Assembly (NCBI RefSeq): GCF_900182705.1 | Contig: NZ_FXTP01000001.1 | Span: 496,001 to 560,000, forward strand | Length of the DNA: 64,000 nucleotides | Direction of reading: 5' to 3' | From: Gracilimonas mengyeensis | GTDB lineage: Bacteria; Bacteroidota; Rhodothermia; Balneolales; Balneolaceae | Part shown: positions 1 through 64,000 of the stretch, one piece after another | Numbering within the stretch: the stretch's first letter is position 1 | Layout of the letters: every line of letters starts with the position of its first letter | Notes under the pieces: generated by a model | What the model was told of the DNA's origin: nothing | The model's input: only the letters and a program-made list of their open reading frames with translations | Databases searched by the model: none | Translations under genes and position numbers: made by a program

Positions 1-570
1 TACCCTGGCACGTCTGAAAATATCCTGGAGATATCTTTTGAGAAAAAAGACAACCTCCCAAAACCTGGATTTGAAGGAACATTGATAATGACCGATAGCA
101 CCCATCAGCTTCTTGAGCTCTCTGTTTATATCAACGACCCAAATTTCAATCCTATCAGTCCACTGGCCAAAAAGGCAGAAGTAAAAAATACCACCCTGGA
201 AATTGTGTTTACAAGAACCTCAGTAAATAATGGACAACCATTTCCCAATAGAATTAGCGTAAACCTTGCGTACGATTACCTTAAGAAGAAAGGCCTTTTC
301 GGGAAAACCGACTTCGAGAAAAGAATTGAGACACAGTCCATCTTATATTTTTATGACTATGAGCTTGATGGATTGTCTCAATATCTGACAGATGGCTATT
401 TTGATGAAAACTCTGATATATCTGATTATAGGCGTATAGAAAAAACCGGCTATAACCCGCAATTCTGGGTTGATAATGCAGTTATAAAACGCACTCCGGT
501 GCAACAGGAAGTCATTAACTCTTTTGAAGAGTATGGCTCTTTTGGGAAGATGTTCAATCAAAAGAAATAA
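1..570 (+). CDS. C-terminal part of an unrecognised protein, possibly carboxypeptidase-regulatory-like
   Basis: The reading frame is open from the first base of the window, so the gene begins upstream and only about 189 residues are visible. The first in-frame ATG is at 88, but there is no reason to start there. The visible part is mixed beta-strand sequence with many Asn, Asp and Tyr residues. The tail has an aromatic stretch (NPQFWVDNAVIKRTP, about residues 150-164) followed by an acidic helix. This tail recalls the ends of large exported Bacteroidota proteins with carboxypeptidase-regulatory-like domains, but that is memory of a family style, not a firm match. No catalytic motif is visible. 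It is separated from the GH5 gene by 183 bp and may not belong to the polysaccharide locus. Confidence 0.55.
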   Translation, partial: YPGTSENILEISFEKKDNLPKPGFEGTLIMTDSTHQLLELSVYINDPNFNPISPLAKKAEVKNTTLEIVFTRTSVNNGQPFPNRISVNLAYDYLKKKGLFGKTDFEKRIETQSILYFYDYELDGLSQYLTDGYFDENSDISDYRRIEKTGYNPQFWVDNAVIKRTPVQQEVINSFEEYGSFGKMFNQKK

Positions 571-628
571 GTGTTCTCCATCTCCTTCTTATCCAGATCA
601 TTAGTAAAATTCACTAAATCTGTATGGT

Positions 629-650
629 AAGTGAATTCAGTGAATCACTT
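629..650. promoter_or_regulatory. 22-bp palindrome upstream of the GH5 gene
   Basis: The half sites AAGTGA (629-634) and TCACTT (645-650) are perfect inverted repeats separated by 10 bp. They lie about 104 bp before the GH5 start codon. The interior also holds a direct repeat of AGTGAAT. The half sites resemble those of the 19-bp palindrome found elsewhere in the window (AAGTGT/ACACTT), but the spacing is 16 bp centre to centre instead of 13, so this is either a different operator or chance. Confidence 0.3.
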
Positions 651-753
651 TTACAATTTTCATTTGATTTACCTCAGTTTTTAGCGTTAATTCCAATTAA
701 TCAAAAGCATTGATTAAATAGGAGTCACAAACAATAATGCTAAGCTAACCAAC

Positions 754-1782
754 ATGATGAGATCTGCTACCCTGTCTATACTTTTCTTTAGTTGTTTTCT
801 TTTATCCCCTTTCTCAACCCTTACAGCCCAAAAATCTGACGAACATCCTTTGCCCTTCATTAGTGTTGACGGCAATCGTTTTGTAGATGAGAATGGGTAT
901 GAATTCCGCTTTCGGGGCGTATCTTCTTCTGATCCGGGTAAACTCAAAGAACAAGGCAAATGGACCTTGGAATACTTTGAGGCCATCAAAAGCTATAACG
1001 CCAATGTAGTTCGCTTCCCGGTTCACCCCAGCGCCTGGCGAGAACGCGGACAAGAAAACTACCTTAAATTATTGGATCAGGGCATTGAATGGGCTGGAAA
1101 ACTCGGCATGTATGTAATTATTGACTGGCACTCCATCGGCAATCTTCGCACCGAAGTGTATCAGTCCGAAATGTACAACACCACCAAAACCGAAAGTTTT
1201 AGGTTTTGGCGAACTATTGCCGCACGGTATAAAGAAAATCCGGTCGTAGCTTTTTATGAGACCTTTAATGAGCCTACAACTTACCATGGACAGCTTGGGA
1301 CATTGACTTGGGCAGAGATGAAGAAACTGCATGAAGAAATGATTGGTATCATTTATGCTCACGACAAAACGGTTATTCCTTTGGTTAGCGGCCTTAACTG
1401 GTCTTATGATTTATCTCCGGTAGTGGAAAATCCCATTAAATATCCCGGCGTGGCGTATGTGACGCATCCCTATCCCCAAAAAAGAGAACAACCCTGGGAA
1501 GAAAAATGGCAGGACGACTGGGGCTTTGTAGCCGAAACCTACCCCGTAGTAGCTACCGAACTTGGATTTATGAGTGAAGATGGTCCGGGCGCACACGTAC
1601 CCGTTATTGGTGATGAAACCTACGGCAACGCTATCATTGATTTCTTTGAAGAACGCGGCATCTCCTGGGTAGCCTGGGTATTTGACCCGCAATGGTCGCC
1701 CCAGATGTTCAAAAACTGGGAGTACGAACCCACCATGCAGGGCAAATTCTTTAAAGAAAAAATGGGTGAATTGAATAAATAG
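754..1782 (+). CDS. GH5 family endo-glycanase (cellulase-like), secreted
   Basis: This 342-residue protein has a Sec signal peptide (about 1-26, ending LTAQ) and a single GH5 catalytic TIM barrel. The expected acid/base Glu is E173 in FNEP at the end of strand 4, and the nucleophile is E269 in ATELGF at the end of strand 7. The usual His/Tyr site after strand 6 is seen as THPYP (about 237-241). GH5 enzymes hydrolyse beta-1,4 linkages in cellulose, mannan or xyloglucan with retention; the subfamily and substrate cannot be read from the sequence. There is no sorting tail, so it is probably periplasmic or released. It is followed on the same strand by a GH9 gene 362 bp away, suggesting a beta-glucan pair next to the arabinan locus. 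Confidence 0.85.
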   Translation: MMRSATLSILFFSCFLLSPFSTLTAQKSDEHPLPFISVDGNRFVDENGYEFRFRGVSSSDPGKLKEQGKWTLEYFEAIKSYNANVVRFPVHPSAWRERGQENYLKLLDQGIEWAGKLGMYVIIDWHSIGNLRTEVYQSEMYNTTKTESFRFWRTIAARYKENPVVAFYETFNEPTTYHGQLGTLTWAEMKKLHEEMIGIIYAHDKTVIPLVSGLNWSYDLSPVVENPIKYPGVAYVTHPYPQKREQPWEEKWQDDWGFVAETYPVVATELGFMSEDGPGAHVPVIGDETYGNAIIDFFEERGISWVAWVFDPQWSPQMFKNWEYEPTMQGKFFKEKMGELNK

Positions 1783-2144
1783 GCGTAACTATGATTCGTG
1801 TGATGACGATGATGGACTGTGATAAGACTTACATCACAAAAAATCTTAATAATCACATGTATCACAGTTAAAAATTTATAAACACTCAATAAAAGACACT
1901 AAGAATAAAAGTTTACTTCAACTTTGGAAAAGTCCTCCCTTGAGGGAGGTGCCGGTTTTTAACTTGTTAAAAACTGCGGAGGGTGTTAGTGCCAGTGGCA
2001 ACTATTAGAATATATCATAACCCATTACTATAACATCCATCCCGGCTAAAGCCCTCCGATTACTCGGAGCTTCAAAGAAAGAATTTCCCAAGTGACTAAT
2101 CTGATTTGCCTGAAACATTATCAAGTATCTAAAACCAACCAACC
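1783..2144. other. Intergenic region between GH5 and GH9 with a small interspersed-type repeat
   Basis: There is no open reading frame of note in this 362-bp stretch. Its middle contains the double inverted repeat at 1934-1974, listed separately. Nothing resembling the 19-bp arabinose operator or a strong intrinsic terminator is present. The GH9 start at 2145 is preceded by an A/C-rich leader without a Shine-Dalgarno sequence, as is common in this phylum. Confidence 0.5.
1934..1974. repeat. Double inverted repeat, probably an interspersed intergenic repeat
   Basis: Two hairpins sit side by side. The first pairs CCTCCCT (1934-1940) with AGGGAGG (1943-1949). The second pairs GTTTTTAAC (1955-1963) with GTTAAAAAC (1966-1974), a perfect 9-bp repeat with a 2-bp spacer. 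The C/G-rich half followed by GCGGAGGG differs from the surrounding A/T-rich DNA. Stretches of this style occur as short dispersed repeats between genes in many Bacteroidota genomes. Only one copy is in this window, so dispersal is an inference. Confidence 0.4.
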
Positions 2145-4607
2145 ATGAAGCCACTTAAAGCAATATTTCTCTTTTCATTCGCTCTATTGCTATCAGCCTG
2201 TTCATCCAACCCGGAGTCATTGACCATTCAGAAAGGTGATTACCTTGGTACCCGCGGGTTTGATGTCATTTTCTTTAACAACAATTATGCAGAAGGCAAG
2301 CAAGGAGGTATTGAACTGATTATCCACGACGACCGCATTGCCACCAATGGCGATTTGCGCCTGGAGCCCTCCCCCGGTCAATGGGCTCCCGTGCCTAAAC
2401 TGCTTCGCCGCGATGCAGATAAGGAGGACGAATTATTGACTGCCAGACTGGTGTATCCTGATTCTTCCAAAAATGCCAAAGGCTTCAACCCCATTTACTA
2501 TCCCAACCTTAATTTCTTTTATGACGTTAATATTGAGCCGGGCGAAGGCTCGTCTGTGATCATTTCGGTGGATCTGGATGAGCCGCTGCCGGAAGAATGG
2601 ATTGGCAAAGTAGGCTTTAACCTTGAATTGTTCCCAGAGAAACTTTTTGGCAAGGGCTATTACATGGATAACACAGCTGGCACCTTTCCTCGTCAACCCG
2701 TGGGTGAAATGGAACCTGATGCCGAGGGGGAATTGCAGGCCAAGGCTATGGCTACTGGACAAAAACTCGTAGTAGCTCCTGAAGAAAAACTCGAACAAAT
2801 CACGATTGAAAACCTTCAGGGCGAATTGACGCTGTTGGATGGACGCTTTATCCATAACAATGGCTGGTTCATCGTGCGCAGTTTGGTTGAAAGCGGCGCT
2901 ACCGAGGATGCAATCCGATGGAAAATCACCCCAAAAATTGATACCGAATGGCAACGAGACCCGGTAGTGCAAGTATCGCAGCTGGGCTATCATCCCGCCC
3001 AAAAGAAAACGGCCATTTTTGAAATGGATACCCTGCACAGCCCCAGTAATACCGCGGAGTTGGTTAAGGTGAAACCGGATGGTACGGACGAAGTGGTGCT
3101 CAACAAAAACCTGGATGAATGGGGACAATTCCTCCGCTACACATACGATATTTTTGATTTTTCTGAGGTGGAAGAACCGGGTATTTACTACGTGCAATCC
3201 GGCGATATGAAAAGTCATCCCTTTCGCATTGATGCTTCCATTTATGATGATAAAACCTGGCAAAGCACGCTGGAGTACTTTCTGCCTGTTCAAATGTGTC
3301 ACATGCGCATCAACGAAAAATACCGAGCCTGGCATGGCGTCTGTCACCTGGACGATGCACTGATGGCTCCCGCCGACACCAACCATTTTGACGGATATCT
3401 CCAAGGACCCTCTACCCTCACTGATTATGAAGATTTTGAACCTGTTCCTGGGTTAAATACAGGTGGCTGGCACGATGCCGGGGATTACGACCTTCGGGTA
3501 GAATCGCAAGCGGGAACCGTGCAGAAACTCGCATATATCTACGAAGAATTTGGACTGGATTATGATCAAACCATGATTGACCAGGAAGGACGTATCGTGG
3601 AAATTCACCAGCCTGATGGGCAACCGGATGTGCTTCAACAAATTGAACATGGGCTGCTTAGTATTTTAGGTGGATATGATAATCTGGGCCGGCTCTATCG
3701 CGGTATCATCAGCAACAAAAAAAGGCAGTATGTGCACTTGGGTGATGCGGCCACCATGACCGATAATGAAGTGTATGACGGCCGACAGGAAGGCCCACAG
3801 ATGGACGACCGCTGGGTGTTTACCGAAGACAATCCCTGGAGGGCCTTAGGAGTTGTTTCCGGCCTGGCCGCAGCTGGTCGTGTGTTGGGTGATTACGATA
3901 CAGACTTGGCTGAACGTAGTCTTACCGCAGCTACTGAAATCTTTGAGGAATACACCAATCCGGAAGAATCTTTGTATGGCCCCGGCATCAGCGCAGCTTC
4001 CGAATTATATCTGTCAACAGGTGATCAAAAATACTTGGATCATTTGCTGACAAGTCGCCAGGCCGTACTTGAAAGTGCAGATCAAACCGGCTGGTCTGTA
4101 AGCCGTGTGGTTTCTGAAATTGGCGATGAAGATTTTCAAGCGCAATTCCGGGATTCCTTAACCGTATATGCTAAGACTGTAACGGAAGCGATGAGCAAAA
4201 ATCCCTACAATGTGCCCTATGATCCCGCTATTTGGGGAGCCGGCTGGACCATTGAGGAGCATGCGGTCAAGCAATTCTACTTGTTTGATAACTTCCCGGA
4301 GCTTTTCCCTAAAGAGAATTTCATCAACCCCCTGCAGTATGTGCTGGGTGTGCATCAGGGAGAAAACACGATGTCTTATGTTTCTGGTGTGGGTTACGAC
4401 TCTCCCACTACTGCCTATGGTACAAACCGTGCCGATTGGTCATACATTCCGGGCGGAGTGATATCAGGCACCGGTTTAATTCGCCCTAATTTCCCGGAAC
4501 TAAAACACTGGCCATTTTTCTGGCAGCAAACCGAATACGTAATTGGCGGAGCCGCCACCAATTTCATGTTTCTAAGCCTGGCAGCAGATGATGTACTGAA
4601 TAATTGA
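2145..4607 (+). CDS. GH9 endoglucanase/exoglucosidase, lipoprotein
   Basis: This 820-residue lipoprotein has lipobox LSAC with the lipidated Cys at residue 19. It contains an N-terminal beta-rich region (about 20-275), a CelD-type Ig-like domain that starts near VSQLGYHP (about 278-370), and an (alpha/alpha)6 GH9 catalytic domain (about 380-815). The GH9 signature GGWHDAGDYD covers 440-449, with the paired Asp residues D444 and D447. The catalytic acid is probably E797 in QTEYVIGGAA near the C-terminus. GH9 enzymes invert configuration and cut beta-1,4-glucans; Ig-GH9 lipoproteins in this phylum often act on mixed-linkage glucan or xyloglucan oligosaccharides. It lies downstream of GH5 on the same strand. 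The lipid anchor implies action at the membrane rather than release. Confidence 0.88.
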   Translation: MKPLKAIFLFSFALLLSACSSNPESLTIQKGDYLGTRGFDVIFFNNNYAEGKQGGIELIIHDDRIATNGDLRLEPSPGQWAPVPKLLRRDADKEDELLTARLVYPDSSKNAKGFNPIYYPNLNFFYDVNIEPGEGSSVIISVDLDEPLPEEWIGKVGFNLELFPEKLFGKGYYMDNTAGTFPRQPVGEMEPDAEGELQAKAMATGQKLVVAPEEKLEQITIENLQGELTLLDGRFIHNNGWFIVRSLVESGATEDAIRWKITPKIDTEWQRDPVVQVSQLGYHPAQKKTAIFEMDTLHSPSNTAELVKVKPDGTDEVVLNKNLDEWGQFLRYTYDIFDFSEVEEPGIYYVQSGDMKSHPFRIDASIYDDKTWQSTLEYFLPVQMCHMRINEKYRAWHGVCHLDDALMAPADTNHFDGYLQGPSTLTDYEDFEPVPGLNTGGWHDAGDYDLRVESQAGTVQKLAYIYEEFGLDYDQTMIDQEGRIVEIHQPDGQPDVLQQIEHGLLSILGGYDNLGRLYRGIISNKKRQYVHLGDAATMTDNEVYDGRQEGPQMDDRWVFTEDNPWRALGVVSGLAAAGRVLGDYDTDLAERSLTAATEIFEEYTNPEESLYGPGISAASELYLSTGDQKYLDHLLTSRQAVLESADQTGWSVSRVVSEIGDEDFQAQFRDSLTVYAKTVTEAMSKNPYNVPYDPAIWGAGWTIEEHAVKQFYLFDNFPELFPKENFINPLQYVLGVHQGENTMSYVSGVGYDSPTTAYGTNRADWSYIPGGVISGTGLIRPNFPELKHWPFFWQQTEYVIGGAATNFMFLSLAADDVLNN

Positions 4608-4703
4608 AGTGAGTATGTTTTGAACCATGATTATAAGGATTTACCAGGATTTCCAAGATGATTAGTCACACTCTACAGCCTTACTAATCTTTATAATTTT
4701 GGT

Positions 4704-4997
4704 TCAATCCCTGTCAAACAAACGTTCAAAACCGTGGTATGGTCGCAAAGGAATAAGTTCGAATGAAATCAATCCTTCTTTTACCAAAGGCAAGGTGCCA
4801 AGCTTATCCCTGGCCTCTTCTTCGTCTTTGCATTCAAGAATTAATACCGCCTCCGGTTTATCATCCCGGAAATACATCTCACGAATGATCCCTTCTTTAT
4901 ATAATTCCCATCCCTGTCGGGCTTCATCCCTGAGGTGAGGTACAAAATCACGTTTGGTAAGACCTGGAGCCTCTTTTTCAATCGCAATAATTCGCAT
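4704..4997 (-). CDS. Small YciI/muconolactone-isomerase-like dimeric alpha/beta-barrel protein
   Basis: This 97-residue cytosolic protein has no signal peptide. It has the beta-alpha-beta pattern of the dimeric ferredoxin-like superfamily: a first strand (MRIIAIEKE), an amphipathic helix, then strands around MYFRDDKPEAVLILEC, a second helix (DEEEARDKLGTLPLV), and a last strand (FELIPLRPYHGFERLF). The PEAVLILE and TLPLVKEG motifs recall YciI and muconolactone isomerase-like families, whose members are mostly of unknown function. It is the only minus-strand gene here, between the GH9 and GH43 genes, and shows no link with polysaccharide use. Confidence 0.6.
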   Translation of the reverse strand: MRIIAIEKEAPGLTKRDFVPHLRDEARQGWELYKEGIIREMYFRDDKPEAVLILECKDEEEARDKLGTLPLVKEGLISFELIPLRPYHGFERLFDRD

Positions 4998-5322
4998 CGG
5001 TAAGTAATTTAATTTTCTCTTAACTCAAATAATTTTCCTATATAATAGAACAAAATTATCAAACTTCATTACCGTCTTTATAGAAGCAAAAAATGAAGTA
5101 AAATCAGCATCACATGCTAGTCAGAAGTTGAATTTCATTATTAAGTGTCGTATTTACACTTAGATGATTTATCCAGCATAAGTGACTGAAAGTATGGCTT
5201 GTAGCCAGTCATCTGTAACCATTAGTATCCTGTTGTAAAGATTCACCTCCTACTTGGGTATTGAATATTATGCGGTTTACCGGGATAGAAAAACCAACCA
5301 CTATTCTAAAATTGGAGAAAAC
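4998..5322. other. Promoter region of the endo-arabinanase gene
   Basis: This 325-bp A/T-rich region separates the divergent YciI-like gene and the GH43 gene. It contains the 19-bp candidate AraR operator at 5143-5161. The reading frame of the GH43 gene extends upstream to a TTG at 5254, but the signal peptide shows that translation starts at 5323. A GGAG sequence at 5313-5316 provides a reasonable ribosome binding site about 6 bp before that ATG. Confidence 0.5.
5143..5161. promoter_or_regulatory. Candidate AraR operator ahead of the GH43 endo-arabinanase
   Basis: The sequence aagtgtcgtatttacactt is a palindrome with perfect 6-bp arms and a 7-bp spacer. The same arrangement, with small changes, occurs at 12196, 24716, 32571, 36528 and 44984, always between genes and ahead of arabinose-related genes. 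It lies 162 bp before the GH43 start codon. The link to AraR is inferred from distribution and from the AraR gene in this window. Confidence 0.65.
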
Positions 5323-6399
5323 ATGAGATACCTAAACAAAACTACTAACTATTTATTGGCTGCGGTGTTTGCATTGGCTCTTTCGATGCAAGTACAGGCT
5401 CAATGGGTGGATATTCAAGTTCACGATCCCGTTATGATTGAAGCTGAAGGCCAGTATTATATTTTTAATACGGGGCAGGGAATTGCAATGTGGTCCTCCC
5501 CTGACCTGGAAAACTGGGATTATGAAGGTCCTATCTTTCCGGAAGCTCCTGAATGGACCTATGATGTAAACCCAGAGTTCGAAAATCATATTTGGGCTCC
5601 TGACATCACCAAGCATGATGGTACGTATTACCTATTCTATTCAGTATCCGCTTTTGGGCGCAATCGTTCGGCCATTGCTGTTGCCACTAATTCTACACTT
5701 GACAAAGATGATCCGGATTATGAGTGGGTTGATCACGGACCAGTGATTAAATCTGTACCGGGCCGCGATATGTGGAATGCTATTGACCCCAACATTGCTT
5801 ACGATGAAGAAGGTAATCCATGGATGAGTTTTGGTTCATTCTGGATGGGTTTAAAGATTTTCCGCCTGGATGAAAGCATGACCAAACCTTTGGAACCACA
5901 AACATGGCACACCATTGCTGCACGTCATCGTGACTGGACGCTGGACGAACGGGATGCCGGTGATGCCGCAAATCCTGAGCTGGATTACGATGAAATCTAT
6001 GATGAAGAAACCCTAGAAAAAAATAAGAACATGGGGAATGGCGCCATTGAAGCCCCCTTTATCTTCAAGAAAAACGGATACTACTACCTGTTTGCCTCCT
6101 GGGATCGTTGCTGCCGCGGCTTGGAAAGCTCTTATAAAGTAATTGTTGGCCGCGCCAAAGATATTACAGGACCTTACCTGGATATGGATGGCAACAAACT
6201 GAAGCATGGTGGCGGAACCATCATCGCCAAAGAAAATGAATTATGGGCTGCTGTGGGACACCCTGCCGCCTATACCTTTGATGGTACTGACTATTTGGTA
6301 GCTCATGCTTATGCTAAGAATGATGAAGGTCGGCCAAAACTAATTCTGGCTGAAATAACCTGGGATGAAAACGATTGGCCCAGCGTTACGCTGAAATAG
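5323..6399 (+). CDS. GH43 arabinan endo-1,5-alpha-L-arabinanase, exported
   Basis: This 358-residue protein has a signal peptide (1-27, ending VQAQ) and a five-bladed GH43 beta-propeller. The three expected acidic residues are D35 in VHDPVM (general base), D155 in AIDPN (pKa modulator) and E243 in AIEAPF (general acid). The WDRCCRG motif at 260-266 is typical of the endo-arabinanase branch (GH43 subfamilies 4-6), which cleaves internal alpha-1,5 bonds of pectic arabinan. The ATG at 5323 is chosen because it gives a proper signal peptide and has GGAG just upstream. A candidate AraR operator precedes it, and a strong terminator follows at 6429. It is monocistronic and converges with araA. Confidence 0.9.
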   Translation: MRYLNKTTNYLLAAVFALALSMQVQAQWVDIQVHDPVMIEAEGQYYIFNTGQGIAMWSSPDLENWDYEGPIFPEAPEWTYDVNPEFENHIWAPDITKHDGTYYLFYSVSAFGRNRSAIAVATNSTLDKDDPDYEWVDHGPVIKSVPGRDMWNAIDPNIAYDEEGNPWMSFGSFWMGLKIFRLDESMTKPLEPQTWHTIAARHRDWTLDERDAGDAANPELDYDEIYDEETLEKNKNMGNGAIEAPFIFKKNGYYYLFASWDRCCRGLESSYKVIVGRAKDITGPYLDMDGNKLKHGGGTIIAKENELWAAVGHPAAYTFDGTDYLVAHAYAKNDEGRPKLILAEITWDENDWPSVTLK

Positions 6400-6428
6400 A
6401 TAAGCTAAAAATTCAGACAAAAATAAAA

Positions 6429-6465
6429 CGGTCAGACGCTACCAAGTTCGTCTGACCGTTTTTTT
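6429..6465. terminator. Bidirectional rho-independent terminator between GH43 and araA
   Basis: The perfect 10-bp stem pairs CGGTCAGACG (6429-6438) with CGTCTGACCG (6449-6458) around a 10-nt loop. Four A residues precede the stem and seven T residues follow it, so the hairpin can end transcription from the plus-strand endo-arabinanase gene and from the minus-strand araA gene. This is the strongest terminator in the window and marks the end of the long minus-strand arabinose operon. Confidence 0.92.
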
Positions 6466-6517
6466 ATTTAACGGATATCTGAAAAGCAGATATCAGTAAA
6501 CTTTTTGTTACCGGTGA

Positions 6518-8020
6518 TTACCGGATTCCTTTCATACTGCTGTAGTACACTTCATTATTTCGCAGATCACTTTTGAAGGTACGCAGATCGGTATCCTCAT
6601 CAATAACGAGACACTCAATGCCTAACATTTCAGCTAAATCAATGATGTGCTGAACCGACAGTGCTTGTGAATATGCGGTGTGATGGGCTCCACCTGCCAA
6701 TATCCAGGCAGTAGCTGCAACTTTTAAGTCAGGCTTGGCATCCCAAAGCACACGAGCTACCGGTAAATTGGGCAGGTCAGGTGTTTCTTCCGCTTCCAGT
6801 TTATTCACAATCAAGCGATACCGGTTGCCCATATCCATAAGAGCTACGTTGATAGCATCTCCAGGCTCACCGTTAAAAACCAGGCGTGCAGGATCAGCTT
6901 TACCACCAATTGACAATGGATGAACTTCCAAAGAAGCTTTTTCATTGCTGATAGATGGACAAATTTCCAGCATGTGTGCGCCCAATACCCGTTCTTTTCC
7001 GGGATTAAAGTGATAGGTGTAATCTTCCATAAAGGAAGTCCCACCGGTCTTGCCTTGCGCCATTACCTTGGCCACTCTTACAAGCGCTGCAGTCTTCCAG
7101 TCGCCTTCACCGGCAAAGCCATAACCTTGTTCCATCAGGCGCTGTACGCCAAGTCCGGGCAGCTGTACCAGTCCGTGCAAATCTTCAAAATTAGTAGTAA
7201 AGGCTTTGAACCCACCCTCATCTAAAAATGCTTTGATTCCCAGCTCAATTCTGGCTGCTTCTTTAATGGAATTTTGGAAATCCTCATCGGATTGATCGGC
7301 ATCGGAAATAGTGTATGTTTCCTTGTACTCTGCAAGCAGTGCTTCCAGGTCTTCCTCAGAAACGGCATTTACGTATTCTACCAAATCGCCTACGCCAAAA
7401 GCTCTCACATCCATTCCAAACTGGAATTGAGCGGTCACTTTATCGCCTTCAGTAACGGCAACATTACGCATGTTGTCTCCAAATCGGGCTACTTTCAGGT
7501 GTTCCAGTTCGTGCTTGCCAATAGCGGCACGAATCCAGGTATCCAGCTCTTCGGTTATTTCGGCATCTTCCCAATGGCCTACAATTACCTTTCGGTCAAG
7601 GCCCATCAAGGCATTGATAAACCCAAACTCACGTCCGCCGTGGGCTGACTGATTTAGGTTCATAAAGTCCATGTCAATATCATCCCAGGGAATGTCCCGG
7701 TTGAATTGAGTGTGCAGGTGTACAAAAGGCTTATTCAGAGTTTTGAGGCCTGCAATCCACATTTTGGCCGGCGAAAAGGTATGCATCCACATGATCAGGC
7801 CAATGCATTCATTGGCATTATTGGCCTCTTGCATCAGTCCATGGATTTCATCTGAAGTGGTTAACACCGATTTAAACACGATGTCAGCCGGGGCTTCATT
7901 TTTCCGGGCCAGGTTTGTTGCTACTTCTTTTGAGTGTTCTTCAACTTGGTTCAGGGCTTCTTCACCATAAAGGTGTTGACTACCGGTTACAAACCAAATC
8001 TCTTTTTGTGATGTGTTCAT
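6518..8020 (-). CDS. araA: L-arabinose isomerase
   Basis: This 500-residue cytosolic enzyme has the usual length for AraA and is similar along its whole length. It converts L-arabinose to L-ribulose with a divalent metal such as Mn2+. The metal-binding residues of the family can be seen in context: a Glu in GEGDWKTAA, a Glu in SFMEDYTYHF, a His in GAHMLEICPS and a His in GGAHHTAYS. The N-terminal KEIWFVTGSQHLYG is characteristic. It is the last gene of the araB-araD-symporter-araA group; its start codon lies 16 bp after the symporter stop. A strong terminator follows. Confidence 0.98.
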   Translation of the reverse strand: MNTSQKEIWFVTGSQHLYGEEALNQVEEHSKEVATNLARKNEAPADIVFKSVLTTSDEIHGLMQEANNANECIGLIMWMHTFSPAKMWIAGLKTLNKPFVHLHTQFNRDIPWDDIDMDFMNLNQSAHGGREFGFINALMGLDRKVIVGHWEDAEITEELDTWIRAAIGKHELEHLKVARFGDNMRNVAVTEGDKVTAQFQFGMDVRAFGVGDLVEYVNAVSEEDLEALLAEYKETYTISDADQSDEDFQNSIKEAARIELGIKAFLDEGGFKAFTTNFEDLHGLVQLPGLGVQRLMEQGYGFAGEGDWKTAALVRVAKVMAQGKTGGTSFMEDYTYHFNPGKERVLGAHMLEICPSISNEKASLEVHPLSIGGKADPARLVFNGEPGDAINVALMDMGNRYRLIVNKLEAEETPDLPNLPVARVLWDAKPDLKVAATAWILAGGAHHTAYSQALSVQHIIDLAEMLGIECLVIDEDTDLRTFKSDLRNNEVYYSSMKGIR

Positions 8021-8036
8021 AATAGAATTTTAGTGA

Positions 8037-9683
8037 TTACCAGAAATAGATGTAGATTCCAAAAGTGACCAATATAATCACTATGGTGTGGAAGACATCC
8101 CATTTATCCCAGCTATTTTTCGTGTTATCCATACTTTCTTTTGTGGCGGTCCAGAATGTGAGGCCGGATAGTCGTTCATCACTCATTGGTTTGGTTGCCA
8201 ATGAAATGATCACAATTACCGCAATACAGATGATGAAAAGAGCAATCTCGTAGTACAACCAGTTAGGTGCCAAGATCACTTCATACATTAATGAGTTTGG
8301 ATCGATACTGCTTTCAAACACTTTCATGGCCAGTCTCAACATTCCCAGCACGAAACCCACAATCAAGCCCCATAGACCTGCTGCGGCTGTAGTTCGTTTC
8401 CAGAATACACCCAGTAAAAATACCGAAGCAATTCCCGGAGCCAACAGTGACTGTACGTCTTGCAAATATTCGTACAACACACTACCTATGCTCTTCATAA
8501 TCGGGATCCAAAGTATACCCAAAATTACAATAACTGCGGTAGCAATTCGACCTACGATTACATAGTGTCGCTGCGATTCTTCAGGTCGATATTTTTGATA
8601 GAAATCAACCGTAAACAACATGGCTGATGAGTTAAACAAGGAGGCCAGCGAACTCATCAATGCGGCCACCAGGCCACCAACTACAAGGCCTTTAAGCCCC
8701 ATAGGTAGTATTTGCCGGACCATAGCTGCAAAAGCTGCATCCGAGCTTACGAGTTCAATTTTACCCTGCTGGGCAAGAGCAAAAGCAATCATCCCGGGTA
8801 CAAGAAAAAGGAATACCGGGGTCATTTTTAGATAAGCCCCAAAGATGGCTCCTTTACGCCCTTGCTTCTCATTTCCTGAGAGTACCCTCTGCACGATATA
8901 TTGATCCGTACACCAGTACCAAAAACCAATAATAGCCGATCCAATTAACACGCCGGGCCATGGAAAGTCAGGATCACTCAAAGACCGGAACATACTGTTC
9001 ATAGAATCTCCCTGTGGAGTAGTTTCAGCAGCGGTTATCTGCATCAATTCTCCCCAGCCACCTAATTCATAAAGGCCGAAGAATACAATAGCAGCAGAAC
9101 CCAATAGCAACACCGGCGTTTGAATAACCGATGTGTACAGTACCGATTTCATCCCGCCAAAAATAGTATACAAACCAGTTATAATTACAAGGCCTATAGC
9201 ACCAACCCAGAAAAAGTCGATGCCCAACCAAGTCTCGATTCCAAAGATCTCCTTAAATACAACACCACCGGCATATACCGTTACAGCTACTTTCGTAAGC
9301 ACATAACTCACAATCGAAATAACCGACAGGAACGAACGTGCTTGCGGGTTAAACCTCTTCTCAAGGAATTCAGGCATCGTTGTTACCTTACTTCTTGAAT
9401 AGAAAGGCACAAACACCCAACCAAGAATCAATATTATCCAAGCCTGAAGCTCCCAGTGAGCCATAGCCATACCACTTTCAGCTCCGGCCCCGGCAAGTCC
9501 TACCAAGTGCTCAGAACCAATATTTGATGCAAAAATAGAAGCACCAATAGCTACCCATCCGGCATTTCTACCTGCTAAAAAGTAGTCGTCCGTGGTTTCG
9601 TCCTTCATCCGGATTACCCAGACGACAATTCCAATCAACACTGCAAAAAACAGCCCCAGTACAATCCAATCTAATAACGCCAT
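8037..9683 (-). CDS. Sodium:solute symporter (SSS/SGLT family), probable L-arabinose transporter
   Basis: This 548-residue inner-membrane protein has about 14 hydrophobic segments with the SGLT topology. Signature stretches include GRNAGW near residue 40, the broken first core helix (ASNIGSEHLVGLAGAGAESG, about 52-71), the WELQAW motif of helix 2, and FWYWCTDQYIVQRVL in the middle, which contains residues equivalent to the sugar-site Asn/Tyr of vSGLT. It should couple sodium entry to sugar uptake. The position where vSGLT has a sugar-contacting Gln after NISAE is His here, as in animal SGLTs. Its place between araD and araA makes L-arabinose the likely substrate, although galactose or a short oligosaccharide cannot be excluded. 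Confidence 0.88.
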   Translation of the reverse strand: MALLDWIVLGLFFAVLIGIVVWVIRMKDETTDDYFLAGRNAGWVAIGASIFASNIGSEHLVGLAGAGAESGMAMAHWELQAWIILILGWVFVPFYSRSKVTTMPEFLEKRFNPQARSFLSVISIVSYVLTKVAVTVYAGGVVFKEIFGIETWLGIDFFWVGAIGLVIITGLYTIFGGMKSVLYTSVIQTPVLLLGSAAIVFFGLYELGGWGELMQITAAETTPQGDSMNSMFRSLSDPDFPWPGVLIGSAIIGFWYWCTDQYIVQRVLSGNEKQGRKGAIFGAYLKMTPVFLFLVPGMIAFALAQQGKIELVSSDAAFAAMVRQILPMGLKGLVVGGLVAALMSSLASLFNSSAMLFTVDFYQKYRPEESQRHYVIVGRIATAVIVILGILWIPIMKSIGSVLYEYLQDVQSLLAPGIASVFLLGVFWKRTTAAAGLWGLIVGFVLGMLRLAMKVFESSIDPNSLMYEVILAPNWLYYEIALFIICIAVIVIISLATKPMSDERLSGLTFWTATKESMDNTKNSWDKWDVFHTIVIILVTFGIYIYFW

Positions 9684-9730
9684 TTATTCCTTAATTATAG
9701 TTCTTATTTACTTTTATATATGCTATCCAC

Positions 9731-10432
9731 TTATTCCTGTCCATAATAGGAATCGGAACCGTGCTTACGCTCCCAATGCTTGCGGATCAGGCTATCCTTG
9801 AGGCGCGGAGCCTCCGGGTTTATTTGTAAAGCCAGGTAGGCCATTTTGGCTACTTCTTCGAGTACGGCACTGTTATACACTGCCTTATCAACCGTTTTAC
9901 CCCAGGTAAAGGGGGCGTGGTTACCCAGAAGCACCATCTCCACTTCTTCGTAAGAAAGGTCACGTTCCTCAAATACTTTAAGTATCTGATTGCCAGTTTC
10001 ATGTTCGTAATTGCCCTGGATCATTTCGTCATCCATAGGCGGGGCACACGGAATATCAGTGGTTAGATGATCGGCATGCGTGGTGCCCATGATGGGAATA
10101 TCACGCTGGCTTTGAGCCCAGGCTGTGCCATAGGTAGAATGGGTGTGAACAACACCGCCAATATTCTCCCAGTTTTTGTACAAAACAGCATGTGTTTTGG
10201 TATCAGAAGAAGGACGCATCTCCCCTTCCACTATATTGTTATCAAAATCTACAATAACAATATCCTCAGGCTTTAGATCGTCGTAGGGTACGCCGCTTGG
10301 CTTGATACCAAAAACCTCTTTCTCCCGGTCAACAGCACTGGCATTACCAAAAGTAAAAAGTACCAGACCCAGTTCAGGAAGGCGCATATTCGCTTCATAG
10401 ACCGATTGTTTGAGTTCTTTAAAGTCACTCAT
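9731..10432 (-). CDS. araD: L-ribulose-5-phosphate 4-epimerase
   Basis: This 233-residue class II aldolase-like enzyme converts L-ribulose 5-phosphate to D-xylulose 5-phosphate by retro-aldol cleavage and re-closure. The zinc ligands are visible: H96 and H98 in VVHTHSTYG and H172 in LLGNHAPFTWG. The phosphate-binding TFGNASAVD (about 27-35) and KPSGVPY (44-50) stretches are also present. It starts only 4 bp after the araB stop codon, so the two are co-translated, and the symporter gene follows after 47 bp. The length equals that of the E. coli enzyme within a few residues. Confidence 0.97.
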   Translation of the reverse strand: MSDFKELKQSVYEANMRLPELGLVLFTFGNASAVDREKEVFGIKPSGVPYDDLKPEDIVIVDFDNNIVEGEMRPSSDTKTHAVLYKNWENIGGVVHTHSTYGTAWAQSQRDIPIMGTTHADHLTTDIPCAPPMDDEMIQGNYEHETGNQILKVFEERDLSYEEVEMVLLGNHAPFTWGKTVDKAVYNSAVLEEVAKMAYLALQINPEAPRLKDSLIRKHWERKHGSDSYYGQE

Positions 10433-10436
10433 TCTA

Positions 10437-12113
10437 TCACTCCGCTTTTTTCATGATTCGTTCTTCAATGATTTCTCCGAAAGAGGAATAATCTTGATAC
10501 ATCTTTTGGTAGATCTCTACTTTATCAGCTTCTGGCTCATACACTTTCTCGAAACCGCTGGCGAGATTTTCTTTGGCTTCTTCTACCGATGAATACATTC
10601 CTGCAGCGGTTGCGGCAAATACAGAAGCACCCAGCGCACAAGTCTGCTCGGATTTAGAAATTCGGATGGGCATATTCAGCACGTTGGCGAGGGTCTGCAT
10701 TACAAAGGGTGATTTTTTGGATACCCCTCCCATTCCAATTACGCCTTCAATACGGATGCCTTCATCAATAAAGCGATCCACAATTTTCTTGGAGCCAAAG
10801 CAAGTTGCTTCAACCAATGCTTTAAAAATCTTGGGAGCATCGCTACTAAGGTCAAGCCCTTCAATAGCTCCTTTCAGCAATTGATTGGCATCGGGAGTAC
10901 GACGACCATTCATCCAATCTAATGCGATTACACCGGTATCGATATCCTCAATCTCTTGGGCAGCGTTGGTGAGATTGGCAATCAGCTTATCCTCGGCTTC
11001 TTCAATCAACGCTTCTTTTTGATCATCGTTAAGGTGGGCACTGCCGTTGATTATTTCCTTGTAAGGACCAAGCAGCATGTTTTTAAACCAGGCATAGATA
11101 TCGCCAAAAGCAGATTGTCCGGCTTCAAGACCAATCATTCCCGGAATCACAGAACCGTCTACTTGCCCGCAGATGCCCTGCACCAGGTTATCCCCTACAT
11201 CGCCTTCAGGGGCAACCAGCATATCGCAAGTTGAAGTCCCCATCACGCGAACCAGTTGATAAGGCTCAATACGTCCCCCAACGGCTCCCATATGGGCATC
11301 AAATGCACCCACGCCAATAATTACGTCTTCGGGGAGATCCAGTTTTTCGGCCCATTCTTTAGAAATAGTACCTGCTGGTTTATCAGAAGTGTAGGTATCT
11401 TCATAGAGTCGGTCGCGAAGTCCTCCAAGGAGCGGGTCCAGCTGGGTGAGAAAGTCTTCGCTTGGTAGTCCGCCAAATTCTTCATGCCACATGGCTTTAT
11501 GGCCGGCAGCACAGCGACTGCGTTTCATTTCGTGCACATCATTTTTGCCGGTTAGTTCGTAAGGAATCCAGTCGCAGAGCTCAACCCATGAATATGCGTT
11601 TTCACGAATTTCTTCGTCTTCACGTAGCACGTGGAGAATCTTGGCCCAAAACCACTCAGAGGAGTAAATACCTCCTACATATTTGGTGTAATCTACACCG
11701 CCCCAGCTTCGGGCCAGTTTGTTGATCTCATCTGATTCTTTAATGGCCGTATGATCTTTCCACAAAACAAACATGGCATTGGGATTCTCTTCGAATCCCT
11801 CTTTCATGGCAAGAGGAGTTCCTTCTTTATCAACAGCTACTGGAGTAGAACCGGTACTGTCTACAGAAATAGCTTTGATATTTTTCCGCTCTTCTGCATC
11901 GAGTGTTTGAACTACCTCCTTAAGGGTGTCTTCCAAACCTTCCAGGTAATCCAATGGATGATGCCGGAAACGGTTTTCATCAGGATTCGAGTATTTACCC
12001 TGCTTCCACCTTTTATAGTACCATACAGATTCCGCTATTTCTTCCCCGTTTTCACTAACCAAAACGGATCTTACGGAATCGGTTCCGTAATCAACTCCAA
12101 TTACATATTCCAT
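10437..12113 (-). CDS. araB: Ribulokinase
   Basis: This 558-residue FGGY-family kinase phosphorylates L-ribulose at O5 using ATP. The N-terminal phosphate loop GVDYGTDSVRSVLV (5-18) and the SVDSTGSTPV segment (about 105-114) are typical of AraB, and the C-terminal FGGY domain has GGVSKKSPF (about 457-465) and the ATP-binding CALGASVFAA. Its length matches AraB (about 560) rather than the shorter xylulokinases. It is the first gene of the araBDA group. A 19-bp palindrome lies 83 bp upstream, between it and araR, so the catabolic genes probably have their own arabinose-controlled promoter in addition to any read-through. Confidence 0.97.
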   Translation of the reverse strand: MEYVIGVDYGTDSVRSVLVSENGEEIAESVWYYKRWKQGKYSNPDENRFRHHPLDYLEGLEDTLKEVVQTLDAEERKNIKAISVDSTGSTPVAVDKEGTPLAMKEGFEENPNAMFVLWKDHTAIKESDEINKLARSWGGVDYTKYVGGIYSSEWFWAKILHVLREDEEIRENAYSWVELCDWIPYELTGKNDVHEMKRSRCAAGHKAMWHEEFGGLPSEDFLTQLDPLLGGLRDRLYEDTYTSDKPAGTISKEWAEKLDLPEDVIIGVGAFDAHMGAVGGRIEPYQLVRVMGTSTCDMLVAPEGDVGDNLVQGICGQVDGSVIPGMIGLEAGQSAFGDIYAWFKNMLLGPYKEIINGSAHLNDDQKEALIEEAEDKLIANLTNAAQEIEDIDTGVIALDWMNGRRTPDANQLLKGAIEGLDLSSDAPKIFKALVEATCFGSKKIVDRFIDEGIRIEGVIGMGGVSKKSPFVMQTLANVLNMPIRISKSEQTCALGASVFAATAAGMYSSVEEAKENLASGFEKVYEPEADKVEIYQKMYQDYSSFGEIIEERIMKKAE

Positions 12114-12195
12114 TTCTCTGAAGAATTTTAAAATTATACAATAAACAGCCTTAAAAGGGCCGTCTTTAGTAAGGAAAACCCTTCCAAGAATTAAT

Positions 12196-12214
12196 AAGTG
12201 TTAGATTAACACTT
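12196..12214. promoter_or_regulatory. Candidate AraR operator ahead of araB
   Basis: The sequence aagtgttagattaacactt is a perfect palindrome with 8-bp arms around a 3-bp centre. It is the most symmetrical copy of the six-member family. It lies 83 bp upstream of the araB start and directly downstream of the araR stop, the expected place for the operator of the araB-araD-symporter-araA transcript. Confidence 0.75.
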
Positions 12215-12239
12215 TTTTCCTGAGCATACAAATTTTTTA

Positions 12240-12247
12240 AAGCACTT
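12240..12247. promoter_or_regulatory. Degenerate AAGCGCTT-type site next to the araB operator
   Basis: AAGCACTT differs by one base from the AAGCGCTT palindrome seen 56-58 bp from the operators of both susC genes and 22 bp from the one at 44984. Here it lies 25 bp from the AraR-type palindrome on the upstream side. A single degenerate 8-mer is weak evidence; the repeated pairing makes it worth recording. Confidence 0.3.
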
Positions 12248-12300
12248 TCTCCTTAAAAAGGCCTAAAAAATTTACGTGCTAAATAAATAAACAGAACTAC

Positions 12301-13008
12301 TTAAGAGCGTAAAGGTTTGAAAACAAGACTATCGCCGTTGGTTACCTTTTCTGTGTATTTATCCTGATCAAACTTGTACAGAAAAGCACCTTTCTTTGAG
12401 TACTTTTTCTGTTTTTCGTCTGTTTTGATTAATACATCCATAGAAAGTATCCGTCTTCTGAAATTACGCTTATCAAGGCGGGTATCATAAATGCCTTCAT
12501 AGAGTTTTTGAAGTTCGGGTAGCGTAAATTTTTCAGGCAATAGCTCAAACCCAACGGGTTGGTGAGAAGCTTTATATCTCAATCGCTTCAATGCTGCTTT
12601 AACCATCTCCTGGTGGTCAAAAATTAAATCGGGAATTTCATTGATGGGAAACCACGAAGCGCTGTGTTGCTCTACCAGTTCTTTGTCGTGAGTGTGCACA
12701 TCAATGAGCGCGTAGTATGCCACAGAAATGGTCCGTTCTACGGGATCCCGGTCTATTTCGCCATAGGCATGAAGCTGTTCAAGATAAATATTTCGTAAAC
12801 CTGTCAGATTGTTGAGGATTCTTTCTGCTGACTCGTTCAGGCTTTCATCTTTTCTGAGAAAGCCACCCATCAATGACCAATTCCCCTTCTCGGGTTCAAA
12901 ATCACGCTTAATCAAGAGTAATTTTAGTTCGTTACGGTCAAATCCGAAGATGATACAGTCTAGAGCAACAAGTAAATGATCATGACTTTTATAGTGATCA
13001 ATTTTCAT
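12301..13008 (-). CDS. araR: Nudix-related transcriptional regulator of arabinose utilisation (AraR, Bacteroidota type)
   Basis: This 235-residue protein has an N-terminal Nudix fold (about 10-140) and a C-terminal winged helix (about 160-230, FTLPELQKLYEGIYD then NFRRRIL). In the Nudix box, the G49-X5-E55-X7-R63 frame is kept, but the three metal-binding Glu residues that should follow are I64, N67 and L68, so hydrolysis is very unlikely and the pocket probably senses a ligand. This architecture is that of the Nudix-type AraR/NrtR group; a Bacteroides thetaiotaomicron member is known to be an arabinose-responsive repressor. The gene sits immediately upstream of araB, with a palindromic operator between them. 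It probably controls the six palindromes listed here. Confidence 0.9.
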   Translation of the reverse strand: MKIDHYKSHDHLLVALDCIIFGFDRNELKLLLIKRDFEPEKGNWSLMGGFLRKDESLNESAERILNNLTGLRNIYLEQLHAYGEIDRDPVERTISVAYYALIDVHTHDKELVEQHSASWFPINEIPDLIFDHQEMVKAALKRLRYKASHQPVGFELLPEKFTLPELQKLYEGIYDTRLDKRNFRRRILSMDVLIKTDEKQKKYSKKGAFLYKFDQDKYTEKVTNGDSLVFKPLRS

Positions 13009-13070
13009 ATAAGAAATCCACCAATTATGATATTGTGAAAATATCTAATCCGACAGGTTCACAAAAATCC

Positions 13071-13109
13071 GAGATTATTATTAAAAATATTGGATTTAAT
13101 AATAATCTC
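13071..13109. promoter_or_regulatory. Perfect 13-bp inverted repeat between GH51 and araR
   Basis: GAGATTATTATTA (13071-13083) pairs perfectly with TAATAATAATCTC (13097-13109) around a 13-nt loop. On the minus strand it follows the GH51 stop codon closely and precedes araR by about 60 bp. Its A/T-rich stem and the GGATTTTT that follows could make a weak terminator or attenuator separating enzyme genes from the regulator, or protect the 3' end of the upstream message. Confidence 0.5.
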
Positions 13110-13119
13110 TTTCCTCTTC

Positions 13120-14712
13120 TCATTCAACACTTATTACAAGCACGGAATGTTTAGGTATTTCAAAGGTTAATATTCCATCTTCCAGCTCTGCATCGTTAAA
13201 TGCTACTGGCTTTACATTCTCGGTATTATCAAAAGTATTAATAGCGTCAACACTACTGGCTGTTAACAGGCGACCGGAATTTCGTACAATGGTGCTCACA
13301 TTTTTTCCACGTATGTCAATGCTAACTTCTTGCGACTCAGTTGGATGCGTATTGCTTACTGTGAAGTGAAGTACACCTTCCTCATCTTCAGAGGCAGTAG
13401 TGCTAATAATCGGAATTCCGGGTTCATCTCTGCGGATATCAAATCGTCTTACCACGCTTTCATCCCCTTCTCTAACAAATCGTTCCGTATCGCTATGTGA
13501 AGGAAGCAGCATAGAATTCTGATGCACTTTATACATGTGGAACACGTGATATGTTGGAGTTAGTACCATTTCATCATCATCAGTCAGAATCATAGCCTGC
13601 AGTACATTCACCATTTGCGCGATGTTAGCCAAACGAACACGATCAGCGTGCGAATTCATGATGTCCAGACTAATGGAAGCAATCAGGGCATCACGCATGG
13701 AATTTTGCTGCTCAAGGAAACCAGGGTTGGTACCGGCCAGAGGATCAGTCCAAATACCCCACTCATCAACCGCAAGGTTTACTCTTTTGTTTGGATCATA
13801 TTTGTCCATTCTGTTAGAATGTTCTGTGATGAATTCATCCAAGAGAAATGCAGCTTTTAAGCCTTTGTAGTACATGTCTACATCAAAATCTGTAGAAGGT
13901 CCTTTGTTGCCCCAGCCTGGTCCCGGAATGGTGTAATAATGCAATGAAATTGCATCCATCATCCAGCCTGCTTCGCGCATCAGGGTTTCAGTCCAGTCGT
14001 AACGATCATCTGACCAACCACTGGCAATCTTGTAGATTTCATTGCCGCTGTAGTTTTTGGCAAAAGTCTGGAACTGTCGGTAAAGGTCAGCGTAATAATC
14101 GGCTGTCATGTTACCACCGCATCCCCAGCTTTCGTTTCCGATACCGAAGAATTTAATATCCCAGGGTTCTTCCCGGCCATTCTCGCGGCGCAGGTTGGCA
14201 AGGTCGCTGTCGCCATCATAAGTCATGTACTCAATCCAGTCTTTCATTTCAGAAGGAGTACCACTACCTACGTTAGCAGAAATGTAAGGCTCGGTGTCAA
14301 GCAGTTCGGCAAGGCGCAAAAACTCGTGCGTACCAAAGCTGTTGTCTTCCTCTACCATGCCCCAGTGGGTATTGATGCGAACAGGGCGTTCGTCACGGGG
14401 ACCAATGCCATCACGCCAGTGATATTCATCTGCAAAACAACCACCAGGCCAGCGTACATTCGGGATATCCAGCTCTTGCAGGGCTTCCAGTACGTCGGTA
14501 CGATATCCTTCTTTATTGGGGATATCAGAATCGGGACCTACCCATATCCCGCCATAAATGCCACGGCCCAGGTGTTCGGCAAACTGGCCGTAAATGTGTT
14601 CATTGATTTTATATTCTGCCTGATCGGCATTTACTATAATATTGGTTTGCGCAAATACCGTAGCACTTAACGGCAAAAACGCCACGGCAATGAGTACAAG
14701 TAGTTTCTTCAT
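13120..14712 (-). CDS. GH51 alpha-L-arabinofuranosidase (copy nearest araR), exported
   Basis: This 530-residue enzyme has a signal peptide (1-22, ending VFAQ), a TIM-barrel catalytic domain and a C-terminal beta-sandwich from about residue 400. The acid/base is E194 in GIGNESWG and the nucleophile is E317 in VDEWGIW, as in clan GH-A GH51 enzymes. WPGGCFADEYHW (88-99) is the conserved stretch near the active site. It removes terminal non-reducing alpha-L-arabinofuranosyl residues, probably in the periplasm. It differs clearly from the other GH51 copy at 18006: Trp-Gly-Cys-Gly follows the acid/base here, Met-Asp-Gly-His there, so the two likely have different preferences for arabinan or arabinoxylan linkages. 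It lies 38 bp after the mutarotase stop. Confidence 0.95.
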   Translation of the reverse strand: MKKLLVLIAVAFLPLSATVFAQTNIIVNADQAEYKINEHIYGQFAEHLGRGIYGGIWVGPDSDIPNKEGYRTDVLEALQELDIPNVRWPGGCFADEYHWRDGIGPRDERPVRINTHWGMVEEDNSFGTHEFLRLAELLDTEPYISANVGSGTPSEMKDWIEYMTYDGDSDLANLRRENGREEPWDIKFFGIGNESWGCGGNMTADYYADLYRQFQTFAKNYSGNEIYKIASGWSDDRYDWTETLMREAGWMMDAISLHYYTIPGPGWGNKGPSTDFDVDMYYKGLKAAFLLDEFITEHSNRMDKYDPNKRVNLAVDEWGIWTDPLAGTNPGFLEQQNSMRDALIASISLDIMNSHADRVRLANIAQMVNVLQAMILTDDDEMVLTPTYHVFHMYKVHQNSMLLPSHSDTERFVREGDESVVRRFDIRRDEPGIPIISTTASEDEEGVLHFTVSNTHPTESQEVSIDIRGKNVSTIVRNSGRLLTASSVDAINTFDNTENVKPVAFNDAELEDGILTFEIPKHSVLVISVE

Positions 14713-14750
14713 GATATGAGTTTTTTAGTCGTCGTTAGGTTTAGAATAAT

Positions 14751-15884
14751 TTATCGAACCGAAAACCGGTAAGTGGTTTGGGTCTGATAAGTTTCACCTG
14801 GTTCCAGTATGGTAGATGGGAAATCAGGCTGGTTTGGAGAATCTGGATAGTGTTGTGTTTCCAGGCAGAGTGCACTGTATTGAATAAATGGAGTACCATC
14901 TGGTGCCTGCAGACTTCCATCCAGAAAATTGCCAGAATAAAACTGAATCCCTGGTTCTGTGGTGATCACATCCATTTGTCGTCCTGTTTCAGGGTCATAC
15001 AAAGTGGCGATATTTTCCATGCCTTCCCCACTGCGGTCAAGTACATAGTTATGATCGTAACCACCTTCAATCTGGTCGATTCGGGCGCCAATTTCATGAG
15101 GCTCTGTGAAATCGAAAGCAGTGCCTTCTACCGGGGCAATTTCACCTGTTGGGATCAACTGCTCGTTTACCGGCGTGTAGTGATCGGCATCAATGGTTAG
15201 CATATGATCCAGGATTCGTGTTTCCGGATCTCCTGAGAGATTGAAATAACTGTGGTTCGTCAGGTTAACCGGAGTAGCTTTGTCAGTGGTGGCTGTATAG
15301 TCGATGTTCAGCCCATTATCTTCGGTTACGGTGAAGGTTACTGAAACTTCGAGATTTCCGGGATAACCTTGCTCACCATCTTCACTGAGGTAGCTAATTG
15401 TTAGCGAGTTATCCGTTACTTCTTCTGTATTCCAAAGCACTTTAAAGAAGCCTTTTTCACCACCGTGCAGGTGATTTTCACCATCGTTGATATTTAACTG
15501 GTATTCTTCGCCATTGAGTTCAAACTTACCCTCAGCAATACGGTTTCCGTAGCGACCGATGGTGGCTCCAAAGAATGGGTTATCAGCTTCATAGCCAGCC
15601 ACATCGTCGTAGCCTAATATCACATTATCCATGTTTCCTTCAGCGTCAGGTACCACAATGGAAGTGACAGTACCTCCATAATTAGTAACTTTTACTTCCA
15701 TCCCCTTGCTATTCTTAAGCGTGTACAAGTGAGCCTCACGTCCGTCTTCAAGTGTGCCGAAGCTTTCTTGATTGGTCACTGGTTTCTTTTCTTCTGCTTT
15801 TTGGCAGCCGCTTATAACCGTAGCTGTAGCAAACAGAAATATCATTGATCCTGCTAGTAGAGGAAGTAGTTTAAATCCGTTCAT
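14751..15884 (-). CDS. galM: Aldose 1-epimerase (mutarotase), lipoprotein
   Basis: This lipoprotein of 377 residues has lipobox ISGC with the Cys at 27 and a GalM-type beta-sandwich. Family motifs include FFGATIGRYGNRIAEGKF with the conserved Arg, NHLHGGEKGF with the conserved His, NLTNHSYFNLSG with the second catalytic His, and the late PGIQFYSGNF and CLETQHYPDSPN, with the catalytic Glu in CLETQ. It interconverts alpha and beta anomers of aldoses, which would feed released arabinose or galactose in the right form to the symporter and AraA. The start at 15884 is preferred over 15911 because it gives a normal signal sequence; it then overlaps the end of the GH97 gene by 14 bp, indicating translational coupling. 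Confidence 0.93.
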   Translation of the reverse strand: MNGFKLLPLLAGSMIFLFATATVISGCQKAEEKKPVTNQESFGTLEDGREAHLYTLKNSKGMEVKVTNYGGTVTSIVVPDAEGNMDNVILGYDDVAGYEADNPFFGATIGRYGNRIAEGKFELNGEEYQLNINDGENHLHGGEKGFFKVLWNTEEVTDNSLTISYLSEDGEQGYPGNLEVSVTFTVTEDNGLNIDYTATTDKATPVNLTNHSYFNLSGDPETRILDHMLTIDADHYTPVNEQLIPTGEIAPVEGTAFDFTEPHEIGARIDQIEGGYDHNYVLDRSGEGMENIATLYDPETGRQMDVITTEPGIQFYSGNFLDGSLQAPDGTPFIQYSALCLETQHYPDSPNQPDFPSTILEPGETYQTQTTYRFSVR

Positions 15885-17880
15885 TATCGTCTGAGCCATT
15901 TCTATTGTCATTTAATTCTGATTGTTTATTAGTTTCTTCTTCAAACAGGATTACAAATCCCCCATTTGCTTCCACAGAAATTTCATGTATTTCTGAATCA
16001 CTTAATGAAATTGAATCTTTCTGGAAATCAAAACGGGCCTCGCCGTCTGAAATTAAAGTTCCGGTTTTATGATCGGGTAAAAATGACAAATCTACGGATA
16101 AGTTTTTAGCTTTTTTCTCCCCGTTAATTCCTGCCACAAACCAGGTATCCCCTGCCCTTCGGGCAATAATCACTTCTTTGCCGGGATATCCGTCTATAAA
16201 GCGCATCTCGTCCCAGCGTACCGGAATCTTTTTAACAAAATCTTTTACATAATCAGGTACTTCTTCCATGCCCTCCGCCGTTTCAGCGTAATGCTGTATG
16301 CCGGACGTAAACAATACCGGCAACGCCAGTTCAAAACTGCTGGTCGTCTGCCTTTTCACATTAAATAATTCCGTCAGGCTCATCGGAGTGAAATCCATCG
16401 GGCTGAACACATTTCGGGTAAAGGGCAACAAAGTGCTGTGCTCAGCTTCAAGATCGGCATTTGGTTGTTCAAAAGTCACAAACTCAAAGCCTTTAACTGA
16501 TTCCATCGTTACCAGGTTGGGCCAGGTTCTGTGCCATCCACGCGGCAAGGTGGTTCCGTGAGTATTAACCAATAAGTGATGATCTGCAGCGTCTTCGAAA
16601 ATGTCGATATAGTATTGCATCATGGATTGTCCGTCGCCTGCAAAAAAATCTACTTTCACGCCTTTAATACCCATTTCCTCCAGACGTGCGAATTCAGCCC
16701 GACGTTGCTCTCTATCCAATAATTTACTTTTTGGGGTATACACCGTTTCATTCCAGCTGCCGGATGAGTTATACCATAAGATAAGTCCTACATCCTTAGT
16801 AGCCGCATAATCTGCCAGCTCTGCTATACGATCGTAGCCAATGTTTACATCCCAGTTTACATCCACCAGGGTGTATTCCCACCCCATATCGGCAGCATAA
16901 TCTATAAACTCTTTCTGGGTGTCGTAGTTAACCGAAGCATCTTTTAGTTTAGCCCAACTCCAGGAGGCCCGGCCGGGTTCAATCCATGAGGTATCTTCTA
17001 AAGCGACAGGTTCAGCGAGGTCTGTCCCCAAAGTAGATTCGGTTATAGTTTTTAAATCTCCAATAGCCATAATACGCCATGGTGAAGTCCAGGGTAATTC
17101 TGATTCCGGAAGCAGCGCTCTATCCGGGAATTGTTCACCTTCCTGAGGGAAACCAACCTGGTAATTTCCATTTGGAGATTGTTGTTTTAAACGGGTTGCA
17201 GAATAGCTTCCATCCATGCCGGTTTCCGATATCAACACCCAGGTGTTTCCAGATTTAAAAAGCGCAGGATAAGCCCACCCGGCTTCATTGGGAGCGGGAG
17301 TTCCCACTTCTACATCAATAAAATAGTGCTCTTCGTAAGAAGGATTGGTTTGGGCAAAGCCGGTATTTACATTGGCAAGCGGTTGCAACCAGGCGCGTGT
17401 TTCAGCTGGAAAATTAAAATGCGTTTTTTCCTCACTTATGTGATGAAGCTGATCGCTCTCTCCCGGGAAGATATACCGAAAAGCCACACTTTCATCAGAA
17501 ACCTGGAACTCGATGTTCATCTTCTGCCCGCTTTGGTGCTCCAGATAATACGTCTTCTTTTTTGCGTTGTATTTAATGTGAGTCTGTTTGCCGTGTAGCA
17601 ATGAATATTCGTCTTGTACCCTGTTGGGTCCCGTAATTTCCCTGAGTGTCATATTCTTGGAAAAATCAGTTCCATCCATCACTAGCCCAAGCTGTGAAGT
17701 ATCAACCACTACTTCATTATCAACTATCACCTGGTATGCGGGCTGATGATCATCCATCAACATAAAATTCATTGCAATTTCTGAACCTTCACTTTGAAGG
17801 GTATCCTTGTTATCAAGACCAGAACAACTTGTTGCAAAAAGAACAAGCAAGGCGATGTGGACTAAAGAAGTGATTTTCAT
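15871..17880 (-). CDS. GH97 retaining-type glycosidase, lipoprotein (alpha-galactosidase or beta-L-arabinopyranosidase)
   Basis: This 669-residue lipoprotein has lipobox ATSC with Cys 19. It has the GH97 layout: an N-terminal beta-super-sandwich (about 30-275), a TIM barrel (about 285-560) and a C-terminal sheet. In the barrel, KVDFF carries D411, the nucleophile position of retaining GH97 enzymes, and VTMES carries E460, the acid/base candidate. Inverting SusB-type members lack this Asp, so starch is not the substrate. Retaining GH97 members include alpha-galactosidases and beta-L-arabinopyranosidases, and the arabinan context favours the latter as an inference. The frame is open to 17982, but the ATG at 17880 gives the lipoprotein signal. 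It shares a 14-bp overlap with galM. Confidence 0.9.
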   Translation of the reverse strand: MKITSLVHIALLVLFATSCSGLDNKDTLQSEGSEIAMNFMLMDDHQPAYQVIVDNEVVVDTSQLGLVMDGTDFSKNMTLREITGPNRVQDEYSLLHGKQTHIKYNAKKKTYYLEHQSGQKMNIEFQVSDESVAFRYIFPGESDQLHHISEEKTHFNFPAETRAWLQPLANVNTGFAQTNPSYEEHYFIDVEVGTPAPNEAGWAYPALFKSGNTWVLISETGMDGSYSATRLKQQSPNGNYQVGFPQEGEQFPDRALLPESELPWTSPWRIMAIGDLKTITESTLGTDLAEPVALEDTSWIEPGRASWSWAKLKDASVNYDTQKEFIDYAADMGWEYTLVDVNWDVNIGYDRIAELADYAATKDVGLILWYNSSGSWNETVYTPKSKLLDREQRRAEFARLEEMGIKGVKVDFFAGDGQSMMQYYIDIFEDAADHHLLVNTHGTTLPRGWHRTWPNLVTMESVKGFEFVTFEQPNADLEAEHSTLLPFTRNVFSPMDFTPMSLTELFNVKRQTTSSFELALPVLFTSGIQHYAETAEGMEEVPDYVKDFVKKIPVRWDEMRFIDGYPGKEVIIARRAGDTWFVAGINGEKKAKNLSVDLSFLPDHKTGTLISDGEARFDFQKDSISLSDSEIHEISVEANGGFVILFEEETNKQSELNDNRNGSDDNERI

Positions 17881-18005
17881 GTACAGGATATCATCATTTA
17901 ACCGCATAAGTTTAGGTTGTACTTCAAAAAATTTCTTACCTGGTGAGCCTTCAAATTTATGCGGTGAATTCTCCGAACCCACCAGGCAGAAATTATACTG
18001 TTTTG

Positions 18006-19610
18006 TTAGTTTTCAATTTCTCCAATTATCATCGTGAATGAATGAGCTGGAAAAGTATATTCAAAACTTTCTCCACTCACATTCAGATCATCTTTTCGGG
18101 TCGTTTTTACCCGCGTGTTATTGAAATCATTTCGTGCTTTGATATCGGGTCCGTTGACTTCATACACTTCAAAAGGACCATCAAAAATGCCTTGTTGCGA
18201 TAAAATATCGGCTGTAATGGCTTCGTCTTTATGTCGGTTCACCACGTTGATTACTACTTTACCATCGTCATTATATGTTGCAGAAACATCCAGGTAAGGC
18301 ACATCCAGCTGACGGGTAGCCGAATAACCGGCACCGCTATTATATACGTCTGTGTTGTAGGTTTCTGAATCCACATACACATCCAATGCGGTACCATGAG
18401 CATTTTGAGCGAATAGCTGTAAAGGATAATAAATGGATTGTAAAAACAGGTCTTCCTCGTTGGTAAAAATCGGGGCAATCACATTAACCAGCTGGGCCAT
18501 GTTGGCCATTTTTACGATATCGGCATTACGGATAAAGCCGTTAAGAAAACCAGCCACTACCAGGGCATCTTCCAAATTGTATTTTTCTTCCAGTGCATTA
18601 TAACCAGAACCTCCGGTTGCTCCGCGTTGACGGTACCACACATTCCATTCGTCCCATGCTATATAAATCATGTCGTCTTCAACGGTACGTTCCGGATCTT
18701 GCATGATCTCTGCAATCATTCCTCTAACCACCTGGGTACGGTCTTCCATCACCCGTGGACTGGCCATGAAGTCATAGTAATCGTCGTCCTCGTTACCTAC
18801 ATAGATATGCAGCGAGATGTAATCAATATAATCCTGAAGCTCATGCAGAATGGTTCTGTTCCAATGATCAGGATCGGCGTCTTCTCCATAATAATTCGAA
18901 GAACCGGCGGCAATCAGTTTAATGCGGGGATCGGTCCATTTCATCAGCTTGGCAGCTTCAAGGGCTTTCTTGCTGTAATCTTCAGCATTCAGGTGCCCCA
19001 TTTGCCAATGCCCGTCCATTTCATTACCAAGACTCCAATACATAATATCGTGAGGTTCTTCGTAGCCGTGCTTTTTACGCAATTCGGCATAATATGGCCC
19101 CTCTTCTATGTTGGTGTATTCTACCCATCGGCGGGCTTCTTCAATGGTTCCCGTTCCAAGGTTTACAGCAAAATAAGGTTCAGTACCTACTTTTTTAGCA
19201 AACTCCATGAACTCATTGGTCCCGAAGTGATTCGTCTCCAAAACATCCCAGGCCAAATCCATGCGGGTTGGGCGATCTTCAACAGGTCCTACCCCATCCA
19301 GCCAGTGATAATTTGATACAAAGTTCCCTCCCGGGTAGCGTAAAATACTAACATTCAATCCTTTAACAGCTTCAAGCACATCTTCTCTGAAGCCATCTTC
19401 ATCGGCCAGTGGAGAATCGGGATCATAAATTCCTCCATAAATATGTCGGCCAAGGTGTTCGGTAAAATTTCCATATAAATGCTCATGCACTTCTCCAATA
19501 GTTCGGTCTACATCAATTTTGATGCGTGCATTTTGAGCTTGTGCCTGAACTGTCAAAAACAGTCCTGCAATTAGCAATAGGGGTGAAAAAGTCTTTATAA
19601 ATCTTTGCAT
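18006..19610 (-). CDS. GH51 alpha-L-arabinofuranosidase (copy after susCD1), exported
   Basis: This 534-residue protein has a signal peptide (about 1-26, ending AQAQ), a GH51 TIM barrel and a C-terminal beta-sandwich. The acid/base is E197 in SLGNEMDG and the nucleophile is E321 in AWDEWNVW. RYPGGNFVSNYHW matches the group of arabinan-active GH51 enzymes. The ATG at 19610 is preferred to the one 9 bp earlier because AAGGA lies 9 bp before it. It is the first enzyme gene downstream of susD1, but a terminator-like hairpin at 19767 stands between them, so it may be expressed below the level of susCD1. The gap to the GH97 start is 125 bp. Confidence 0.95.
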   Translation of the reverse strand: MQRFIKTFSPLLLIAGLFLTVQAQAQNARIKIDVDRTIGEVHEHLYGNFTEHLGRHIYGGIYDPDSPLADEDGFREDVLEAVKGLNVSILRYPGGNFVSNYHWLDGVGPVEDRPTRMDLAWDVLETNHFGTNEFMEFAKKVGTEPYFAVNLGTGTIEEARRWVEYTNIEEGPYYAELRKKHGYEEPHDIMYWSLGNEMDGHWQMGHLNAEDYSKKALEAAKLMKWTDPRIKLIAAGSSNYYGEDADPDHWNRTILHELQDYIDYISLHIYVGNEDDDYYDFMASPRVMEDRTQVVRGMIAEIMQDPERTVEDDMIYIAWDEWNVWYRQRGATGGSGYNALEEKYNLEDALVVAGFLNGFIRNADIVKMANMAQLVNVIAPIFTNEEDLFLQSIYYPLQLFAQNAHGTALDVYVDSETYNTDVYNSGAGYSATRQLDVPYLDVSATYNDDGKVVINVVNRHKDEAITADILSQQGIFDGPFEVYEVNGPDIKARNDFNNTRVKTTRKDDLNVSGESFEYTFPAHSFTMIIGEIEN

Positions 19611-19766
19611 GGTGATCATTCCTTTGGTGAGATTAATACATGCGGCCCTGTTTAATACTGTTTCTGGATAACCTCCAGTTTAGTTCAGTAGCTGCTTCAA
19701 ATTTAAAATCGGGTTTATGTTGATAACAACTATCCCTGTTTGAAGTACGTAATCGTTTAAAAAATA

Positions 19767-19796
19767 GGCCTGCCGGCAGCTACCAACCGGCAGACC
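19767..19796 (-). terminator. Terminator or attenuator after susD1
   Basis: On the minus strand a 10-bp stem (one T-G wobble) pairs the complement of 19787-19796 with that of 19767-19776 around a 10-nt loop, followed by TATTTTTTAAA. It lies 28 bp after the susD1 stop and about 160 bp before the GH51 start. A related hairpin with the same loop theme is found at 25404, after the GH127 gene. It could limit read-through from the abundant transporter message into the enzyme genes. Confidence 0.75.
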
Positions 19797-19823
19797 CTTT
19801 TATCCATGAGTAAAGGCTACTAC

Positions 19824-21353
19824 TTAGTTATTAGCCGGATTCGGTTCAAGATTTGGATTCACATCCAGTTCATCCTGTGGAATTGGCAGGTATTGTTTAC
19901 CTGGTGCCCATGAATCAAATTCTGAATCGCGTTGGCGAAGTTCTTCAACCTTAGCGGGATCATCAAACCATCCCCAACGGATGATGTCATGTATACGTAT
20001 TGCTTCAATCGCAAATTCGAGTGCTCGTTCGTGTGCAAGCTGGTCTCTCATTTCTTGTTGTGAGAAAGCAGAAAATTCAGCTACACGGTCTGGTAATCCG
20101 GCACGATCTCTAACGCGTTGGATATACTGAGCTGCAACGGCCTGGTTACCCAATTCGTTTTGTGTTTCAGCATACATTAATAAGATATCAGAGAAGCGCA
20201 GTACACGGTAATTGATACCAGAATCTTCACGCAGTTCAGGTTGTGGTAACCCTTCGTTGGTATACTTACGGGGATAGATATCACCCGGATAGTTCCATTC
20301 GTGTCCATATACCGTTTCGTCATACTCACGAGACATGATAGTTGGTTGCAAACGTCTGTCGAATTCACCTTCTACCGTCATTTCCTGCTGAAATGCCTGG
20401 TAAATCCAGTCGGTCACGAGGAAATCCTCATAGCCTTCAGGAGAATAGGTAAAGGCGATAGATGAACGCTGTTGCCAGTTACCATTAGGCTCGCCACCAT
20501 AGTTTGCAACAGAACCACCCACTTGTTCGATGCTTCCGAACTGCACTTCAAATAATGATTCTGCATTATTTTCGTGGTCTACATCAAAGTTGTGGCGGAA
20601 GTCTTCCATCAACTCATACACGGCATAAGGTCCGCCGTCAATAAGTTTTTCGAACTCGGTAGCAGCTTCGCTCCAACGTTCGCGGTACAAGTATGATTTA
20701 CCAAGCATTCCGGTAGCAGCACCTACAGTAGCACGACCTATTTGTCCTTGATCAGGACCTGTTACGTCGTTATAGGATACTGGCAGACGGCTCTGTGCTT
20801 CCTGGAAATCACTGTGAATTTGTGCCCAAAGGTCTTCTTCACTTGCAGTTGGTACGTTGTATTCACTGGGCTCCTGGGGTTCAAGAACAAGTGGTACTTC
20901 GTAAAAGTTAATGGCCAAATTGAAGTAAGCGAGCCCTCGCAGGAAGTACGCCTGTCCGAGAAGGCGTTCTTTCAATTCAGGTTCTACATCCATTTCTGGA
21001 ACATATTGCAGTACCTGGTTAGCACGATAGATAATGATATAATGACCGTCCCACACCCAAGCAACCGGTCCAGAAGTGGCCGGAATGTTGAATGCAGCAA
21101 CCTGCCATAAATCAGGCCATGGAGTATCTGCTTTGAAGTCGTCTCCGCGACCGTCGGTTAATGCAGGAATCATCCGCATGTAGGTGCCATCATTAAGCAG
21201 CGCGGCATATATCGCCGTCACTCCCTTTACAGCATCTTCCTGGGTTTGCCAGAAAGTATCCGTTGTGGGCTCATTCGGGTTTGTCAAATTTAACTCATCA
21301 CTGCAGCCCGCAAACAGAAAGAGTGTGAGAAAAAGTAGGGTTAATTTCTTCAT
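19824..21353 (-). CDS. SusD/RagB-type glycan-binding lipoprotein 1
   Basis: This 509-residue outer-membrane lipoprotein has lipobox FAGC with Cys 17. It shows the SusD layout of tetratricopeptide-like helices: the N-terminal DTFWQTQEDAVKGVTAIYAAL, the FLRGLAYFNLAINFYEVPLV repeat (about residues 132-151), and the C-terminal RFSDILLMYAETQNELGN and ERALEFAIEAIRIHDIIRWGW, which are hallmarks of the family. SusD proteins sit as lids on the SusC barrel and bind oligosaccharides. The gene follows susC1 by 53 bp, as a usual pair. Substrate is not readable from sequence; the surroundings suggest arabino-oligosaccharides. Confidence 0.95.
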   Translation of the reverse strand: MKKLTLLFLTLFLFAGCSDELNLTNPNEPTTDTFWQTQEDAVKGVTAIYAALLNDGTYMRMIPALTDGRGDDFKADTPWPDLWQVAAFNIPATSGPVAWVWDGHYIIIYRANQVLQYVPEMDVEPELKERLLGQAYFLRGLAYFNLAINFYEVPLVLEPQEPSEYNVPTASEEDLWAQIHSDFQEAQSRLPVSYNDVTGPDQGQIGRATVGAATGMLGKSYLYRERWSEAATEFEKLIDGGPYAVYELMEDFRHNFDVDHENNAESLFEVQFGSIEQVGGSVANYGGEPNGNWQQRSSIAFTYSPEGYEDFLVTDWIYQAFQQEMTVEGEFDRRLQPTIMSREYDETVYGHEWNYPGDIYPRKYTNEGLPQPELREDSGINYRVLRFSDILLMYAETQNELGNQAVAAQYIQRVRDRAGLPDRVAEFSAFSQQEMRDQLAHERALEFAIEAIRIHDIIRWGWFDDPAKVEELRQRDSEFDSWAPGKQYLPIPQDELDVNPNLEPNPANN

Positions 21354-21406
21354 GGTCTTGTTATTTAATATTCGTGTTAAGCTTGTGGTTAATCATTGAT
21401 TAAGCT

Positions 21407-24400
21407 TTAGAAGCCAATTTCTAAACCAACCATGAATGATCGGGGTTTAGGATAAGAGCCATTGTCATAGCCAGGTTCAAATGTACCGGCGGTAAAATCA
21501 GGATTGTATCCTTTGTAGTGCTGGAAGGAATACAGGTTTTGAACCTGGAAGTACACACGTGTGTTCTTCACGCCAACCATTTCTCGTACACTTTGAGGCA
21601 GAGAATAACCAACTGCAACCGTGTTGATTCGCAAGAAGGTACCATTTTGCAACCACCCTTCACGATCCGAGTCACGACCGTTGTTATTCGGGTCATTTAC
21701 TACCCTGCGCGGGATATTTGTGTCACGGTTTTCAGGTGTCCAGCGGTCTAACATATCTTCGTGATAGTTCAGATAATCACTGGTAAGCATCAGGTAGCGG
21801 TAAATACGGCTGTTAATCTTATGCCCTCCCATACCGGAAGCAAACACGGTGAAGTCAAATTGTTTGTATTGACCGGTGAAGTTCAATCCATAAGTATACT
21901 TAGGAAGGCCACTTCCCAGGTACGTACGGTCATCGGCATTAATCACACCATCTTCGTTGACGTCCTTAAACTTTAAGTCGCCAGGTGCAGTGCCGTTGTT
22001 CTGGAAAGCGTGGTTATCAATCTCTTCCTGGGATTGGAAGATACCTTCTACTTTATGACCAAAGTGACGGCCAATCTCCCCGCCTACTTCTGTTTTGGTA
22101 CCTACACCGTAGATGGGCTCATCGTTACCACCAAGGGCCAGTACTTCGTTTTTCAGCGTGCTAAAGTTGGCTGAGATATCGAAGGTGAAGTCACCCTGCA
22201 TTTTGTTGTAAGAAAGAGCTAATTCCAATCCGGAATTTCTCAGCTCACCCGCGTTAACGGTTGGCGGGTCAAATGCACCCGTGGTGTTTGGGATAGGCAC
22301 TGCAACCAGAATATCTGAAGTTGTGCTTGAGTAATACTCAGCGGTTAGATCGAACATATTTTTCAGGAATCTGGCATCAATACCAATGTTGGCAGTAGTC
22401 TTGGTTTCCCACTGAATTTCAGTATTAACTACCTGAGTTTGCGTTGCACCAAACACTTTGCTGCCGTTCCAGTTGTAAGGGATACTGGTGTTGATGGTAC
22501 CAATGTACTGGTATTCGCCAATACTTTGGTTACCCAGCTGTCCGTAACTGGCACGCACTTTCAACTGATTGATAAAAGAAGGCAGTGAAAAGAAATCTTC
22601 GTTGTGCAAGTTCCAACCTACGGATGCAGATGGGAAGTTACCATATCGGTTATCTTCAGGAAATCTTGAAGAGCCATCGCGGCGAAGTGTAGCAGTCAGC
22701 AGGTACCGGTCGTCGTAGTTGTAGTTAAGACGAGTGAAGTAAGATTCAAGTGCATTCGCGTTTTCTGAACCGCTTGAAGTCTTGGTATTACCATTATCCA
22801 GTACTTTAAAGTATGGTTTGGGGAAGCCTTCCGCATAACCATTTCGGAAAATCCCTCCACCTCTTTGGTAAGTATGTCCAACCAGTAAGGTAACATCATG
22901 ATTTCCCTCAAATTCACGATCGTATGTTAAAGTGTTTTCAACAACGCCGGTGTAATAAGTATTCTCGCCGTCATTCAAGTCAGCAGCAGCATTACTGAAA
23001 AAGAAGCCTTGCACAAACTCAGGCACCCAGTTCACGTTACGTACGTTGGTACGATCGTAACTACCACTGATTTTGTAAGTCAGTGTTTGCTGATTATCGT
23101 CAATAATATCTACTTCACCATATGCGGAAGCAAATGTTCTGCTAACGTTCGTTTCACCTTCCAACAATTGATTGGTACAAGGTACGTTCAGTACAATCGC
23201 ACGGTGAATCGTTTGATCTGTTCCTGCACATCCACCTTCAACAGAGGGATCATACAAGCCCAGCGTTGGAATAGCGGAAACCAAGTCAACAATCATTGGA
23301 GGACGACCACCCGTTAACTCAGAGGTATTGTAGTTTAGGGCTTTTTCGTTGGTATATGTGTAGTAGAACGACTGACCAAACTTAAAAATACCCTTTTCTG
23401 CAGTGGTGTTTAAGCGGGTTGAATAACGCTCATAATCAGGACCATGGCCAACAAGGGTTCCTTCAGAATCCAGATAATCTAAAGAGAGGTTGTAGGTCGT
23501 ATTCTCGCCACCACCGTAAAAGGTCAGGTTGTGGTTCATTCTCTGTCCGGTTTTTAAACCTTCTTCCTGCCAGTCAGTGTTAATATCATCAATGTAAAGC
23601 GGGCTGTTAGGATCGTTACCAGCTACCAATGGCATTCCTGCATTTCTCAAGCCTTCATTAACCAGCATTTGATAATCTTCGCGTCCGGTAACGGGCATGC
23701 GTTGCCAAACTTCATCGATACCGAAGTATCCACTGTATTCAACCTGAAGCGGAGTATCTGTTGTCCCCTGTTGGGTGGTAATCAGTACTACCCCGTTTGC
23801 AGCCCTTGAACCATAAATAGCGGCAGCAGAAGCATCCTTCAGGATTTCAATAGAGGTAATATCGTTAGGGTTAAAGTCTCTGATGCTGGTACCTACAGGT
23901 ACACCATCAATTACAAAAAGCGGAGAATTATTACCAAAAGTACCAACACCTCGAATACGGATATTTGGAGCGGCACCAGGCTGACCGTCACTATTCACCT
24001 GTACTCCTGGCACCCGACCTTGAATAAGGTCTGCCGGGTCGCTTGTTGAATATGATTTCATGTCATCCCCGTCAATACTGCTAATAGATCCGGTTAATTC
24101 TCGTCTTTGCTGAGTACCATACCCTACTACAACAATATCTTCACCCATCAAAGAAACGGGGGAAAGCTGAACGTCAATTTCCTGACGTCCGTCAATAGGC
24201 ACTTCCACCGTTTGAAATCCGATATATGAGAATATCAGCGTATCATTCAGTGAAGGCGCATTAAGTTCATATTGTCCGTTTACGTCAGTAGTGGTACCAG
24301 TCATGGTTCCTTTTACGATGATGTTAACCCCTGGCAGAGTTTCATCATTGCTTTCATCCGTCACCACTCCGGTAACTTGCTGCGCAAGGACATTTCCCTG

Positions 24401-24460
24401 CCACAAAAGTACCAGTGAGAACATCGTTAGGCATGTAGCATAAAAAGTAGCTTTTTTCAT
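21407..24460 (-). CDS. SusC/RagA-type TonB-dependent outer-membrane transporter 1
   Basis: This 1017-residue protein has a signal peptide (1-26), a carboxypeptidase-regulatory-like domain (about 28-105), a TonB-box-like EDIVVVGYG (107-115), a plug (about 120-240, with PLFVIDGVPV and ILKDASAAAIYGSRAANGVVLITT) and a 22-strand barrel ending in a terminal Phe. It imports oligosaccharides using energy from TonB. There is no STN signalling domain, and no sigma/anti-sigma genes are nearby, so control probably comes from the palindromes upstream. Its first 115 residues are nearly the same as those of the second SusC at 29319, whereas the barrels differ widely, so the pair looks like a duplication with divergent substrate-binding parts. 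Confidence 0.96.
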   Translation of the reverse strand: MKKATFYATCLTMFSLVLLWQGNVLAQQVTGVVTDESNDETLPGVNIIVKGTMTGTTTDVNGQYELNAPSLNDTLIFSYIGFQTVEVPIDGRQEIDVQLSPVSLMGEDIVVVGYGTQQRRELTGSISSIDGDDMKSYSTSDPADLIQGRVPGVQVNSDGQPGAAPNIRIRGVGTFGNNSPLFVIDGVPVGTSIRDFNPNDITSIEILKDASAAAIYGSRAANGVVLITTQQGTTDTPLQVEYSGYFGIDEVWQRMPVTGREDYQMLVNEGLRNAGMPLVAGNDPNSPLYIDDINTDWQEEGLKTGQRMNHNLTFYGGGENTTYNLSLDYLDSEGTLVGHGPDYERYSTRLNTTAEKGIFKFGQSFYYTYTNEKALNYNTSELTGGRPPMIVDLVSAIPTLGLYDPSVEGGCAGTDQTIHRAIVLNVPCTNQLLEGETNVSRTFASAYGEVDIIDDNQQTLTYKISGSYDRTNVRNVNWVPEFVQGFFFSNAAADLNDGENTYYTGVVENTLTYDREFEGNHDVTLLVGHTYQRGGGIFRNGYAEGFPKPYFKVLDNGNTKTSSGSENANALESYFTRLNYNYDDRYLLTATLRRDGSSRFPEDNRYGNFPSASVGWNLHNEDFFSLPSFINQLKVRASYGQLGNQSIGEYQYIGTINTSIPYNWNGSKVFGATQTQVVNTEIQWETKTTANIGIDARFLKNMFDLTAEYYSSTTSDILVAVPIPNTTGAFDPPTVNAGELRNSGLELALSYNKMQGDFTFDISANFSTLKNEVLALGGNDEPIYGVGTKTEVGGEIGRHFGHKVEGIFQSQEEIDNHAFQNNGTAPGDLKFKDVNEDGVINADDRTYLGSGLPKYTYGLNFTGQYKQFDFTVFASGMGGHKINSRIYRYLMLTSDYLNYHEDMLDRWTPENRDTNIPRRVVNDPNNNGRDSDREGWLQNGTFLRINTVAVGYSLPQSVREMVGVKNTRVYFQVQNLYSFQHYKGYNPDFTAGTFEPGYDNGSYPKPRSFMVGLEIGF

Positions 24461-24649
24461 ATTACCTCTGTTTTAGATTTAGTTGAGATAGTTAGCTAGC
24501 TCAGTGGACTTGGTATAGTGATTCCGCATAGATAATAACTAAGCACCACTCACTAACTATTTAGATTAATATTCCGTCTTTCAATTAGAGAAGCCTGAAG
24601 TCCAACTTATTTTGAGCTCATAAATCATCTTATTTTCCCCAAAATCGAA

Positions 24650-24657
24650 AAGCGCTT
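24650..24657. promoter_or_regulatory. AAGCGCTT palindrome in the susC1 promoter
   Basis: The 8-bp palindrome AAGCGCTT, in the wider context GAAAAGCGCTTCCA, lies 190 bp before the susC1 start and 58 bp from the AraR-type operator. An identical core with the same flanking bases lies at 32507 in the susC2 promoter and at 44954. This shape is typical of LacI-family operators, but no LacI-family gene is in the window. Confidence 0.45.
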
Positions 24658-24715
24658 CCACTTTTTACCCAAAAAACGGACACTTTCCTGATCGTGATAT
24701 CAGGTAATCAATAAT

Positions 24716-24734
24716 TGGTGTCTAAATGACACTT
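24716..24734. promoter_or_regulatory. Candidate AraR operator ahead of susC1
   Basis: The sequence tggtgtctaaatgacactt contains the perfect palindrome GTGTC-N5-GACAC and matches the AAGTGT-N7-ACACTT family with two changes in the left arm. It lies exactly 256 bp before the susC1 start codon; the copy ahead of susC2 is also exactly 256 bp upstream. Confidence 0.65.
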
Positions 24735-25403
24735 ATTATTTTCAAGATTTAGCGAACAAGATGCAAGCGCTATTTATCATTTTTATCCAATTATTTTACA
24801 AAAAAACTGCTGCTTATTTTATTACGAAAAACCTAAATAAGCCTATTTAAGTTAGTTTATAATAGTTTATTTTTTAATTTTTTTAGGAATTAATGCTTTT
24901 TTGTCTGCTTTTATTTTTCTGTAAAAAGATGCAATAAATCAGGATTTTCTAATTTTTCCTAAGATGGCCGGAGAGTGAAACTAATTTTTTGTTAAATAAT
25001 GAGCGTCGCGGGAATGGCTTTTCTGGAGTTTAAAAGGCATCATATTTTCGAAAAGTGCTTCCACAGAATGAGCAATTTATCCTCTGTTACGGTCTATTTT
25101 TGCTCAAAATATTGAGGGATCTTGCATAAAATTTCACAACCCTGCTATATTGGAAGATGCCTTTAGAACTATTTGCCCCACCCCATCTACAACAAAAGAA
25201 TAGGTATGCAGAAGAGCCTTTTTTTCAGTTCCCTGCATTTTATTTCCCCCCATACCCTTTATTTATAAGTACTCATTATATAATAAGGCACCACATTGCT
25301 ACTTTGAAGCCTTATAAGAGATCTGCTATTCTTCTAAAATCGCTTTCTTCGATTGCACTGTAAGTAGATTAAAGGAATCTCAAATTCCTTTGATCACAAA
25401 AAA

Positions 25404-25433
25404 GGCTTACCGGAAGCTACTAACCGGCAAACC
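25404..25433 (-). terminator. Terminator after the GH127 gene
   Basis: On the minus strand a 10-bp stem with two G-T wobbles (GGTTTGCCGG against CCGGTAAGCC) encloses a 10-nt loop and is followed by seven T residues. It lies about 180 bp after the GH127 stop. Sequence and loop resemble the hairpin after susD1 at 19767, so both probably derive from the same ancestral terminator. Confidence 0.75.
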
Positions 25434-25612
25434 TTTGTTCATCTAAGCAAACTGTATTTAACAGTATCAGTTAAAGCATTTGAGTAAACCTCTCTGCAAA
25501 TACACGCTTGCTTTGGTATGTATTTGTTTAGATTGAAATGAAAACAGATGCACGTTCAACTTTACATCCATATTCAAATGGAATCCGCAACTTGATAAGT
25601 AATGCTACACCA

Positions 25613-27571
25613 TCAGTCCTTCTCATCAAGATTCCAGTAAATGGTATAATGATCATGATTTACTTCATAGAACGGAGCAAGTCTAATATCATTGGCATCC
25701 CCTACATTGGTTAAAGTAAATTGCAACGGCTCTGAAGTTCCTTCAACCCACCCCTGCACAGAGTTGGTCTGTGGTTGTAAATCAGGTACATCTACCGTAG
25801 GTAAAGAAAAATACTCGTATTGTTCACTGTGGGCATATTGACTTTGAATGGGTATTTCTTCCCCTACTATGCCAGCTAGCAGAATGGGACCATGCATAAA
25901 GGCAATGGTATTCTCATCCCCGCTTAGGCTTTCTGTGCGGGTCTCCATTGGCAATGTTACTTCTATGGTATCACCGTTTTTCCAAATCCTGGCTATTTCT
26001 ATATAGCTACTAGGCTCACTTCCAATTTCAATGCTATTTCCATTTACAGAAATGGCAAAATCCTCTCCTGCCCAATAAGGTCGACGCATCATAATGCTAA
26101 ACTCTTTGGGTTCGTCAGTATGTATCGTGAAAGTACTTGATTCAGATTTTGGGAAGCTGGTTTCTTGTATCACACGTACCCCTTTCTCTTCCCAATCCAA
26201 TTGTGAGGGGATAAAAAGGTTTACAAATAATTCGTCCTGGCCATGCATATAAATATAGCGTCCGTACTTGGTGTGATTTTCCATACCACTGCCCACACAA
26301 CACCAGAAAGAATCATAAGGAGTACTAAATATTTTGTGGTAACCAGGCTCCATGGATATGTAGTAAGCAAACATCCCGGTTTGAGGATCTTGTGAAGCCA
26401 GAATATGATTATACAAGGCCCTTTCGTAATAATCGGCATATTGAGGATGAGCGCTCCACCGGGATAAATGCTGCGTTAACTTCAGCATATTATACGTGTT
26501 GCAGGTTTCTGAACTGGATTTGCTCAGTCGTTCAGATTTTATCTTGGGAGGTCCAAAGTGTTCACCATCACTGTTTCCACCGTTTACGTAGGTGTGATTT
26601 TCTGTAACCGTTTTCCAAAAGAACTCGGCAGCTTCTTTCATTTCCGTATCCCCGGAAACCTCATAAAGCCGGGCATCACCAATCACCTTTGGAATTTGAG
26701 TGTTTGCATGAAGGCCTGCAAGTCGGTCTTCATTATCAGCCAGGGGCTCAAAAATGCTATGATCGGTGAATTTCCGGGATAATTCTACATACTTTTCTTC
26801 TTGGGTGATGGCATATAAATCCGCCATCACTTCCTTCATCCCTCCAAACTCTGTCTTGAGGATTTCCTGAAATTGTTCTTCTGAAAACGAATTTGCCCAT
26901 TCTACGGTCCAGTCAGACAGTTCAACCAAAATATCTAATGCGGCTTCATTATCTGCATATAGATAGGCGTCTCTGAGGCCTGCAAAAAGTTTATGGAGGT
27001 TGTACCACGGCACCCAGCTTCCATTCAGGGCAAAAGGTTCGGCTTCGATTTTTCCGGTCCGTACTTCGTTGAGAATCTCTTCTCCATTTGGGACCCCGCC
27101 AACATACCCCGTGCCAATAGCTTCTTGAGACCGCCTCAGCTCATTCACTACATAATCCAGGCGTTCCCCAAATTCTTGTTTGCCCGTTGCGGCGTAAATC
27201 ATTGACAGAGCGGACACATAATGTCCCAGTGAATGGCCATCCAAACCATCTCCCATCTCACCCTGTTCTTCCCATCCGCCATAATTGGGAGCTTTGGGAT
27301 CTAAACCCGCTTCTTTTAAAAAGGGAGCTAGTAAGCGATCAGCATCTAACTTTAGCAAGTATTTACCATTTAGTTCCATCGCTGATTTAAAGGGACTATC
27401 GAGCAGCTGTACATCACTTAGCGAAAATAACTGGTATTTAACCTGGCTGTCATCTCCATCCTGAGCTTTAGAAAGTGTTGAATTGCAAACAATCATTGCC
27501 AATGCAACTATTGAGACCCTCCACCAAAGATTCATCAAATATGTGTTATAGTTTTTGTTCGTGTATTTCAT
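25613..27571 (-). CDS. GH127/GH146-type beta-L-arabinofuranosidase (DUF1680 family)
   Basis: This 652-residue exported protein has a signal peptide of about 36 residues (ending SKAQ). It contains an (alpha/alpha)6 barrel and C-terminal beta-sandwich domains. The zinc site of the family is complete: E355 and C357 in SSSETCNTY, and the paired C424-C425 in SFWCCVGSGMEN. E337 in DGEHFG matches the proposed acid/base. These enzymes act on beta-L-arabinofuranosyl residues, found in plant extensins and at ends of some pectic arabinan side chains, with a zinc-bound cysteine as nucleophile. The C-terminal LAPFYEV-YTIYW ending is seen in the GH146-like part of the family, so GH127 and GH146 cannot be separated here. 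It follows susD2 by 98 bp and belongs to that operon. Confidence 0.92.
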   Translation of the reverse strand: MKYTNKNYNTYLMNLWWRVSIVALAMIVCNSTLSKAQDGDDSQVKYQLFSLSDVQLLDSPFKSAMELNGKYLLKLDADRLLAPFLKEAGLDPKAPNYGGWEEQGEMGDGLDGHSLGHYVSALSMIYAATGKQEFGERLDYVVNELRRSQEAIGTGYVGGVPNGEEILNEVRTGKIEAEPFALNGSWVPWYNLHKLFAGLRDAYLYADNEAALDILVELSDWTVEWANSFSEEQFQEILKTEFGGMKEVMADLYAITQEEKYVELSRKFTDHSIFEPLADNEDRLAGLHANTQIPKVIGDARLYEVSGDTEMKEAAEFFWKTVTENHTYVNGGNSDGEHFGPPKIKSERLSKSSSETCNTYNMLKLTQHLSRWSAHPQYADYYERALYNHILASQDPQTGMFAYYISMEPGYHKIFSTPYDSFWCCVGSGMENHTKYGRYIYMHGQDELFVNLFIPSQLDWEEKGVRVIQETSFPKSESSTFTIHTDEPKEFSIMMRRPYWAGEDFAISVNGNSIEIGSEPSSYIEIARIWKNGDTIEVTLPMETRTESLSGDENTIAFMHGPILLAGIVGEEIPIQSQYAHSEQYEYFSLPTVDVPDLQPQTNSVQGWVEGTSEPLQFTLTNVGDANDIRLAPFYEVNHDHYTIYWNLDEKD

Positions 27572-27602
27572 TGTTTAGATATGCCATTACTTTTGAATTA
27601 AT

Positions 27603-27637
27603 AGCGGGCTGATCTGCATAGAACAGATCAACCCGCT
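27603..27637. terminator. Strong hairpin between susD2 and the GH127 gene
   Basis: AGCGGGCTGATCTG (27603-27616) pairs with CAGATCAACCCGCT (27624-27637) over 14 bp; the single mismatch is a G-T wobble in the minus-strand RNA. It lies just after the susD2 stop. Only short T stretches follow, so it may act as an attenuator or an RNA-stabilising structure rather than a full terminator. Confidence 0.55.
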
Positions 27638-27669
27638 GATTATTTATGTACTAATTATTCGCGCAATAA

Positions 27670-29304
27670 TTAGTATCCCGGATTTTGACTAAGATTTGGG
27701 TTAGTGTTCAACTCATTCGTAGGAATCGGGAACAATACTCTATAGTCCCCATTCGGCTCATGAGAAAACCATGATTTCTCCGTAAACACGCCAAAACGGA
27801 TTAAATCCTGACGTCGTCGTCCTTCCTGGTTAAATTCCCATCCGAGTTCATCCAAAAAACGGCCATACTGAATATCATCGCCACCTTCCTGAGTAGTTAC
27901 GTTATGATCTCTGCGACCATAATCATATACACTACCCCCCATCAATTCAGCGCCAGTAACGATGGCTCTTCCAGGGTTATCAAAAGCTCGTTCACGTATT
28001 TGTGTAACAATGGTAGCCGCCTGATCAGCTGAACCTGTTCTCAACAATGCTTCGGCTTTCATCATTAAAACATCCGCATAACGGAACAACGGATAATCGT
28101 TATTCAGGATATTGGAGGACCCTTTGGCTATTTCGAATTTCCCCAAGCGTACTCCATGAATCCCTAAGGATTCATCTACACCAGGTACTTCGTTGATGTA
28201 ATCCAGGGGTAAACCTGCACCCTCTCCTAAAGTAGCAAACAGAGAATCACCGCTGGAGGAATACTGCTGACCCATTATCCAGTTATCGGTATAGCGTGCA
28301 TCAAGCGTATCATAAGTGTTGATGGCCTGGGGAATACCACACATTCCACCCCATGGACCTGATAACAGCTCATACGTTGCCTGACTTGCAGGCTGTAATG
28401 TTTGCATATGGATATCAAAAGCGTTCCAGTTGTCGGTATACTTTTCATCAATTGGAATCGCAAAAATGATTTCGCTGGAATTTTGATTTTCCGTCACGAA
28501 TACATTTTTCTGAACAGGCTCTAAGGCATAACCAGCTCCTGAGTTGATGACAGCATTGGTATGCTCAATCACCTGATTCCAGGCTGGAGTGCCGGTATAT
28601 ACTTCAGCGTTCAGGTACACTTTTGCAAGTAAGGTATGAGCCGCCCACTTGTTGAATTTGCCGTAGGTAGTTTGGTTGTTTTCCTCACTGAGTAAGTCAA
28701 TGTTTGAAGTAATTTCGTTTACTACAAAATCATACACCTCTTGGCGTGTGTTTTGCTCAGGCAAGAATCCTTCAGGCACATCAAACCTATCTACAATCGG
28801 AACATTACCATACAAATCAAGAAGTATGTAATAATAAGCCGCTCTAAGTACTCTTATTTCAGCAATAGCAGCTGCCTGTTCTTCCTGGGGAAGCTCAATG
28901 GCTCCAGACTCGATTTGATAGAGTACCCGGTTTGTAGTGGTAATAGCGGAATAGGTTCTGTCCCATACCGTAGAAGCTACCGCGTTGTCGGCCGTCCACC
29001 TGTGTTCGTGCAACCTGCGGTAAATTCCACCATCAACCCAGCCGTTGGGTCGCGCTGGGATCACAATTTGGTCAGCGGTGATTTCTTGTGCCCGCCAAAG
29101 GCCATTCCATTGTAATACAATGGCATTCCACGGTACATAAGCCTGTCCAATAATGGCAGTTACATCGTCAGCGCCAGCTTCAAACTCACTAACAATAATT
29201 TCGTTATAGCTATCATTTGCTAATTCGGTACATCCCAAAGGCAGCAGCAATGCTGCAAGAATGATCCAAATTCCTTTATGTCTGTTTAATTTGATCACTT
29301 TCAT
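27670..29304 (-). CDS. SusD/RagB-type glycan-binding lipoprotein 2
   Basis: This 544-residue outer-membrane lipoprotein has lipobox PLGC with Cys 25. SusD features include the helix EIRVLRAAYYYILLDLYGNVPIV (about residues 149-171), FRYADVLMMKAEALLRTG, and the C-terminal EFNQEGRRRQDLIRFGVF with NPNLSQNPGY at the end. It is only weakly similar to SusD1, which suggests the two transport systems recognise different oligosaccharides. It starts 14 bp after the susC2 stop codon and is followed by the GH127 gene, so a beta-arabinofuranoside-containing glycan is a reasonable guess for its ligand. Confidence 0.94.
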   Translation of the reverse strand: MKVIKLNRHKGIWIILAALLLPLGCTELANDSYNEIIVSEFEAGADDVTAIIGQAYVPWNAIVLQWNGLWRAQEITADQIVIPARPNGWVDGGIYRRLHEHRWTADNAVASTVWDRTYSAITTTNRVLYQIESGAIELPQEEQAAAIAEIRVLRAAYYYILLDLYGNVPIVDRFDVPEGFLPEQNTRQEVYDFVVNEITSNIDLLSEENNQTTYGKFNKWAAHTLLAKVYLNAEVYTGTPAWNQVIEHTNAVINSGAGYALEPVQKNVFVTENQNSSEIIFAIPIDEKYTDNWNAFDIHMQTLQPASQATYELLSGPWGGMCGIPQAINTYDTLDARYTDNWIMGQQYSSSGDSLFATLGEGAGLPLDYINEVPGVDESLGIHGVRLGKFEIAKGSSNILNNDYPLFRYADVLMMKAEALLRTGSADQAATIVTQIRERAFDNPGRAIVTGAELMGGSVYDYGRRDHNVTTQEGGDDIQYGRFLDELGWEFNQEGRRRQDLIRFGVFTEKSWFSHEPNGDYRVLFPIPTNELNTNPNLSQNPGY

Positions 29305-29318
29305 AATAAATCCTTTAT

Positions 29319-32315
29319 CTAAAATTTGATGTCAATTCCAAGTGTAAATGTGCGGGTAGTCGGGTACTTGTCCCGGTAATCATTACCAGGAGCCAACCCA
29401 TTACCGTCACCAAATAAGGTCACTTCAGGATCTATTCCTTTGTAATCTGTGAATACAGATGTATTCAGAGAAGAAGCGTACACCCTTATAGACTTGAAAT
29501 ACTTAGCAGCAGAGACCGGTATCTGGTAACCCAGGGTGATATTATCAACCTTCCAGTAGTCTCCGTCTTCAACATAGTAGCTGTTGAATTCAAGCGGCAT
29601 ATCAGAACTCAGTATCTCTCTGCCAAATACAGGATCATAAGCTGAACTCAGGCGGTTGTATTCCTGAATAGATGGGTTTTCATAAAACATGCGGGAGAAG
29701 TTGAGAATTTGGAAATCAAATGCTCCTCGCATGGCAATACTCAGATCCCAATTTTTGTAGTTGAAGGTATTATTCCAACCTGCATACCAATCGGGCAAAC
29801 CGTTTCCTAATCGCTGTTTGTTTTCAAAGGAATGATTGAATTCACTATACGGAACGGCATTGCCGTCTGCATCTTCGTAAATCCAGGCTCCATTTTCATC
29901 CACATCAATAACTTTGTAGCCATAAAAATCACCGATATCATGCCCAACCTGTACAAGGTGGGTGAAGGTTTGAAGAGGCTCACCAGTATAACCTGTGGTG
30001 AAGTAATCGTTTGTGGCTTCGTATAAGTTGTTAGACAAGCTTTTAAGCTTATTGGAATTCGTAGAGAAGTTCATGCTTGAAGTCCAGCTGAAGTCTTTGG
30101 ACTGAACCGGGATAATTTCCAGCAACACTTCTACCCCTTTATTCTGCATGGTACCTACGTTGGCACGGGTGGTACCATAAAGGTTTGGAGGGCTAGGAAC
30201 CGGGTAGTCATACAGCAGACCGTTGATGTCACGAATGTAATAATCCACATTACCGCTTAAACGACCGTTTAACATCATGAAGTCAACACCAAAGTTGAGC
30301 TCTTCTTTTTCTTCCCATTGTAAATCCGGATTAGGATTCTGGGTTGGAGTCAGCGTACGGTTCCATGCTCCGTTCGTGTATACATAATCCTGATATCCAA
30401 GCTTGGCTAAACCCAGGAACAGGTCTTCTGGCTGTGTTCCTGTTACCCCGTATCCTACGCGGAGCTTGAGGTCATCAAAAATGTTCTGTTCAGACATAAA
30501 TGATTCAGCCGTCACTCTCCAACCTGCAGAGATGGCTGGGAAAAGTCCCCAGGGACTATCAGTACCATATAACTGGCTGGCAGCTTCATACCTAAGACTA
30601 CCCATCAGCAGGTATTTATTGTCGTAATCGTAATTTACACGGCCAAAAAAGCTGATCAGATTGGTTACATGCTTATAGCTGTAAATGTCGGTCAAACCTT
30701 CTTTAAAAGCTTTACCTATACCAATATTGTTGTAGGTGAAAGCATCAGTTGGAAAGTCCCAGTTCTGCATCCAGTTTTCTTTAAACATATTCTCCTGGTA
30801 ACTATAACCGCCTAATACATCGATGTCATGAGATCCGTAAAAGGTGTTAGTATACTCACCGGTTAGCTCAAGCAGTTGCTCGGTACCTTCCTCTGCCCCG
30901 TTGGAGGCAAATCCATTCAAACCATCACGTACCGTCCTTGGATGTTGTTTGGTTTCATAATAGCCCCTGGTTTGATTGTACTTGCTGAACGAGCCAACGG
31001 CTTTCAGTCTTACATTATTTACAGGAGTATATGTGAGCGTTCCGCTTATTCGTGAATTTTCATTATGGTTTTCACCATCTGTTTCTTCAAGTCTTGAAAG
31101 CGGGTTTTCGTAGTTGAAGTTACCCAACTGCTGATACCAGGTGCCATCATCATTCTTCACGGGAGAAGTCGGATTGTAAATAATCGCCTGCCGGTAAGTA
31201 TATCCGTTAAAACTGGCCCCGTCTCCGGTAGTTACGTAAGTATTTCTTGAATTTAAGGCGCTAACATTCAACTTCACCTTGTCATCAAACATCAAATGAT
31301 TCACTTCAGCTCTCAGCCTCAATGTCTCATTGTCTGATTTTTTGAAAATACCTTCTTCATCCTGGAAGTTTACATTTGCATAGTAATTGGTGCTGATTGT
31401 GCCTCCGCTAAACGAAATGTTATGCGTTTGACTTATAGGAGTCCGGGTAACTTGGTCCAACCAGTCGGTAGAACTTCCCTTATCCCAGGAAGCATCTCTT
31501 AGGCCGGCATCAATTTGATTTCTGTAATCTTTGGCTGTTAATACATCCAGACTATTTGCAATGGTCTGAGTGCTAACCGTACTTGAGAAAGTAACTGAAG
31601 GCTCAAAATCTCCCGTTCCTCCTTTTGTGGTAATGAGAATCACTCCATTTGAGCCACGGGTACCGTAGATTGCTGCCGCAGAACCATCTTTTAGAACGTT
31701 AATGGATTGAATATCCTGTGGAGCTACCGTTTCCAGGTTACCAGGGATCCCGTCAATCAGAATAAGCGGATTGGGGTTGGCACCCAATAAGGTGGTATTT
31801 CCACGCAGTTTGATTTCAGAACCGCTGGTAGGATCTCCACTTGGGGATGCAATGGTTAAACCTGCCACTTTACCTTGAATCAACTGGCCGGCATCCTTCA
31901 CATTCCCGGTAACAAAATCATCAGAATTAATTGAAGAAACCGAACTGGTTACTTCATCCTTGCTAATGGTTCCATATCCTACTACCACAATATCTTCTCC
32001 TGTTAGGGACATGGGCGATAGTTCGATATCTATTTCTTCCCTTCCATCAATAGGTACTTCTAAAGTTTCGAAGCCTATAAACGAAAAAATCAGGGTGTCG
32101 TTAAGTGAAGGGACTGTCAATTGGTATGTACCAGTTAAATCCGTAGTACCCCCCATGGTGGTACCCTTAACTTTTATATTCACACCGGGCAAAGTATCGT
32201 CGGTGCTTGCATCTGTAACAACGCCAGATACTTGCTGTGCGATCACGGTCCCCTGCCAGAGAAGTACCAGCGAAAACACGGTTAGGCACGTGGCATAAAA
32301 AGTAGCTTTTTTCAT
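29319..32315 (-). CDS. SusC/RagA-type TonB-dependent outer-membrane transporter 2
   Basis: This 998-residue protein has the same parts as SusC1: signal peptide (1-26), regulatory-like domain (28-105), the TonB-box-like EDIVVVGYG, a plug with PLILIDGIPG and NVLKDGSAAAIYGTRGSNGVILITT, and a barrel ending in a terminal Phe. The first 115 residues and the upstream DNA are close to those of SusC1, while the extracellular loops differ. It should import a second class of arabinose-containing oligosaccharides through the outer membrane. Its operon (susC2, susD2, GH127) has its own arabinose-type operator 256 bp upstream. Confidence 0.96.
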   Translation of the reverse strand: MKKATFYATCLTVFSLVLLWQGTVIAQQVSGVVTDASTDDTLPGVNIKVKGTTMGGTTDLTGTYQLTVPSLNDTLIFSFIGFETLEVPIDGREEIDIELSPMSLTGEDIVVVGYGTISKDEVTSSVSSINSDDFVTGNVKDAGQLIQGKVAGLTIASPSGDPTSGSEIKLRGNTTLLGANPNPLILIDGIPGNLETVAPQDIQSINVLKDGSAAAIYGTRGSNGVILITTKGGTGDFEPSVTFSSTVSTQTIANSLDVLTAKDYRNQIDAGLRDASWDKGSSTDWLDQVTRTPISQTHNISFSGGTISTNYYANVNFQDEEGIFKKSDNETLRLRAEVNHLMFDDKVKLNVSALNSRNTYVTTGDGASFNGYTYRQAIIYNPTSPVKNDDGTWYQQLGNFNYENPLSRLEETDGENHNENSRISGTLTYTPVNNVRLKAVGSFSKYNQTRGYYETKQHPRTVRDGLNGFASNGAEEGTEQLLELTGEYTNTFYGSHDIDVLGGYSYQENMFKENWMQNWDFPTDAFTYNNIGIGKAFKEGLTDIYSYKHVTNLISFFGRVNYDYDNKYLLMGSLRYEAASQLYGTDSPWGLFPAISAGWRVTAESFMSEQNIFDDLKLRVGYGVTGTQPEDLFLGLAKLGYQDYVYTNGAWNRTLTPTQNPNPDLQWEEKEELNFGVDFMMLNGRLSGNVDYYIRDINGLLYDYPVPSPPNLYGTTRANVGTMQNKGVEVLLEIIPVQSKDFSWTSSMNFSTNSNKLKSLSNNLYEATNDYFTTGYTGEPLQTFTHLVQVGHDIGDFYGYKVIDVDENGAWIYEDADGNAVPYSEFNHSFENKQRLGNGLPDWYAGWNNTFNYKNWDLSIAMRGAFDFQILNFSRMFYENPSIQEYNRLSSAYDPVFGREILSSDMPLEFNSYYVEDGDYWKVDNITLGYQIPVSAAKYFKSIRVYASSLNTSVFTDYKGIDPEVTLFGDGNGLAPGNDYRDKYPTTRTFTLGIDIKF

Positions 32316-32506
32316 ATTACCTCTGTTTTAAATTTGGTTGAGATAGACAGTAGGCAGACCAAAATTAACCCAGCTACACCGCACAATAACTAGTTAAGTA
32401 CCTCCTACTAACTGCTCATTTGTTTTTATTCCGTTTTCAATTAGAGAAGCCTGAGTCCAACATATTTAGAGCTCAAAAAATCACCCGATATGTCTCCAAA
32501 AAACAA

Positions 32507-32514
32507 AAGCGCTT
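32507..32514. promoter_or_regulatory. AAGCGCTT palindrome in the susC2 promoter
   Basis: The palindrome AAGCGCTT lies in the context CAAAAGCGCTTCCAA, 192 bp before the susC2 start and 56 bp from the AraR-type operator. The paralogous site ahead of susC1 is at nearly the same distance. A LacI-type regulator is the obvious candidate binder, not encoded here. Confidence 0.45.
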
Positions 32515-32570
32515 CCAATTTTTTCCAAATAAAAAGCATTTTTCGATAGCAGAATCAGACAATCAATAAT

Positions 32571-32589
32571 TGGTGTCTATTTGACACTT
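32571..32589. promoter_or_regulatory. Candidate AraR operator ahead of susC2
   Basis: The sequence tggtgtctatttgacactt contains GTGTC-N5-GACAC as a perfect palindrome and differs from the susC1 copy only in the spacer. It lies 256 bp before the susC2 start, the same distance as the copy before susC1. Confidence 0.65.
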
Positions 32590-32868
32590 AATATTTTGGA
32601 GAAATACCCTGTAAGATGCAAGCACTATGCTAAAATTTTTTTACTAATCTTTACAGAAAGAGCTTTTCTTAAATTTTTGAACTTTAAATTTTTAAAAACT
32701 TAAGTTTTTAACATTTTAAATCATTACGCCTCATTTATTTACGGATGTTATTTTATAAAAAGCTTTTTCTTTTGTAATTGCATGCATGAAAACTCTCCTA
32801 TTTTTTTAGGCTTTTTGTATATCAGAGAGCGAATGACTTAAATCCTGAAAACTTTTAATTTCTTAAAT

Positions 32869-33141
32869 AACGTGAGTTCGATATAAAACCCATCATCTTG
32901 AGCCGTTATTTTTGACCAAAACCGAAACAATATTATTGCAGAGATGACAGAATCTGTGATGGGTAGTCATCGTGGGACCAGACCCGCGATCTCCTAACTA
33001 CCGGCAACGCTGGGCAACAACGAGGTAATGATGAGTACTACGCCATGTGCCGGGAGATCCCGGTTATGCGATTCCGCTGCGCTACATCTTGACCGGGATG
33101 ACAGGCCTATTTTCGTGTCATTCTTATATCGAACTCACGTT
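32869..33141. mobile_element. 273-bp element with perfect 18-bp terminal inverted repeats (MITE-like)
   Basis: AACGTGAGTTCGATATAA at 32869-32886 is repeated as its exact reverse complement at 33124-33141. The interior is more G/C-rich than the flanks, encodes no protein and includes a 14-bp palindrome (CCGGGAGATCCCGG, about 33050-33063). No target duplication is obvious. The paralogous region ahead of susC1 lacks the element: there TTAAATAA (24992-24999) is followed after 54 bp by the distal motif, and here the element end is followed after exactly 54 bp by the same motif. The element therefore looks inserted, not ancestral. Confidence 0.7.
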
Positions 33142-33269
33142 GAATAGCCATTTATGACATTGATAAGCAGGTAATATTTGCACGAAAATGCAGAAAATGC
33201 TTCCAGTAATTTATCGATTTTGGAATTTGTATCAAGAAGAGCTCAACCAAGTTTCACTCATAGGATCAA

Positions 33270-33483
33270 TCTGAGAATGGAATAAAAAGGATGAGAATTA
33301 GGCCTGCCTTACTCTGGTCCCAGCGTCCATCAAAACCAGTATAAGGAGTTGGCTCTTCATCCATGCCCTGGCATCCCAATTTTCCAGCTCAAATAGATAG
33401 AGCTTAACGACATCTCCTGATGGCCGAACCGAGAATTTTAATTCTGGCTCTGGTTGGACTTTAGGGAGAATAGCCACAAACAA
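33270..33483 (-). pseudogene. Possible degraded coding remnant
   Basis: A minus-strand frame of 61 codons (33298-33483) reads a protein-like sequence (ELKFSVRPSGDVVKLYLFEL, then ENWDARAW). Shortly afterwards another frame of the same strand takes over with MDEEPTPYTGFDGRWDQSKA, ending near 33270. The switch in the middle looks like a frameshift in an old gene end. I recognise no family, there is no good start, and the remnant could also be chance. Confidence 0.25.
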
Positions 33484-33559
33484 CTGTCCCTATGATAAGG
33501 GCCGTGATAACTTTTTTTATGGCTATATTATTTCAGGTGTTAGCCGCTTATGTATTCCA

Positions 33560-34807
33560 TTATTCTTCCTCGAGAAACAAACTCAGATCAATAGCTTCGG
33601 CAATCAGGCGGTGCCCGGTTTCATTAGGGTGAAGATGATCACCGGTATCACCTTTAGGAAGTAACTGGGTTGGATTTTCTGGATCTCCAAGCGCCTTGTC
33701 CAAGTCTATAACTGCATCAAACACCCCGCTGTTTCTAATCCAGTCATTTACTTCCTGCCGTGCACGTTCACTTTCGGGCCGATCGTAAAATGATTCTCCA
33801 AACGGCATCAAAGTAGCCCCATACACTTTTATATCTTCCTGATGAGCCTTTTCAACCATTTCCTTATATGCAGCTTTTAAATCACTCACTACCTGATCTG
33901 CATGTTCTTCGCTTCTCACCCCGCCAATATCGTTGATACCTTCCAGGATAATCAGCCATTCTACGCCCGGCTGATCCAGCACATCTCGTTCAAAGCGATC
34001 TACAGCTGCGGGTCCAAGGCAAGCTTTTAATACGCAATTACCGCCTATCCCCTGGTTCAATACTGAAATATGATCGGTGCTATCATTTGCCTGCAGACGT
34101 TTGGCTAATTCATCGGGCCAGCGGTTTTGTTTATTGGTACCCGAACCACGTCCGTCGGTGATGGAGTTGCCCAACACAGCTACAGCAGCAAAATGCTCCG
34201 GAGCTTTTACATCAATAGCATCAATTAAATACCAGTGATTCGTCTGGGCCGCATTGGGCATATTTTCGGCAGAAACTGCATCACCATTTACAATATATGA
34301 AGTAGTCCGAGAGCCGGGGTGCCCCGTTAAATCAGAGGATACACTATCTACATGCATAGTTATAGACAGCCTGGAAAGTGCCTCCAGATCAAACGAAAAT
34401 GGTTCACTAAAAACCCGTTCACCAGGCTGAATAGTAACGGAAGACTCTCCATCAAAACTGAGAGCCAAATCTGTACCGGCGTCGATGGCACTGCTGTCGG
34501 TAGACTGTGCCACGTGTACCGAGTGAATAGCTACAGGTTTAGTTCCAAAAGCATTGGAAAGACTCAGGCGAAGCGTATCCCCTCCCATATTTACCTGTAT
34601 CACCTGCCGGATGGTATTGCCAGACAAACCGGGTTCAGGTGGCATATTTCGTGGTTCCACCAGCTGTTGGGCCGTACTCCAGGCCCCCAACCATTCCATT
34701 TCTTCTCCCGTCTGTTGAGTTTGAGTGCATGCGCTAAATCCTATCATTGCCATCAAACCAATCAAGACTACAACGGCAGTTGATGATTCCATTCTGATCT
34801 TTATCAT
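33560..34807 (-). CDS. SGNH/GDSL-type esterase, lipoprotein
   Basis: This 415-residue lipoprotein has lipobox FSAC with Cys 27. An N-terminal beta-rich jelly-roll part (about 38-200) precedes an SGNH hydrolase domain (about 205-412). The four SGNH blocks can be seen: nucleophile S215 in GNSITDG, Gly in GIGGN (with N257), N292 in GINDIG and the dyad D390-H393 in DHLHPN. Such enzymes usually remove acetyl groups from plant polysaccharides. It is a close relative of the first 410 residues of the GDSL protein at 50651, which instead ends in a carbohydrate-binding-like module and a sorting tail. It follows the GH30 gene by 19 bp and is probably co-transcribed with it. Confidence 0.9.
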   Translation of the reverse strand: MIKIRMESSTAVVVLIGLMAMIGFSACTQTQQTGEEMEWLGAWSTAQQLVEPRNMPPEPGLSGNTIRQVIQVNMGGDTLRLSLSNAFGTKPVAIHSVHVAQSTDSSAIDAGTDLALSFDGESSVTIQPGERVFSEPFSFDLEALSRLSITMHVDSVSSDLTGHPGSRTTSYIVNGDAVSAENMPNAAQTNHWYLIDAIDVKAPEHFAAVAVLGNSITDGRGSGTNKQNRWPDELAKRLQANDSTDHISVLNQGIGGNCVLKACLGPAAVDRFERDVLDQPGVEWLIILEGINDIGGVRSEEHADQVVSDLKAAYKEMVEKAHQEDIKVYGATLMPFGESFYDRPESERARQEVNDWIRNSGVFDAVIDLDKALGDPENPTQLLPKGDTGDHLHPNETGHRLIAEAIDLSLFLEEE

Positions 34808-34826
34808 AACTATGTATTCCTTTTGC

Positions 34827-36431
34827 TTATTTGATCAACATCATTTTCCGGGTTTGCACCAAACTCCCGGCTTGGAGCCGATAAATATACATACCGCTGG
34901 ATAAACTTGAAGCATCAAAACTGGCTTGATGTGCTCCAGCTGATTGTCTTGTATTTACCAAGGAAGCCACTTCCCTTCCCAACATATCAAACACTTTTAA
35001 TGAAACTTCACTGCTCACCGGTAACTGATAACTAATAACTGTAGAAGGGTTAAACGGGTTTGGATAATTTTGCTTAAGCTCAAAAGAAGTCGGCTTTCCC
35101 TGTTCCTTCTCATTGGAAACCGGCAAGTAATCGGCTACAAGAGTAGTTACCGTTCCAGAGGGCATACTAATCGTAAATTGTCGTCCTGAAACTTCTACAT
35201 CTTCCAGTTGCTCTACATTTTGTGATACACTACTACGGTACTGCTCCAAGGTCATAGGTGTACCATCCTCTACCTCAAAAGTAAGTTCTTTGTCTCCGGG
35301 TTCATCATTGATGGCTACAATAACCAGTTTATCGCCATCTTTATACGCTGTGGCATACACCCGGATCAGCCCCCTGCCAGCCGGCCCAAAAGAATGTACT
35401 CGCTCAAAACCAGGACGGATAAATCGTGAAAAGTGAGAAAAAGCATATCCTCGTTTTAGAATTTCACCGTCGGTTGTGCCTTCATCCCCATCTCCGATAA
35501 AGGAATAATAACGCTGCAGGTACCACCAGATGTAAGCATTCCAGTTGTTTCTCATAGAGCTATTAATGGATACCAGCATATCAATGGTTTCTTCCCAGAT
35601 TTCAGCCTCACTATACGAACTCCAGGAATCGGATCCTGAATTACCTGTTCCGAGGTTCATCAGGTATTCGGTCATCCAGATTTCCTTACCTTTTTCTTCG
35701 GCCAAAGGATAACGGGCATTTCCTCCCCCATAAATATGTCCGCCTAAAATATCCAGGTTAGCAGCAGCCAGTGAATCATTTAGAATAGGATTAGACATCT
35801 CCCTTCTAAACTGAAAAGACTCCGGGGCAATAACCCTGGTAGCTTCAATGGAGCTGGCATGATCACGCATAAAATTGGTCATCTCCTCTGGCGTCCAATC
35901 ACAGGACTCATAGCTTACCTCTATATCCGGTTCATTTTGAATAGAGATGCCATAAAGGGGCGCATCATTTTCTTCCATATATATTGCAAAACGGTTCAGA
36001 AAATCCGCATAGTCGGCGTAGGCGTCTTCTCGCAAGTGCCCGCCTACCAGATCGCCATTGGTTTTCATGTCGGACGGCGGGCTCCAGGGAGACGCTATAA
36101 TCTTAATTCCCATTTCATGAGCTTTTTGAGCGGTTGCCAGATTGCTACTCCATTGATTTTCGTTTGGTGGTATACGAATACGCAGAATAGATAAACCAAG
36201 CTGACCTTCCTCCATCCCAAAAGCCTTCTCCACCTCTTCTTCCGACAAATCAGGACGCCACCCTACAATATTGGCGGCTCCAAATCCCCGGATGAGCTGG
36301 GCTGTACTATCCATGTACACAACCACATCTGCATTTGATTGCGCCGAAGCATTTGAAGGATAAAAACAAAAAGTAAACAGACTGAAAAAAGTTAAAGCAA
36401 GTGTTAACAGTTTATATAGACGAGTGATCAT
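34827..36431 (-). CDS. GH30 xylanase-type enzyme with type IX secretion tail (copy 1)
   Basis: This 534-residue protein has a signal peptide (about 1-30), a GH30 TIM barrel with its side beta-domain (about 36-440), and a C-terminal T9SS sorting domain (about 455-534). The acid/base is E167 in SIQNEPD and the nucleophile is E255 in WMTEYLM. The fold start (IRGFGAANI) and IWWYLQRYYS are typical of the xylanase branch (GH30 subfamily 8-like), which cuts glucuronoxylan or arabinoxylan chains. The tail predicts secretion and surface anchoring or release. It is divergent to the GH43 gene at 36595, with an operator between them, and followed by the GDSL esterase. Confidence 0.88.
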   Translation of the reverse strand: MITRLYKLLTLALTFFSLFTFCFYPSNASAQSNADVVVYMDSTAQLIRGFGAANIVGWRPDLSEEEVEKAFGMEEGQLGLSILRIRIPPNENQWSSNLATAQKAHEMGIKIIASPWSPPSDMKTNGDLVGGHLREDAYADYADFLNRFAIYMEENDAPLYGISIQNEPDIEVSYESCDWTPEEMTNFMRDHASSIEATRVIAPESFQFRREMSNPILNDSLAAANLDILGGHIYGGGNARYPLAEEKGKEIWMTEYLMNLGTGNSGSDSWSSYSEAEIWEETIDMLVSINSSMRNNWNAYIWWYLQRYYSFIGDGDEGTTDGEILKRGYAFSHFSRFIRPGFERVHSFGPAGRGLIRVYATAYKDGDKLVIVAINDEPGDKELTFEVEDGTPMTLEQYRSSVSQNVEQLEDVEVSGRQFTISMPSGTVTTLVADYLPVSNEKEQGKPTSFELKQNYPNPFNPSTVISYQLPVSSEVSLKVFDMLGREVASLVNTRQSAGAHQASFDASSLSSGMYIYRLQAGSLVQTRKMMLIK

Positions 36432-36502
36432 TATTTAAAACAATTTTTATGAACGGCTCTTTTTTTAAAAATCAGCCGAATGAGTGAGGTTTTAAGAAAT
36501 AA

Positions 36503-36510
36503 AAGCGGTT
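36503..36510. promoter_or_regulatory. Degenerate AAGCGCTT-type site between GH30 and GH43
   Basis: AAGCGGTT in the context AAAAGCGGTTTC differs by one base from AAGCGCTT. It lies 17 bp from the AraR-type palindrome, in the same order as the pair at 44954/44984. Confidence 0.3.
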
Positions 36511-36527
36511 TCAACAATATAAATTTT

Positions 36528-36546
36528 AATTGTAATTTATACACTT
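36528..36546. promoter_or_regulatory. Candidate AraR operator between divergent GH30 and GH43 genes
   Basis: The sequence aattgtaatttatacactt matches AAGTGT-N7-ACACTT with one change in the left arm. It lies 48 bp before the plus-strand GH43 start and 97 bp before the minus-strand GH30 start, so one site could govern both. Confidence 0.55.
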
Positions 36547-36594
36547 AATTTTGGTGGATTATAGGAGTTAACAAAAAACAGAATAGGAATAATT

Positions 36595-38217
36595 ATGGAA
36601 CGATTAGTAAAACTTTTCATCTGCTTAATTATTTTAATGGGGGTCTCCTATACGGGCTTTGCACAAGAACATGTTCCCGGCGAAAATCCTATCATACGTG
36701 ATGTTTTTACGGCCGATCCCGCGCCACTGGTTTATCAGGATACGGTGTTTCTTTATGTTGGACATGATATAGCCACCGGGGATGAGATGTTCAATATTGA
36801 CGAATGGCTGGTCTACTCCTCTACCGATATGAAAAACTGGGAAGCCCACGGTCCGGCCATGCAAGCGTTGGACTTCGATTGGTCGGAAGGTAATGCCTGG
36901 GCTTCTCAGGTTATAGAAAAAAATGGGAAATTCTGGTTTTATACTACCACCATTGATAAGAATACCGAAGGAGATGCCATTGGTGTGGCGGTTTCCGATA
37001 AGCCTACCGGCCCTTTTAAGGATGCCATTGGAAAACCGCTGGTGGTAGATTCCATGACTCCTACTCCAGAAGATCCCTACGATTGGGACGACATCGATCC
37101 CACTGCTTTCACAGATGATAACGGTACTACCTGGATTGCCTGGGGCAACCTCCATCTGTACCTGGCCAAGATGAAGCCCAATATGACTGAAATTGATGGA
37201 GAAATACAGGAACTCTATCTACCCAATTTTACCGAAGGTCCGTGGATACATAAACGTGAAGATATGTATTATCTGAGCTATGCCTGTTTTGCCCATCAGA
37301 ATATGTGGGAAAAAATATGCTATGCTACCGCACCCGAAATCACAGGCCCCTGGACCTATCGCGGCATTATCACCGACCGAACAGAGCATAGCTACACCAT
37401 ACATCCCGCTATTATTGAATTTGGAGATCAGTGGTATTTCTTTTATCACACGGGGCAATTAACCATTGGGGATGAATCCGGAGCCATTGGCCGGCGTGCG
37501 GTTTCTATTGAGTATTTATACTATAATGAAGATGGAACCATAAAGCCCATCGAAAAAACAATGGAGGCGTTAAGTATCCCGCCAAATAAGCCTTCCGAAT
37601 ATGTAGCTCCGGTTTATAATCCTGATGATTCATTGGTTACCGTTGATACTGACATAAAGGTGGTTCAAAATGTTGCCACAGCAGCTACAAGCTGGCCAAA
37701 TAAAACGGTTCTGCAAACTGCCGACAATCCATACCAATCCGGCACTAACTCAACAAGCTTCAATGCGGAAAATGGAGTTAGCAGCATGGGACAGACCTTC
37801 ACGCCCGATTCTGACTTCAAACTCGAAGAAATAGGCATTTACGCCGGGGATGGATTTGGTACCGGGGCAAACAGCAAGGTTAATATTTCCCTGTACCAAC
37901 TTGAAATGGACACTGATACTACCTACACCATTACCGATAATTTATTAGGGGCAAAAGAAAACCTTTATATCAATTACAAGCCGCAGGCTCCGGGAGTACT
38001 TCATTTTGAATTACCAGAGGATCGTCGGCCTGTGCTGGAAGCCGGCCAAAGCTATGTATTTGAACTTCAAGGCGTATCGGGTTCTGCTCCGGTATTATGG
38101 CGGCACAGTCAGGGAGATATCTATTCAGAAGGTGCTGCCTGGATGAACCGTAAGCTGATGTCGGACGAAGAAGGCAATTCTTACAGTGATTTCATCATGG
38201 CTCTTTATGGCAATTGA
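36595..38217 (+). CDS. GH43 glycosidase with an unassigned C-terminal beta-sandwich domain
   Basis: This 540-residue exported enzyme has a signal peptide (1-24, ending GFAQ), a GH43 propeller (about 28-335) and a second domain (about 350-540). The catalytic residues are D41 in FTADPAP, D168 in DDIDPTAF and E214 in TEGPWIH. The propeller resembles arabinoxylan arabinofuranohydrolase-type GH43 proteins. The second domain begins with short linker residues and contains SSMGQTFTPDSDFKLEEIGIY and LEAGQSYVFELQ; I do not recognise it as CBM6, and it resembles beta-sandwich modules added to secreted enzymes. There is no T9SS tail. AGGA at 36584-36587 gives a ribosome binding site. It converges with the BNR_4 gene. 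Confidence 0.85.
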   Translation: MERLVKLFICLIILMGVSYTGFAQEHVPGENPIIRDVFTADPAPLVYQDTVFLYVGHDIATGDEMFNIDEWLVYSSTDMKNWEAHGPAMQALDFDWSEGNAWASQVIEKNGKFWFYTTTIDKNTEGDAIGVAVSDKPTGPFKDAIGKPLVVDSMTPTPEDPYDWDDIDPTAFTDDNGTTWIAWGNLHLYLAKMKPNMTEIDGEIQELYLPNFTEGPWIHKREDMYYLSYACFAHQNMWEKICYATAPEITGPWTYRGIITDRTEHSYTIHPAIIEFGDQWYFFYHTGQLTIGDESGAIGRRAVSIEYLYYNEDGTIKPIEKTMEALSIPPNKPSEYVAPVYNPDDSLVTVDTDIKVVQNVATAATSWPNKTVLQTADNPYQSGTNSTSFNAENGVSSMGQTFTPDSDFKLEEIGIYAGDGFGTGANSKVNISLYQLEMDTDTTYTITDNLLGAKENLYINYKPQAPGVLHFELPEDRRPVLEAGQSYVFELQGVSGSAPVLWRHSQGDIYSEGAAWMNRKLMSDEEGNSYSDFIMALYGN

Positions 38218-38409
38218 GCTTTATAAGACTAGCTAAGCTTTTATCGGTCTTTTCTTTTTTACCTTGTATGTTTGTGCAAATGAAAATGACCTTCCCTTAC
38301 AGACTGAAGCCACCTACAGTATTGTTGCTTACTTTGGGTTGTCAGCGATAATGAGTGACTATAGTAGCAATTATCTTCACAAAGGAGGCTCGTCGCATAA
38401 TAGAAAATA

Positions 38410-38479
38410 AAAAGCCTTTAACTTTCTCCTGTTCCCCGAAAAGCTTCGAGGAATTTTTGGAGTAAGGTTAAAGGCTTTT
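38410..38479. terminator. Terminator between convergent GH43 and BNR_4 genes
   Basis: AAAAGCCTTTAAC (38410-38422) pairs perfectly over 13 bp with GTTAAAGGCTTTT (38467-38479). The 44-nt loop contains a smaller hairpin-like CCGAAAAGCTTCGAGG. A-runs and T-runs are built into the stem ends, so it can act in both directions. The rest of the 286-bp gap (38218-38503) shows nothing else. Confidence 0.8.
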
Positions 38480-38503
38480 ATTACATCCTCAATATTATGA
38501 TTG

Positions 38504-40735
38504 TTACTTAAGCACCGTCATCTTCTTAACGTTAGTAAAATCACCAGCACTTAAACGATAAAAATAGGTTCCGCTGGTTAGACCGGAAGCATCAAAACTA
38601 ATCATGTGTTCTCCGGAAGCTTTCACTTCATTCACCAATGTAGCAACCTCCCTGCCCAACATATCAAACACTTTCAGGCTCACTTCACCACTCACTGGCA
38701 ACTCATAACTTATCAATGTGCTCGGGTTGAAGGGATTCGGATAATTTTGCTGCAGTTTGAAATCGATCGGCTGATTGGAACCCTCAGCAATGCTGGTAGC
38801 CTGCTGAACAGCGGCAGTTGTGCTAATGCCATCATACAGGGTCTGTTCGGTATCTACCCGGTCCCTTGTATCCGATCCAACTTCAGCAGCATTGTCGTCG
38901 ATATAAATGGCATAGCTCTCGCCAGCTACCGCATCAATACGCCCCAGATATGCCTGGTAGAGATACATGTTGTCACTGTCTACCAAGAGTGCAGAGGCAT
39001 AATCCTCAGCATTAACAGATTGGGAAGCCATGTGGCGGTAGGTTTGCATCTCCTCTACAGAAAGCCCTGCTTTAATGCGCCAATCGTGGTTTGGGTCTGC
39101 CCAAAAGTTTACCCAAACATCATGCATCCCAGATTCTTCAAACTCAATGGTAGTCATAAGCATTGGAGCATCTTCATCTCCACTTTCGGAGGATATAAAT
39201 ACCGAACCTCCGTTGCCTAAGCCGGTTAATTCCTGCCAGAGGTTATCGGCCCGTCCTTCCGGTTCTGAAGAGCTTTCTACGAAGGCCTCTTCGTTGGAGT
39301 CAACAGGTTCGGTGTTTGCCCGGTTGGCATCCAGGTAATTCATGAGTGGGGCTTCTTTGTTTTCGATAACCATCCCCACAATGGCCGCATCAAAGTTATG
39401 AGCTGCATAGTAGGATCCTCTAAACCAAAGCAATGCTGTATTTTCATTATTCCATTGAGGAATGATCGGGCGAAAATTATCCCGGGTAGAATTTTGGGTG
39501 ATGGCAGACCACTCCCAGGTTTCGCCTCCATCGGCAGTCACTCCTTTAAAAATCTCGTGTACGCCCAAATCGGTATCCTGATCTCGAGGATCGAACGGTG
39601 TAGAGATATAAATGGTGGTTGGATCATTGGGATCGAGAGCTCCCAGTCCCGTATAATCCTGCTCGCTGCCGTACATTTTTTTACCGGCTTTGCCTAAATA
39701 GGTATAGCTCCATTCCGTTCCATCAAAACGGCTGTAGAAGAAGGCATGATCCGGATCATTCGAGTTCAGATCATTAATGCGGGTTTTAATTAATGCCGCA
39801 ACAGTCCCGTCATCATAGGCCATCAGATCATTATTCCACACCTTGTTCATATCGTTGCCGTTCACTTCAGTTCCGGCGGCAAACACGGTAGTGTAATCAG
39901 CAGGTGTGGGTGCACTTTGATCAGTGATATCAAAATCCAGCGTATCTCCAAAAGAATTGAAGGTCATCCCTCCTTTTATATATCCGTGGTACATACTGGT
40001 GTTAAAATCTCTGGGGTGATATTCCGTAGCGATGAAATCAATGCGGTCTTTGCCATTGCCCCAGTATTTGAAGTAGCCATTTACATAGCCCACTTCTTCC
40101 CCTTGATAGGGTTCCGAAAGTTGACCGCCGTAGCTCCAGGTATCGCCCTGATTCTGCGATATCATCATATGAGGATTCTTGCGATCGGCACGGGAAAAGT
40201 TATAAACACGCTCTTCATCCGACAGATAATACAAATTGGAATAGGTTTTGTCATTAGATACTTCCGGCCACGTATAATGTTGCTCCTCTCCCCATTCGCC
40301 GTTTTCGTAAATACGGTATCGGCTTCTATTGTCATAGTGATCACAATACATGGCCATGTATTTTCCATCCGGACGAATCAGAAAAGCTGGTACGTTATGG
40401 TCATCTGTGTAGGTATTCCTGAAAACCGTTCGTTCCCCCTGCCGGCTGGCCAGATCAAAAACGACGCCCTCTACCTGACCGTTTCGGGCATTGCGGCCGA
40501 AGCCATCACCGCTGGCAATAGATCCGAGCACCATCTTGCCGCCAACAGTATCGATTACTGCACGTTCGTCCTGGTACCAGCACCAGGCTCCGTTGTCATT
40601 AAATTGTATGAGGTTACCATGAACCACATCGGGTGTTTGTGCCTGCAAATTTGAAATGCTATAAGTAAATATGAGTGCAAAAAAACACAGATAGCAGGGT
40701 TTTAAAGTACTTAGTAAGCAGCTTACTTTTTTCAT
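38504..40735 (-). CDS. BNR_4 beta-propeller protein with T9SS tail, candidate polysaccharide lyase
   Basis: This 743-residue secreted protein has a signal peptide (about 1-32), a BNR_4-type beta-propeller (about 37-450), a beta-sandwich-like module (about 480-625) and a T9SS sorting domain (about 660-743). The propeller begins with the family signature GAWCWYQDERAVI and continues with DDHNVPAFLIRPDGKYMAMY. BNR_4 propellers include ulvan lyases (PL24, PL25) and rhamnose-glucuronate lyases of arabinogalactan (PL42). H113 (in DDHN) and H133 (in YCDHYD) are 20 residues apart, the same spacing as I recall for the catalytic His pair of a PL25 ulvan lyase. A lyase acting on glucuronate-containing side chains is an inference. 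It is transcribed alone. Confidence 0.72.
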   Translation of the reverse strand: MKKVSCLLSTLKPCYLCFFALIFTYSISNLQAQTPDVVHGNLIQFNDNGAWCWYQDERAVIDTVGGKMVLGSIASGDGFGRNARNGQVEGVVFDLASRQGERTVFRNTYTDDHNVPAFLIRPDGKYMAMYCDHYDNRSRYRIYENGEWGEEQHYTWPEVSNDKTYSNLYYLSDEERVYNFSRADRKNPHMMISQNQGDTWSYGGQLSEPYQGEEVGYVNGYFKYWGNGKDRIDFIATEYHPRDFNTSMYHGYIKGGMTFNSFGDTLDFDITDQSAPTPADYTTVFAAGTEVNGNDMNKVWNNDLMAYDDGTVAALIKTRINDLNSNDPDHAFFYSRFDGTEWSYTYLGKAGKKMYGSEQDYTGLGALDPNDPTTIYISTPFDPRDQDTDLGVHEIFKGVTADGGETWEWSAITQNSTRDNFRPIIPQWNNENTALLWFRGSYYAAHNFDAAIVGMVIENKEAPLMNYLDANRANTEPVDSNEEAFVESSSEPEGRADNLWQELTGLGNGGSVFISSESGDEDAPMLMTTIEFEESGMHDVWVNFWADPNHDWRIKAGLSVEEMQTYRHMASQSVNAEDYASALLVDSDNMYLYQAYLGRIDAVAGESYAIYIDDNAAEVGSDTRDRVDTEQTLYDGISTTAAVQQATSIAEGSNQPIDFKLQQNYPNPFNPSTLISYELPVSGEVSLKVFDMLGREVATLVNEVKASGEHMISFDASGLTSGTYFYRLSAGDFTNVKKMTVLK

Positions 40736-40857
40736 TGAATTGCGATTTTAGATGAGCGGGTTTTACAGTTAGGAGAGTTTTAAGACCTGTATATTAACCT
40801 TGCATTTTTCTGTTGATAAACCCCGAAAAGAGTATGACTATCAACAAAAATAAAAAA

Positions 40858-40882
40858 TAAGGAGGAGCAATACTCCTCCTTA
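40858..40882 (-). terminator. Terminator after GH30 copy 2
   Basis: A perfect 10-bp stem (TAAGGAGGAG, 40858-40867, with CTCCTCCTTA, 40873-40882) encloses a 5-nt loop. Read on the minus strand it is followed by TTTTTTATTTTTG. It lies 28 bp after the GH30 stop and separates this gene from the BNR_4 gene, which therefore needs its own promoter in 40736-40857. Confidence 0.9.
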
Positions 40883-40909
40883 CTTAGTTATGGTAACCAC
40901 ACCAAATGA

Positions 40910-42532
40910 TTACTTAATCAACATCATTTTACGTGTCTCCACGAAAGAACCGGCCTGCAGACGGTAAATGTACATGCCGCTGGAGAGGTTTGAAGCATCA
41001 AAACGTGCCTGATGCGCTCCGGCTGCCTGTCGGCCATTCACCAAGTCGGCCACTTCACGTCCCAGCATATCATACACCTTAAGTGAAACTTCACTGCTGG
41101 CAGGTAGCTGATACTTAATGGTAGTACTTGGGTTGAAAGGGTTGGGATAGTTCTGCTCCAACTGATAAGCATTAGGGGCTTCAACCAACTGCTCATTTGA
41201 TACTACAATGTCAGAAGACACAAAAGTGGTGATACTGTTGGCAGGCAAGGTTGTCATGAAGCGGTTATCTGTAGCTTCAATACTTTCCAACTCTTCTATA
41301 TCCTCCGTTTCACTGGTTCGGTATTGGTTAAATAGTTGAGCATCTGCACCATCTACAATAAAGTTGATATCTTTGTCAGCATTTTCACCATTAACGGCAA
41401 CGATAACCAATTTTGAGGAAGCAGAGTCAATAAAAGCAGTGGCGGTAACCCTCATCAAGCCTCGTCCTACGGGCTCATCATTATGTAACCGGATATACCC
41501 CGGGCGGATAAACTTGGAGTATTGTCCCATAACATAGCCACGTTTGGTGATGGTGCCACTTCTTGCATCATCCTCGTAACTGTCGGTATCGGCATCTACT
41601 CCATCATGAATGGGACTGTAATATCTTTTTATCTGCCACCAGATGTATGCATTCCAGTTTGCTTTCATAACCTGCTGGATTTCATCACCAACCCCAAGAG
41701 CATCCGGCCATATGTTGGCAGAACGGTCGCTGGTGGTATAATGCTCAGTCATCCAGATTTCTTTACCCTTTTCTTCCGCCAACGGATAGGCAGATAAGCC
41801 GCCGCCATAAATATGGCCACCAATAATGTCGGTGTGGGCTAATGCGAGGGAATCATTCAAGATTGGATCGGAATAATTTCGTCTGAACTGAAAAGATTCG
41901 GGTGCAATAATGCGGCTGTTGATTGAAGGGGCATGATCTCTCAGGAAAGTCACAATTTCTTCAGGTTCCCATTCTGTCCAGTCATCAGCATAGTCCGGTT
42001 CGTTTTGTACCGATATGCCATATAAAGGTACTCCGCGTTCCTCCATGTAGACATTAAAGGCTTCAAGGTGCTCTGCATACTCTGCATACTTTTCGGGATC
42101 TACTTTACGCTGAGGACTACCATCCGCTTCGTCATAATAAATAGCCATTGATTCAGGCGGATTCCATGGAGCGGCCCAAATCAGGGCACCCAGTTCATGA
42201 GCACGTCTTGCGGTTTCAACCTGATTGCCGTTGTCCCAGTCGTTAGGATTTGGGCTGATTCTAAGGCGTAAAATATTGAACCCAAGCTGACCTTCGTCAT
42301 TGCCATAGGCCATCTCTATTTCTTCCATGGTTGGATCGTTTCCGTACCAGTCCACGATATTGGCTGCTCCAAATCCTCTGATGAACTGTGCCGTACTGTC
42401 TACATAAACAACGACATCTCCATCACCGGACTGAGCAAAAATTGTAGTAGATGATAAAACCACTACTGATACCGCAAATAAAAACCGGAACAGCTGTGGA
42501 TATTTTCTAAATAGTAACTTTTTAAAAGGCAT
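40910..42532 (-). CDS. GH30 xylanase-type enzyme with type IX secretion tail (copy 2)
   Basis: This 540-residue secreted protein has a signal peptide (about 1-34), a GH30 barrel plus side domain (about 40-445) and a T9SS tail (about 460-540). The acid/base is E178 in SVQNEPD and the nucleophile is E263 in WMTEHYT. It is a clear paralogue of the GH30 at 34827; both share IRGFGAANI, APESFQFRR and HIYGGG stretches. It differs in the loop after strand 3 (DEADGSPQRKVDPEKYAE), which may change which xylan decoration is recognised. It lies 91 bp after the GH43-CBM6 gene and is probably transcribed with it, ending at the terminator 40858-40882. Confidence 0.88.
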   Translation of the reverse strand: MPFKKLLFRKYPQLFRFLFAVSVVVLSSTTIFAQSGDGDVVVYVDSTAQFIRGFGAANIVDWYGNDPTMEEIEMAYGNDEGQLGFNILRLRISPNPNDWDNGNQVETARRAHELGALIWAAPWNPPESMAIYYDEADGSPQRKVDPEKYAEYAEHLEAFNVYMEERGVPLYGISVQNEPDYADDWTEWEPEEIVTFLRDHAPSINSRIIAPESFQFRRNYSDPILNDSLALAHTDIIGGHIYGGGLSAYPLAEEKGKEIWMTEHYTTSDRSANIWPDALGVGDEIQQVMKANWNAYIWWQIKRYYSPIHDGVDADTDSYEDDARSGTITKRGYVMGQYSKFIRPGYIRLHNDEPVGRGLMRVTATAFIDSASSKLVIVAVNGENADKDINFIVDGADAQLFNQYRTSETEDIEELESIEATDNRFMTTLPANSITTFVSSDIVVSNEQLVEAPNAYQLEQNYPNPFNPSTTIKYQLPASSEVSLKVYDMLGREVADLVNGRQAAGAHQARFDASNLSSGMYIYRLQAGSFVETRKMMLIK

Positions 42533-42623
42533 TAATCTAATTGTTTGAATTGTGATTGAGGAATTAAGTTTTTTGTTAACATCTAATTATGATGGAAAAG
42601 AGCTGAAATACTGGAACTTTCTG

Positions 42624-44897
42624 CTATTTTATCAACATCATTTTACGTGTTTGTATAAAGGAACCTGCTTTCAGCCGGTAAATGTACATGCCGCTGGAGA
42701 GGTTTGAAGCATCAAACCGGGCTTGATGACTACCAGCCCCTTGTCGATGATTTACAAGTTCAGCAACCTCCCGACCCAACATATCATACACCTTGAGCGA
42801 GACCATGCTGGTTTTGGGTAACTGATAGCTGATTTCGGTAGTTGGATTGAAAGGATTTGGATAATTTTGCTGTAGTTTATATCTGTCCGGGGTTCCTGAA
42901 AAAGTATCTTCATTTGATGTAGCCAGCGGTACTCTCTTGGGAGTGAACCGGAACTGCTTCAATCGGAATAATTCTTCTCCTTCATTTCCGGTAAAATACA
43001 AATATACGTCGTGCCGGCCGCTAATGGAGTCCACCTGGGCAGTGAATTCAATCCAGGTATCCCAGCTGCCGGTGTTTTCAATCGTCTGCTCGGCAATTTT
43101 CTGGCCCGTACCGATGGAATCCAGCCATACTTCAATTGTTCCTCCATTGCTGGCGCTGGAGCCTTCAATTTTTAATTCGTCAGGCGTGCGCTGATAATCA
43201 AAACCGGCTGAAGGTGGGGTTTCGTCTCCAAATTCCACACCGGCAAAAAGCGCCCAGTCGCCATTATGAATCTCTCCAAGGTATTCCGACTCTTTTTCTA
43301 CTCCCGAATGATTAACAGGATGCCGGGCATCAATAAAGGAGTAGGCATCGCGGTATATATAGAGATCAAAAAAGGCCTCATTTCCGTACACATACAAGCC
43401 CTGCTGGTTACCTGTAAAGCTGTTAAAGTCTGTTTGTTCAACATTTAATTCGGTAGCATCAATGCGATTGCCGACCTGAAACCAGGTATCGCCATCTTCA
43501 CTAAAAAAACCGTACATGTCATGTTCATCACGTTCAAGCTTCAGCCATAAAGTGGAACCAATGGTGTTTTCTTCCTCATATTCACGGCCATTAAAGCTGA
43601 ATCGAACCACCTTTTCTCCATCTGTATTGGTCGAACTTACCAGCTTCACCTGCAGGTCTTCAGGACCATTGAGAATCCACAAACCAGCTTCATGCAAACG
43701 AGATGTTGCCTCAAAATCAAGTCGGGTAATCAGGCTATATTGATGCTCCCCATCATTTTTAATAACCGTGGTTGAGGACCGGCTGCTGGGAGACAAACGA
43801 AGCCAGCCGGGGCGCTCGCTAAGGGAATGATAAGAATCAGGAGTTCTACCCAGGAAAGACCATTCCGGATCCAGGGTTTCTGAATTAAACATATCCGACT
43901 TGGGAACCATCCAGGGCGTTCCTCCACTTGGAAGGTCAGGAGCATCCGTCGCTGAATCTTGCGGATATTGAAATACAGGGAATCCTTCTTCATCATACGT
44001 AATTTCAAGCAGTAAGCCCTGCCGGCCCTGGGTTACCCAGTCTTGATGGTAACTGTGCCCAATCACCCAGCTCGTTCCGTCATCCAGCTGCACTGCCGGT
44101 GAGATGTGATTTGGCGTATTGAAATGGTAGCGGGTTCCATATTGCATACCTCCGTCTTTAATCGTCCAGTCTTCCGGATCATCACTGAGCGTATCACTTT
44201 TCATCACATATTGTACGCCAGCCAAATGCTGGGCCACGCTATAATAGTACCAACCGTCTCTTTTCCACATCACAGGCCCTTCAGCCCATCCATAAGGATT
44301 ATCTTCGGCATCAGGATTCATCCAGGTTAGATCCAAAATTTCACCGGTTGGCTGTCCCTCATCATTTAACTCCACAATGTGATTATTTTCACGGCCGTGT
44401 TTGGCCAAGAGGTACCACTTGCCATATTCTTCATCAATAAAAATTGAATTATCCACACCAAGTGCAGATATACCATCAGGTACTTCAACTCGTACCGGCT
44501 CGCTCCAAGGGCCTTCGGGCTCATCCGCTTTTACATAATACATGCTACCGCCTCCCCGACCAAAAAAGTGCCAGTAGCTGTCGTTATACCAAACCATATG
44601 GCCACCCCATATTCCGCCTCCTGCATTATCTCCATATACCGACCAGGTAGGAGAAACCGGTTGGGCAATGACTTCCCAATGCACTAAGTCGGTAGAACGG
44701 TAAATTTTCGGAGTTGGATTAAATGATGATCCTGAGGTATAAAAATAATCACCGATTTTGGTAAGTGTAGGATCGGGATGATCCCCGGGTATTATCGGAT
44801 TTACGTAGGTGTCAAAAGAAGGAGACTGTGCGTGGACTTCAAAGGACAAAAAAGCTAAGATTCCTGCGCAAACGATGAGTAAGATTTTCTTTATCAT
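42624..44897 (-). CDS. GH43 xylosidase/arabinofuranosidase with beta-sandwich, CBM6-like module and T9SS tail
   Basis: This 757-residue secreted protein has a signal peptide (1-24), a GH43 propeller (about 30-335), a concanavalin-like C2 domain (about 345-520), a CBM6-like module (about 545-665, including [20 protein letters not shown] and DVYLYFTG) and a T9SS sorting tail (about 680-757). The catalytic residues are D42 in HPDPTL, D149 in LGVDNSIF and E206 in WAEGPVM. The build is that of large xylan or arabinoxylan debranching enzymes exposed at the cell surface. Its 3' tail DNA is nearly the same as that of the next gene, GH30 at 40910. It is divergent from the GH43 at 45087, sharing an operator region. 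Confidence 0.88.
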
Positions 44898-44953
44898 ATC
44901 ATTAATTCTTATTCCGGTAATACAATAACCAATGGAAGTATAAAAAAATTTAA

Positions 44954-44961
44954 AAGCGCTT
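44954..44961. promoter_or_regulatory. AAGCGCTT palindrome between divergent GH43 genes
   Basis: The exact palindrome AAGCGCTT, in the context TAAAAGCGCTTCCT, lies 22 bp from the AraR-type site at 44984. It is the third perfect copy in the window. Confidence 0.45.
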
Positions 44962-44983
44962 CCTTTATTTTGTTGCCTTTATA

Positions 44984-45002
44984 AAATGTAATTTTTACAC
45001 TT
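44984..45002. promoter_or_regulatory. Candidate AraR operator between divergent GH43 genes
   Basis: The sequence aaatgtaatttttacactt matches AAGTGT-N7-ACACTT with one change in the left arm. It lies 84 bp before the GH43 start at 45087 and 86 bp before the GH43 start at 44897, so it can control the long plus-strand operon and the minus-strand GH43-GH30 pair together. Confidence 0.6.
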
Positions 45003-45086
45003 AAAAAACTATTTAAAATTTGTTTCTAACCATTTTTCGTGTTTAAGCTTCCTTTATCTGCTTGGCACTCATTAATTTTGGAAAAA

Positions 45087-46688
45087 ATGCTGCATAAAAG
45101 TTTTTGGGATCTGTTTTTAAACAAAATTAGAGAAATATCTGGTGCTCATTTTTTGCTCCTTTTTTTGATCATTCCAGCGCAAATTTTTGCTCAGACTAAT
45201 ACAAATGGGGCTACAAATCCTCTCATTTGGGCCGATGTTCCGGACATGTCGATGATCCGCGTGGGAGAAAATTATTACATGAGCAGCACGACTATGCACA
45301 TGAATCCCGGCGTTCCAATTATGAAATCTACTGACCTAGCAAACTGGGAGATTATAAGTTATGCCTACAACAAGCTGGAAGATATTGACGCCACTTTGTT
45401 AAAAAACGGCAAGGAAATGTATGGAAGCGGTACCTGGGCAAGTTCGCTGCGCTACCACGAAGGCACCTTCTATCTATCCACATTCTCGAGTACCACAGGC
45501 AAAACCTATATTTTCACCACAACCGATATAGAAGATGGAAATTGGACGCAACACAGTTTTGAGCGCTCTTTGCATGATCACACGCTCGTTTTTGAAGATG
45601 ATAAAATTTATATGATTTGGGGAAGCGGTACCTTAAGGATTATTGAACTCAAAAAAGATCTCTCCGGCATCAAACCGGAAACAGAGCAAGTTTTTATTGA
45701 AAATGCCACAGCTCCATCCGGAGATGACATCATGCTGCCGGCGGAAGGCTCCCAATTGTTCAAAGTCAACGGCAAATATTATCTGTTTAACATTTCCTGG
45801 CCCCGAGATGACATGCGTACCGTTATCGTGCACCGCTCGGATAGTTTGATGGGACCTTATGAAGGACGCGTGGTGCTTAAAGACCGGGGTATAGCCCAGG
45901 GAGGTTTAATTGATACGCCGGAAGGCGATTGGTATGCCTACCTGTTCAGGGATTATGGTTCTGTGGGACGCATCCCTTACCTCACGCCCGTTAGCTGGGA
46001 AGATGGCTGGCCGGTATTAGGTATTGACGGAGTAGTTCCGGATACCTTAAAGAATCTTCCAAAAAATACAGGGCTGAAACCTGGCATCGTAGCCTCCGAT
46101 GATTTTGAACGGGAGAAAGGAGAAGCTGACTTACCCCTGGTTTGGCAATGGAATCACAATCCGCTTGAGAAATACTGGTCGTTGACAGACCGCCCCGGAT
46201 ACCTGCGATTGATCAACGACCGCTCCGACGATACCTTTCTAACTACAAGAAATACACTTACCCAGCGCACCATTGGGCCAACTTCTACCGGTGAGGTGGC
46301 CCTTGATATTAGCAGTTTAAAGGATGGAGATGTGACTGGTTTAGGAGCCCTGCAGGCAAATTATGGATATATAGCTGTGAAAAAAGAAGACGGGGAAACC
46401 TCTATCATCATGGCAAAAGGAACACCCGAGGAAGGAGAGCATATTGTTGAAAGTGCTCCTCTTGATCAGAATGTAGTACACCTGAAAGCGGATCTGGATT
46501 TTGAAGATTTAAGGGACATTGGGACTTTCTCTTACAGTCTGGATGGCGATGAATGGAAACAGCTTGGCAATGAATTAGAGATGTCCTACACCCTGCCCCA
46601 CTTTATGGGCTATCGCTTTGCGTTGTTCAATTATGCCACAGAATCAGCGGGCGGTTATGCTGATTTTGATTATTTCGAAATTTACTGA
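45087..46688 (+). CDS. GH43 subfamily 12-like beta-xylosidase/alpha-L-arabinofuranosidase, exported
   Basis: This 533-residue enzyme has an N-terminal signal segment (about 18-36, ending IFAQ), a GH43 propeller (about 43-330) and a C-terminal beta-sandwich (about 350-533) of the xylosidase C2 type. NPLIWADVPD carries the general base (D53), LHDHTLVF the second Asp (D164) and LPAEGSQ the general acid (E220). MSSTTMHMNPGVPIMKS is typical of the subfamily that includes exo-acting xylosidases and arabinosidases. The frame opens with a GTG at 45039, but ATG 45087 gives a better signal peptide. The position after the base Asp is Met where most relatives have Pro (VPDMS). It is the first gene of the eight-gene plus-strand operon. 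Confidence 0.88.
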   Translation: MLHKSFWDLFLNKIREISGAHFLLLFLIIPAQIFAQTNTNGATNPLIWADVPDMSMIRVGENYYMSSTTMHMNPGVPIMKSTDLANWEIISYAYNKLEDIDATLLKNGKEMYGSGTWASSLRYHEGTFYLSTFSSTTGKTYIFTTTDIEDGNWTQHSFERSLHDHTLVFEDDKIYMIWGSGTLRIIELKKDLSGIKPETEQVFIENATAPSGDDIMLPAEGSQLFKVNGKYYLFNISWPRDDMRTVIVHRSDSLMGPYEGRVVLKDRGIAQGGLIDTPEGDWYAYLFRDYGSVGRIPYLTPVSWEDGWPVLGIDGVVPDTLKNLPKNTGLKPGIVASDDFEREKGEADLPLVWQWNHNPLEKYWSLTDRPGYLRLINDRSDDTFLTTRNTLTQRTIGPTSTGEVALDISSLKDGDVTGLGALQANYGYIAVKKEDGETSIIMAKGTPEEGEHIVESAPLDQNVVHLKADLDFEDLRDIGTFSYSLDGDEWKQLGNELEMSYTLPHFMGYRFALFNYATESAGGYADFDYFEIY

Positions 46689-46794
46689 CTCACATTTTTT
46701 ACCTCCATAGCCATCCGTCAAAACGTGGCTCTTCTGATTAAGTTTTATGTTTAACCTGTTTTAATTAAAGCCAATAACACTCACCAACCAAATC

Positions 46795-48549
46795 ATGGAC
46801 ACCCTCAATCACGCCAATCCTTTTATCCTGAAATCCATAAATTTTCCAGGACTTAATGCATTATTTTATTTACTCTTGGCCTCTTTGCTTTTTATTGGAA
46901 ATGCTTGTTCAACATCCCAATCTAAAGAGGCCTCCTCAAATCCAACTTTTGACTGGTTCACCTATCAGGGCAACGATCCCATTTATGAAGGCCTTGACGT
47001 TGCCGACGACGAATACATCAATCCCATAAACGCCGGATACTACCCCGACCCAAGCATTGTTCGGGTTGAGGATGATTACTACATGGTGCATTCTTCTTTT
47101 GCTCATTATCCAGGCATCCCCATTTTCCACAGCACTGATCTGGTAAACTGGGAACAAATCGGGCATGTATTGGATCGTCCATCACAACTGCCGGTTGATA
47201 GCCTGGGTATGTCCCGTGGAATTTTTGCCCCAACCATTGAATACAACAATGGCACATTTTACGTGCTTAGTACCTTGGTAGATGCCGGAGGTAACTTCAT
47301 GGTGACGACGGATGACCCGGCCGGAGATTGGTCTGAATTGAAATGGCTGGATAACGTGGGTGGCATCGATCCGTCTATCTTTTTTGATGATAACGGGAAA
47401 ACCTATGTACTCAATAATGACGCCCCGGAAGGCGAACCTCTTTATGAAGGCCACCGCGCTGTTTGGATTCGCGAATACGACGTACCCAACAACAAGAGCA
47501 TCGGTGAGCCTAAAGTGATCATCAACGGAGGTGTAGACATTACTACTAAACCCATATGGATTGAAGGACCGCATCTCATACAAATGAGTGATGATGAATA
47601 CATTTTGCATGCCGCAGAAGGCGGAACCGGCCCGCAACACTCACAGGTGGTTTTAAAAGGCGATAATCCTTTAGGACCTTTCACTCCCTATGAAAACAAC
47701 CCCATTTTAACGCAGCGGCACATCGACCCGGATCGTGAATTTTCTGTGGAATACGTTGGCCATGCCGACATGGTGGAAACCGCAAATGGCGAATGGTGGA
47801 CCGTTTTTCTTGGTGTACGTCCTTATGACGGTGTTCATTTCAACACCGGACGTGAAACTTTCCTGCTGCCAGTAGAATGGAAAGACGGATGGCCGGTTAT
47901 TTTGGAAGGCGAAGAAACCGTTCCGGTTAAACTGAAGCGTCCTGACCTCCCCTATGCCGAAGAGCCCACACCTCCTACCCATGGAAACTTCACCTTTACC
48001 GATGATTTTAACGATTCTGAATTAGCCGACTACTGGGTGATGATGAGAACTCCTCACGAAACCTGGTGGGATTTATCCGAAAAAAGTCAATTGCAGATCG
48101 AAGCTCGTTCTGAACACATCAGCGGACTAGGAAATCCATCCTTTATAGGTAGACGGCAGCAGCATGCCTACGGTTCTGCATCCACCAAAATGACTTATAA
48201 TCCCGAACAGCCCGGAGACCTGGCCGGTATGGTAGCCATTCAGGGTGGGCAGTATTATTACTTGATGGGTGTTAGGCTGAATGAATCCGGGCAGAAAGAG
48301 ATGTTTGTGGAAAAATCGGTGGATGGAGAAGCTGAAATTATTGCCACAGAGGTGTTAGAAGATGAATCCGCGACAGAGTTTTACCTGAAGATTGAAGCAC
48401 GCGGAGCAGAATATAATTTCTCCTATGGCCTCAGCGAAAACGAATGGCAAACTCTGCATGAAGGTGCGGACGGGACCATCTTGAGTACCAATGTTGCCGG
48501 TGGGTTTGTAGGAACCTTATTTGGCATGTACGCCTATTCTCCTGAATAA
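46795..48549 (+). CDS. GH43 subfamily 11-like beta-xylosidase, lipoprotein
   Basis: This 584-residue protein has an N-terminal signal with lipobox GNAC (Cys 38), a GH43 propeller (about 72-385) and a C-terminal xylosidase C2 beta-sandwich (about 398-584). The catalytic residues are D85 in YYPDPSI, D192 in GGIDPSIF and E257 in WIEGPHL. The NPINAGYYPDPSIVRVEDDYYMV opening and the C2 domain define the XynB-type beta-1,4-xylosidase that shortens xylo-oligosaccharides from the non-reducing end. It probably acts in the periplasm, following the previous GH43 by 106 bp. The signal is long (38 residues), and the internal ATG choices do not give a better lipobox. Confidence 0.9.
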   Translation: MDTLNHANPFILKSINFPGLNALFYLLLASLLFIGNACSTSQSKEASSNPTFDWFTYQGNDPIYEGLDVADDEYINPINAGYYPDPSIVRVEDDYYMVHSSFAHYPGIPIFHSTDLVNWEQIGHVLDRPSQLPVDSLGMSRGIFAPTIEYNNGTFYVLSTLVDAGGNFMVTTDDPAGDWSELKWLDNVGGIDPSIFFDDNGKTYVLNNDAPEGEPLYEGHRAVWIREYDVPNNKSIGEPKVIINGGVDITTKPIWIEGPHLIQMSDDEYILHAAEGGTGPQHSQVVLKGDNPLGPFTPYENNPILTQRHIDPDREFSVEYVGHADMVETANGEWWTVFLGVRPYDGVHFNTGRETFLLPVEWKDGWPVILEGEETVPVKLKRPDLPYAEEPTPPTHGNFTFTDDFNDSELADYWVMMRTPHETWWDLSEKSQLQIEARSEHISGLGNPSFIGRRQQHAYGSASTKMTYNPEQPGDLAGMVAIQGGQYYYLMGVRLNESGQKEMFVEKSVDGEAEIIATEVLEDESATEFYLKIEARGAEYNFSYGLSENEWQTLHEGADGTILSTNVAGGFVGTLFGMYAYSPE

Positions 48550-48630
48550 TTTATGTAAAATTGATATTCAGGCCCTTAATTGTGATTAAAACACTCACAT
48601 GCTTTTGAATCAACTACAAAAAGGCTATAC

Positions 48631-50565
48631 ATGCGTTATATAATTTTTTTAATGGGGATGTTAATAGCATCCCCCACCTTCGCACAAAATAATGTGGAGG
48701 TTGCCAGTCCTGATGGAAACCTGAACATAACAGTGTCTGTCCAACAGGGCAAGCCGGTTTATGCCGTATCCTATAAAGGCAGAATAATGCTGGAAAACTC
48801 CCCTTTAGGACTAACCACCAATGAAGGAGATTTCAGTACTAACCTAAGCCTGGTCAACTCAGAAACCGGAGAAGTTGACAAGCAATACACCCAGCGGAAA
48901 ATAAAACAATCGTATGTGGAGTATACGGCCAATACCCTGACCGTAACCTTCGAAAATGCTGATGAAAAACAAATCTCCGTCCGGTTTCAGGTAAGCAACA
49001 ACGATATCGCGTTCAGGTATGAACTGCCGGTTTGGGGTGAAACTTTGTCTGCAGTAGTTGAAAAGGAAGCTACCGGTTTCAGGTTTCCATCCTCTACAAA
49101 AGCTTTTCTTTCCTCGATGATGGAACCTATGACGGGTTTTGCCCGCACCGCTCCAAGTTACGAAAGCGGCTATGTGGCTGATGAAGCGTTGGAAAATACC
49201 ACTGCTGAGTACGGTTATGTATTCCCGGGGCTTTTCCGTGTGGGAGATGACGGCTGGGTTTTACTCACCGAAACAGGTGTAAGTAGCCAGTATAATGCTT
49301 CTCATCTAAGCAGCCACCATGATGGTGTGTATAGGGTTGAATATCCACATCCTGAACAAAACAATGCCTTTGGCAGTACAGGAGCACAAATCGGCCTGCC
49401 GGGCGTAACGCCCTGGCGAACCATCACCGTTGGCGAAAGCCTGAAACCCATTGTGGAAACCACTATCCCCTGGGATGTAGTAGAACCGCTTTACGAACCT
49501 TCCCAACACTATGAGTTTGGGCGCGGTACCTGGAGCTGGATCATCTGGCAGGATAACAGCATGAACTACAAAGACCAGGTGACCTACATTGATTTGGCTG
49601 CGGCTATGGACTTTGAGTTTATCCTGATTGATGCCTGGTGGGATGCCAACATTGGCTACAAAAAAATGGAAGAGCTCATTCGCTATGCCCGGTCGAAAGA
49701 GGTGGGTGTATTTCTGTGGTACAATTCCAATGGCTCGGTGAATGACGCTTTTCAGACTCCCAAAGACAAAATGCATACTTCCATTGCCCGTAAAAAGGAA
49801 ATGAAATGGTTGCAGGAAGTTGGCGTAAAAGGCATAAAAGTTGATTTCCTTGGCGGTGACAAGCAAACCACCATGCGGTTGTATGAAGATATTCTTTCAG
49901 ATGCCAATGATTATGGCCTGCAGGTCATTTTTCACGGCACCACCCTGCCCCGCGGCTGGGAACGTATGTATCCCAATTTTGTAGGGAATGAAGCGGTACT
50001 TGCCTCAGAAATGTTGGTATTTGTACAGGATGTCCGCGAAAAAGAAGCATTCTATGCCGCTCTGCATCCGTTTATTCGTAATTCCGTGGCCAGCATGGAA
50101 TTTGGTGGTGTAGTACTGAATAAATATCTGAACAAAGGAAATGAAGAAGGGCAAGAAAGACTAACCACCAACGCTTTCCAATTGGCCACCGGCGTACTCT
50201 TTCAAAACCCGGTGCAGATGTTTGCCCTCACTCCTAACAATCTGGATGATGCTTCCGGGCATGAACTTAACTTTATGCGAGAATTACCCACCACCTGGAA
50301 TGAAACCCGGTTCATCGACGGATATCCCGGAAAATATGCCGTTATAGCCCGAAGAAGCGGACAAAGCTGGTATGTGGCAGGTATCAACGCAGAAGACGAA
50401 CCCAAGAAACTAAATCTTGATTTATCCTTCATTTCCAAAGAGAATGGAAAGATGATTCTTGATGGTGCCCAGGGCTTGTCTTCCCGGCAAAAAGACATCT
50501 CGCTCTCCGATGGAACCATTGAGGTAGAGGTTGATCATCGTGGAGGATTTGTGATGAAATTTTAA
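48631..50565 (+). CDS. GH97 retaining-type glycosidase (copy 2), exported
   Basis: This 644-residue enzyme has a signal peptide (1-19, ending TFAQ) and the three GH97 domains: N-terminal super-sandwich (about 20-280), TIM barrel (about 290-555) and C-terminal sheet. The retaining nucleophile position is D405 in KGIKVDF and the acid/base candidate is E454 in VGNEAV. Like the other GH97 at 15871, it lacks the SusB-type inverting arrangement and so is unlikely to act on starch. The two copies share only domain-level similarity. It probably removes alpha-galactosyl or beta-L-arabinopyranosyl caps from hemicellulose side chains. It follows the GH43 gene by 81 bp. Confidence 0.88.
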   Translation: MRYIIFLMGMLIASPTFAQNNVEVASPDGNLNITVSVQQGKPVYAVSYKGRIMLENSPLGLTTNEGDFSTNLSLVNSETGEVDKQYTQRKIKQSYVEYTANTLTVTFENADEKQISVRFQVSNNDIAFRYELPVWGETLSAVVEKEATGFRFPSSTKAFLSSMMEPMTGFARTAPSYESGYVADEALENTTAEYGYVFPGLFRVGDDGWVLLTETGVSSQYNASHLSSHHDGVYRVEYPHPEQNNAFGSTGAQIGLPGVTPWRTITVGESLKPIVETTIPWDVVEPLYEPSQHYEFGRGTWSWIIWQDNSMNYKDQVTYIDLAAAMDFEFILIDAWWDANIGYKKMEELIRYARSKEVGVFLWYNSNGSVNDAFQTPKDKMHTSIARKKEMKWLQEVGVKGIKVDFLGGDKQTTMRLYEDILSDANDYGLQVIFHGTTLPRGWERMYPNFVGNEAVLASEMLVFVQDVREKEAFYAALHPFIRNSVASMEFGGVVLNKYLNKGNEEGQERLTTNAFQLATGVLFQNPVQMFALTPNNLDDASGHELNFMRELPTTWNETRFIDGYPGKYAVIARRSGQSWYVAGINAEDEPKKLNLDLSFISKENGKMILDGAQGLSSRQKDISLSDGTIEVEVDHRGGFVMKF

Positions 50566-50650
50566 AAAATATGTATCGAACTCCGTTCGATTTACTAACC
50601 AATGCAGCCTTCAAATTAATATTCACTCATTAAAACAAAGAAATACGGGG

Positions 50651-52657
50651 ATGACTCACCAATCTATACAAAACCATTACCAAACCTTTTCTGGAATAAC
50701 TTTTCTACTAAGTGTATTCCTTTTTCTGATTCTTTTGACCCCAAACAGCCAGGCCCAATCCACAAACTGGGTAGGCACATGGACCACCTCACCCCAGCTA
50801 ACCGAACCCCATAATAATCCTCCGGAGCCCGGTTTAAGCAATAACACCATCCGGCAGATTCTGAAAGTTTCTATTGGCGGGGATACTTTGAGGATGCGTT
50901 TCTCTAACGAGTTCAGCAGCGAACCGGTAACGATGCAGCAAGTACGCATCTCCGTTTCTACCGGGCTGGATACCATCCTTCCTGAAACCGAGAAAGCCCT
51001 GCTTTTTGATGGAGAGCAAGAAGTGACCATGGAAGCCGGAGGTGTGGTAGTCTCCGATCCTCTCGCTTTTGATTTGGACGCTCTGTCCACCCTGGCCGTT
51101 ACCATTTATTTTGGGGATACTTCGCCCGATGTGACCGGACATCCCGGTTCCAGAACCACTTCCTACATTTTAGAAGGCAATGCGGTTTCTGAAACCAATT
51201 TTGACGGCGCCGTGACTACCGACCACTGGTACGTTATTAATACCATTGATGTGGTTGCTTCCGACTCTGCAGCAGCCGTTGCTATTCTCGGTAACTCCAT
51301 CACGGATGGGCGTGGTTCAGGAACCAACGAGCAAAACCGCTGGCCTGATGAGCTTGCCAAACGCCTTCAGGAAAATCCAGAAACCCAAGATGTAGGGGTA
51401 CTGAATGCTGGTATCGGCGGAAACTGCGTGCTCGGTTCCTGCCTGGGTCCCTCTGCACTGAGCCGTGTTAATCGCGATATTTTTCAGCAAAGCGGTATTC
51501 GCTGGATGATCATCATGGAAGGTATTAACGACATCGGTTACGGTGGACCGGATACGGGAGAAAACCTGATCCAAGCCTACCGACAAATCATTCACCAGGC
51601 GCACCTGAACGGCATTTATGTATATGGCACTACCCTCCTGCCTATGAAAGGATCTGGCTACTACAACGAGGTAAGCGAACAACAACGACAAATCGTAAAC
51701 AACTGGATCAGAACCACTGATATGCTGGATGGCGTGATTGACATGGATAAAGCGCTCCAAAATCCGGCTGATACGCTAAGCCTGCTCCCAGAAGCTGATG
51801 ACGGCGACGGTCTCCATCCCAGTGAACAGGGACACCGTATGATGGCAGAAGCCGTTGATTTGGATTTATTTGTTGGACGGGATTCCCTGGAATACACCGA
51901 TAACAGCGTAACCTTATACTACGAACCCGAATGTGCAGAAGTAGGCAGTGACTGGCTCATTCAGTCTGACGAGCAGGCCTCAAATGATCAATATGTGACC
52001 GTTACCCCCGGGACCGAAAGCCTGGAAGAAGCATCCACCAATGACGAGAATGTTATTAAGCTCTCTTTTTCTGTGGATAGTGCTGGTACCTACTCTGTTT
52101 TTGCCAGACTTAACAACGCTACCTACAACGATGATTCTTTTTGGATTCAAATGGATGAAGGCAGTTTTGACATGTATAACGGTCTGGTCACCAGTGGCTG
52201 GCAGTGGTTGTCGATTGATGACTTTGACCTGGAAGCCGGTGAACATACCCTGACCATCAACTACCGTGAAGACGGGGCTCAGCTGGATAAAATTGCCGTT
52301 TCCAACTCTCCCTTTGCCCCTACTGAAATGGGTGGAGATGCCGAAAATACATGTACCCCTACCAGCAATGAATCAGAATCAGGCATTCCACAGGGACATT
52401 CACTCCAGCAGAATTATCCCAATCCTTTTAATCCTACTACAGTGATCCGTTATCAGTTAGCAGTGAACAGTGCTGTTTCTTTGAAGGTATTTGATATGTT
52501 GGGACGAGAGGTGGCAACGCTGGTTAATGCCAGGCAATCAGCCGGGGAACATGCCGTACAATTTGATGCCTCCGGACTTTCCAGCGGTATCTATTTGTAT
52601 CAATTAAAAACCTCTGCCGGTGTTCTATTGAATAAGAGCATGGTGCTGCTAAAATAG
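50651..52657 (+). CDS. SGNH/GDSL-type esterase with carbohydrate-binding-like module and T9SS tail
   Basis: This 668-residue secreted protein has a signal peptide (about 1-36), an N-terminal beta-rich part (about 38-205), an SGNH hydrolase domain (about 207-410), a CBM-like beta-sandwich (about 420-550) and a T9SS tail (about 585-668). The catalytic residues are S216 in GNSITDG, N262-like site in GIGGN, N in GINDIG (about 293) and D386-H389 in DGDGLHP. The first 410 residues are closely related to the lipoprotein esterase at 33560, so the locus carries a surface and a periplasmic/outer-membrane version. Deacetylation of xylan or pectin is the likely role. GGGG lies directly before the ATG. 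Confidence 0.9.
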   Translation: MTHQSIQNHYQTFSGITFLLSVFLFLILLTPNSQAQSTNWVGTWTTSPQLTEPHNNPPEPGLSNNTIRQILKVSIGGDTLRMRFSNEFSSEPVTMQQVRISVSTGLDTILPETEKALLFDGEQEVTMEAGGVVVSDPLAFDLDALSTLAVTIYFGDTSPDVTGHPGSRTTSYILEGNAVSETNFDGAVTTDHWYVINTIDVVASDSAAAVAILGNSITDGRGSGTNEQNRWPDELAKRLQENPETQDVGVLNAGIGGNCVLGSCLGPSALSRVNRDIFQQSGIRWMIIMEGINDIGYGGPDTGENLIQAYRQIIHQAHLNGIYVYGTTLLPMKGSGYYNEVSEQQRQIVNNWIRTTDMLDGVIDMDKALQNPADTLSLLPEADDGDGLHPSEQGHRMMAEAVDLDLFVGRDSLEYTDNSVTLYYEPECAEVGSDWLIQSDEQASNDQYVTVTPGTESLEEASTNDENVIKLSFSVDSAGTYSVFARLNNATYNDDSFWIQMDEGSFDMYNGLVTSGWQWLSIDDFDLEAGEHTLTINYREDGAQLDKIAVSNSPFAPTEMGGDAENTCTPTSNESESGIPQGHSLQQNYPNPFNPTTVIRYQLAVNSAVSLKVFDMLGREVATLVNARQSAGEHAVQFDASGLSSGIYLYQLKTSAGVLLNKSMVLLK

Positions 52658-52790
52658 CTTCACATGCATGATCAACTGCAGGCTTTTTTTGAGTCTTCTA
52701 AGAGTCTGCAGTAATTTTCACCTCCATCTGTTCGCAGCGATTAATGCTGTTGTTGAAAAATAAAGTACTGTTGGAAATTTAAATAGTTAA

Positions 52791-53678
<888 letters not shown>

Positions 53679-53694
53679 CTGGTACGCAAGAAAT

Positions 53695-55035
53695 ATGCTC
53701 TTTAAGATTTCAAAAATAGTATTTATTGCCGGCATTCTGATTCTGTCCACCACATCTCCCGTAACGGGACAAAATCCGTTTATAAAGGATCAGTTTACAG
53801 CCGATCCTACCGCAAGGGTTTTTGAGGGTAAAATGTACGTCTATCCCTCCCACGATGTGGACTGCGGCACCGACTGGTTTTGTATGAAGGATTACCATGT
53901 ATTCTCTTCTGATGATCTGGTGAACTGGACCGACCACGGCGTGATTCTCCATCAAAATGAAGTGGCCTGGGTAGATACCAATGCCAATGCCATGTGGGCC
54001 CCGGATGCGATAGAAAGAGAGGGCACCTATTACTTTTACTTCCCTGCTATCGCCGATACGAATACAGGGTTCAGGGGACGGAAAATTGGAGTCGCAACTT
54101 CCAATACCCCTTACGGTCCCTTTAGCCCGGAAGCGGAACCTATGGAGGGTGTGGATGGCATCGACCCCAATACTTTTATTGATGAAGATGGGCAGGCCTA
54201 TTTGTACTGGTCGGGCCGTGGCATTTGGGGATCAGAACTAAACTCCAATATGCTGCAAATAGAGTCTGAACCTGAGAGATTAGATGAACATCATCCGCAG
54301 TCCGGTTTACGCGAAGGCCCTTTTATGTTTGAACGAAATGGTACGTATTACCTAACCTATCCGAGAGTAATTGAAAACACCGAAGCTCTGGTGTACGCAA
54401 CAAGTGATCATCCTTTGGGCCCCTTTGATTATCAAGGTGTATTTATGGATGAGCATGAGTCCGGCTGCTGGACCAACCATCACTCCATTGTACACTATGA
54501 AGGCCAGTGGTACCTCTTTTATCATCATAACGATTATTCTCCTGATTTTGACAAAAATCGCTCTATTCGGGTAGATAGCCTCTTTTTTAACCCGGATGGA
54601 AGCATCCAAAAAGTAGAGCCAACCTTTCGGGGCGTGGGCCTGACCGAAGCCACATCACACATACAAATTGACCGCTACACAGCCATAAGTGATGACGGTG
54701 CTCATATAGAGTTTTTGGATCCCTCCTCTCCCTTTAAGGGATGGAAAACGATGCTTTCTGGAGATCATGCATGGGTCCGATATAACAGTGTGGATTTTGG
54801 GAATGAACCACCTGAGCGATTAAAGGTACGGGCTCAATCTGTTTCCGGAGGTACTATTGAGATCAAGCTAAATAGCCTTGAAGGACCTGTAATTGCTGAA
54901 ATTGATATTCCGGAATCGGGATCATGGAATATTTATGAGACCTCATTGGAAATACAGCAAACAGCTGTCCATCATCTGTTTGTAATACTGAAAAATGGAG
55001 GCCCCGTTGAGATAGACTGGATGAGTTTCAAATAA
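53695..55035 (+). CDS. GH43 arabinoxylan-active enzyme with CBM6-like domain, exported
   Basis: This 446-residue protein has a signal peptide (about 1-26, ending VTGQ), a GH43 propeller (about 28-315) and a CBM6-like beta-sandwich (about 325-446, with SGGTIEIKLNSLEGPVIAEI and a final VEIDWMSFK). The catalytic residues are D37 in FTADPTA, D157 in GIDPNTF and E207 in REGPFMF. The layout resembles GH43 subfamily 29/10-type arabinofuranohydrolases that remove arabinose from xylan. The open frame reaches back to 53587 inside the CE1 gene, but ATG 53695, 16 bp after the CE1 stop, begins the signal peptide and is the true start. Confidence 0.9.
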   Translation: MLFKISKIVFIAGILILSTTSPVTGQNPFIKDQFTADPTARVFEGKMYVYPSHDVDCGTDWFCMKDYHVFSSDDLVNWTDHGVILHQNEVAWVDTNANAMWAPDAIEREGTYYFYFPAIADTNTGFRGRKIGVATSNTPYGPFSPEAEPMEGVDGIDPNTFIDEDGQAYLYWSGRGIWGSELNSNMLQIESEPERLDEHHPQSGLREGPFMFERNGTYYLTYPRVIENTEALVYATSDHPLGPFDYQGVFMDEHESGCWTNHHSIVHYEGQWYLFYHHNDYSPDFDKNRSIRVDSLFFNPDGSIQKVEPTFRGVGLTEATSHIQIDRYTAISDDGAHIEFLDPSSPFKGWKTMLSGDHAWVRYNSVDFGNEPPERLKVRAQSVSGGTIEIKLNSLEGPVIAEIDIPESGSWNIYETSLEIQQTAVHHLFVILKNGGPVEIDWMSFK

Positions 55036-55082
55036 ACCTTCAGCCTACAAAATGAAACTAAAACACAAGAAAACCCAAGATC

Positions 55083-56243
55083 ATGAAAAATAGCATCTTA
55101 ACTCTGTTAGCTATGTTTGCGTTCCTAACATCTTTTTGCATAGCCCAAGACACTACCTATACACCATCAAGTGCAAATCAACCCGGTAAAGAGTACCCGA
55201 TGGTAAATGCAAAGGGACAGGTTAAGGCCAAAGTTTTTGCTCCTGATGCCAATTACGTACAGCTTGATATCGGTGCGGTTAAATACGATCTCAAAAAGGA
55301 TAAGCAAGGATACTGGATAGGTGAATCCGCTCCTCAGGATGAAGGTTTTCACTATTACCAATTAAATATTGACGGTGCTTCCGTGCCCGACCCGGGAAGT
55401 AAATATTTTTACGGTGCAAGTCGCTGGGGAAGTGGAGTTGAAGTTCCTGCTCATGATGAGGAAATATATGCGTTGAAAGATGTACCTCATGGCACCGTTA
55501 GAGAACATATTTTTTATTCTGAAATCAGTGACAGTTACAAACGAACATTTGTTTATACTCCGCCAGGCTACGAAACTAACACCGATAAAAGCTACCCTGT
55601 ACTGTATCTGCAACACGGCGGTGGCGAAAACGAAACCGGCTGGTCGCGTCAGGGAAAAGCAAACCTGATTATGGATAACCTAATTGCTGCAGGAAAAAGT
55701 AAACCCTTTATAATTGTGATGAGTGACGGAAACTGGACGTTTCGCCGCCCTCCATCTCAAAACGAAGCGGATGAGGAGGATGGGCAACGGCAATGGCCGC
55801 CCAAGGGATGGGCCGATGAATTCATGAATATGCTGCTCAATGAAATTATCCCGATGATTGATTCAACATATAGAACCATTGCAGATCAGGATCACCGTGC
55901 TATGGCAGGTCTATCTATGGGCGGAATGCAAACCCGCGTCATTACCCTTGCTCATCCTGAAGTATTCTCCCGTGTAGGCATGTTTAGTGGGGGCAGCATC
56001 AGCCCGGCAGATGTTAAGGAACATCCCAATTTCATGGATCAAGTTGATCTCCTTTTCATCAGCAATGGTAGTCTCGAACTGGAAAATGCAGGAAGGTTTG
56101 GAGGCGATCCTCAGGAAAACACCCAAAAACTAGATGAAATGGGAATGAATACTCACTTTTATATTTCCCCTGAAACCGCTCACGAATGGCAAAGTTGGAG
56201 ACGAAGCCTGCATCAATTTGCTCAATTAGTTTTTCAAGACTAA
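55083..56243 (+). CDS. CE1-type carbohydrate esterase with N-terminal E-set (CBM48-like) domain
   Basis: This 386-residue protein has a signal peptide (1-21), an immunoglobulin-like E-set domain resembling CBM48 (about 45-125) and an alpha/beta-hydrolase CE1 domain (about 135-386). The nucleophile is S278 in GLSMGGM and the base is H367 in TAHEW. The third triad member is unclear; the loop normally holding Asp reads SNGSLELE, so E332 may take its place. QHGGGENETGW is the oxyanion-hole loop. E-set-CE1 enzymes from gut and rumen Bacteroidota are feruloyl or acetyl esterases working beside xylanases. It lies 47 bp after the GH43 stop and 12 bp before the GH3 start. Confidence 0.9.
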   Translation: MKNSILTLLAMFAFLTSFCIAQDTTYTPSSANQPGKEYPMVNAKGQVKAKVFAPDANYVQLDIGAVKYDLKKDKQGYWIGESAPQDEGFHYYQLNIDGASVPDPGSKYFYGASRWGSGVEVPAHDEEIYALKDVPHGTVREHIFYSEISDSYKRTFVYTPPGYETNTDKSYPVLYLQHGGGENETGWSRQGKANLIMDNLIAAGKSKPFIIVMSDGNWTFRRPPSQNEADEEDGQRQWPPKGWADEFMNMLLNEIIPMIDSTYRTIADQDHRAMAGLSMGGMQTRVITLAHPEVFSRVGMFSGGSISPADVKEHPNFMDQVDLLFISNGSLELENAGRFGGDPQENTQKLDEMGMNTHFYISPETAHEWQSWRRSLHQFAQLVFQD

Positions 56244-56255
56244 ACCGATTTCACG

Positions 56256-58892
56256 ATGAAACATCTCACTATTTTTACGATACTTGTCTTTCTTAGCTCG
56301 ATAAGTGCAGCACAAGATTTAAGTGAAAGCAATGCGAGCAAAACGAAACAAAACTATCCTTTTCAAAATCCTGAATTAAGTTCTGAAGAGCGAGCAGAAG
56401 ATCTGATTTCACGCTTAACGCTCGAAGAAAAAGCCTCTCTCCTTCAGGATCAGTCACCGGCTATACCGAGACTGGGAATTCCGAAATTCAACTGGTGGAG
56501 TGAAGCGCTTCATGGCTTTGCTAATAACGACAGCGTTACGGTATTTCCTCAAAACATTGGTATGGCGGCTTCTTTTGATGATGAGTTGGTGTACGAAATC
56601 TTTAGTGCCACTTCCGATGAAGCGCGGGCCAAATACAATCAGGCCCGCATGAGGGGCGAAGAAAACCGTCGCTTTCTGAGCTTATCCGTCTGGACACCTA
56701 ACGTGAACATTTTCAGAGATCCGCGCTGGGGACGTGGACAGGAAACTTATGGTGAAGATCCATACCTGATGACCCGCATGGGCGTGAATGTGGTTAAAGG
56801 GCTGCAAGGTCCCGAAGATGAGAAGTACCTGAAACTGCTGGCTGGCGCCAAACATTATGCAGTGCATTCAGGACCGGAATGGAGCCGTCACTCTATCAAT
56901 CTGACCGATGTTGATCCGCGTGAGTTATATGAAACCTATTTACCGGCGTTCAAGGCGCTGGTAGAGGATGCAAATGTCCGGCAGGTGATGTGTGCATACA
57001 ATCGGCTGGATGACAATCCTCTTTGCGGAAGTGAGCGCATGCTGGAAGAAATTCTCCGGGAGGCCTGGGATTTTGAATACCTGGTAGTGGCTGATTGCGG
57101 TGCGGTGCACGATTTCTATACCACGCACGATGTTTCCACCGATCCGGTACATGCCGCGGCAAGAGCCGTTCGTGCCGGGACTGATTTAGAATGCGACTGG
57201 GAAAATTACACCTATAAAACCCTCCCCGAAGCTGTAAACCGTCATCTGATACGGGAACAGGATGTAGATCAGGCGTTAAAGCGAGTGCTGGTTGGCCGAT
57301 TTGACCTCGGTGATTTTGACGACGATTCCATGGTGAAATGGGCGCAAATTCCGCCTTCCATCTTAAACAACGCTGAGCACCGGGCACTGGCGCTGGAAAT
57401 GGCCCGTAAGTCCATGACGCTGCTTCAGAATAAAAACGATGTACTTCCGCTCAGCAAAGACATCGACAAAGTAGCGGTACTTGGCTCAAATGCCGACAAC
57501 GAAGTCATGCTTTGGGGAAATTACAACGGAACACCGGTTCGAACCATCACCATTCTGGATGGCATCAAATCCAAGCTTTCAGAAGATCAGATCTATTACA
57601 GTCAGGCCATTGACTTGGTGGAAGACAAAGTGCTCGAAAGCTATTTTGACGGACTTTCTTTTGAGGGAGAAAAAGGATTTAAAGCCACCTACTGGAATAC
57701 GCCCGACTGGAGTGGTGAACCGGTGAATACCGCACGGGTTGTGAACCCTATGAAACTCACGGTAGCAGGTCAGCATCAGTTTGCACCCGGTGTGGCCCTT
57801 GATGGCTTCTCAGCCAAATACGAAGGTGAATATACCGCCAAGGAAGACGGCAAGCTGGTATTCCGTTTTGGGGCGACGGGATTCTTTGAATTGTTTGTGA
57901 ATGGGGAATCACTGGAACAATATACCAACTGGCGAACACTGCCCTCCCGTGCAACCTACCCTGTGGAAGCCGGTGAAACCTTCGACATTGAAATTCACTA
58001 CGCCCAAAGAGAAAACTGGCAGGCCAACCTGGAGTTTAACTTTGGAAAAGAACTGGATGTCACCTACGATGAAATCATAGAAAACCTGGACGGCATCGAA
58101 ACCGTGATTTATGTGGGCGGACTTTCCACTCTGCTTGAAGGCGAAGAAATGCCAGTTAACTATCCCGGATTTAAAAGCGGAGATCGTACCAATATCGAAC
58201 TCCCGGCGGTTCAAAGAGAATTCCTCAAAGCTTTGAAAGCAGCCGGTAAAACCGTGATTTATGTAAACAATTCCGGTTCGGCCATTGCCCTTACTCCCGA
58301 AACCGAATCGGCGGATGCCATCCTTCAGGCCTGGTATGCCGGCGAATCGGGCGGACAAGCCGTGGCCGATGTGCTCTTTGGAGATTACAATCCCGGCGGA
58401 AAGCTACCGGTTACCTTCTACAAACATTCCGATCAGCTGCCGGATATTGAAGATTACTCTATGAAAGGCCGCACCTATCGCTACCTGGAATCAGAAGAAG
58501 CGCTCTTCCCCTTCGGATTTGGGTTGAGTTACACCACGTTTGATATAGGCGAAGCCGAAGCCAGCAAAACCTCCATCACCCCGGATGAAACCGTATGGCT
58601 TACCATTCCGGTGTCCAATATCGGAGATATGGCGGGAACCGAAATCGTACAGGTGTACGTGCGCAAAGTGGATGATGTGGAAGGACCGATCAAGACCCTG
58701 AAAGGATTCAAGCGTGTGGAATTAAATCCCGGAAAAAGTACTGATGCAGTTATTGAGCTGCCCCCTACTTCGTTTGAATTTTATGATTGGGAGCAGCGAA
58801 AAATGGCCATTACTCCCGGCAGATATAAGATATTTTATGGTAACAGCTCGGACCAAAAAGACCTTAAAGAAATCATAGTAGAAATACTTTAA
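56256..58892 (+). CDS. GH3 beta-xylosidase/alpha-L-arabinofuranosidase-type enzyme with PA14 insert
   Basis: This 878-residue exported protein has a signal peptide (1-20), a GH3 N-terminal barrel (about 40-345), an (alpha/beta)6 sandwich (about 375-750), a PA14 carbohydrate-binding insert in the second domain (about 480-610, FKATYWNTPDW to NWQANLEFNF), and a C-terminal fibronectin-III-like domain (about 795-868). The nucleophile is D280 in LVVADCGAV. KHYAVHSGPEWSRHS is typical of GH3 enzymes acting on xylo- or arabinoxylo-oligosaccharides. It completes breakdown by removing xylose or arabinose from the non-reducing end. It is the last gene of the plus-strand operon and starts 12 bp after the CE1 stop. 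Confidence 0.92.
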   Translation: MKHLTIFTILVFLSSISAAQDLSESNASKTKQNYPFQNPELSSEERAEDLISRLTLEEKASLLQDQSPAIPRLGIPKFNWWSEALHGFANNDSVTVFPQNIGMAASFDDELVYEIFSATSDEARAKYNQARMRGEENRRFLSLSVWTPNVNIFRDPRWGRGQETYGEDPYLMTRMGVNVVKGLQGPEDEKYLKLLAGAKHYAVHSGPEWSRHSINLTDVDPRELYETYLPAFKALVEDANVRQVMCAYNRLDDNPLCGSERMLEEILREAWDFEYLVVADCGAVHDFYTTHDVSTDPVHAAARAVRAGTDLECDWENYTYKTLPEAVNRHLIREQDVDQALKRVLVGRFDLGDFDDDSMVKWAQIPPSILNNAEHRALALEMARKSMTLLQNKNDVLPLSKDIDKVAVLGSNADNEVMLWGNYNGTPVRTITILDGIKSKLSEDQIYYSQAIDLVEDKVLESYFDGLSFEGEKGFKATYWNTPDWSGEPVNTARVVNPMKLTVAGQHQFAPGVALDGFSAKYEGEYTAKEDGKLVFRFGATGFFELFVNGESLEQYTNWRTLPSRATYPVEAGETFDIEIHYAQRENWQANLEFNFGKELDVTYDEIIENLDGIETVIYVGGLSTLLEGEEMPVNYPGFKSGDRTNIELPAVQREFLKALKAAGKTVIYVNNSGSAIALTPETESADAILQAWYAGESGGQAVADVLFGDYNPGGKLPVTFYKHSDQLPDIEDYSMKGRTYRYLESEEALFPFGFGLSYTTFDIGEAEASKTSITPDETVWLTIPVSNIGDMAGTEIVQVYVRKVDDVEGPIKTLKGFKRVELNPGKSTDAVIELPPTSFEFYDWEQRKMAITPGRYKIFYGNSSDQKDLKEIIVEIL

Positions 58893-59053
58893 TGGTTTCT
58901 CCTAAAACTGTCATAAGAGAAGCCACGCTGAGTTAGCTGTGTACCTTGAACGAACGGTAACTTTTATCAGTAGAAAATTATCGCTGAAAGTTTTTTGTGT
59001 TGAAAACTGAATACCATTGTGGCATATCTCGGTGGCCATTTTTAACTAAAACA

Positions 59054-59085
59054 AAAGCCCTGTCGGAATCCACCAACGGGGCTTT
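59054..59085 (-). terminator. Terminator after fbp, possibly also for the plus-strand operon
   Basis: AAAGCCCTGT (59054-59063) pairs with ACGGGGCTTT (59076-59085), with one T-G wobble. On the minus strand the stem is followed by TTGTTTTAG, 30 bp after the fbp stop, so it fits fbp termination. On the plus strand the T-tract is short, so termination of the GH3 message is less certain. Confidence 0.7.
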
Positions 59086-59115
59086 CTATCCACCTCACAG
59101 GACTACAACAAATCA

Positions 59116-60144
59116 TCAAGTGGCTACCGCGGCATATTCCTCCAGGTACTGCATCACGGTTTCTACATTTTTCTTTGAACCGATATAAATCGGAGTTTGC
59201 TGATGGATAGCATCCGGCTTCAACTCCATAATACGAGTTTCCCCATCGGTTGCCATCCCACCGGCCTGTTCAATAATAAAGCTCAGTGGGTTACACTCAT
59301 ACATCAGGCGCAATTTACCATTCGGATATTTTTTGCTGTGTGGGTAGATGAAAATGCCGCCTTTGATCAGCGTGCGGTGGATATCTGCCACCATAGAGCC
59401 AATGTAACGAGCCGAATATGGGCGTCCGGTCTCAGGATCTTCCTCCTGGCAGTATTTGATGTATTTCTTCAAGCCTAAATCCCACGAATTATAGCTCCCT
59501 TCATTAATGCTGTAAATAGCGCCATGTTCAGGAATCTCAATACCGCGTTCACACAAAATGAACTCCCCGATACTCGGGTCCAGCGTAAACACCGATACCC
59601 CAAGACCTGTTGTATAAGTCAAAATGGTACTGGAGCCATACAGCACATAGCCAGCTGCTACTTGTTTGATTCCAGGCTGAAAGGCATCCTCTTCCCGAAG
59701 TTCGGGATTATACCGGGCCTCGCGCATATACACCGAAAAGATGCTCCCTATGGATACATTCACATCGATGTTTGACGAGCCGTCCAACGGGTCGAGATAC
59801 ACAATGTACTTTCCGCCTTTGCTGCTCAGTTTTACGACTCCATCGTTTTCTTCAGAGATTACCATACAGGTAATCAGTGAGCGGTCTAAGGCCGAGATAA
59901 GCTGTTCATCTGCAAACAGATCCAGCTTTTTAACCGATTCTCCATGAATGTTTTTGGAGCCATCGAGCCCTAAAATATTCGTAATTCCTGCTTTATTAAC
60001 CTCGCGGGAAATAATTTTGGCGGCCAGACCAATATCCCGCAATAGCTGCGAAAGTTCTCCGGTGGCACCCGGAAAACGGTTTTGCGACTGGATTATATAC
60101 TCCTCTAAAGTAACCAGCCTCTTGTTGTTTATATCTATCATCAC
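59116..60144 (-). CDS. fbp: Class 1 fructose-1,6-bisphosphatase
   Basis: This 342-residue cytosolic enzyme hydrolyses fructose 1,6-bisphosphate to fructose 6-phosphate in gluconeogenesis. The metal site is complete: E98-E99 in SEEN, D118-D121 in LDPLDGSSNID and Glu in MYECNPLSFI. KLRLMYECNP and the IYPHSKKYPNGKLRL stretch are typical of type I FBPase. Growth on pentoses requires it to make hexose phosphates, but its position next to the locus is probably coincidence; it points away from it. The start could be either of two adjacent ATG codons. Confidence 0.97.
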   Translation of the reverse strand: MMIDINNKRLVTLEEYIIQSQNRFPGATGELSQLLRDIGLAAKIISREVNKAGITNILGLDGSKNIHGESVKKLDLFADEQLISALDRSLITCMVISEENDGVVKLSSKGGKYIVYLDPLDGSSNIDVNVSIGSIFSVYMREARYNPELREEDAFQPGIKQVAAGYVLYGSSTILTYTTGLGVSVFTLDPSIGEFILCERGIEIPEHGAIYSINEGSYNSWDLGLKKYIKYCQEEDPETGRPYSARYIGSMVADIHRTLIKGGIFIYPHSKKYPNGKLRLMYECNPLSFIIEQAGGMATDGETRIMELKPDAIHQQTPIYIGSKKNVETVMQYLEEYAAVAT

Positions 60145-60222
60145 TCATAAGTTTTATTTGGAAAGGCTGTGGCGAAACTAAAGCGAATGAGTGAGAATTT
60201 CTCCAGTGTAGGAAAATTCTAA

Positions 60223-60822
60223 TTAGTCAATTTGTTTGATTTTTTTGAGGATACTAAAGGCCTTGGTTTTCAGCTCTTTCAGGCTTCCATCGTTCATCAC
60301 TACAAAATCAGCCAGATGGGTAAGTGATTCAAAATCAGGCTGTTTGTTCATGCGTTCTTCAATTTTTTGGTGTGATGATTGGTCTCTCTCCAGGGTTCGT
60401 TCCACCCTCAGGTCTTCATCAGCCATAAGCAGGATGACATAATCCAGGTTTTCGGGCCGGCCGTCATTCAACAAAATAGCAGCCTCTTTGGCAAAAACGT
60501 TAATCCCCTCCTTCTTTTTCTCCCTGATAAGCTCTTCTGTCCGTTTCCAAAGCACCGGATGAACCAGTCCGTTGAGTTCCTCCACCCTTCCCTTTTCAAA
60601 CGCTTCTGTCGCCAGATATGGTCGATTTAAATTACCTTCTTGATCATAAGATTCATCCCCGAAAGTATTTTTTATCTGTTGGATGAGCTCCGGGTCAGTT
60701 TGCATGAGTTCTTTGGCAAAATCATCGGCATAAAGTACAAACACATCCTCCTGTGTTTCCCACTCCTTGCAAAAAGTGGTTTTGCCTGAACCGATACCGC
60801 CTGTTATGCCAACTGTGATCAT
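60223..60822 (-). CDS. coaE: Dephospho-CoA kinase
   Basis: This 199-residue kinase carries out the last step of coenzyme A synthesis, phosphorylating the 3'-hydroxyl of dephospho-CoA. The P-loop is GITGGIGSGKTT (5-16), and the family stretches YADDFAKELM, VHPVLWK and KEAAILLNDG are present. Its start codon directly abuts the stop codon of the RelE/ParE-like toxin gene, with no spacer, so this essential gene is translated from the same message as the toxin-antitoxin pair. Confidence 0.96.
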   Translation of the reverse strand: MITVGITGGIGSGKTTFCKEWETQEDVFVLYADDFAKELMQTDPELIQQIKNTFGDESYDQEGNLNRPYLATEAFEKGRVEELNGLVHPVLWKRTEELIREKKKEGINVFAKEAAILLNDGRPENLDYVILLMADEDLRVERTLERDQSSHQKIEERMNKQPDFESLTHLADFVVMNDGSLKELKTKAFSILKKIKQID

Positions 60823-61128
60823 TTAAAAGTCTGGTGTATCTTTTCGATTATCAAAAATAGAAAGAATTATAACCTCATTTTCTTTTTCATTAATTTCATA
60901 AAAAATAGACACTTCCTTTCTGATTACAGCCTTGTGTATATTTTTAGCTTTATCAAAAACTGGAAATAAATGAGGATTAACTGATATCAATGACAAGCTA
61001 CCCAAGAACTTTTCACTAAAAAAATTGAAAACCTGTACCCCAAATTCACTAATCAAATAGGTTTTAATCTGCTGGTAATTTTCCTTGGATTCCTCGGTAA
61101 GACGAACAGAAAAGTTATGATCATCCAT
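60823..61128 (-). CDS. RelE/ParE-family toxin-like protein
   Basis: This 101-residue protein has the ParE/RelE fold pattern: an opening strand (FSVRLTEES), two helices (ENYQQIKTYLISEFG and FNFFSEKFLGSL), a strand with LFPVFDK, and the last strands KAVIRKEVSIFYEINEKENEVIILSIFDNRKDT. The final FDNR motif, with the Arg in the last strand, is characteristic. Such toxins act on DNA gyrase or on ribosome-bound mRNA; which one cannot be told. It overlaps the upstream antitoxin-like gene by 8 bp and is directly followed by coaE. Confidence 0.85.
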   Translation of the reverse strand: MDDHNFSVRLTEESKENYQQIKTYLISEFGVQVFNFFSEKFLGSLSLISVNPHLFPVFDKAKNIHKAVIRKEVSIFYEINEKENEVIILSIFDNRKDTPDF

Positions 61129-61609
61129 GCTCTTTCAGATATTTAAAAGCATCCGAATGTCTTCCGGCTTTGGCATCTTCCTTCCCCCTCAGAATTGAAG
61201 CCTTGGCTGCCTCCGGCAACTCTTCCCATCCTGACGAGCTACGGTGACTCTCCAAAAAGACTTCAATCCATATCAAATGCTTACGGTTTAGTTCATCCAA
61301 CATACGTCTCAGATCTTCTTTTTCTTCCTGCTCCCTTTCCAATAAATACTCTTCCTGATCTTCCCGCACAAAACCATATTTCTCTTTAAGACTTTTCCAG
61401 AGTTCCTCCGAACTTATCATTTCAACCTCTCCGTGCTCAATTTCCTCTGCTCGCCTTTTAATTTCCTCCAGTTGCTCATCGGTTAGCGGAGGTGGCGTCC
61501 AGGAACCTTCTGTCCAGTTATAAATGAACATTGAAATGTATTGCAACAGATCTCCCTCAAGTTGCTGTATTTCCTCTTTAAGACGTTCTCTTAGTTTTTC
61601 TGTTTCCAT
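61121..61609 (-). CDS. Antitoxin-like protein with two antitoxin-type segments
   Basis: This 162-residue protein is acidic, rich in Glu and Lys and largely helical. The first part (about 40-80, LTDEQLEEIKRRAEEIEHGE followed by MISSEELWKSLKEKYGF) resembles short antitoxins of RelE/ParE modules. The last 40 residues (WEELPEAAKASILRGKEDAK and then AGRHSDAFKYLKEHG) resemble another kind of antitoxin tail. The two segments are joined by a coiled-coil-like stretch (about 85-115). Its stop overlaps the toxin start by 8 bp. A typical antitoxin is 70-90 residues, so this may be a fusion of two ancestral antitoxins. Confidence 0.7.
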   Translation of the reverse strand: METEKLRERLKEEIQQLEGDLLQYISMFIYNWTEGSWTPPPLTDEQLEEIKRRAEEIEHGEVEMISSEELWKSLKEKYGFVREDQEEYLLEREQEEKEDLRRMLDELNRKHLIWIEVFLESHRSSSGWEELPEAAKASILRGKEDAKAGRHSDAFKYLKEHG

Positions 61610-61846
61610 GATGCAATATGATTTTAAAAAGAAATTAATGCAACCATTACATCAACCCTGGAAAGGTTTAAACCCCTTCCAGGGTTCGGGGTAATTCTAA
61701 CAAAAAATTGTTACCGTATCAGAGAGATTCTTCTCTACGCTTTTTCACTTCGTTTCAAAAGTCTTCGTTCAGAATGACATTGCTCGAAAGTGTATTCCTT
61801 TGCCGTTCTTTGAACGGACATTACTTTTCAAGTAATCTTCTAATTC
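61610..61846. other. Intergenic region with repeat-like sequences
   Basis: This 237-bp region lies between the antitoxin gene and the SDR gene. It contains the inverted repeat at 61654-61686 and, further on (about 61720-61775), a stretch with GAGATTCTTC followed by CAGAATGACA, the style of another short dispersed repeat found between genes in this phylum. No promoter is evident. Confidence 0.4.
61654..61686. repeat. 33-bp nested inverted repeat
   Basis: AACCCTGGAA (61654-61663) is the exact reverse complement of TTCCAGGGTT (61677-61686). Between them lies the perfect palindrome GGTTTAAACC (61665-61674). The two nested palindromes could form a cruciform. It is 44 bp upstream of the antitoxin start and could be its operator or a short dispersed repeat. 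Confidence 0.5.
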
Positions 61847-62836
61847 TCAGATCTTCCCTTCCCAGGCTTCGATAATCTTATCCATCCGTGCATTGGTCTC
61901 GGGATCAACTTTCATGCGCTCTGGCTCGGCTTCAAACCAATCCAGTGTCCGGCGGATGCCTTCCCGGAATGGAATCGTAGCCTGGAAGCCGGGTACCAGT
62001 TTCTTGATTTTGGAGTTATCAAATACGGCACAATGTGATTTATCGCCCAACAAACCGTCTTTTTCTTCAGGGGCTACTTTGGCAATGAAATCGGAAGAAA
62101 TATGAACAGCATTGAGCTCTGCCCCGGCCGCATCGGCTACGGTTTGGTAGATTTCGTTCCAGGTGAGTACTTCATCTGAAGTGAGTTGTACAGCCTGACC
62201 GATGGCTCGGGGATGTCCCAGTAATCCATTAAATCCTTTAGCAAAATCCTCGGAATGGGTGAGCGTCCATAGAGACGTACCATCGCCGTGAATAATTACC
62301 TTCTGCCCCTTTTTCATCCGGTCGATGACGGTGTATTCTTCCCATCCGCCAATGGCTACGGGAATACGTTTGTCGTAGGTATGCGAAGGACGTACAATGG
62401 TCACTGGAAATCCATCTTTTCGATAAGCATCCATCAACAGGTTTTCGCAATCAATTTTATCCCGGGAATACTGCCACCAGGGATTGTGCAGCGGCGTGGA
62501 TTCATCAATCATAAAACCCGTAGCTGGTTTCTGATACGCAGAAGCCGAGCTGATGAAAATGTACTGCTTGGTCTTGCCGGCAAAGAGATCAATATCGGTT
62601 TGCACGTGCTCCGGGGTGAAGGCAATCCAATTCACCACCACATCCCACTCATGCTCCGCCAGCTTATCACGAATGGTTCCGGGACGGTAGATATCCCCGG
62701 TAATAACTTTAGCGCCTGGAATATCCACCTTAGTTTTACCGCGGTTCAACAAAAACAAATCAATGCCCTGCTGAACGGCTAAATGACTTACTGAGGTGCT
62801 GATATTTCCGGTGCCACCAATGAAGAGTACTTTCAT
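61847..62836 (-). CDS. NAD-dependent epimerase/dehydratase (extended SDR family)
   Basis: This 329-residue cytosolic protein has the Rossmann motif GGTGNIS (8-14), a VVVNWIAFTPEHV stretch after strand 4, and the catalytic YSRDK (about residues 123-127). ISSASAYQ supplies the catalytic Ser. These features match the extended SDR family of nucleotide-sugar epimerases, reductases and mRNA-binding-like proteins. The substrate is unknown. It is flanked by repeats and a 342-bp gap and shows no operon link. Confidence 0.85.
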   Translation of the reverse strand: MKVLFIGGTGNISTSVSHLAVQQGIDLFLLNRGKTKVDIPGAKVITGDIYRPGTIRDKLAEHEWDVVVNWIAFTPEHVQTDIDLFAGKTKQYIFISSASAYQKPATGFMIDESTPLHNPWWQYSRDKIDCENLLMDAYRKDGFPVTIVRPSHTYDKRIPVAIGGWEEYTVIDRMKKGQKVIIHGDGTSLWTLTHSEDFAKGFNGLLGHPRAIGQAVQLTSDEVLTWNEIYQTVADAAGAELNAVHISSDFIAKVAPEEKDGLLGDKSHCAVFDNSKIKKLVPGFQATIPFREGIRRTLDWFEAEPERMKVDPETNARMDKIIEAWEGKI

Positions 62837-63178
62837 GGAGAGGTTTTAGGTTCAAGGTTTTAGGTGCAAGTTAATGGTACGAAATGTGTGGCTTAGTCTC
62901 ACAAAAAGCTTGAAAACTCGAGAACTTTGTAAGTTTCATCATTCGGCTCATTCATAAAAGGATAATAAAGCTGATTTACACCAGAGGCAGGTGATGGAGT
63001 TTGGCCATAGGACGTTATAAAAATTCAGCCAGTTGAAGTCATACGCTCCCATCCATTACCCCATTTCTCACCAAAAAAAATTAAGTGCCCTCGTTTATGG
63101 AAAACGGAATGATGGATTCTACAGCAGCTCAAATACTTTCTAAGAACTCAAAACTAAACACTAATAACTAATACCTCA
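62837..63178. other. Gene-free region between nadB and the SDR gene
   Basis: This 342-bp stretch is A/T-rich and lacks a convincing reading frame. I see no operator of the 19-bp type, no strong hairpin with a T-run and no tRNA. The part after 63130 is a low-complexity stretch of AACTCAAAACTAAACACTAA type, as seen next to many genes in this group. Confidence 0.4.
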
Positions 63179-64000
63179 TCACCCAATTACGGTAGAAACA
63201 ACTTTATCCGCTAACTCAGTATAATCGGTCGTATAATGCAATCCGCGGCTTTCTTTTCGCTGCAGGGCTGACCGGATAATCAGGTATCCCACACAAATCA
63301 AATTACGCAATTCACAAAGAGGCACACTTACTCGCGTTCGGTCGTAGAAGTCTTCCACTTCATCATTCAGTAGCTCCACCCTGCGCATAGCTCGCTCCAG
63401 GCGGAGGTTACTGCGCACAATGCCTACATAATCCGACATCACACGACGAAGTTCCTCCCTGTTATGAGAAACCAGCACCCATTCTTCGGTATTCTCCGTA
63501 CCACTTTCATCCCATTCTGGTATTACTTCGTTTAGACGCAGTTTTCCAATTTCCTGAATAGCGGTATCTACCGCACGGTCTGCGAATACAAGTGATTCCA
63601 ATAAGCTATTGGAAGCCAAACGATTTGCTCCGTGCAACCCCGTGCAAGCGACTTCCCCGCATGCATACAATTGAGCGATGGAGGTTTCGCCCTTCAGGTT
63701 CGTAGAAACGCCACCGCAAGTGTAATGAGTAGCAGGTACCACCGGAATTTGGTCTTCGGTGATATCCAGTCCATACTCTAAACAAGTTTCATAAATGGTA
63801 GGAAACTCTTCTTTCACCGCTTCTGCATCCAGATGGGTGACGTCGAGAAAGACATGGTCCTCGCCTCTTTTTTTAAGCTGATCATCGATCGCACGGGCTA
63901 CTATATCACGGGGAGCCAATTCCTTGCGTTCATCGTATTGCTCCATAAAAGCAACCCCATCCGCATTGCGTAAAATGCCGCCAAATCCTCTCACTGCCTC
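63179..64000 (-). CDS. nadB: L-aspartate oxidase, C-terminal part (cut by the window end)
   Basis: About 273 codons are visible; the gene continues beyond the window, so no start is seen. Residues just inside the edge ([14 protein letters not shown]) match the substrate-loop region of Nad[10 protein letters not shown] carries the conserved catalytic His and [13 protein letters not shown] the conserved Arg and flavin contacts. The C-terminal three-helix domain follows. The enzyme oxidises L-aspartate to iminoaspartate, the first step of NAD synthesis, using FAD. The sequence RGFGG differs from the RGEGG usual at this point. Confidence 0.93.

Follow-up and report, generated by a model that had tools for sequence, protein, structure and literature searches.

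A known type of arabinose-sensing switch seems to control a large plant-fibre-degrading gene set via one short site in a Balneolota-like bacterium

In the analysed DNA of Gracilimonas mengyeensis (the window, 64,000 nucleotides), many genes for breaking down plant fibre seem to be under the control of an arabinose-sensing switch of a known type, until now known from gut bacteria, that acts via copies of one short site. The site is the palindrome AAGTGT-N7-ACACTT, and we consider it very probable that its copies serve as operators for AraR, a repressor of the Nudix/NrtR family encoded nearby, which L-arabinose would release to induce the set. What the analysis shows directly are the sites and where they lie, the way their occurrence across related genomes depends on whether araR is present, and the retention of sugar-contact residues in AraR. 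AraR of Bacteroides thetaiotaomicron (BtAraR, BT0354, a member of the NrtR family) has been crystallised with an operator that has the same core, GTGT-N7-ACAC (Chang et al. 2015, PMC4666351).

An earlier sequence-only reading had claimed six copies with at most two changes, always between genes, preceding the endo-arabinanase, araBDA, both susC operons and two divergent glycosidase promoters. All of this is borne out: each of the six boxes (listed without strand) is entirely intergenic. Two boxes match perfectly. One (5143..5161) lies 92 bp upstream of an endo-arabinanase ORF of family GH43 related to AbnA (5254-6399, plus strand), the other (12196..12214) between araR (12301..13008, minus strand, 235 aa) and araB, 82 bp before araB. 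Domain matches identified araB, araD, a sodium/solute symporter and araA at 6518..12113 (minus strand). Box 12196 is also the most symmetrical copy (8 of 9 outer pairs), so the claim that this copy sits beside AraR held. Boxes with one mismatch separate a GH30-type gene (34827-36431, minus strand) from a divergent GH43 gene (36595-38217, plus strand; box 36528..36546) and a GH43-CBM6 gene (42624-44897, minus strand) from a divergent GH43 gene (45039-46688, plus strand; box 44984..45002). The remaining two boxes (24716..24734 and 32571..32589) have two mismatches and lie 255 bp before susC1 and susC2, respectively; because these susC leaders are paralogous (76% identical), the two boxes are not independent. 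The core is exact in the four boxes at 5143, 12196, 24716 and 32571; in those at 36528 and 44984 it takes a TTGT or ATGT form. Across 46 oriented box windows, no TAnnTTTG or TTTG promoter element was found at a fixed distance.

The first sus operon comprises susC1, susD1, GH51, GH97, aldose epimerase and GH51 genes (13120..24460, minus strand, domain matches); araR comes next in the same orientation and could be what closes the operon. The second comprises susC2, susD2 and GH127 (25613..32315, minus strand), and its GH127 gene (25613-27571) supports the inclusion of a beta-arabinofuranoside system in the set. For the arabinoxylan system, likewise proposed before, support comes from a GH30-type gene with a T9SS tail (40910..42532, minus strand), which NCBIfam and PDB searches relate to the GH30 glucuronoarabinoxylan xylanase XynC, the NCBIfam match being below the equivalog cut-off. 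In another genome (G040), a box stands 47 bp before the homologue of this gene. The idea that the protein might be a new enzyme was rejected on the same searches. Two further window sites with two mismatches were missing from the earlier list, one coding (35176) and one intergenic (48578..48596), the latter a weak candidate box before a GH97 gene (48631-50565, plus strand).

With at most one mismatch, we counted four intergenic sites in the window, versus a mean of 0.023 and a maximum of 2 in 2000 dinucleotide shuffles of its 6774 intergenic bases. With at most two mismatches, seven intergenic sites compare with 0.37 (maximum 4) for the same bases. At up to three mismatches the whole window contains 28 matches versus 28.7 expected, which is chance level. 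Across the whole genome, the motif is outnumbered by its reversed pattern, which is also a palindrome (13 versus 17 sites at one mismatch or fewer, 129 versus 233 at two or fewer); the signal therefore sits in exact matches and in placement, and counts at 2 or 3 mismatches, which carry no signal, were left out of the evidence. Among the 13 strict genome sites (at most one mismatch), 12 are intergenic and one is coding. Coding matches as frequent as promoter matches, the outcome that the sequence-only reading had set as its refutation, were thus not what the strict sites gave. Ten of the 13 lie beside carbohydrate genes, a partly circular count for this genome, as the gene panel drew on the window itself and on the neighbours of boxes in other parts of the genome; genes of this panel may also be missing in genomes without AraR. 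Four of the 13 fall inside the window, and a binomial test on this number is post hoc because the earlier reader chose the window. Further boxes occur on contigs C2, C13 and C14, and one exact box (C9:157167) has no adjacent arabinose gene. When the genome was searched with a model built from the six sites, 150 of 2354 first-look candidates were scored, and the resulting list is therefore incomplete.

The window AraR carries the NUDIX, NrtR_WHD and AraR_C domains (PF00293, PF21906 and PF19368, all above their cut-offs) and is the sole NrtR_WHD match in the genome. Its best PDB match is BtAraR (5bs6, E 7e-80, gap-free over residues 4-219), in line with the earlier remark that a related Bacteroides protein is a known arabinose-responsive repressor. 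The residues R34, R86 and H131 of BtAraR, which form hydrogen bonds with L-arabinose, are kept as R35, R87 and H132; among 93 AraR relatives both arginines are invariant, and at the H131 position 65 have H and 28 have Q. The Nudix signature is degenerate, as is typical of Bacteroidetes AraR proteins, in which two or three of its glutamates are exchanged: past the conserved G and E, R63 is followed by I, and N and L replace the next two E. Membership among the NAD-responsive NrtR proteins is not indicated, since the position of BtAraR G89, an arginine in those proteins, is V90 here, the NCBIfam NtrR model gives 158 bits versus a cut-off of 400, and the window targets are arabinose genes rather than NAD metabolism. 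Six DNA-contact residues of BtAraR (K179, R180, N181, K184, K204, R205) are said to be conserved in all AraR orthologues (PMC4666351). Four are identical in the window protein, whereas K184 is replaced by R and R205 by K. Because this paired exchange occurs in 34 of the 93 relatives, the claimed conservation fails more widely.

We compared 77 genomes, counting AraR as present where its match reached at least E 1e-100. This gave 14 genomes, against 20 that had some match at E 0.001; a genome with an araR remnant (G006) and those with distant relatives only, for example G044, were scored as lacking it. An exact box was found in 12 of the 13 other AraR genomes versus 15 of the 63 without AraR (p 1e-7). 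AraR-positive G036 has no exact box, and neither does a same-genus genome keeping only the 3' half of araR. Site-by-site reading covered five of the 13 AraR genomes (all 74 sites) and five of the 63 without AraR, picked among the site-rich ones (48 sites), with a sixth, G070 (13 sites), and three of the nine sites of G046 left out. Intergenic sites made up 48 of 74 in the former and 5 of 48 in the latter; coding sites numbered 26 of 74 and 43 of 48. By this count, the mostly coding sites of genomes without AraR are chance matches. Of 80 named loci, 57 were countable, and in 23 of these the box stands before a homologue of an ara, GH or Sus gene, versus at most 2 for 89 permuted half-sites and at most 1 for other spacings; the 57 include many Mucilaginibacter loci, which are not independent. 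The placement of araR between a GH51 gene and araB recurs in three other loci (L019, L020 and L021). Judged by its relatives, the box set is real, well supported and of a known kind.

Could the six matches be chance? Loose matching does give chance-level counts, but the shuffles, the permuted half-sites and the other spacings refute this for the strict sites, and we regard it as next to impossible. It is also very improbable that another protein reads the palindrome and AraR lies nearby by coincidence. The two exchanged contact residues and the at least one exact box in each of 15 genomes without AraR would fit such a protein, but the core shared with the BtAraR crystal operator, the coding position of most sites in AraR-free genomes and the boxless relative with half an araR argue against it.

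A more serious alternative accepts binding by AraR and concerns its weight: the main polysaccharide switch would be a LacI-family protein or a remote two-component protein, with AraR strictly repressing only the ara operon and merely tuning the rest. A LacI-like palindrome, AAGCGCTT, occurs close to three of the boxes, at 24650..24657 (58 bp from box 24716), 32507..32514 (56 bp from box 32571) and 44954..44961 (22 bp from box 44984); among the 37 box loci linked to carbohydrate genes, it is present in 10. The genome encodes eight LacI-family genes and ten Y_Y_Y matches above cut-off, the latter two-component-type proteins outside the window. In addition, when B. thetaiotaomicron lacked AraR, the two arabinan genes examined still reached the usual steady-state level, and only the time course of their expression differed (PMC5061871). 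Against this, three of the six window promoters carry a box without AAGCGCTT, contigs C2, C13 and C14 show no Y_Y_Y match, and none of the 38 window ORFs scanned with Pfam is a hybrid two-component gene. We give this alternative a real chance, if somewhat less than an even one. As claimed before, AraR is the only regulator gene that Pfam recognised in the window (38 ORFs, 2 of them without any match; overlapping or shorter ORFs lay outside the scan). The claimed lack of hybrid two-component systems stands for these ORFs and fails for the genome. Likewise, the set of AraR-type operators stands, but a single monosaccharide signal was overstated: AraR is probably not the sole input, and one arabinose signal probably not the whole control, because of the LacI-like palindrome near three boxes and the two-component-type proteins elsewhere in the genome.

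Returning to the boxes as AraR operators, the following scheme is modelled on the B. thetaiotaomicron AraR work. Without L-arabinose, an AraR dimer would sit on GTGT-N7-ACAC in each promoter and hold down the ara operon, the endo-arabinanase, the two SusCD import operons and the GH43, GH30 and GH127 enzymes. L-arabinose freed from arabinan or arabinoxylan would enter the cell and fill the Nudix-like pocket, upon which AraR would leave the DNA and the set be induced. The exchanged contact residues, the commoner reversed pattern, C9:157167, the single coding strict site, the coding sites in AraR genomes, boxless G036 and the unchanged steady-state level of two arabinan genes in B. thetaiotaomicron lacking AraR are points against this reading. 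A bolder proposal, which we hold to be rather unlikely, is that a cytoplasmic monosaccharide repressor has here replaced the oligosaccharide-sensing hybrid two-component activators of Bacteroides, so that free L-arabinose would switch whole programmes for arabinan, arabinoxylan and beta-arabinofuranosides, with a LacI-type carbon-status signal as the only gate.

The reading of the motif as a putative AraR-type operator is upheld in the main, and most of it was known already. What appears new is the extension to a Balneolota-like lineage and to a predicted regulon reaching arabinoxylan and GH127 genes. AraR has been reported in Bacteroides and Prevotella (Chang et al., PMC4666351); literature searches found no work on Balneol- arabinose regulators of glycoside hydrolases and only PMC3878776 joining AraR, L-arabinose and NrtR with Flavobacteri-. 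By comparison, the operator core is unchanged although two DNA-contact residues changed. The analysis yields genes, in and beyond the window, whose proposed part in the use of arabinan and arabinoxylan can be tested, and points to a possible setting where the genes for a polysaccharide may be run with no oligosaccharide sensor encoded nearby.

Bacillus subtilis AraR is of the GntR/LacI type. This 'distinct AraR protein' resembles the present case as one intracellular arabinose-sensing regulator over arabinan enzymes (PMC5061871). XylR of B. thetaiotaomicron (BT0791; PMC4666351, PMC3878776) belongs to the NrtR family like AraR and is 33% identical to BtAraR (PMC4666351, legend), but serves the xylose pathway. 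The control of arabinan use by AraR and BT0366 in B. thetaiotaomicron likewise has an arabinose-responsive repressor on arabinose and arabinan genes, acting beside a further global regulator (Schwalm et al. 2016, PMC5061871). There, however, arabinan genes need an oligosaccharide-sensing activator (PMC5061871), whereas no local counterpart was seen here and the second site looks LacI-like. In the BtAraR system araR lies inside an araM-type operon with two tandem sites, and three loci are also under hybrid two-component control (PMC4666351); here the boxes are single, araR adjoins araB, and the scanned window ORFs include no such system. The boxes also reach GH127 and GH30-type genes, not listed for BtAraR in the text consulted (PMC4666351). 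Set against these differences, and those in lineage and in two contact residues (K to R, R to K), the window AraR shares with BtAraR its domain build, sugar-contact residues, operator core and spacing, the araBDA target, and GH43, GH51, GH97 and SusCD targets (PMC4666351).

Six copies of the palindrome AAGTGT-N7-ACACTT, claimed by the sequence-only reading as AraR sites lying always between genes, were confirmed as wholly intergenic (6/6), with no mismatch at 5143 and 12196, one at 36528 and 44984 and two at 24716 and 32571. Allowing no more than one mismatch, the window's 6,774 intergenic bases yield 4 sites, and allowing up to two, 7; the corresponding means over 2,000 dinucleotide-preserving shuffles are 0.023 (maximum 2) and 0.37 (maximum 4). 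At three mismatches, matching in the window was without signal (28 observed versus 28.7 expected). An additional intergenic candidate, absent from the earlier list, lies at 48578. Distance to the start codon is 36 to 96 bp for boxes at non-susC genes and 255 bp for each of the two at susC. Because the leaders that hold the susC sites (24716 and 32571) are 76% identical, these two sites are not independent. About 270 bp upstream of susC2, the susC gene behind the 32571 box, are flanked by a 15-bp perfect inverted repeat (32872–32886 and 33124–33138), and this segment (32872–33138) resembles a small non-autonomous mobile element. Elsewhere in the window, a 162-aa ORF (61121–61609, minus strand) weakly matches the addiction-module antitoxin family PF09720 (24.3 bits versus a cut-off of 23.3).

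The regulon extends beyond what the sequence-only reading saw. When up to one mismatch is allowed, the whole genome contains 13 sites, of which 4 are inside the window and 12 are intergenic; coding matches are rarer than promoter ones, whereas equal frequency is what the earlier reading had named as speaking against it. For 10 of the 13, a carbohydrate gene lies within 450 bp, and an eleventh carbohydrate-linked site (C14:16574) is located 569 bp upstream of a susC gene. Outside the window, boxes are found at GH43 genes (C2:405906, C14:120345 and C14:122597), at a weaker GH43-like gene adjoining a DUF5695 gene (C13:172048), at a GH127 gene (C13:33864) and at a symporter/TonB-receptor pair (C2:80363). 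Two sites do not fit: C8:66939 lies inside a coding sequence, and the exact intergenic box C9:157167 (1501–1519 of locus L003) is flanked by GcpE and PPIase genes, with no arabinose gene adjoining. For comparison with this orphan, genomes without AraR show about one chance exact box per few genomes. Genome-wide, the reversed pattern outnumbers the motif at two mismatches (233 versus 129) and at one (17 versus 13), while at zero mismatches RAGTGT-N7-ACACTT prevails (5 versus 0 or 1, depending on the strand); the reversed pattern, itself a palindrome, is perhaps not neutral as a control. A genome search with a sequence model from the six window sites only, scoring 150 of 2,354 candidates, recovered these six and, among the scored candidates, six more (C14:120343, C14:16573, C9:157166, C13:33862, C2:80363 and C7:196648, the last flanked by an ATP synthase gene and a gene without assigned function).

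The window AraR (12301–13008) comprises NUDIX, NrtR_WHD and AraR_C domains and is the only NrtR_WHD match in its genome. The closest solved structure is Bacteroides thetaiotaomicron AraR (BtAraR, 5bs6; E 7e-80), aligned gap-free over residues 4–219. The BtAraR sugar contacts R34, R86 and H131 are all retained, as are the DNA contacts K179, R180, N181 and K204, while K184 is replaced by R and R205 by K. Among 93 relatives, 90 have R at 180 and 92 have N at 181; the 184/205 pair (185/206 in the window protein) reads K,R 46 times and R,K 34 times, and on these sequences the exchange appears paired. The H131 position is Q in 28 of the 93, and such relatives may perhaps be paralogues with a different ligand. 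As read from the sequence, the Nudix signature of the window protein has lost three glutamates. Its four closest named relatives (72–82%) belong to a Rhodothermia MAG, Fodinibius, an Aliifodinibius MAG and Rhodohalobacter. Of these, Fodinibius and Rhodohalobacter fall within Balneolota, and the lineage of the window's genome is probably Balneolota-like.

With E 1e-100 or better as criterion, 14 of 77 related genomes, including the window's, encode an AraR orthologue. Excluding the window's genome, exact RAGTGT-N7-ACACTT occurred in 12 of 13 genomes with AraR (the exception being G036) versus 15 of 63 without (Mann-Whitney, 1e-7). Median densities of sites with at most one mismatch were 2.56 per Mb with AraR (window's genome included) and 1.47 without. 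When read individually, 48 of 74 sites in five AraR genomes were intergenic versus 5 of 48 in five genomes without AraR (Fisher, 1e-9). Intergenic sites adjoining carbohydrate genes of our panel numbered 29/74 versus 1/48 (Fisher, 7e-7), a contrast that may partly stem from absent target genes. Boxes accompany relatives of the GH43 gene at 42624 (G003, G021, G040), of araB (G027, G028, G040), of GH30 (G028) and of the xylanase at 40910 (G040). In G006, a genome of the same genus, araR is reduced to its 3' half (residues 110–235) and fused after a GH51 C-terminal fragment (locus L111, 1234–1860), as if a deletion had joined both neighbours; no exact box was found in this genome. Among 80 named loci, mostly Bacteroidota, 57 were countable, and 23 of these have a box upstream of an ara, GH or Sus homologue (versus at most 2 for each of 89 permuted half-sites and at most 1 for spacings of 3 to 11 other than 7).

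Hybrid two-component or sigma systems had been described as lacking. This holds for 38 ORFs of the window, none of which was recognised as such, but less so for the genome, with 11 Y_Y_Y matches, 10 over cut-off, although Y_Y_Y alone is no proof of a hybrid two-component protein. Some 38 kb separate the nearest match from the window, which it precedes, and the profile search found none on contigs C2, C13 and C14. A further input is suggested by a LacI-like palindrome, AAGCGCTT (other strand GGAAGCGCTTTT), at 24650, 32507 and 44954. Its distance to the neighbouring box (24716, 32571 and 44984, respectively) is 22 to 58 bp, and two of the three copies lie in the paralogous susC leaders. Its chance expectation in the intergenic bases of the window is 0.07. 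LacI-family sites typically have a central CG (PMC4052901), and the genome encodes 8 LacI-family genes over cut-off. AAGCGCTT tops the palindromic 8-mers around 37 carbohydrate-linked box loci (10, runner-up 8); of 46 other sites from AraR genomes, 3 had it nearby, as did 0 of 48 from genomes lacking AraR, these last being mainly in coding sequence and hence an unmatched control. The exact 12-mer GGAAGCGCTTTT occurs 8 times in the genome: the three window copies near boxes, and five upstream of two TonB receptors, a PEPCK gene, a PaaA/PaaC-type gene and a PAS-domain gene. We infer that AAGCGCTT may provide a carbon-status input.

We regard the window boxes as marking a real AraR regulon, one of an already described type, for which binding, repression and induction by L-arabinose are predicted. 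It belongs to a lineage without a published account in the literature searched, where none of AraR in Balneolota was found. In B. thetaiotaomicron, an araR mutant lost repression of the ara operon, but expression levels of both arabinan genes assayed were unaffected on arabinose and glucose, and the sole change was one of timing during growth on arabinan (Schwalm et al. 2016, PMC5061871), which weakens the notion that AraR alone shuts polysaccharide operons. Dual control by AraR and hybrid two-component regulators is described for three loci of that species (PMC4666351). Species recorded with AraR number 17 for Bacteroides and 15 for Prevotella, and the crystallised BtAraR operator is GTGT, seven bases, ACAC (Chang et al. 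2015, PMC4666351). As compared by sequence, the operator core of the window boxes is already known from BtAraR, and AraR regulons published there already hold GH51, GH43, GH97 and GH2 enzymes together with SusCD systems.
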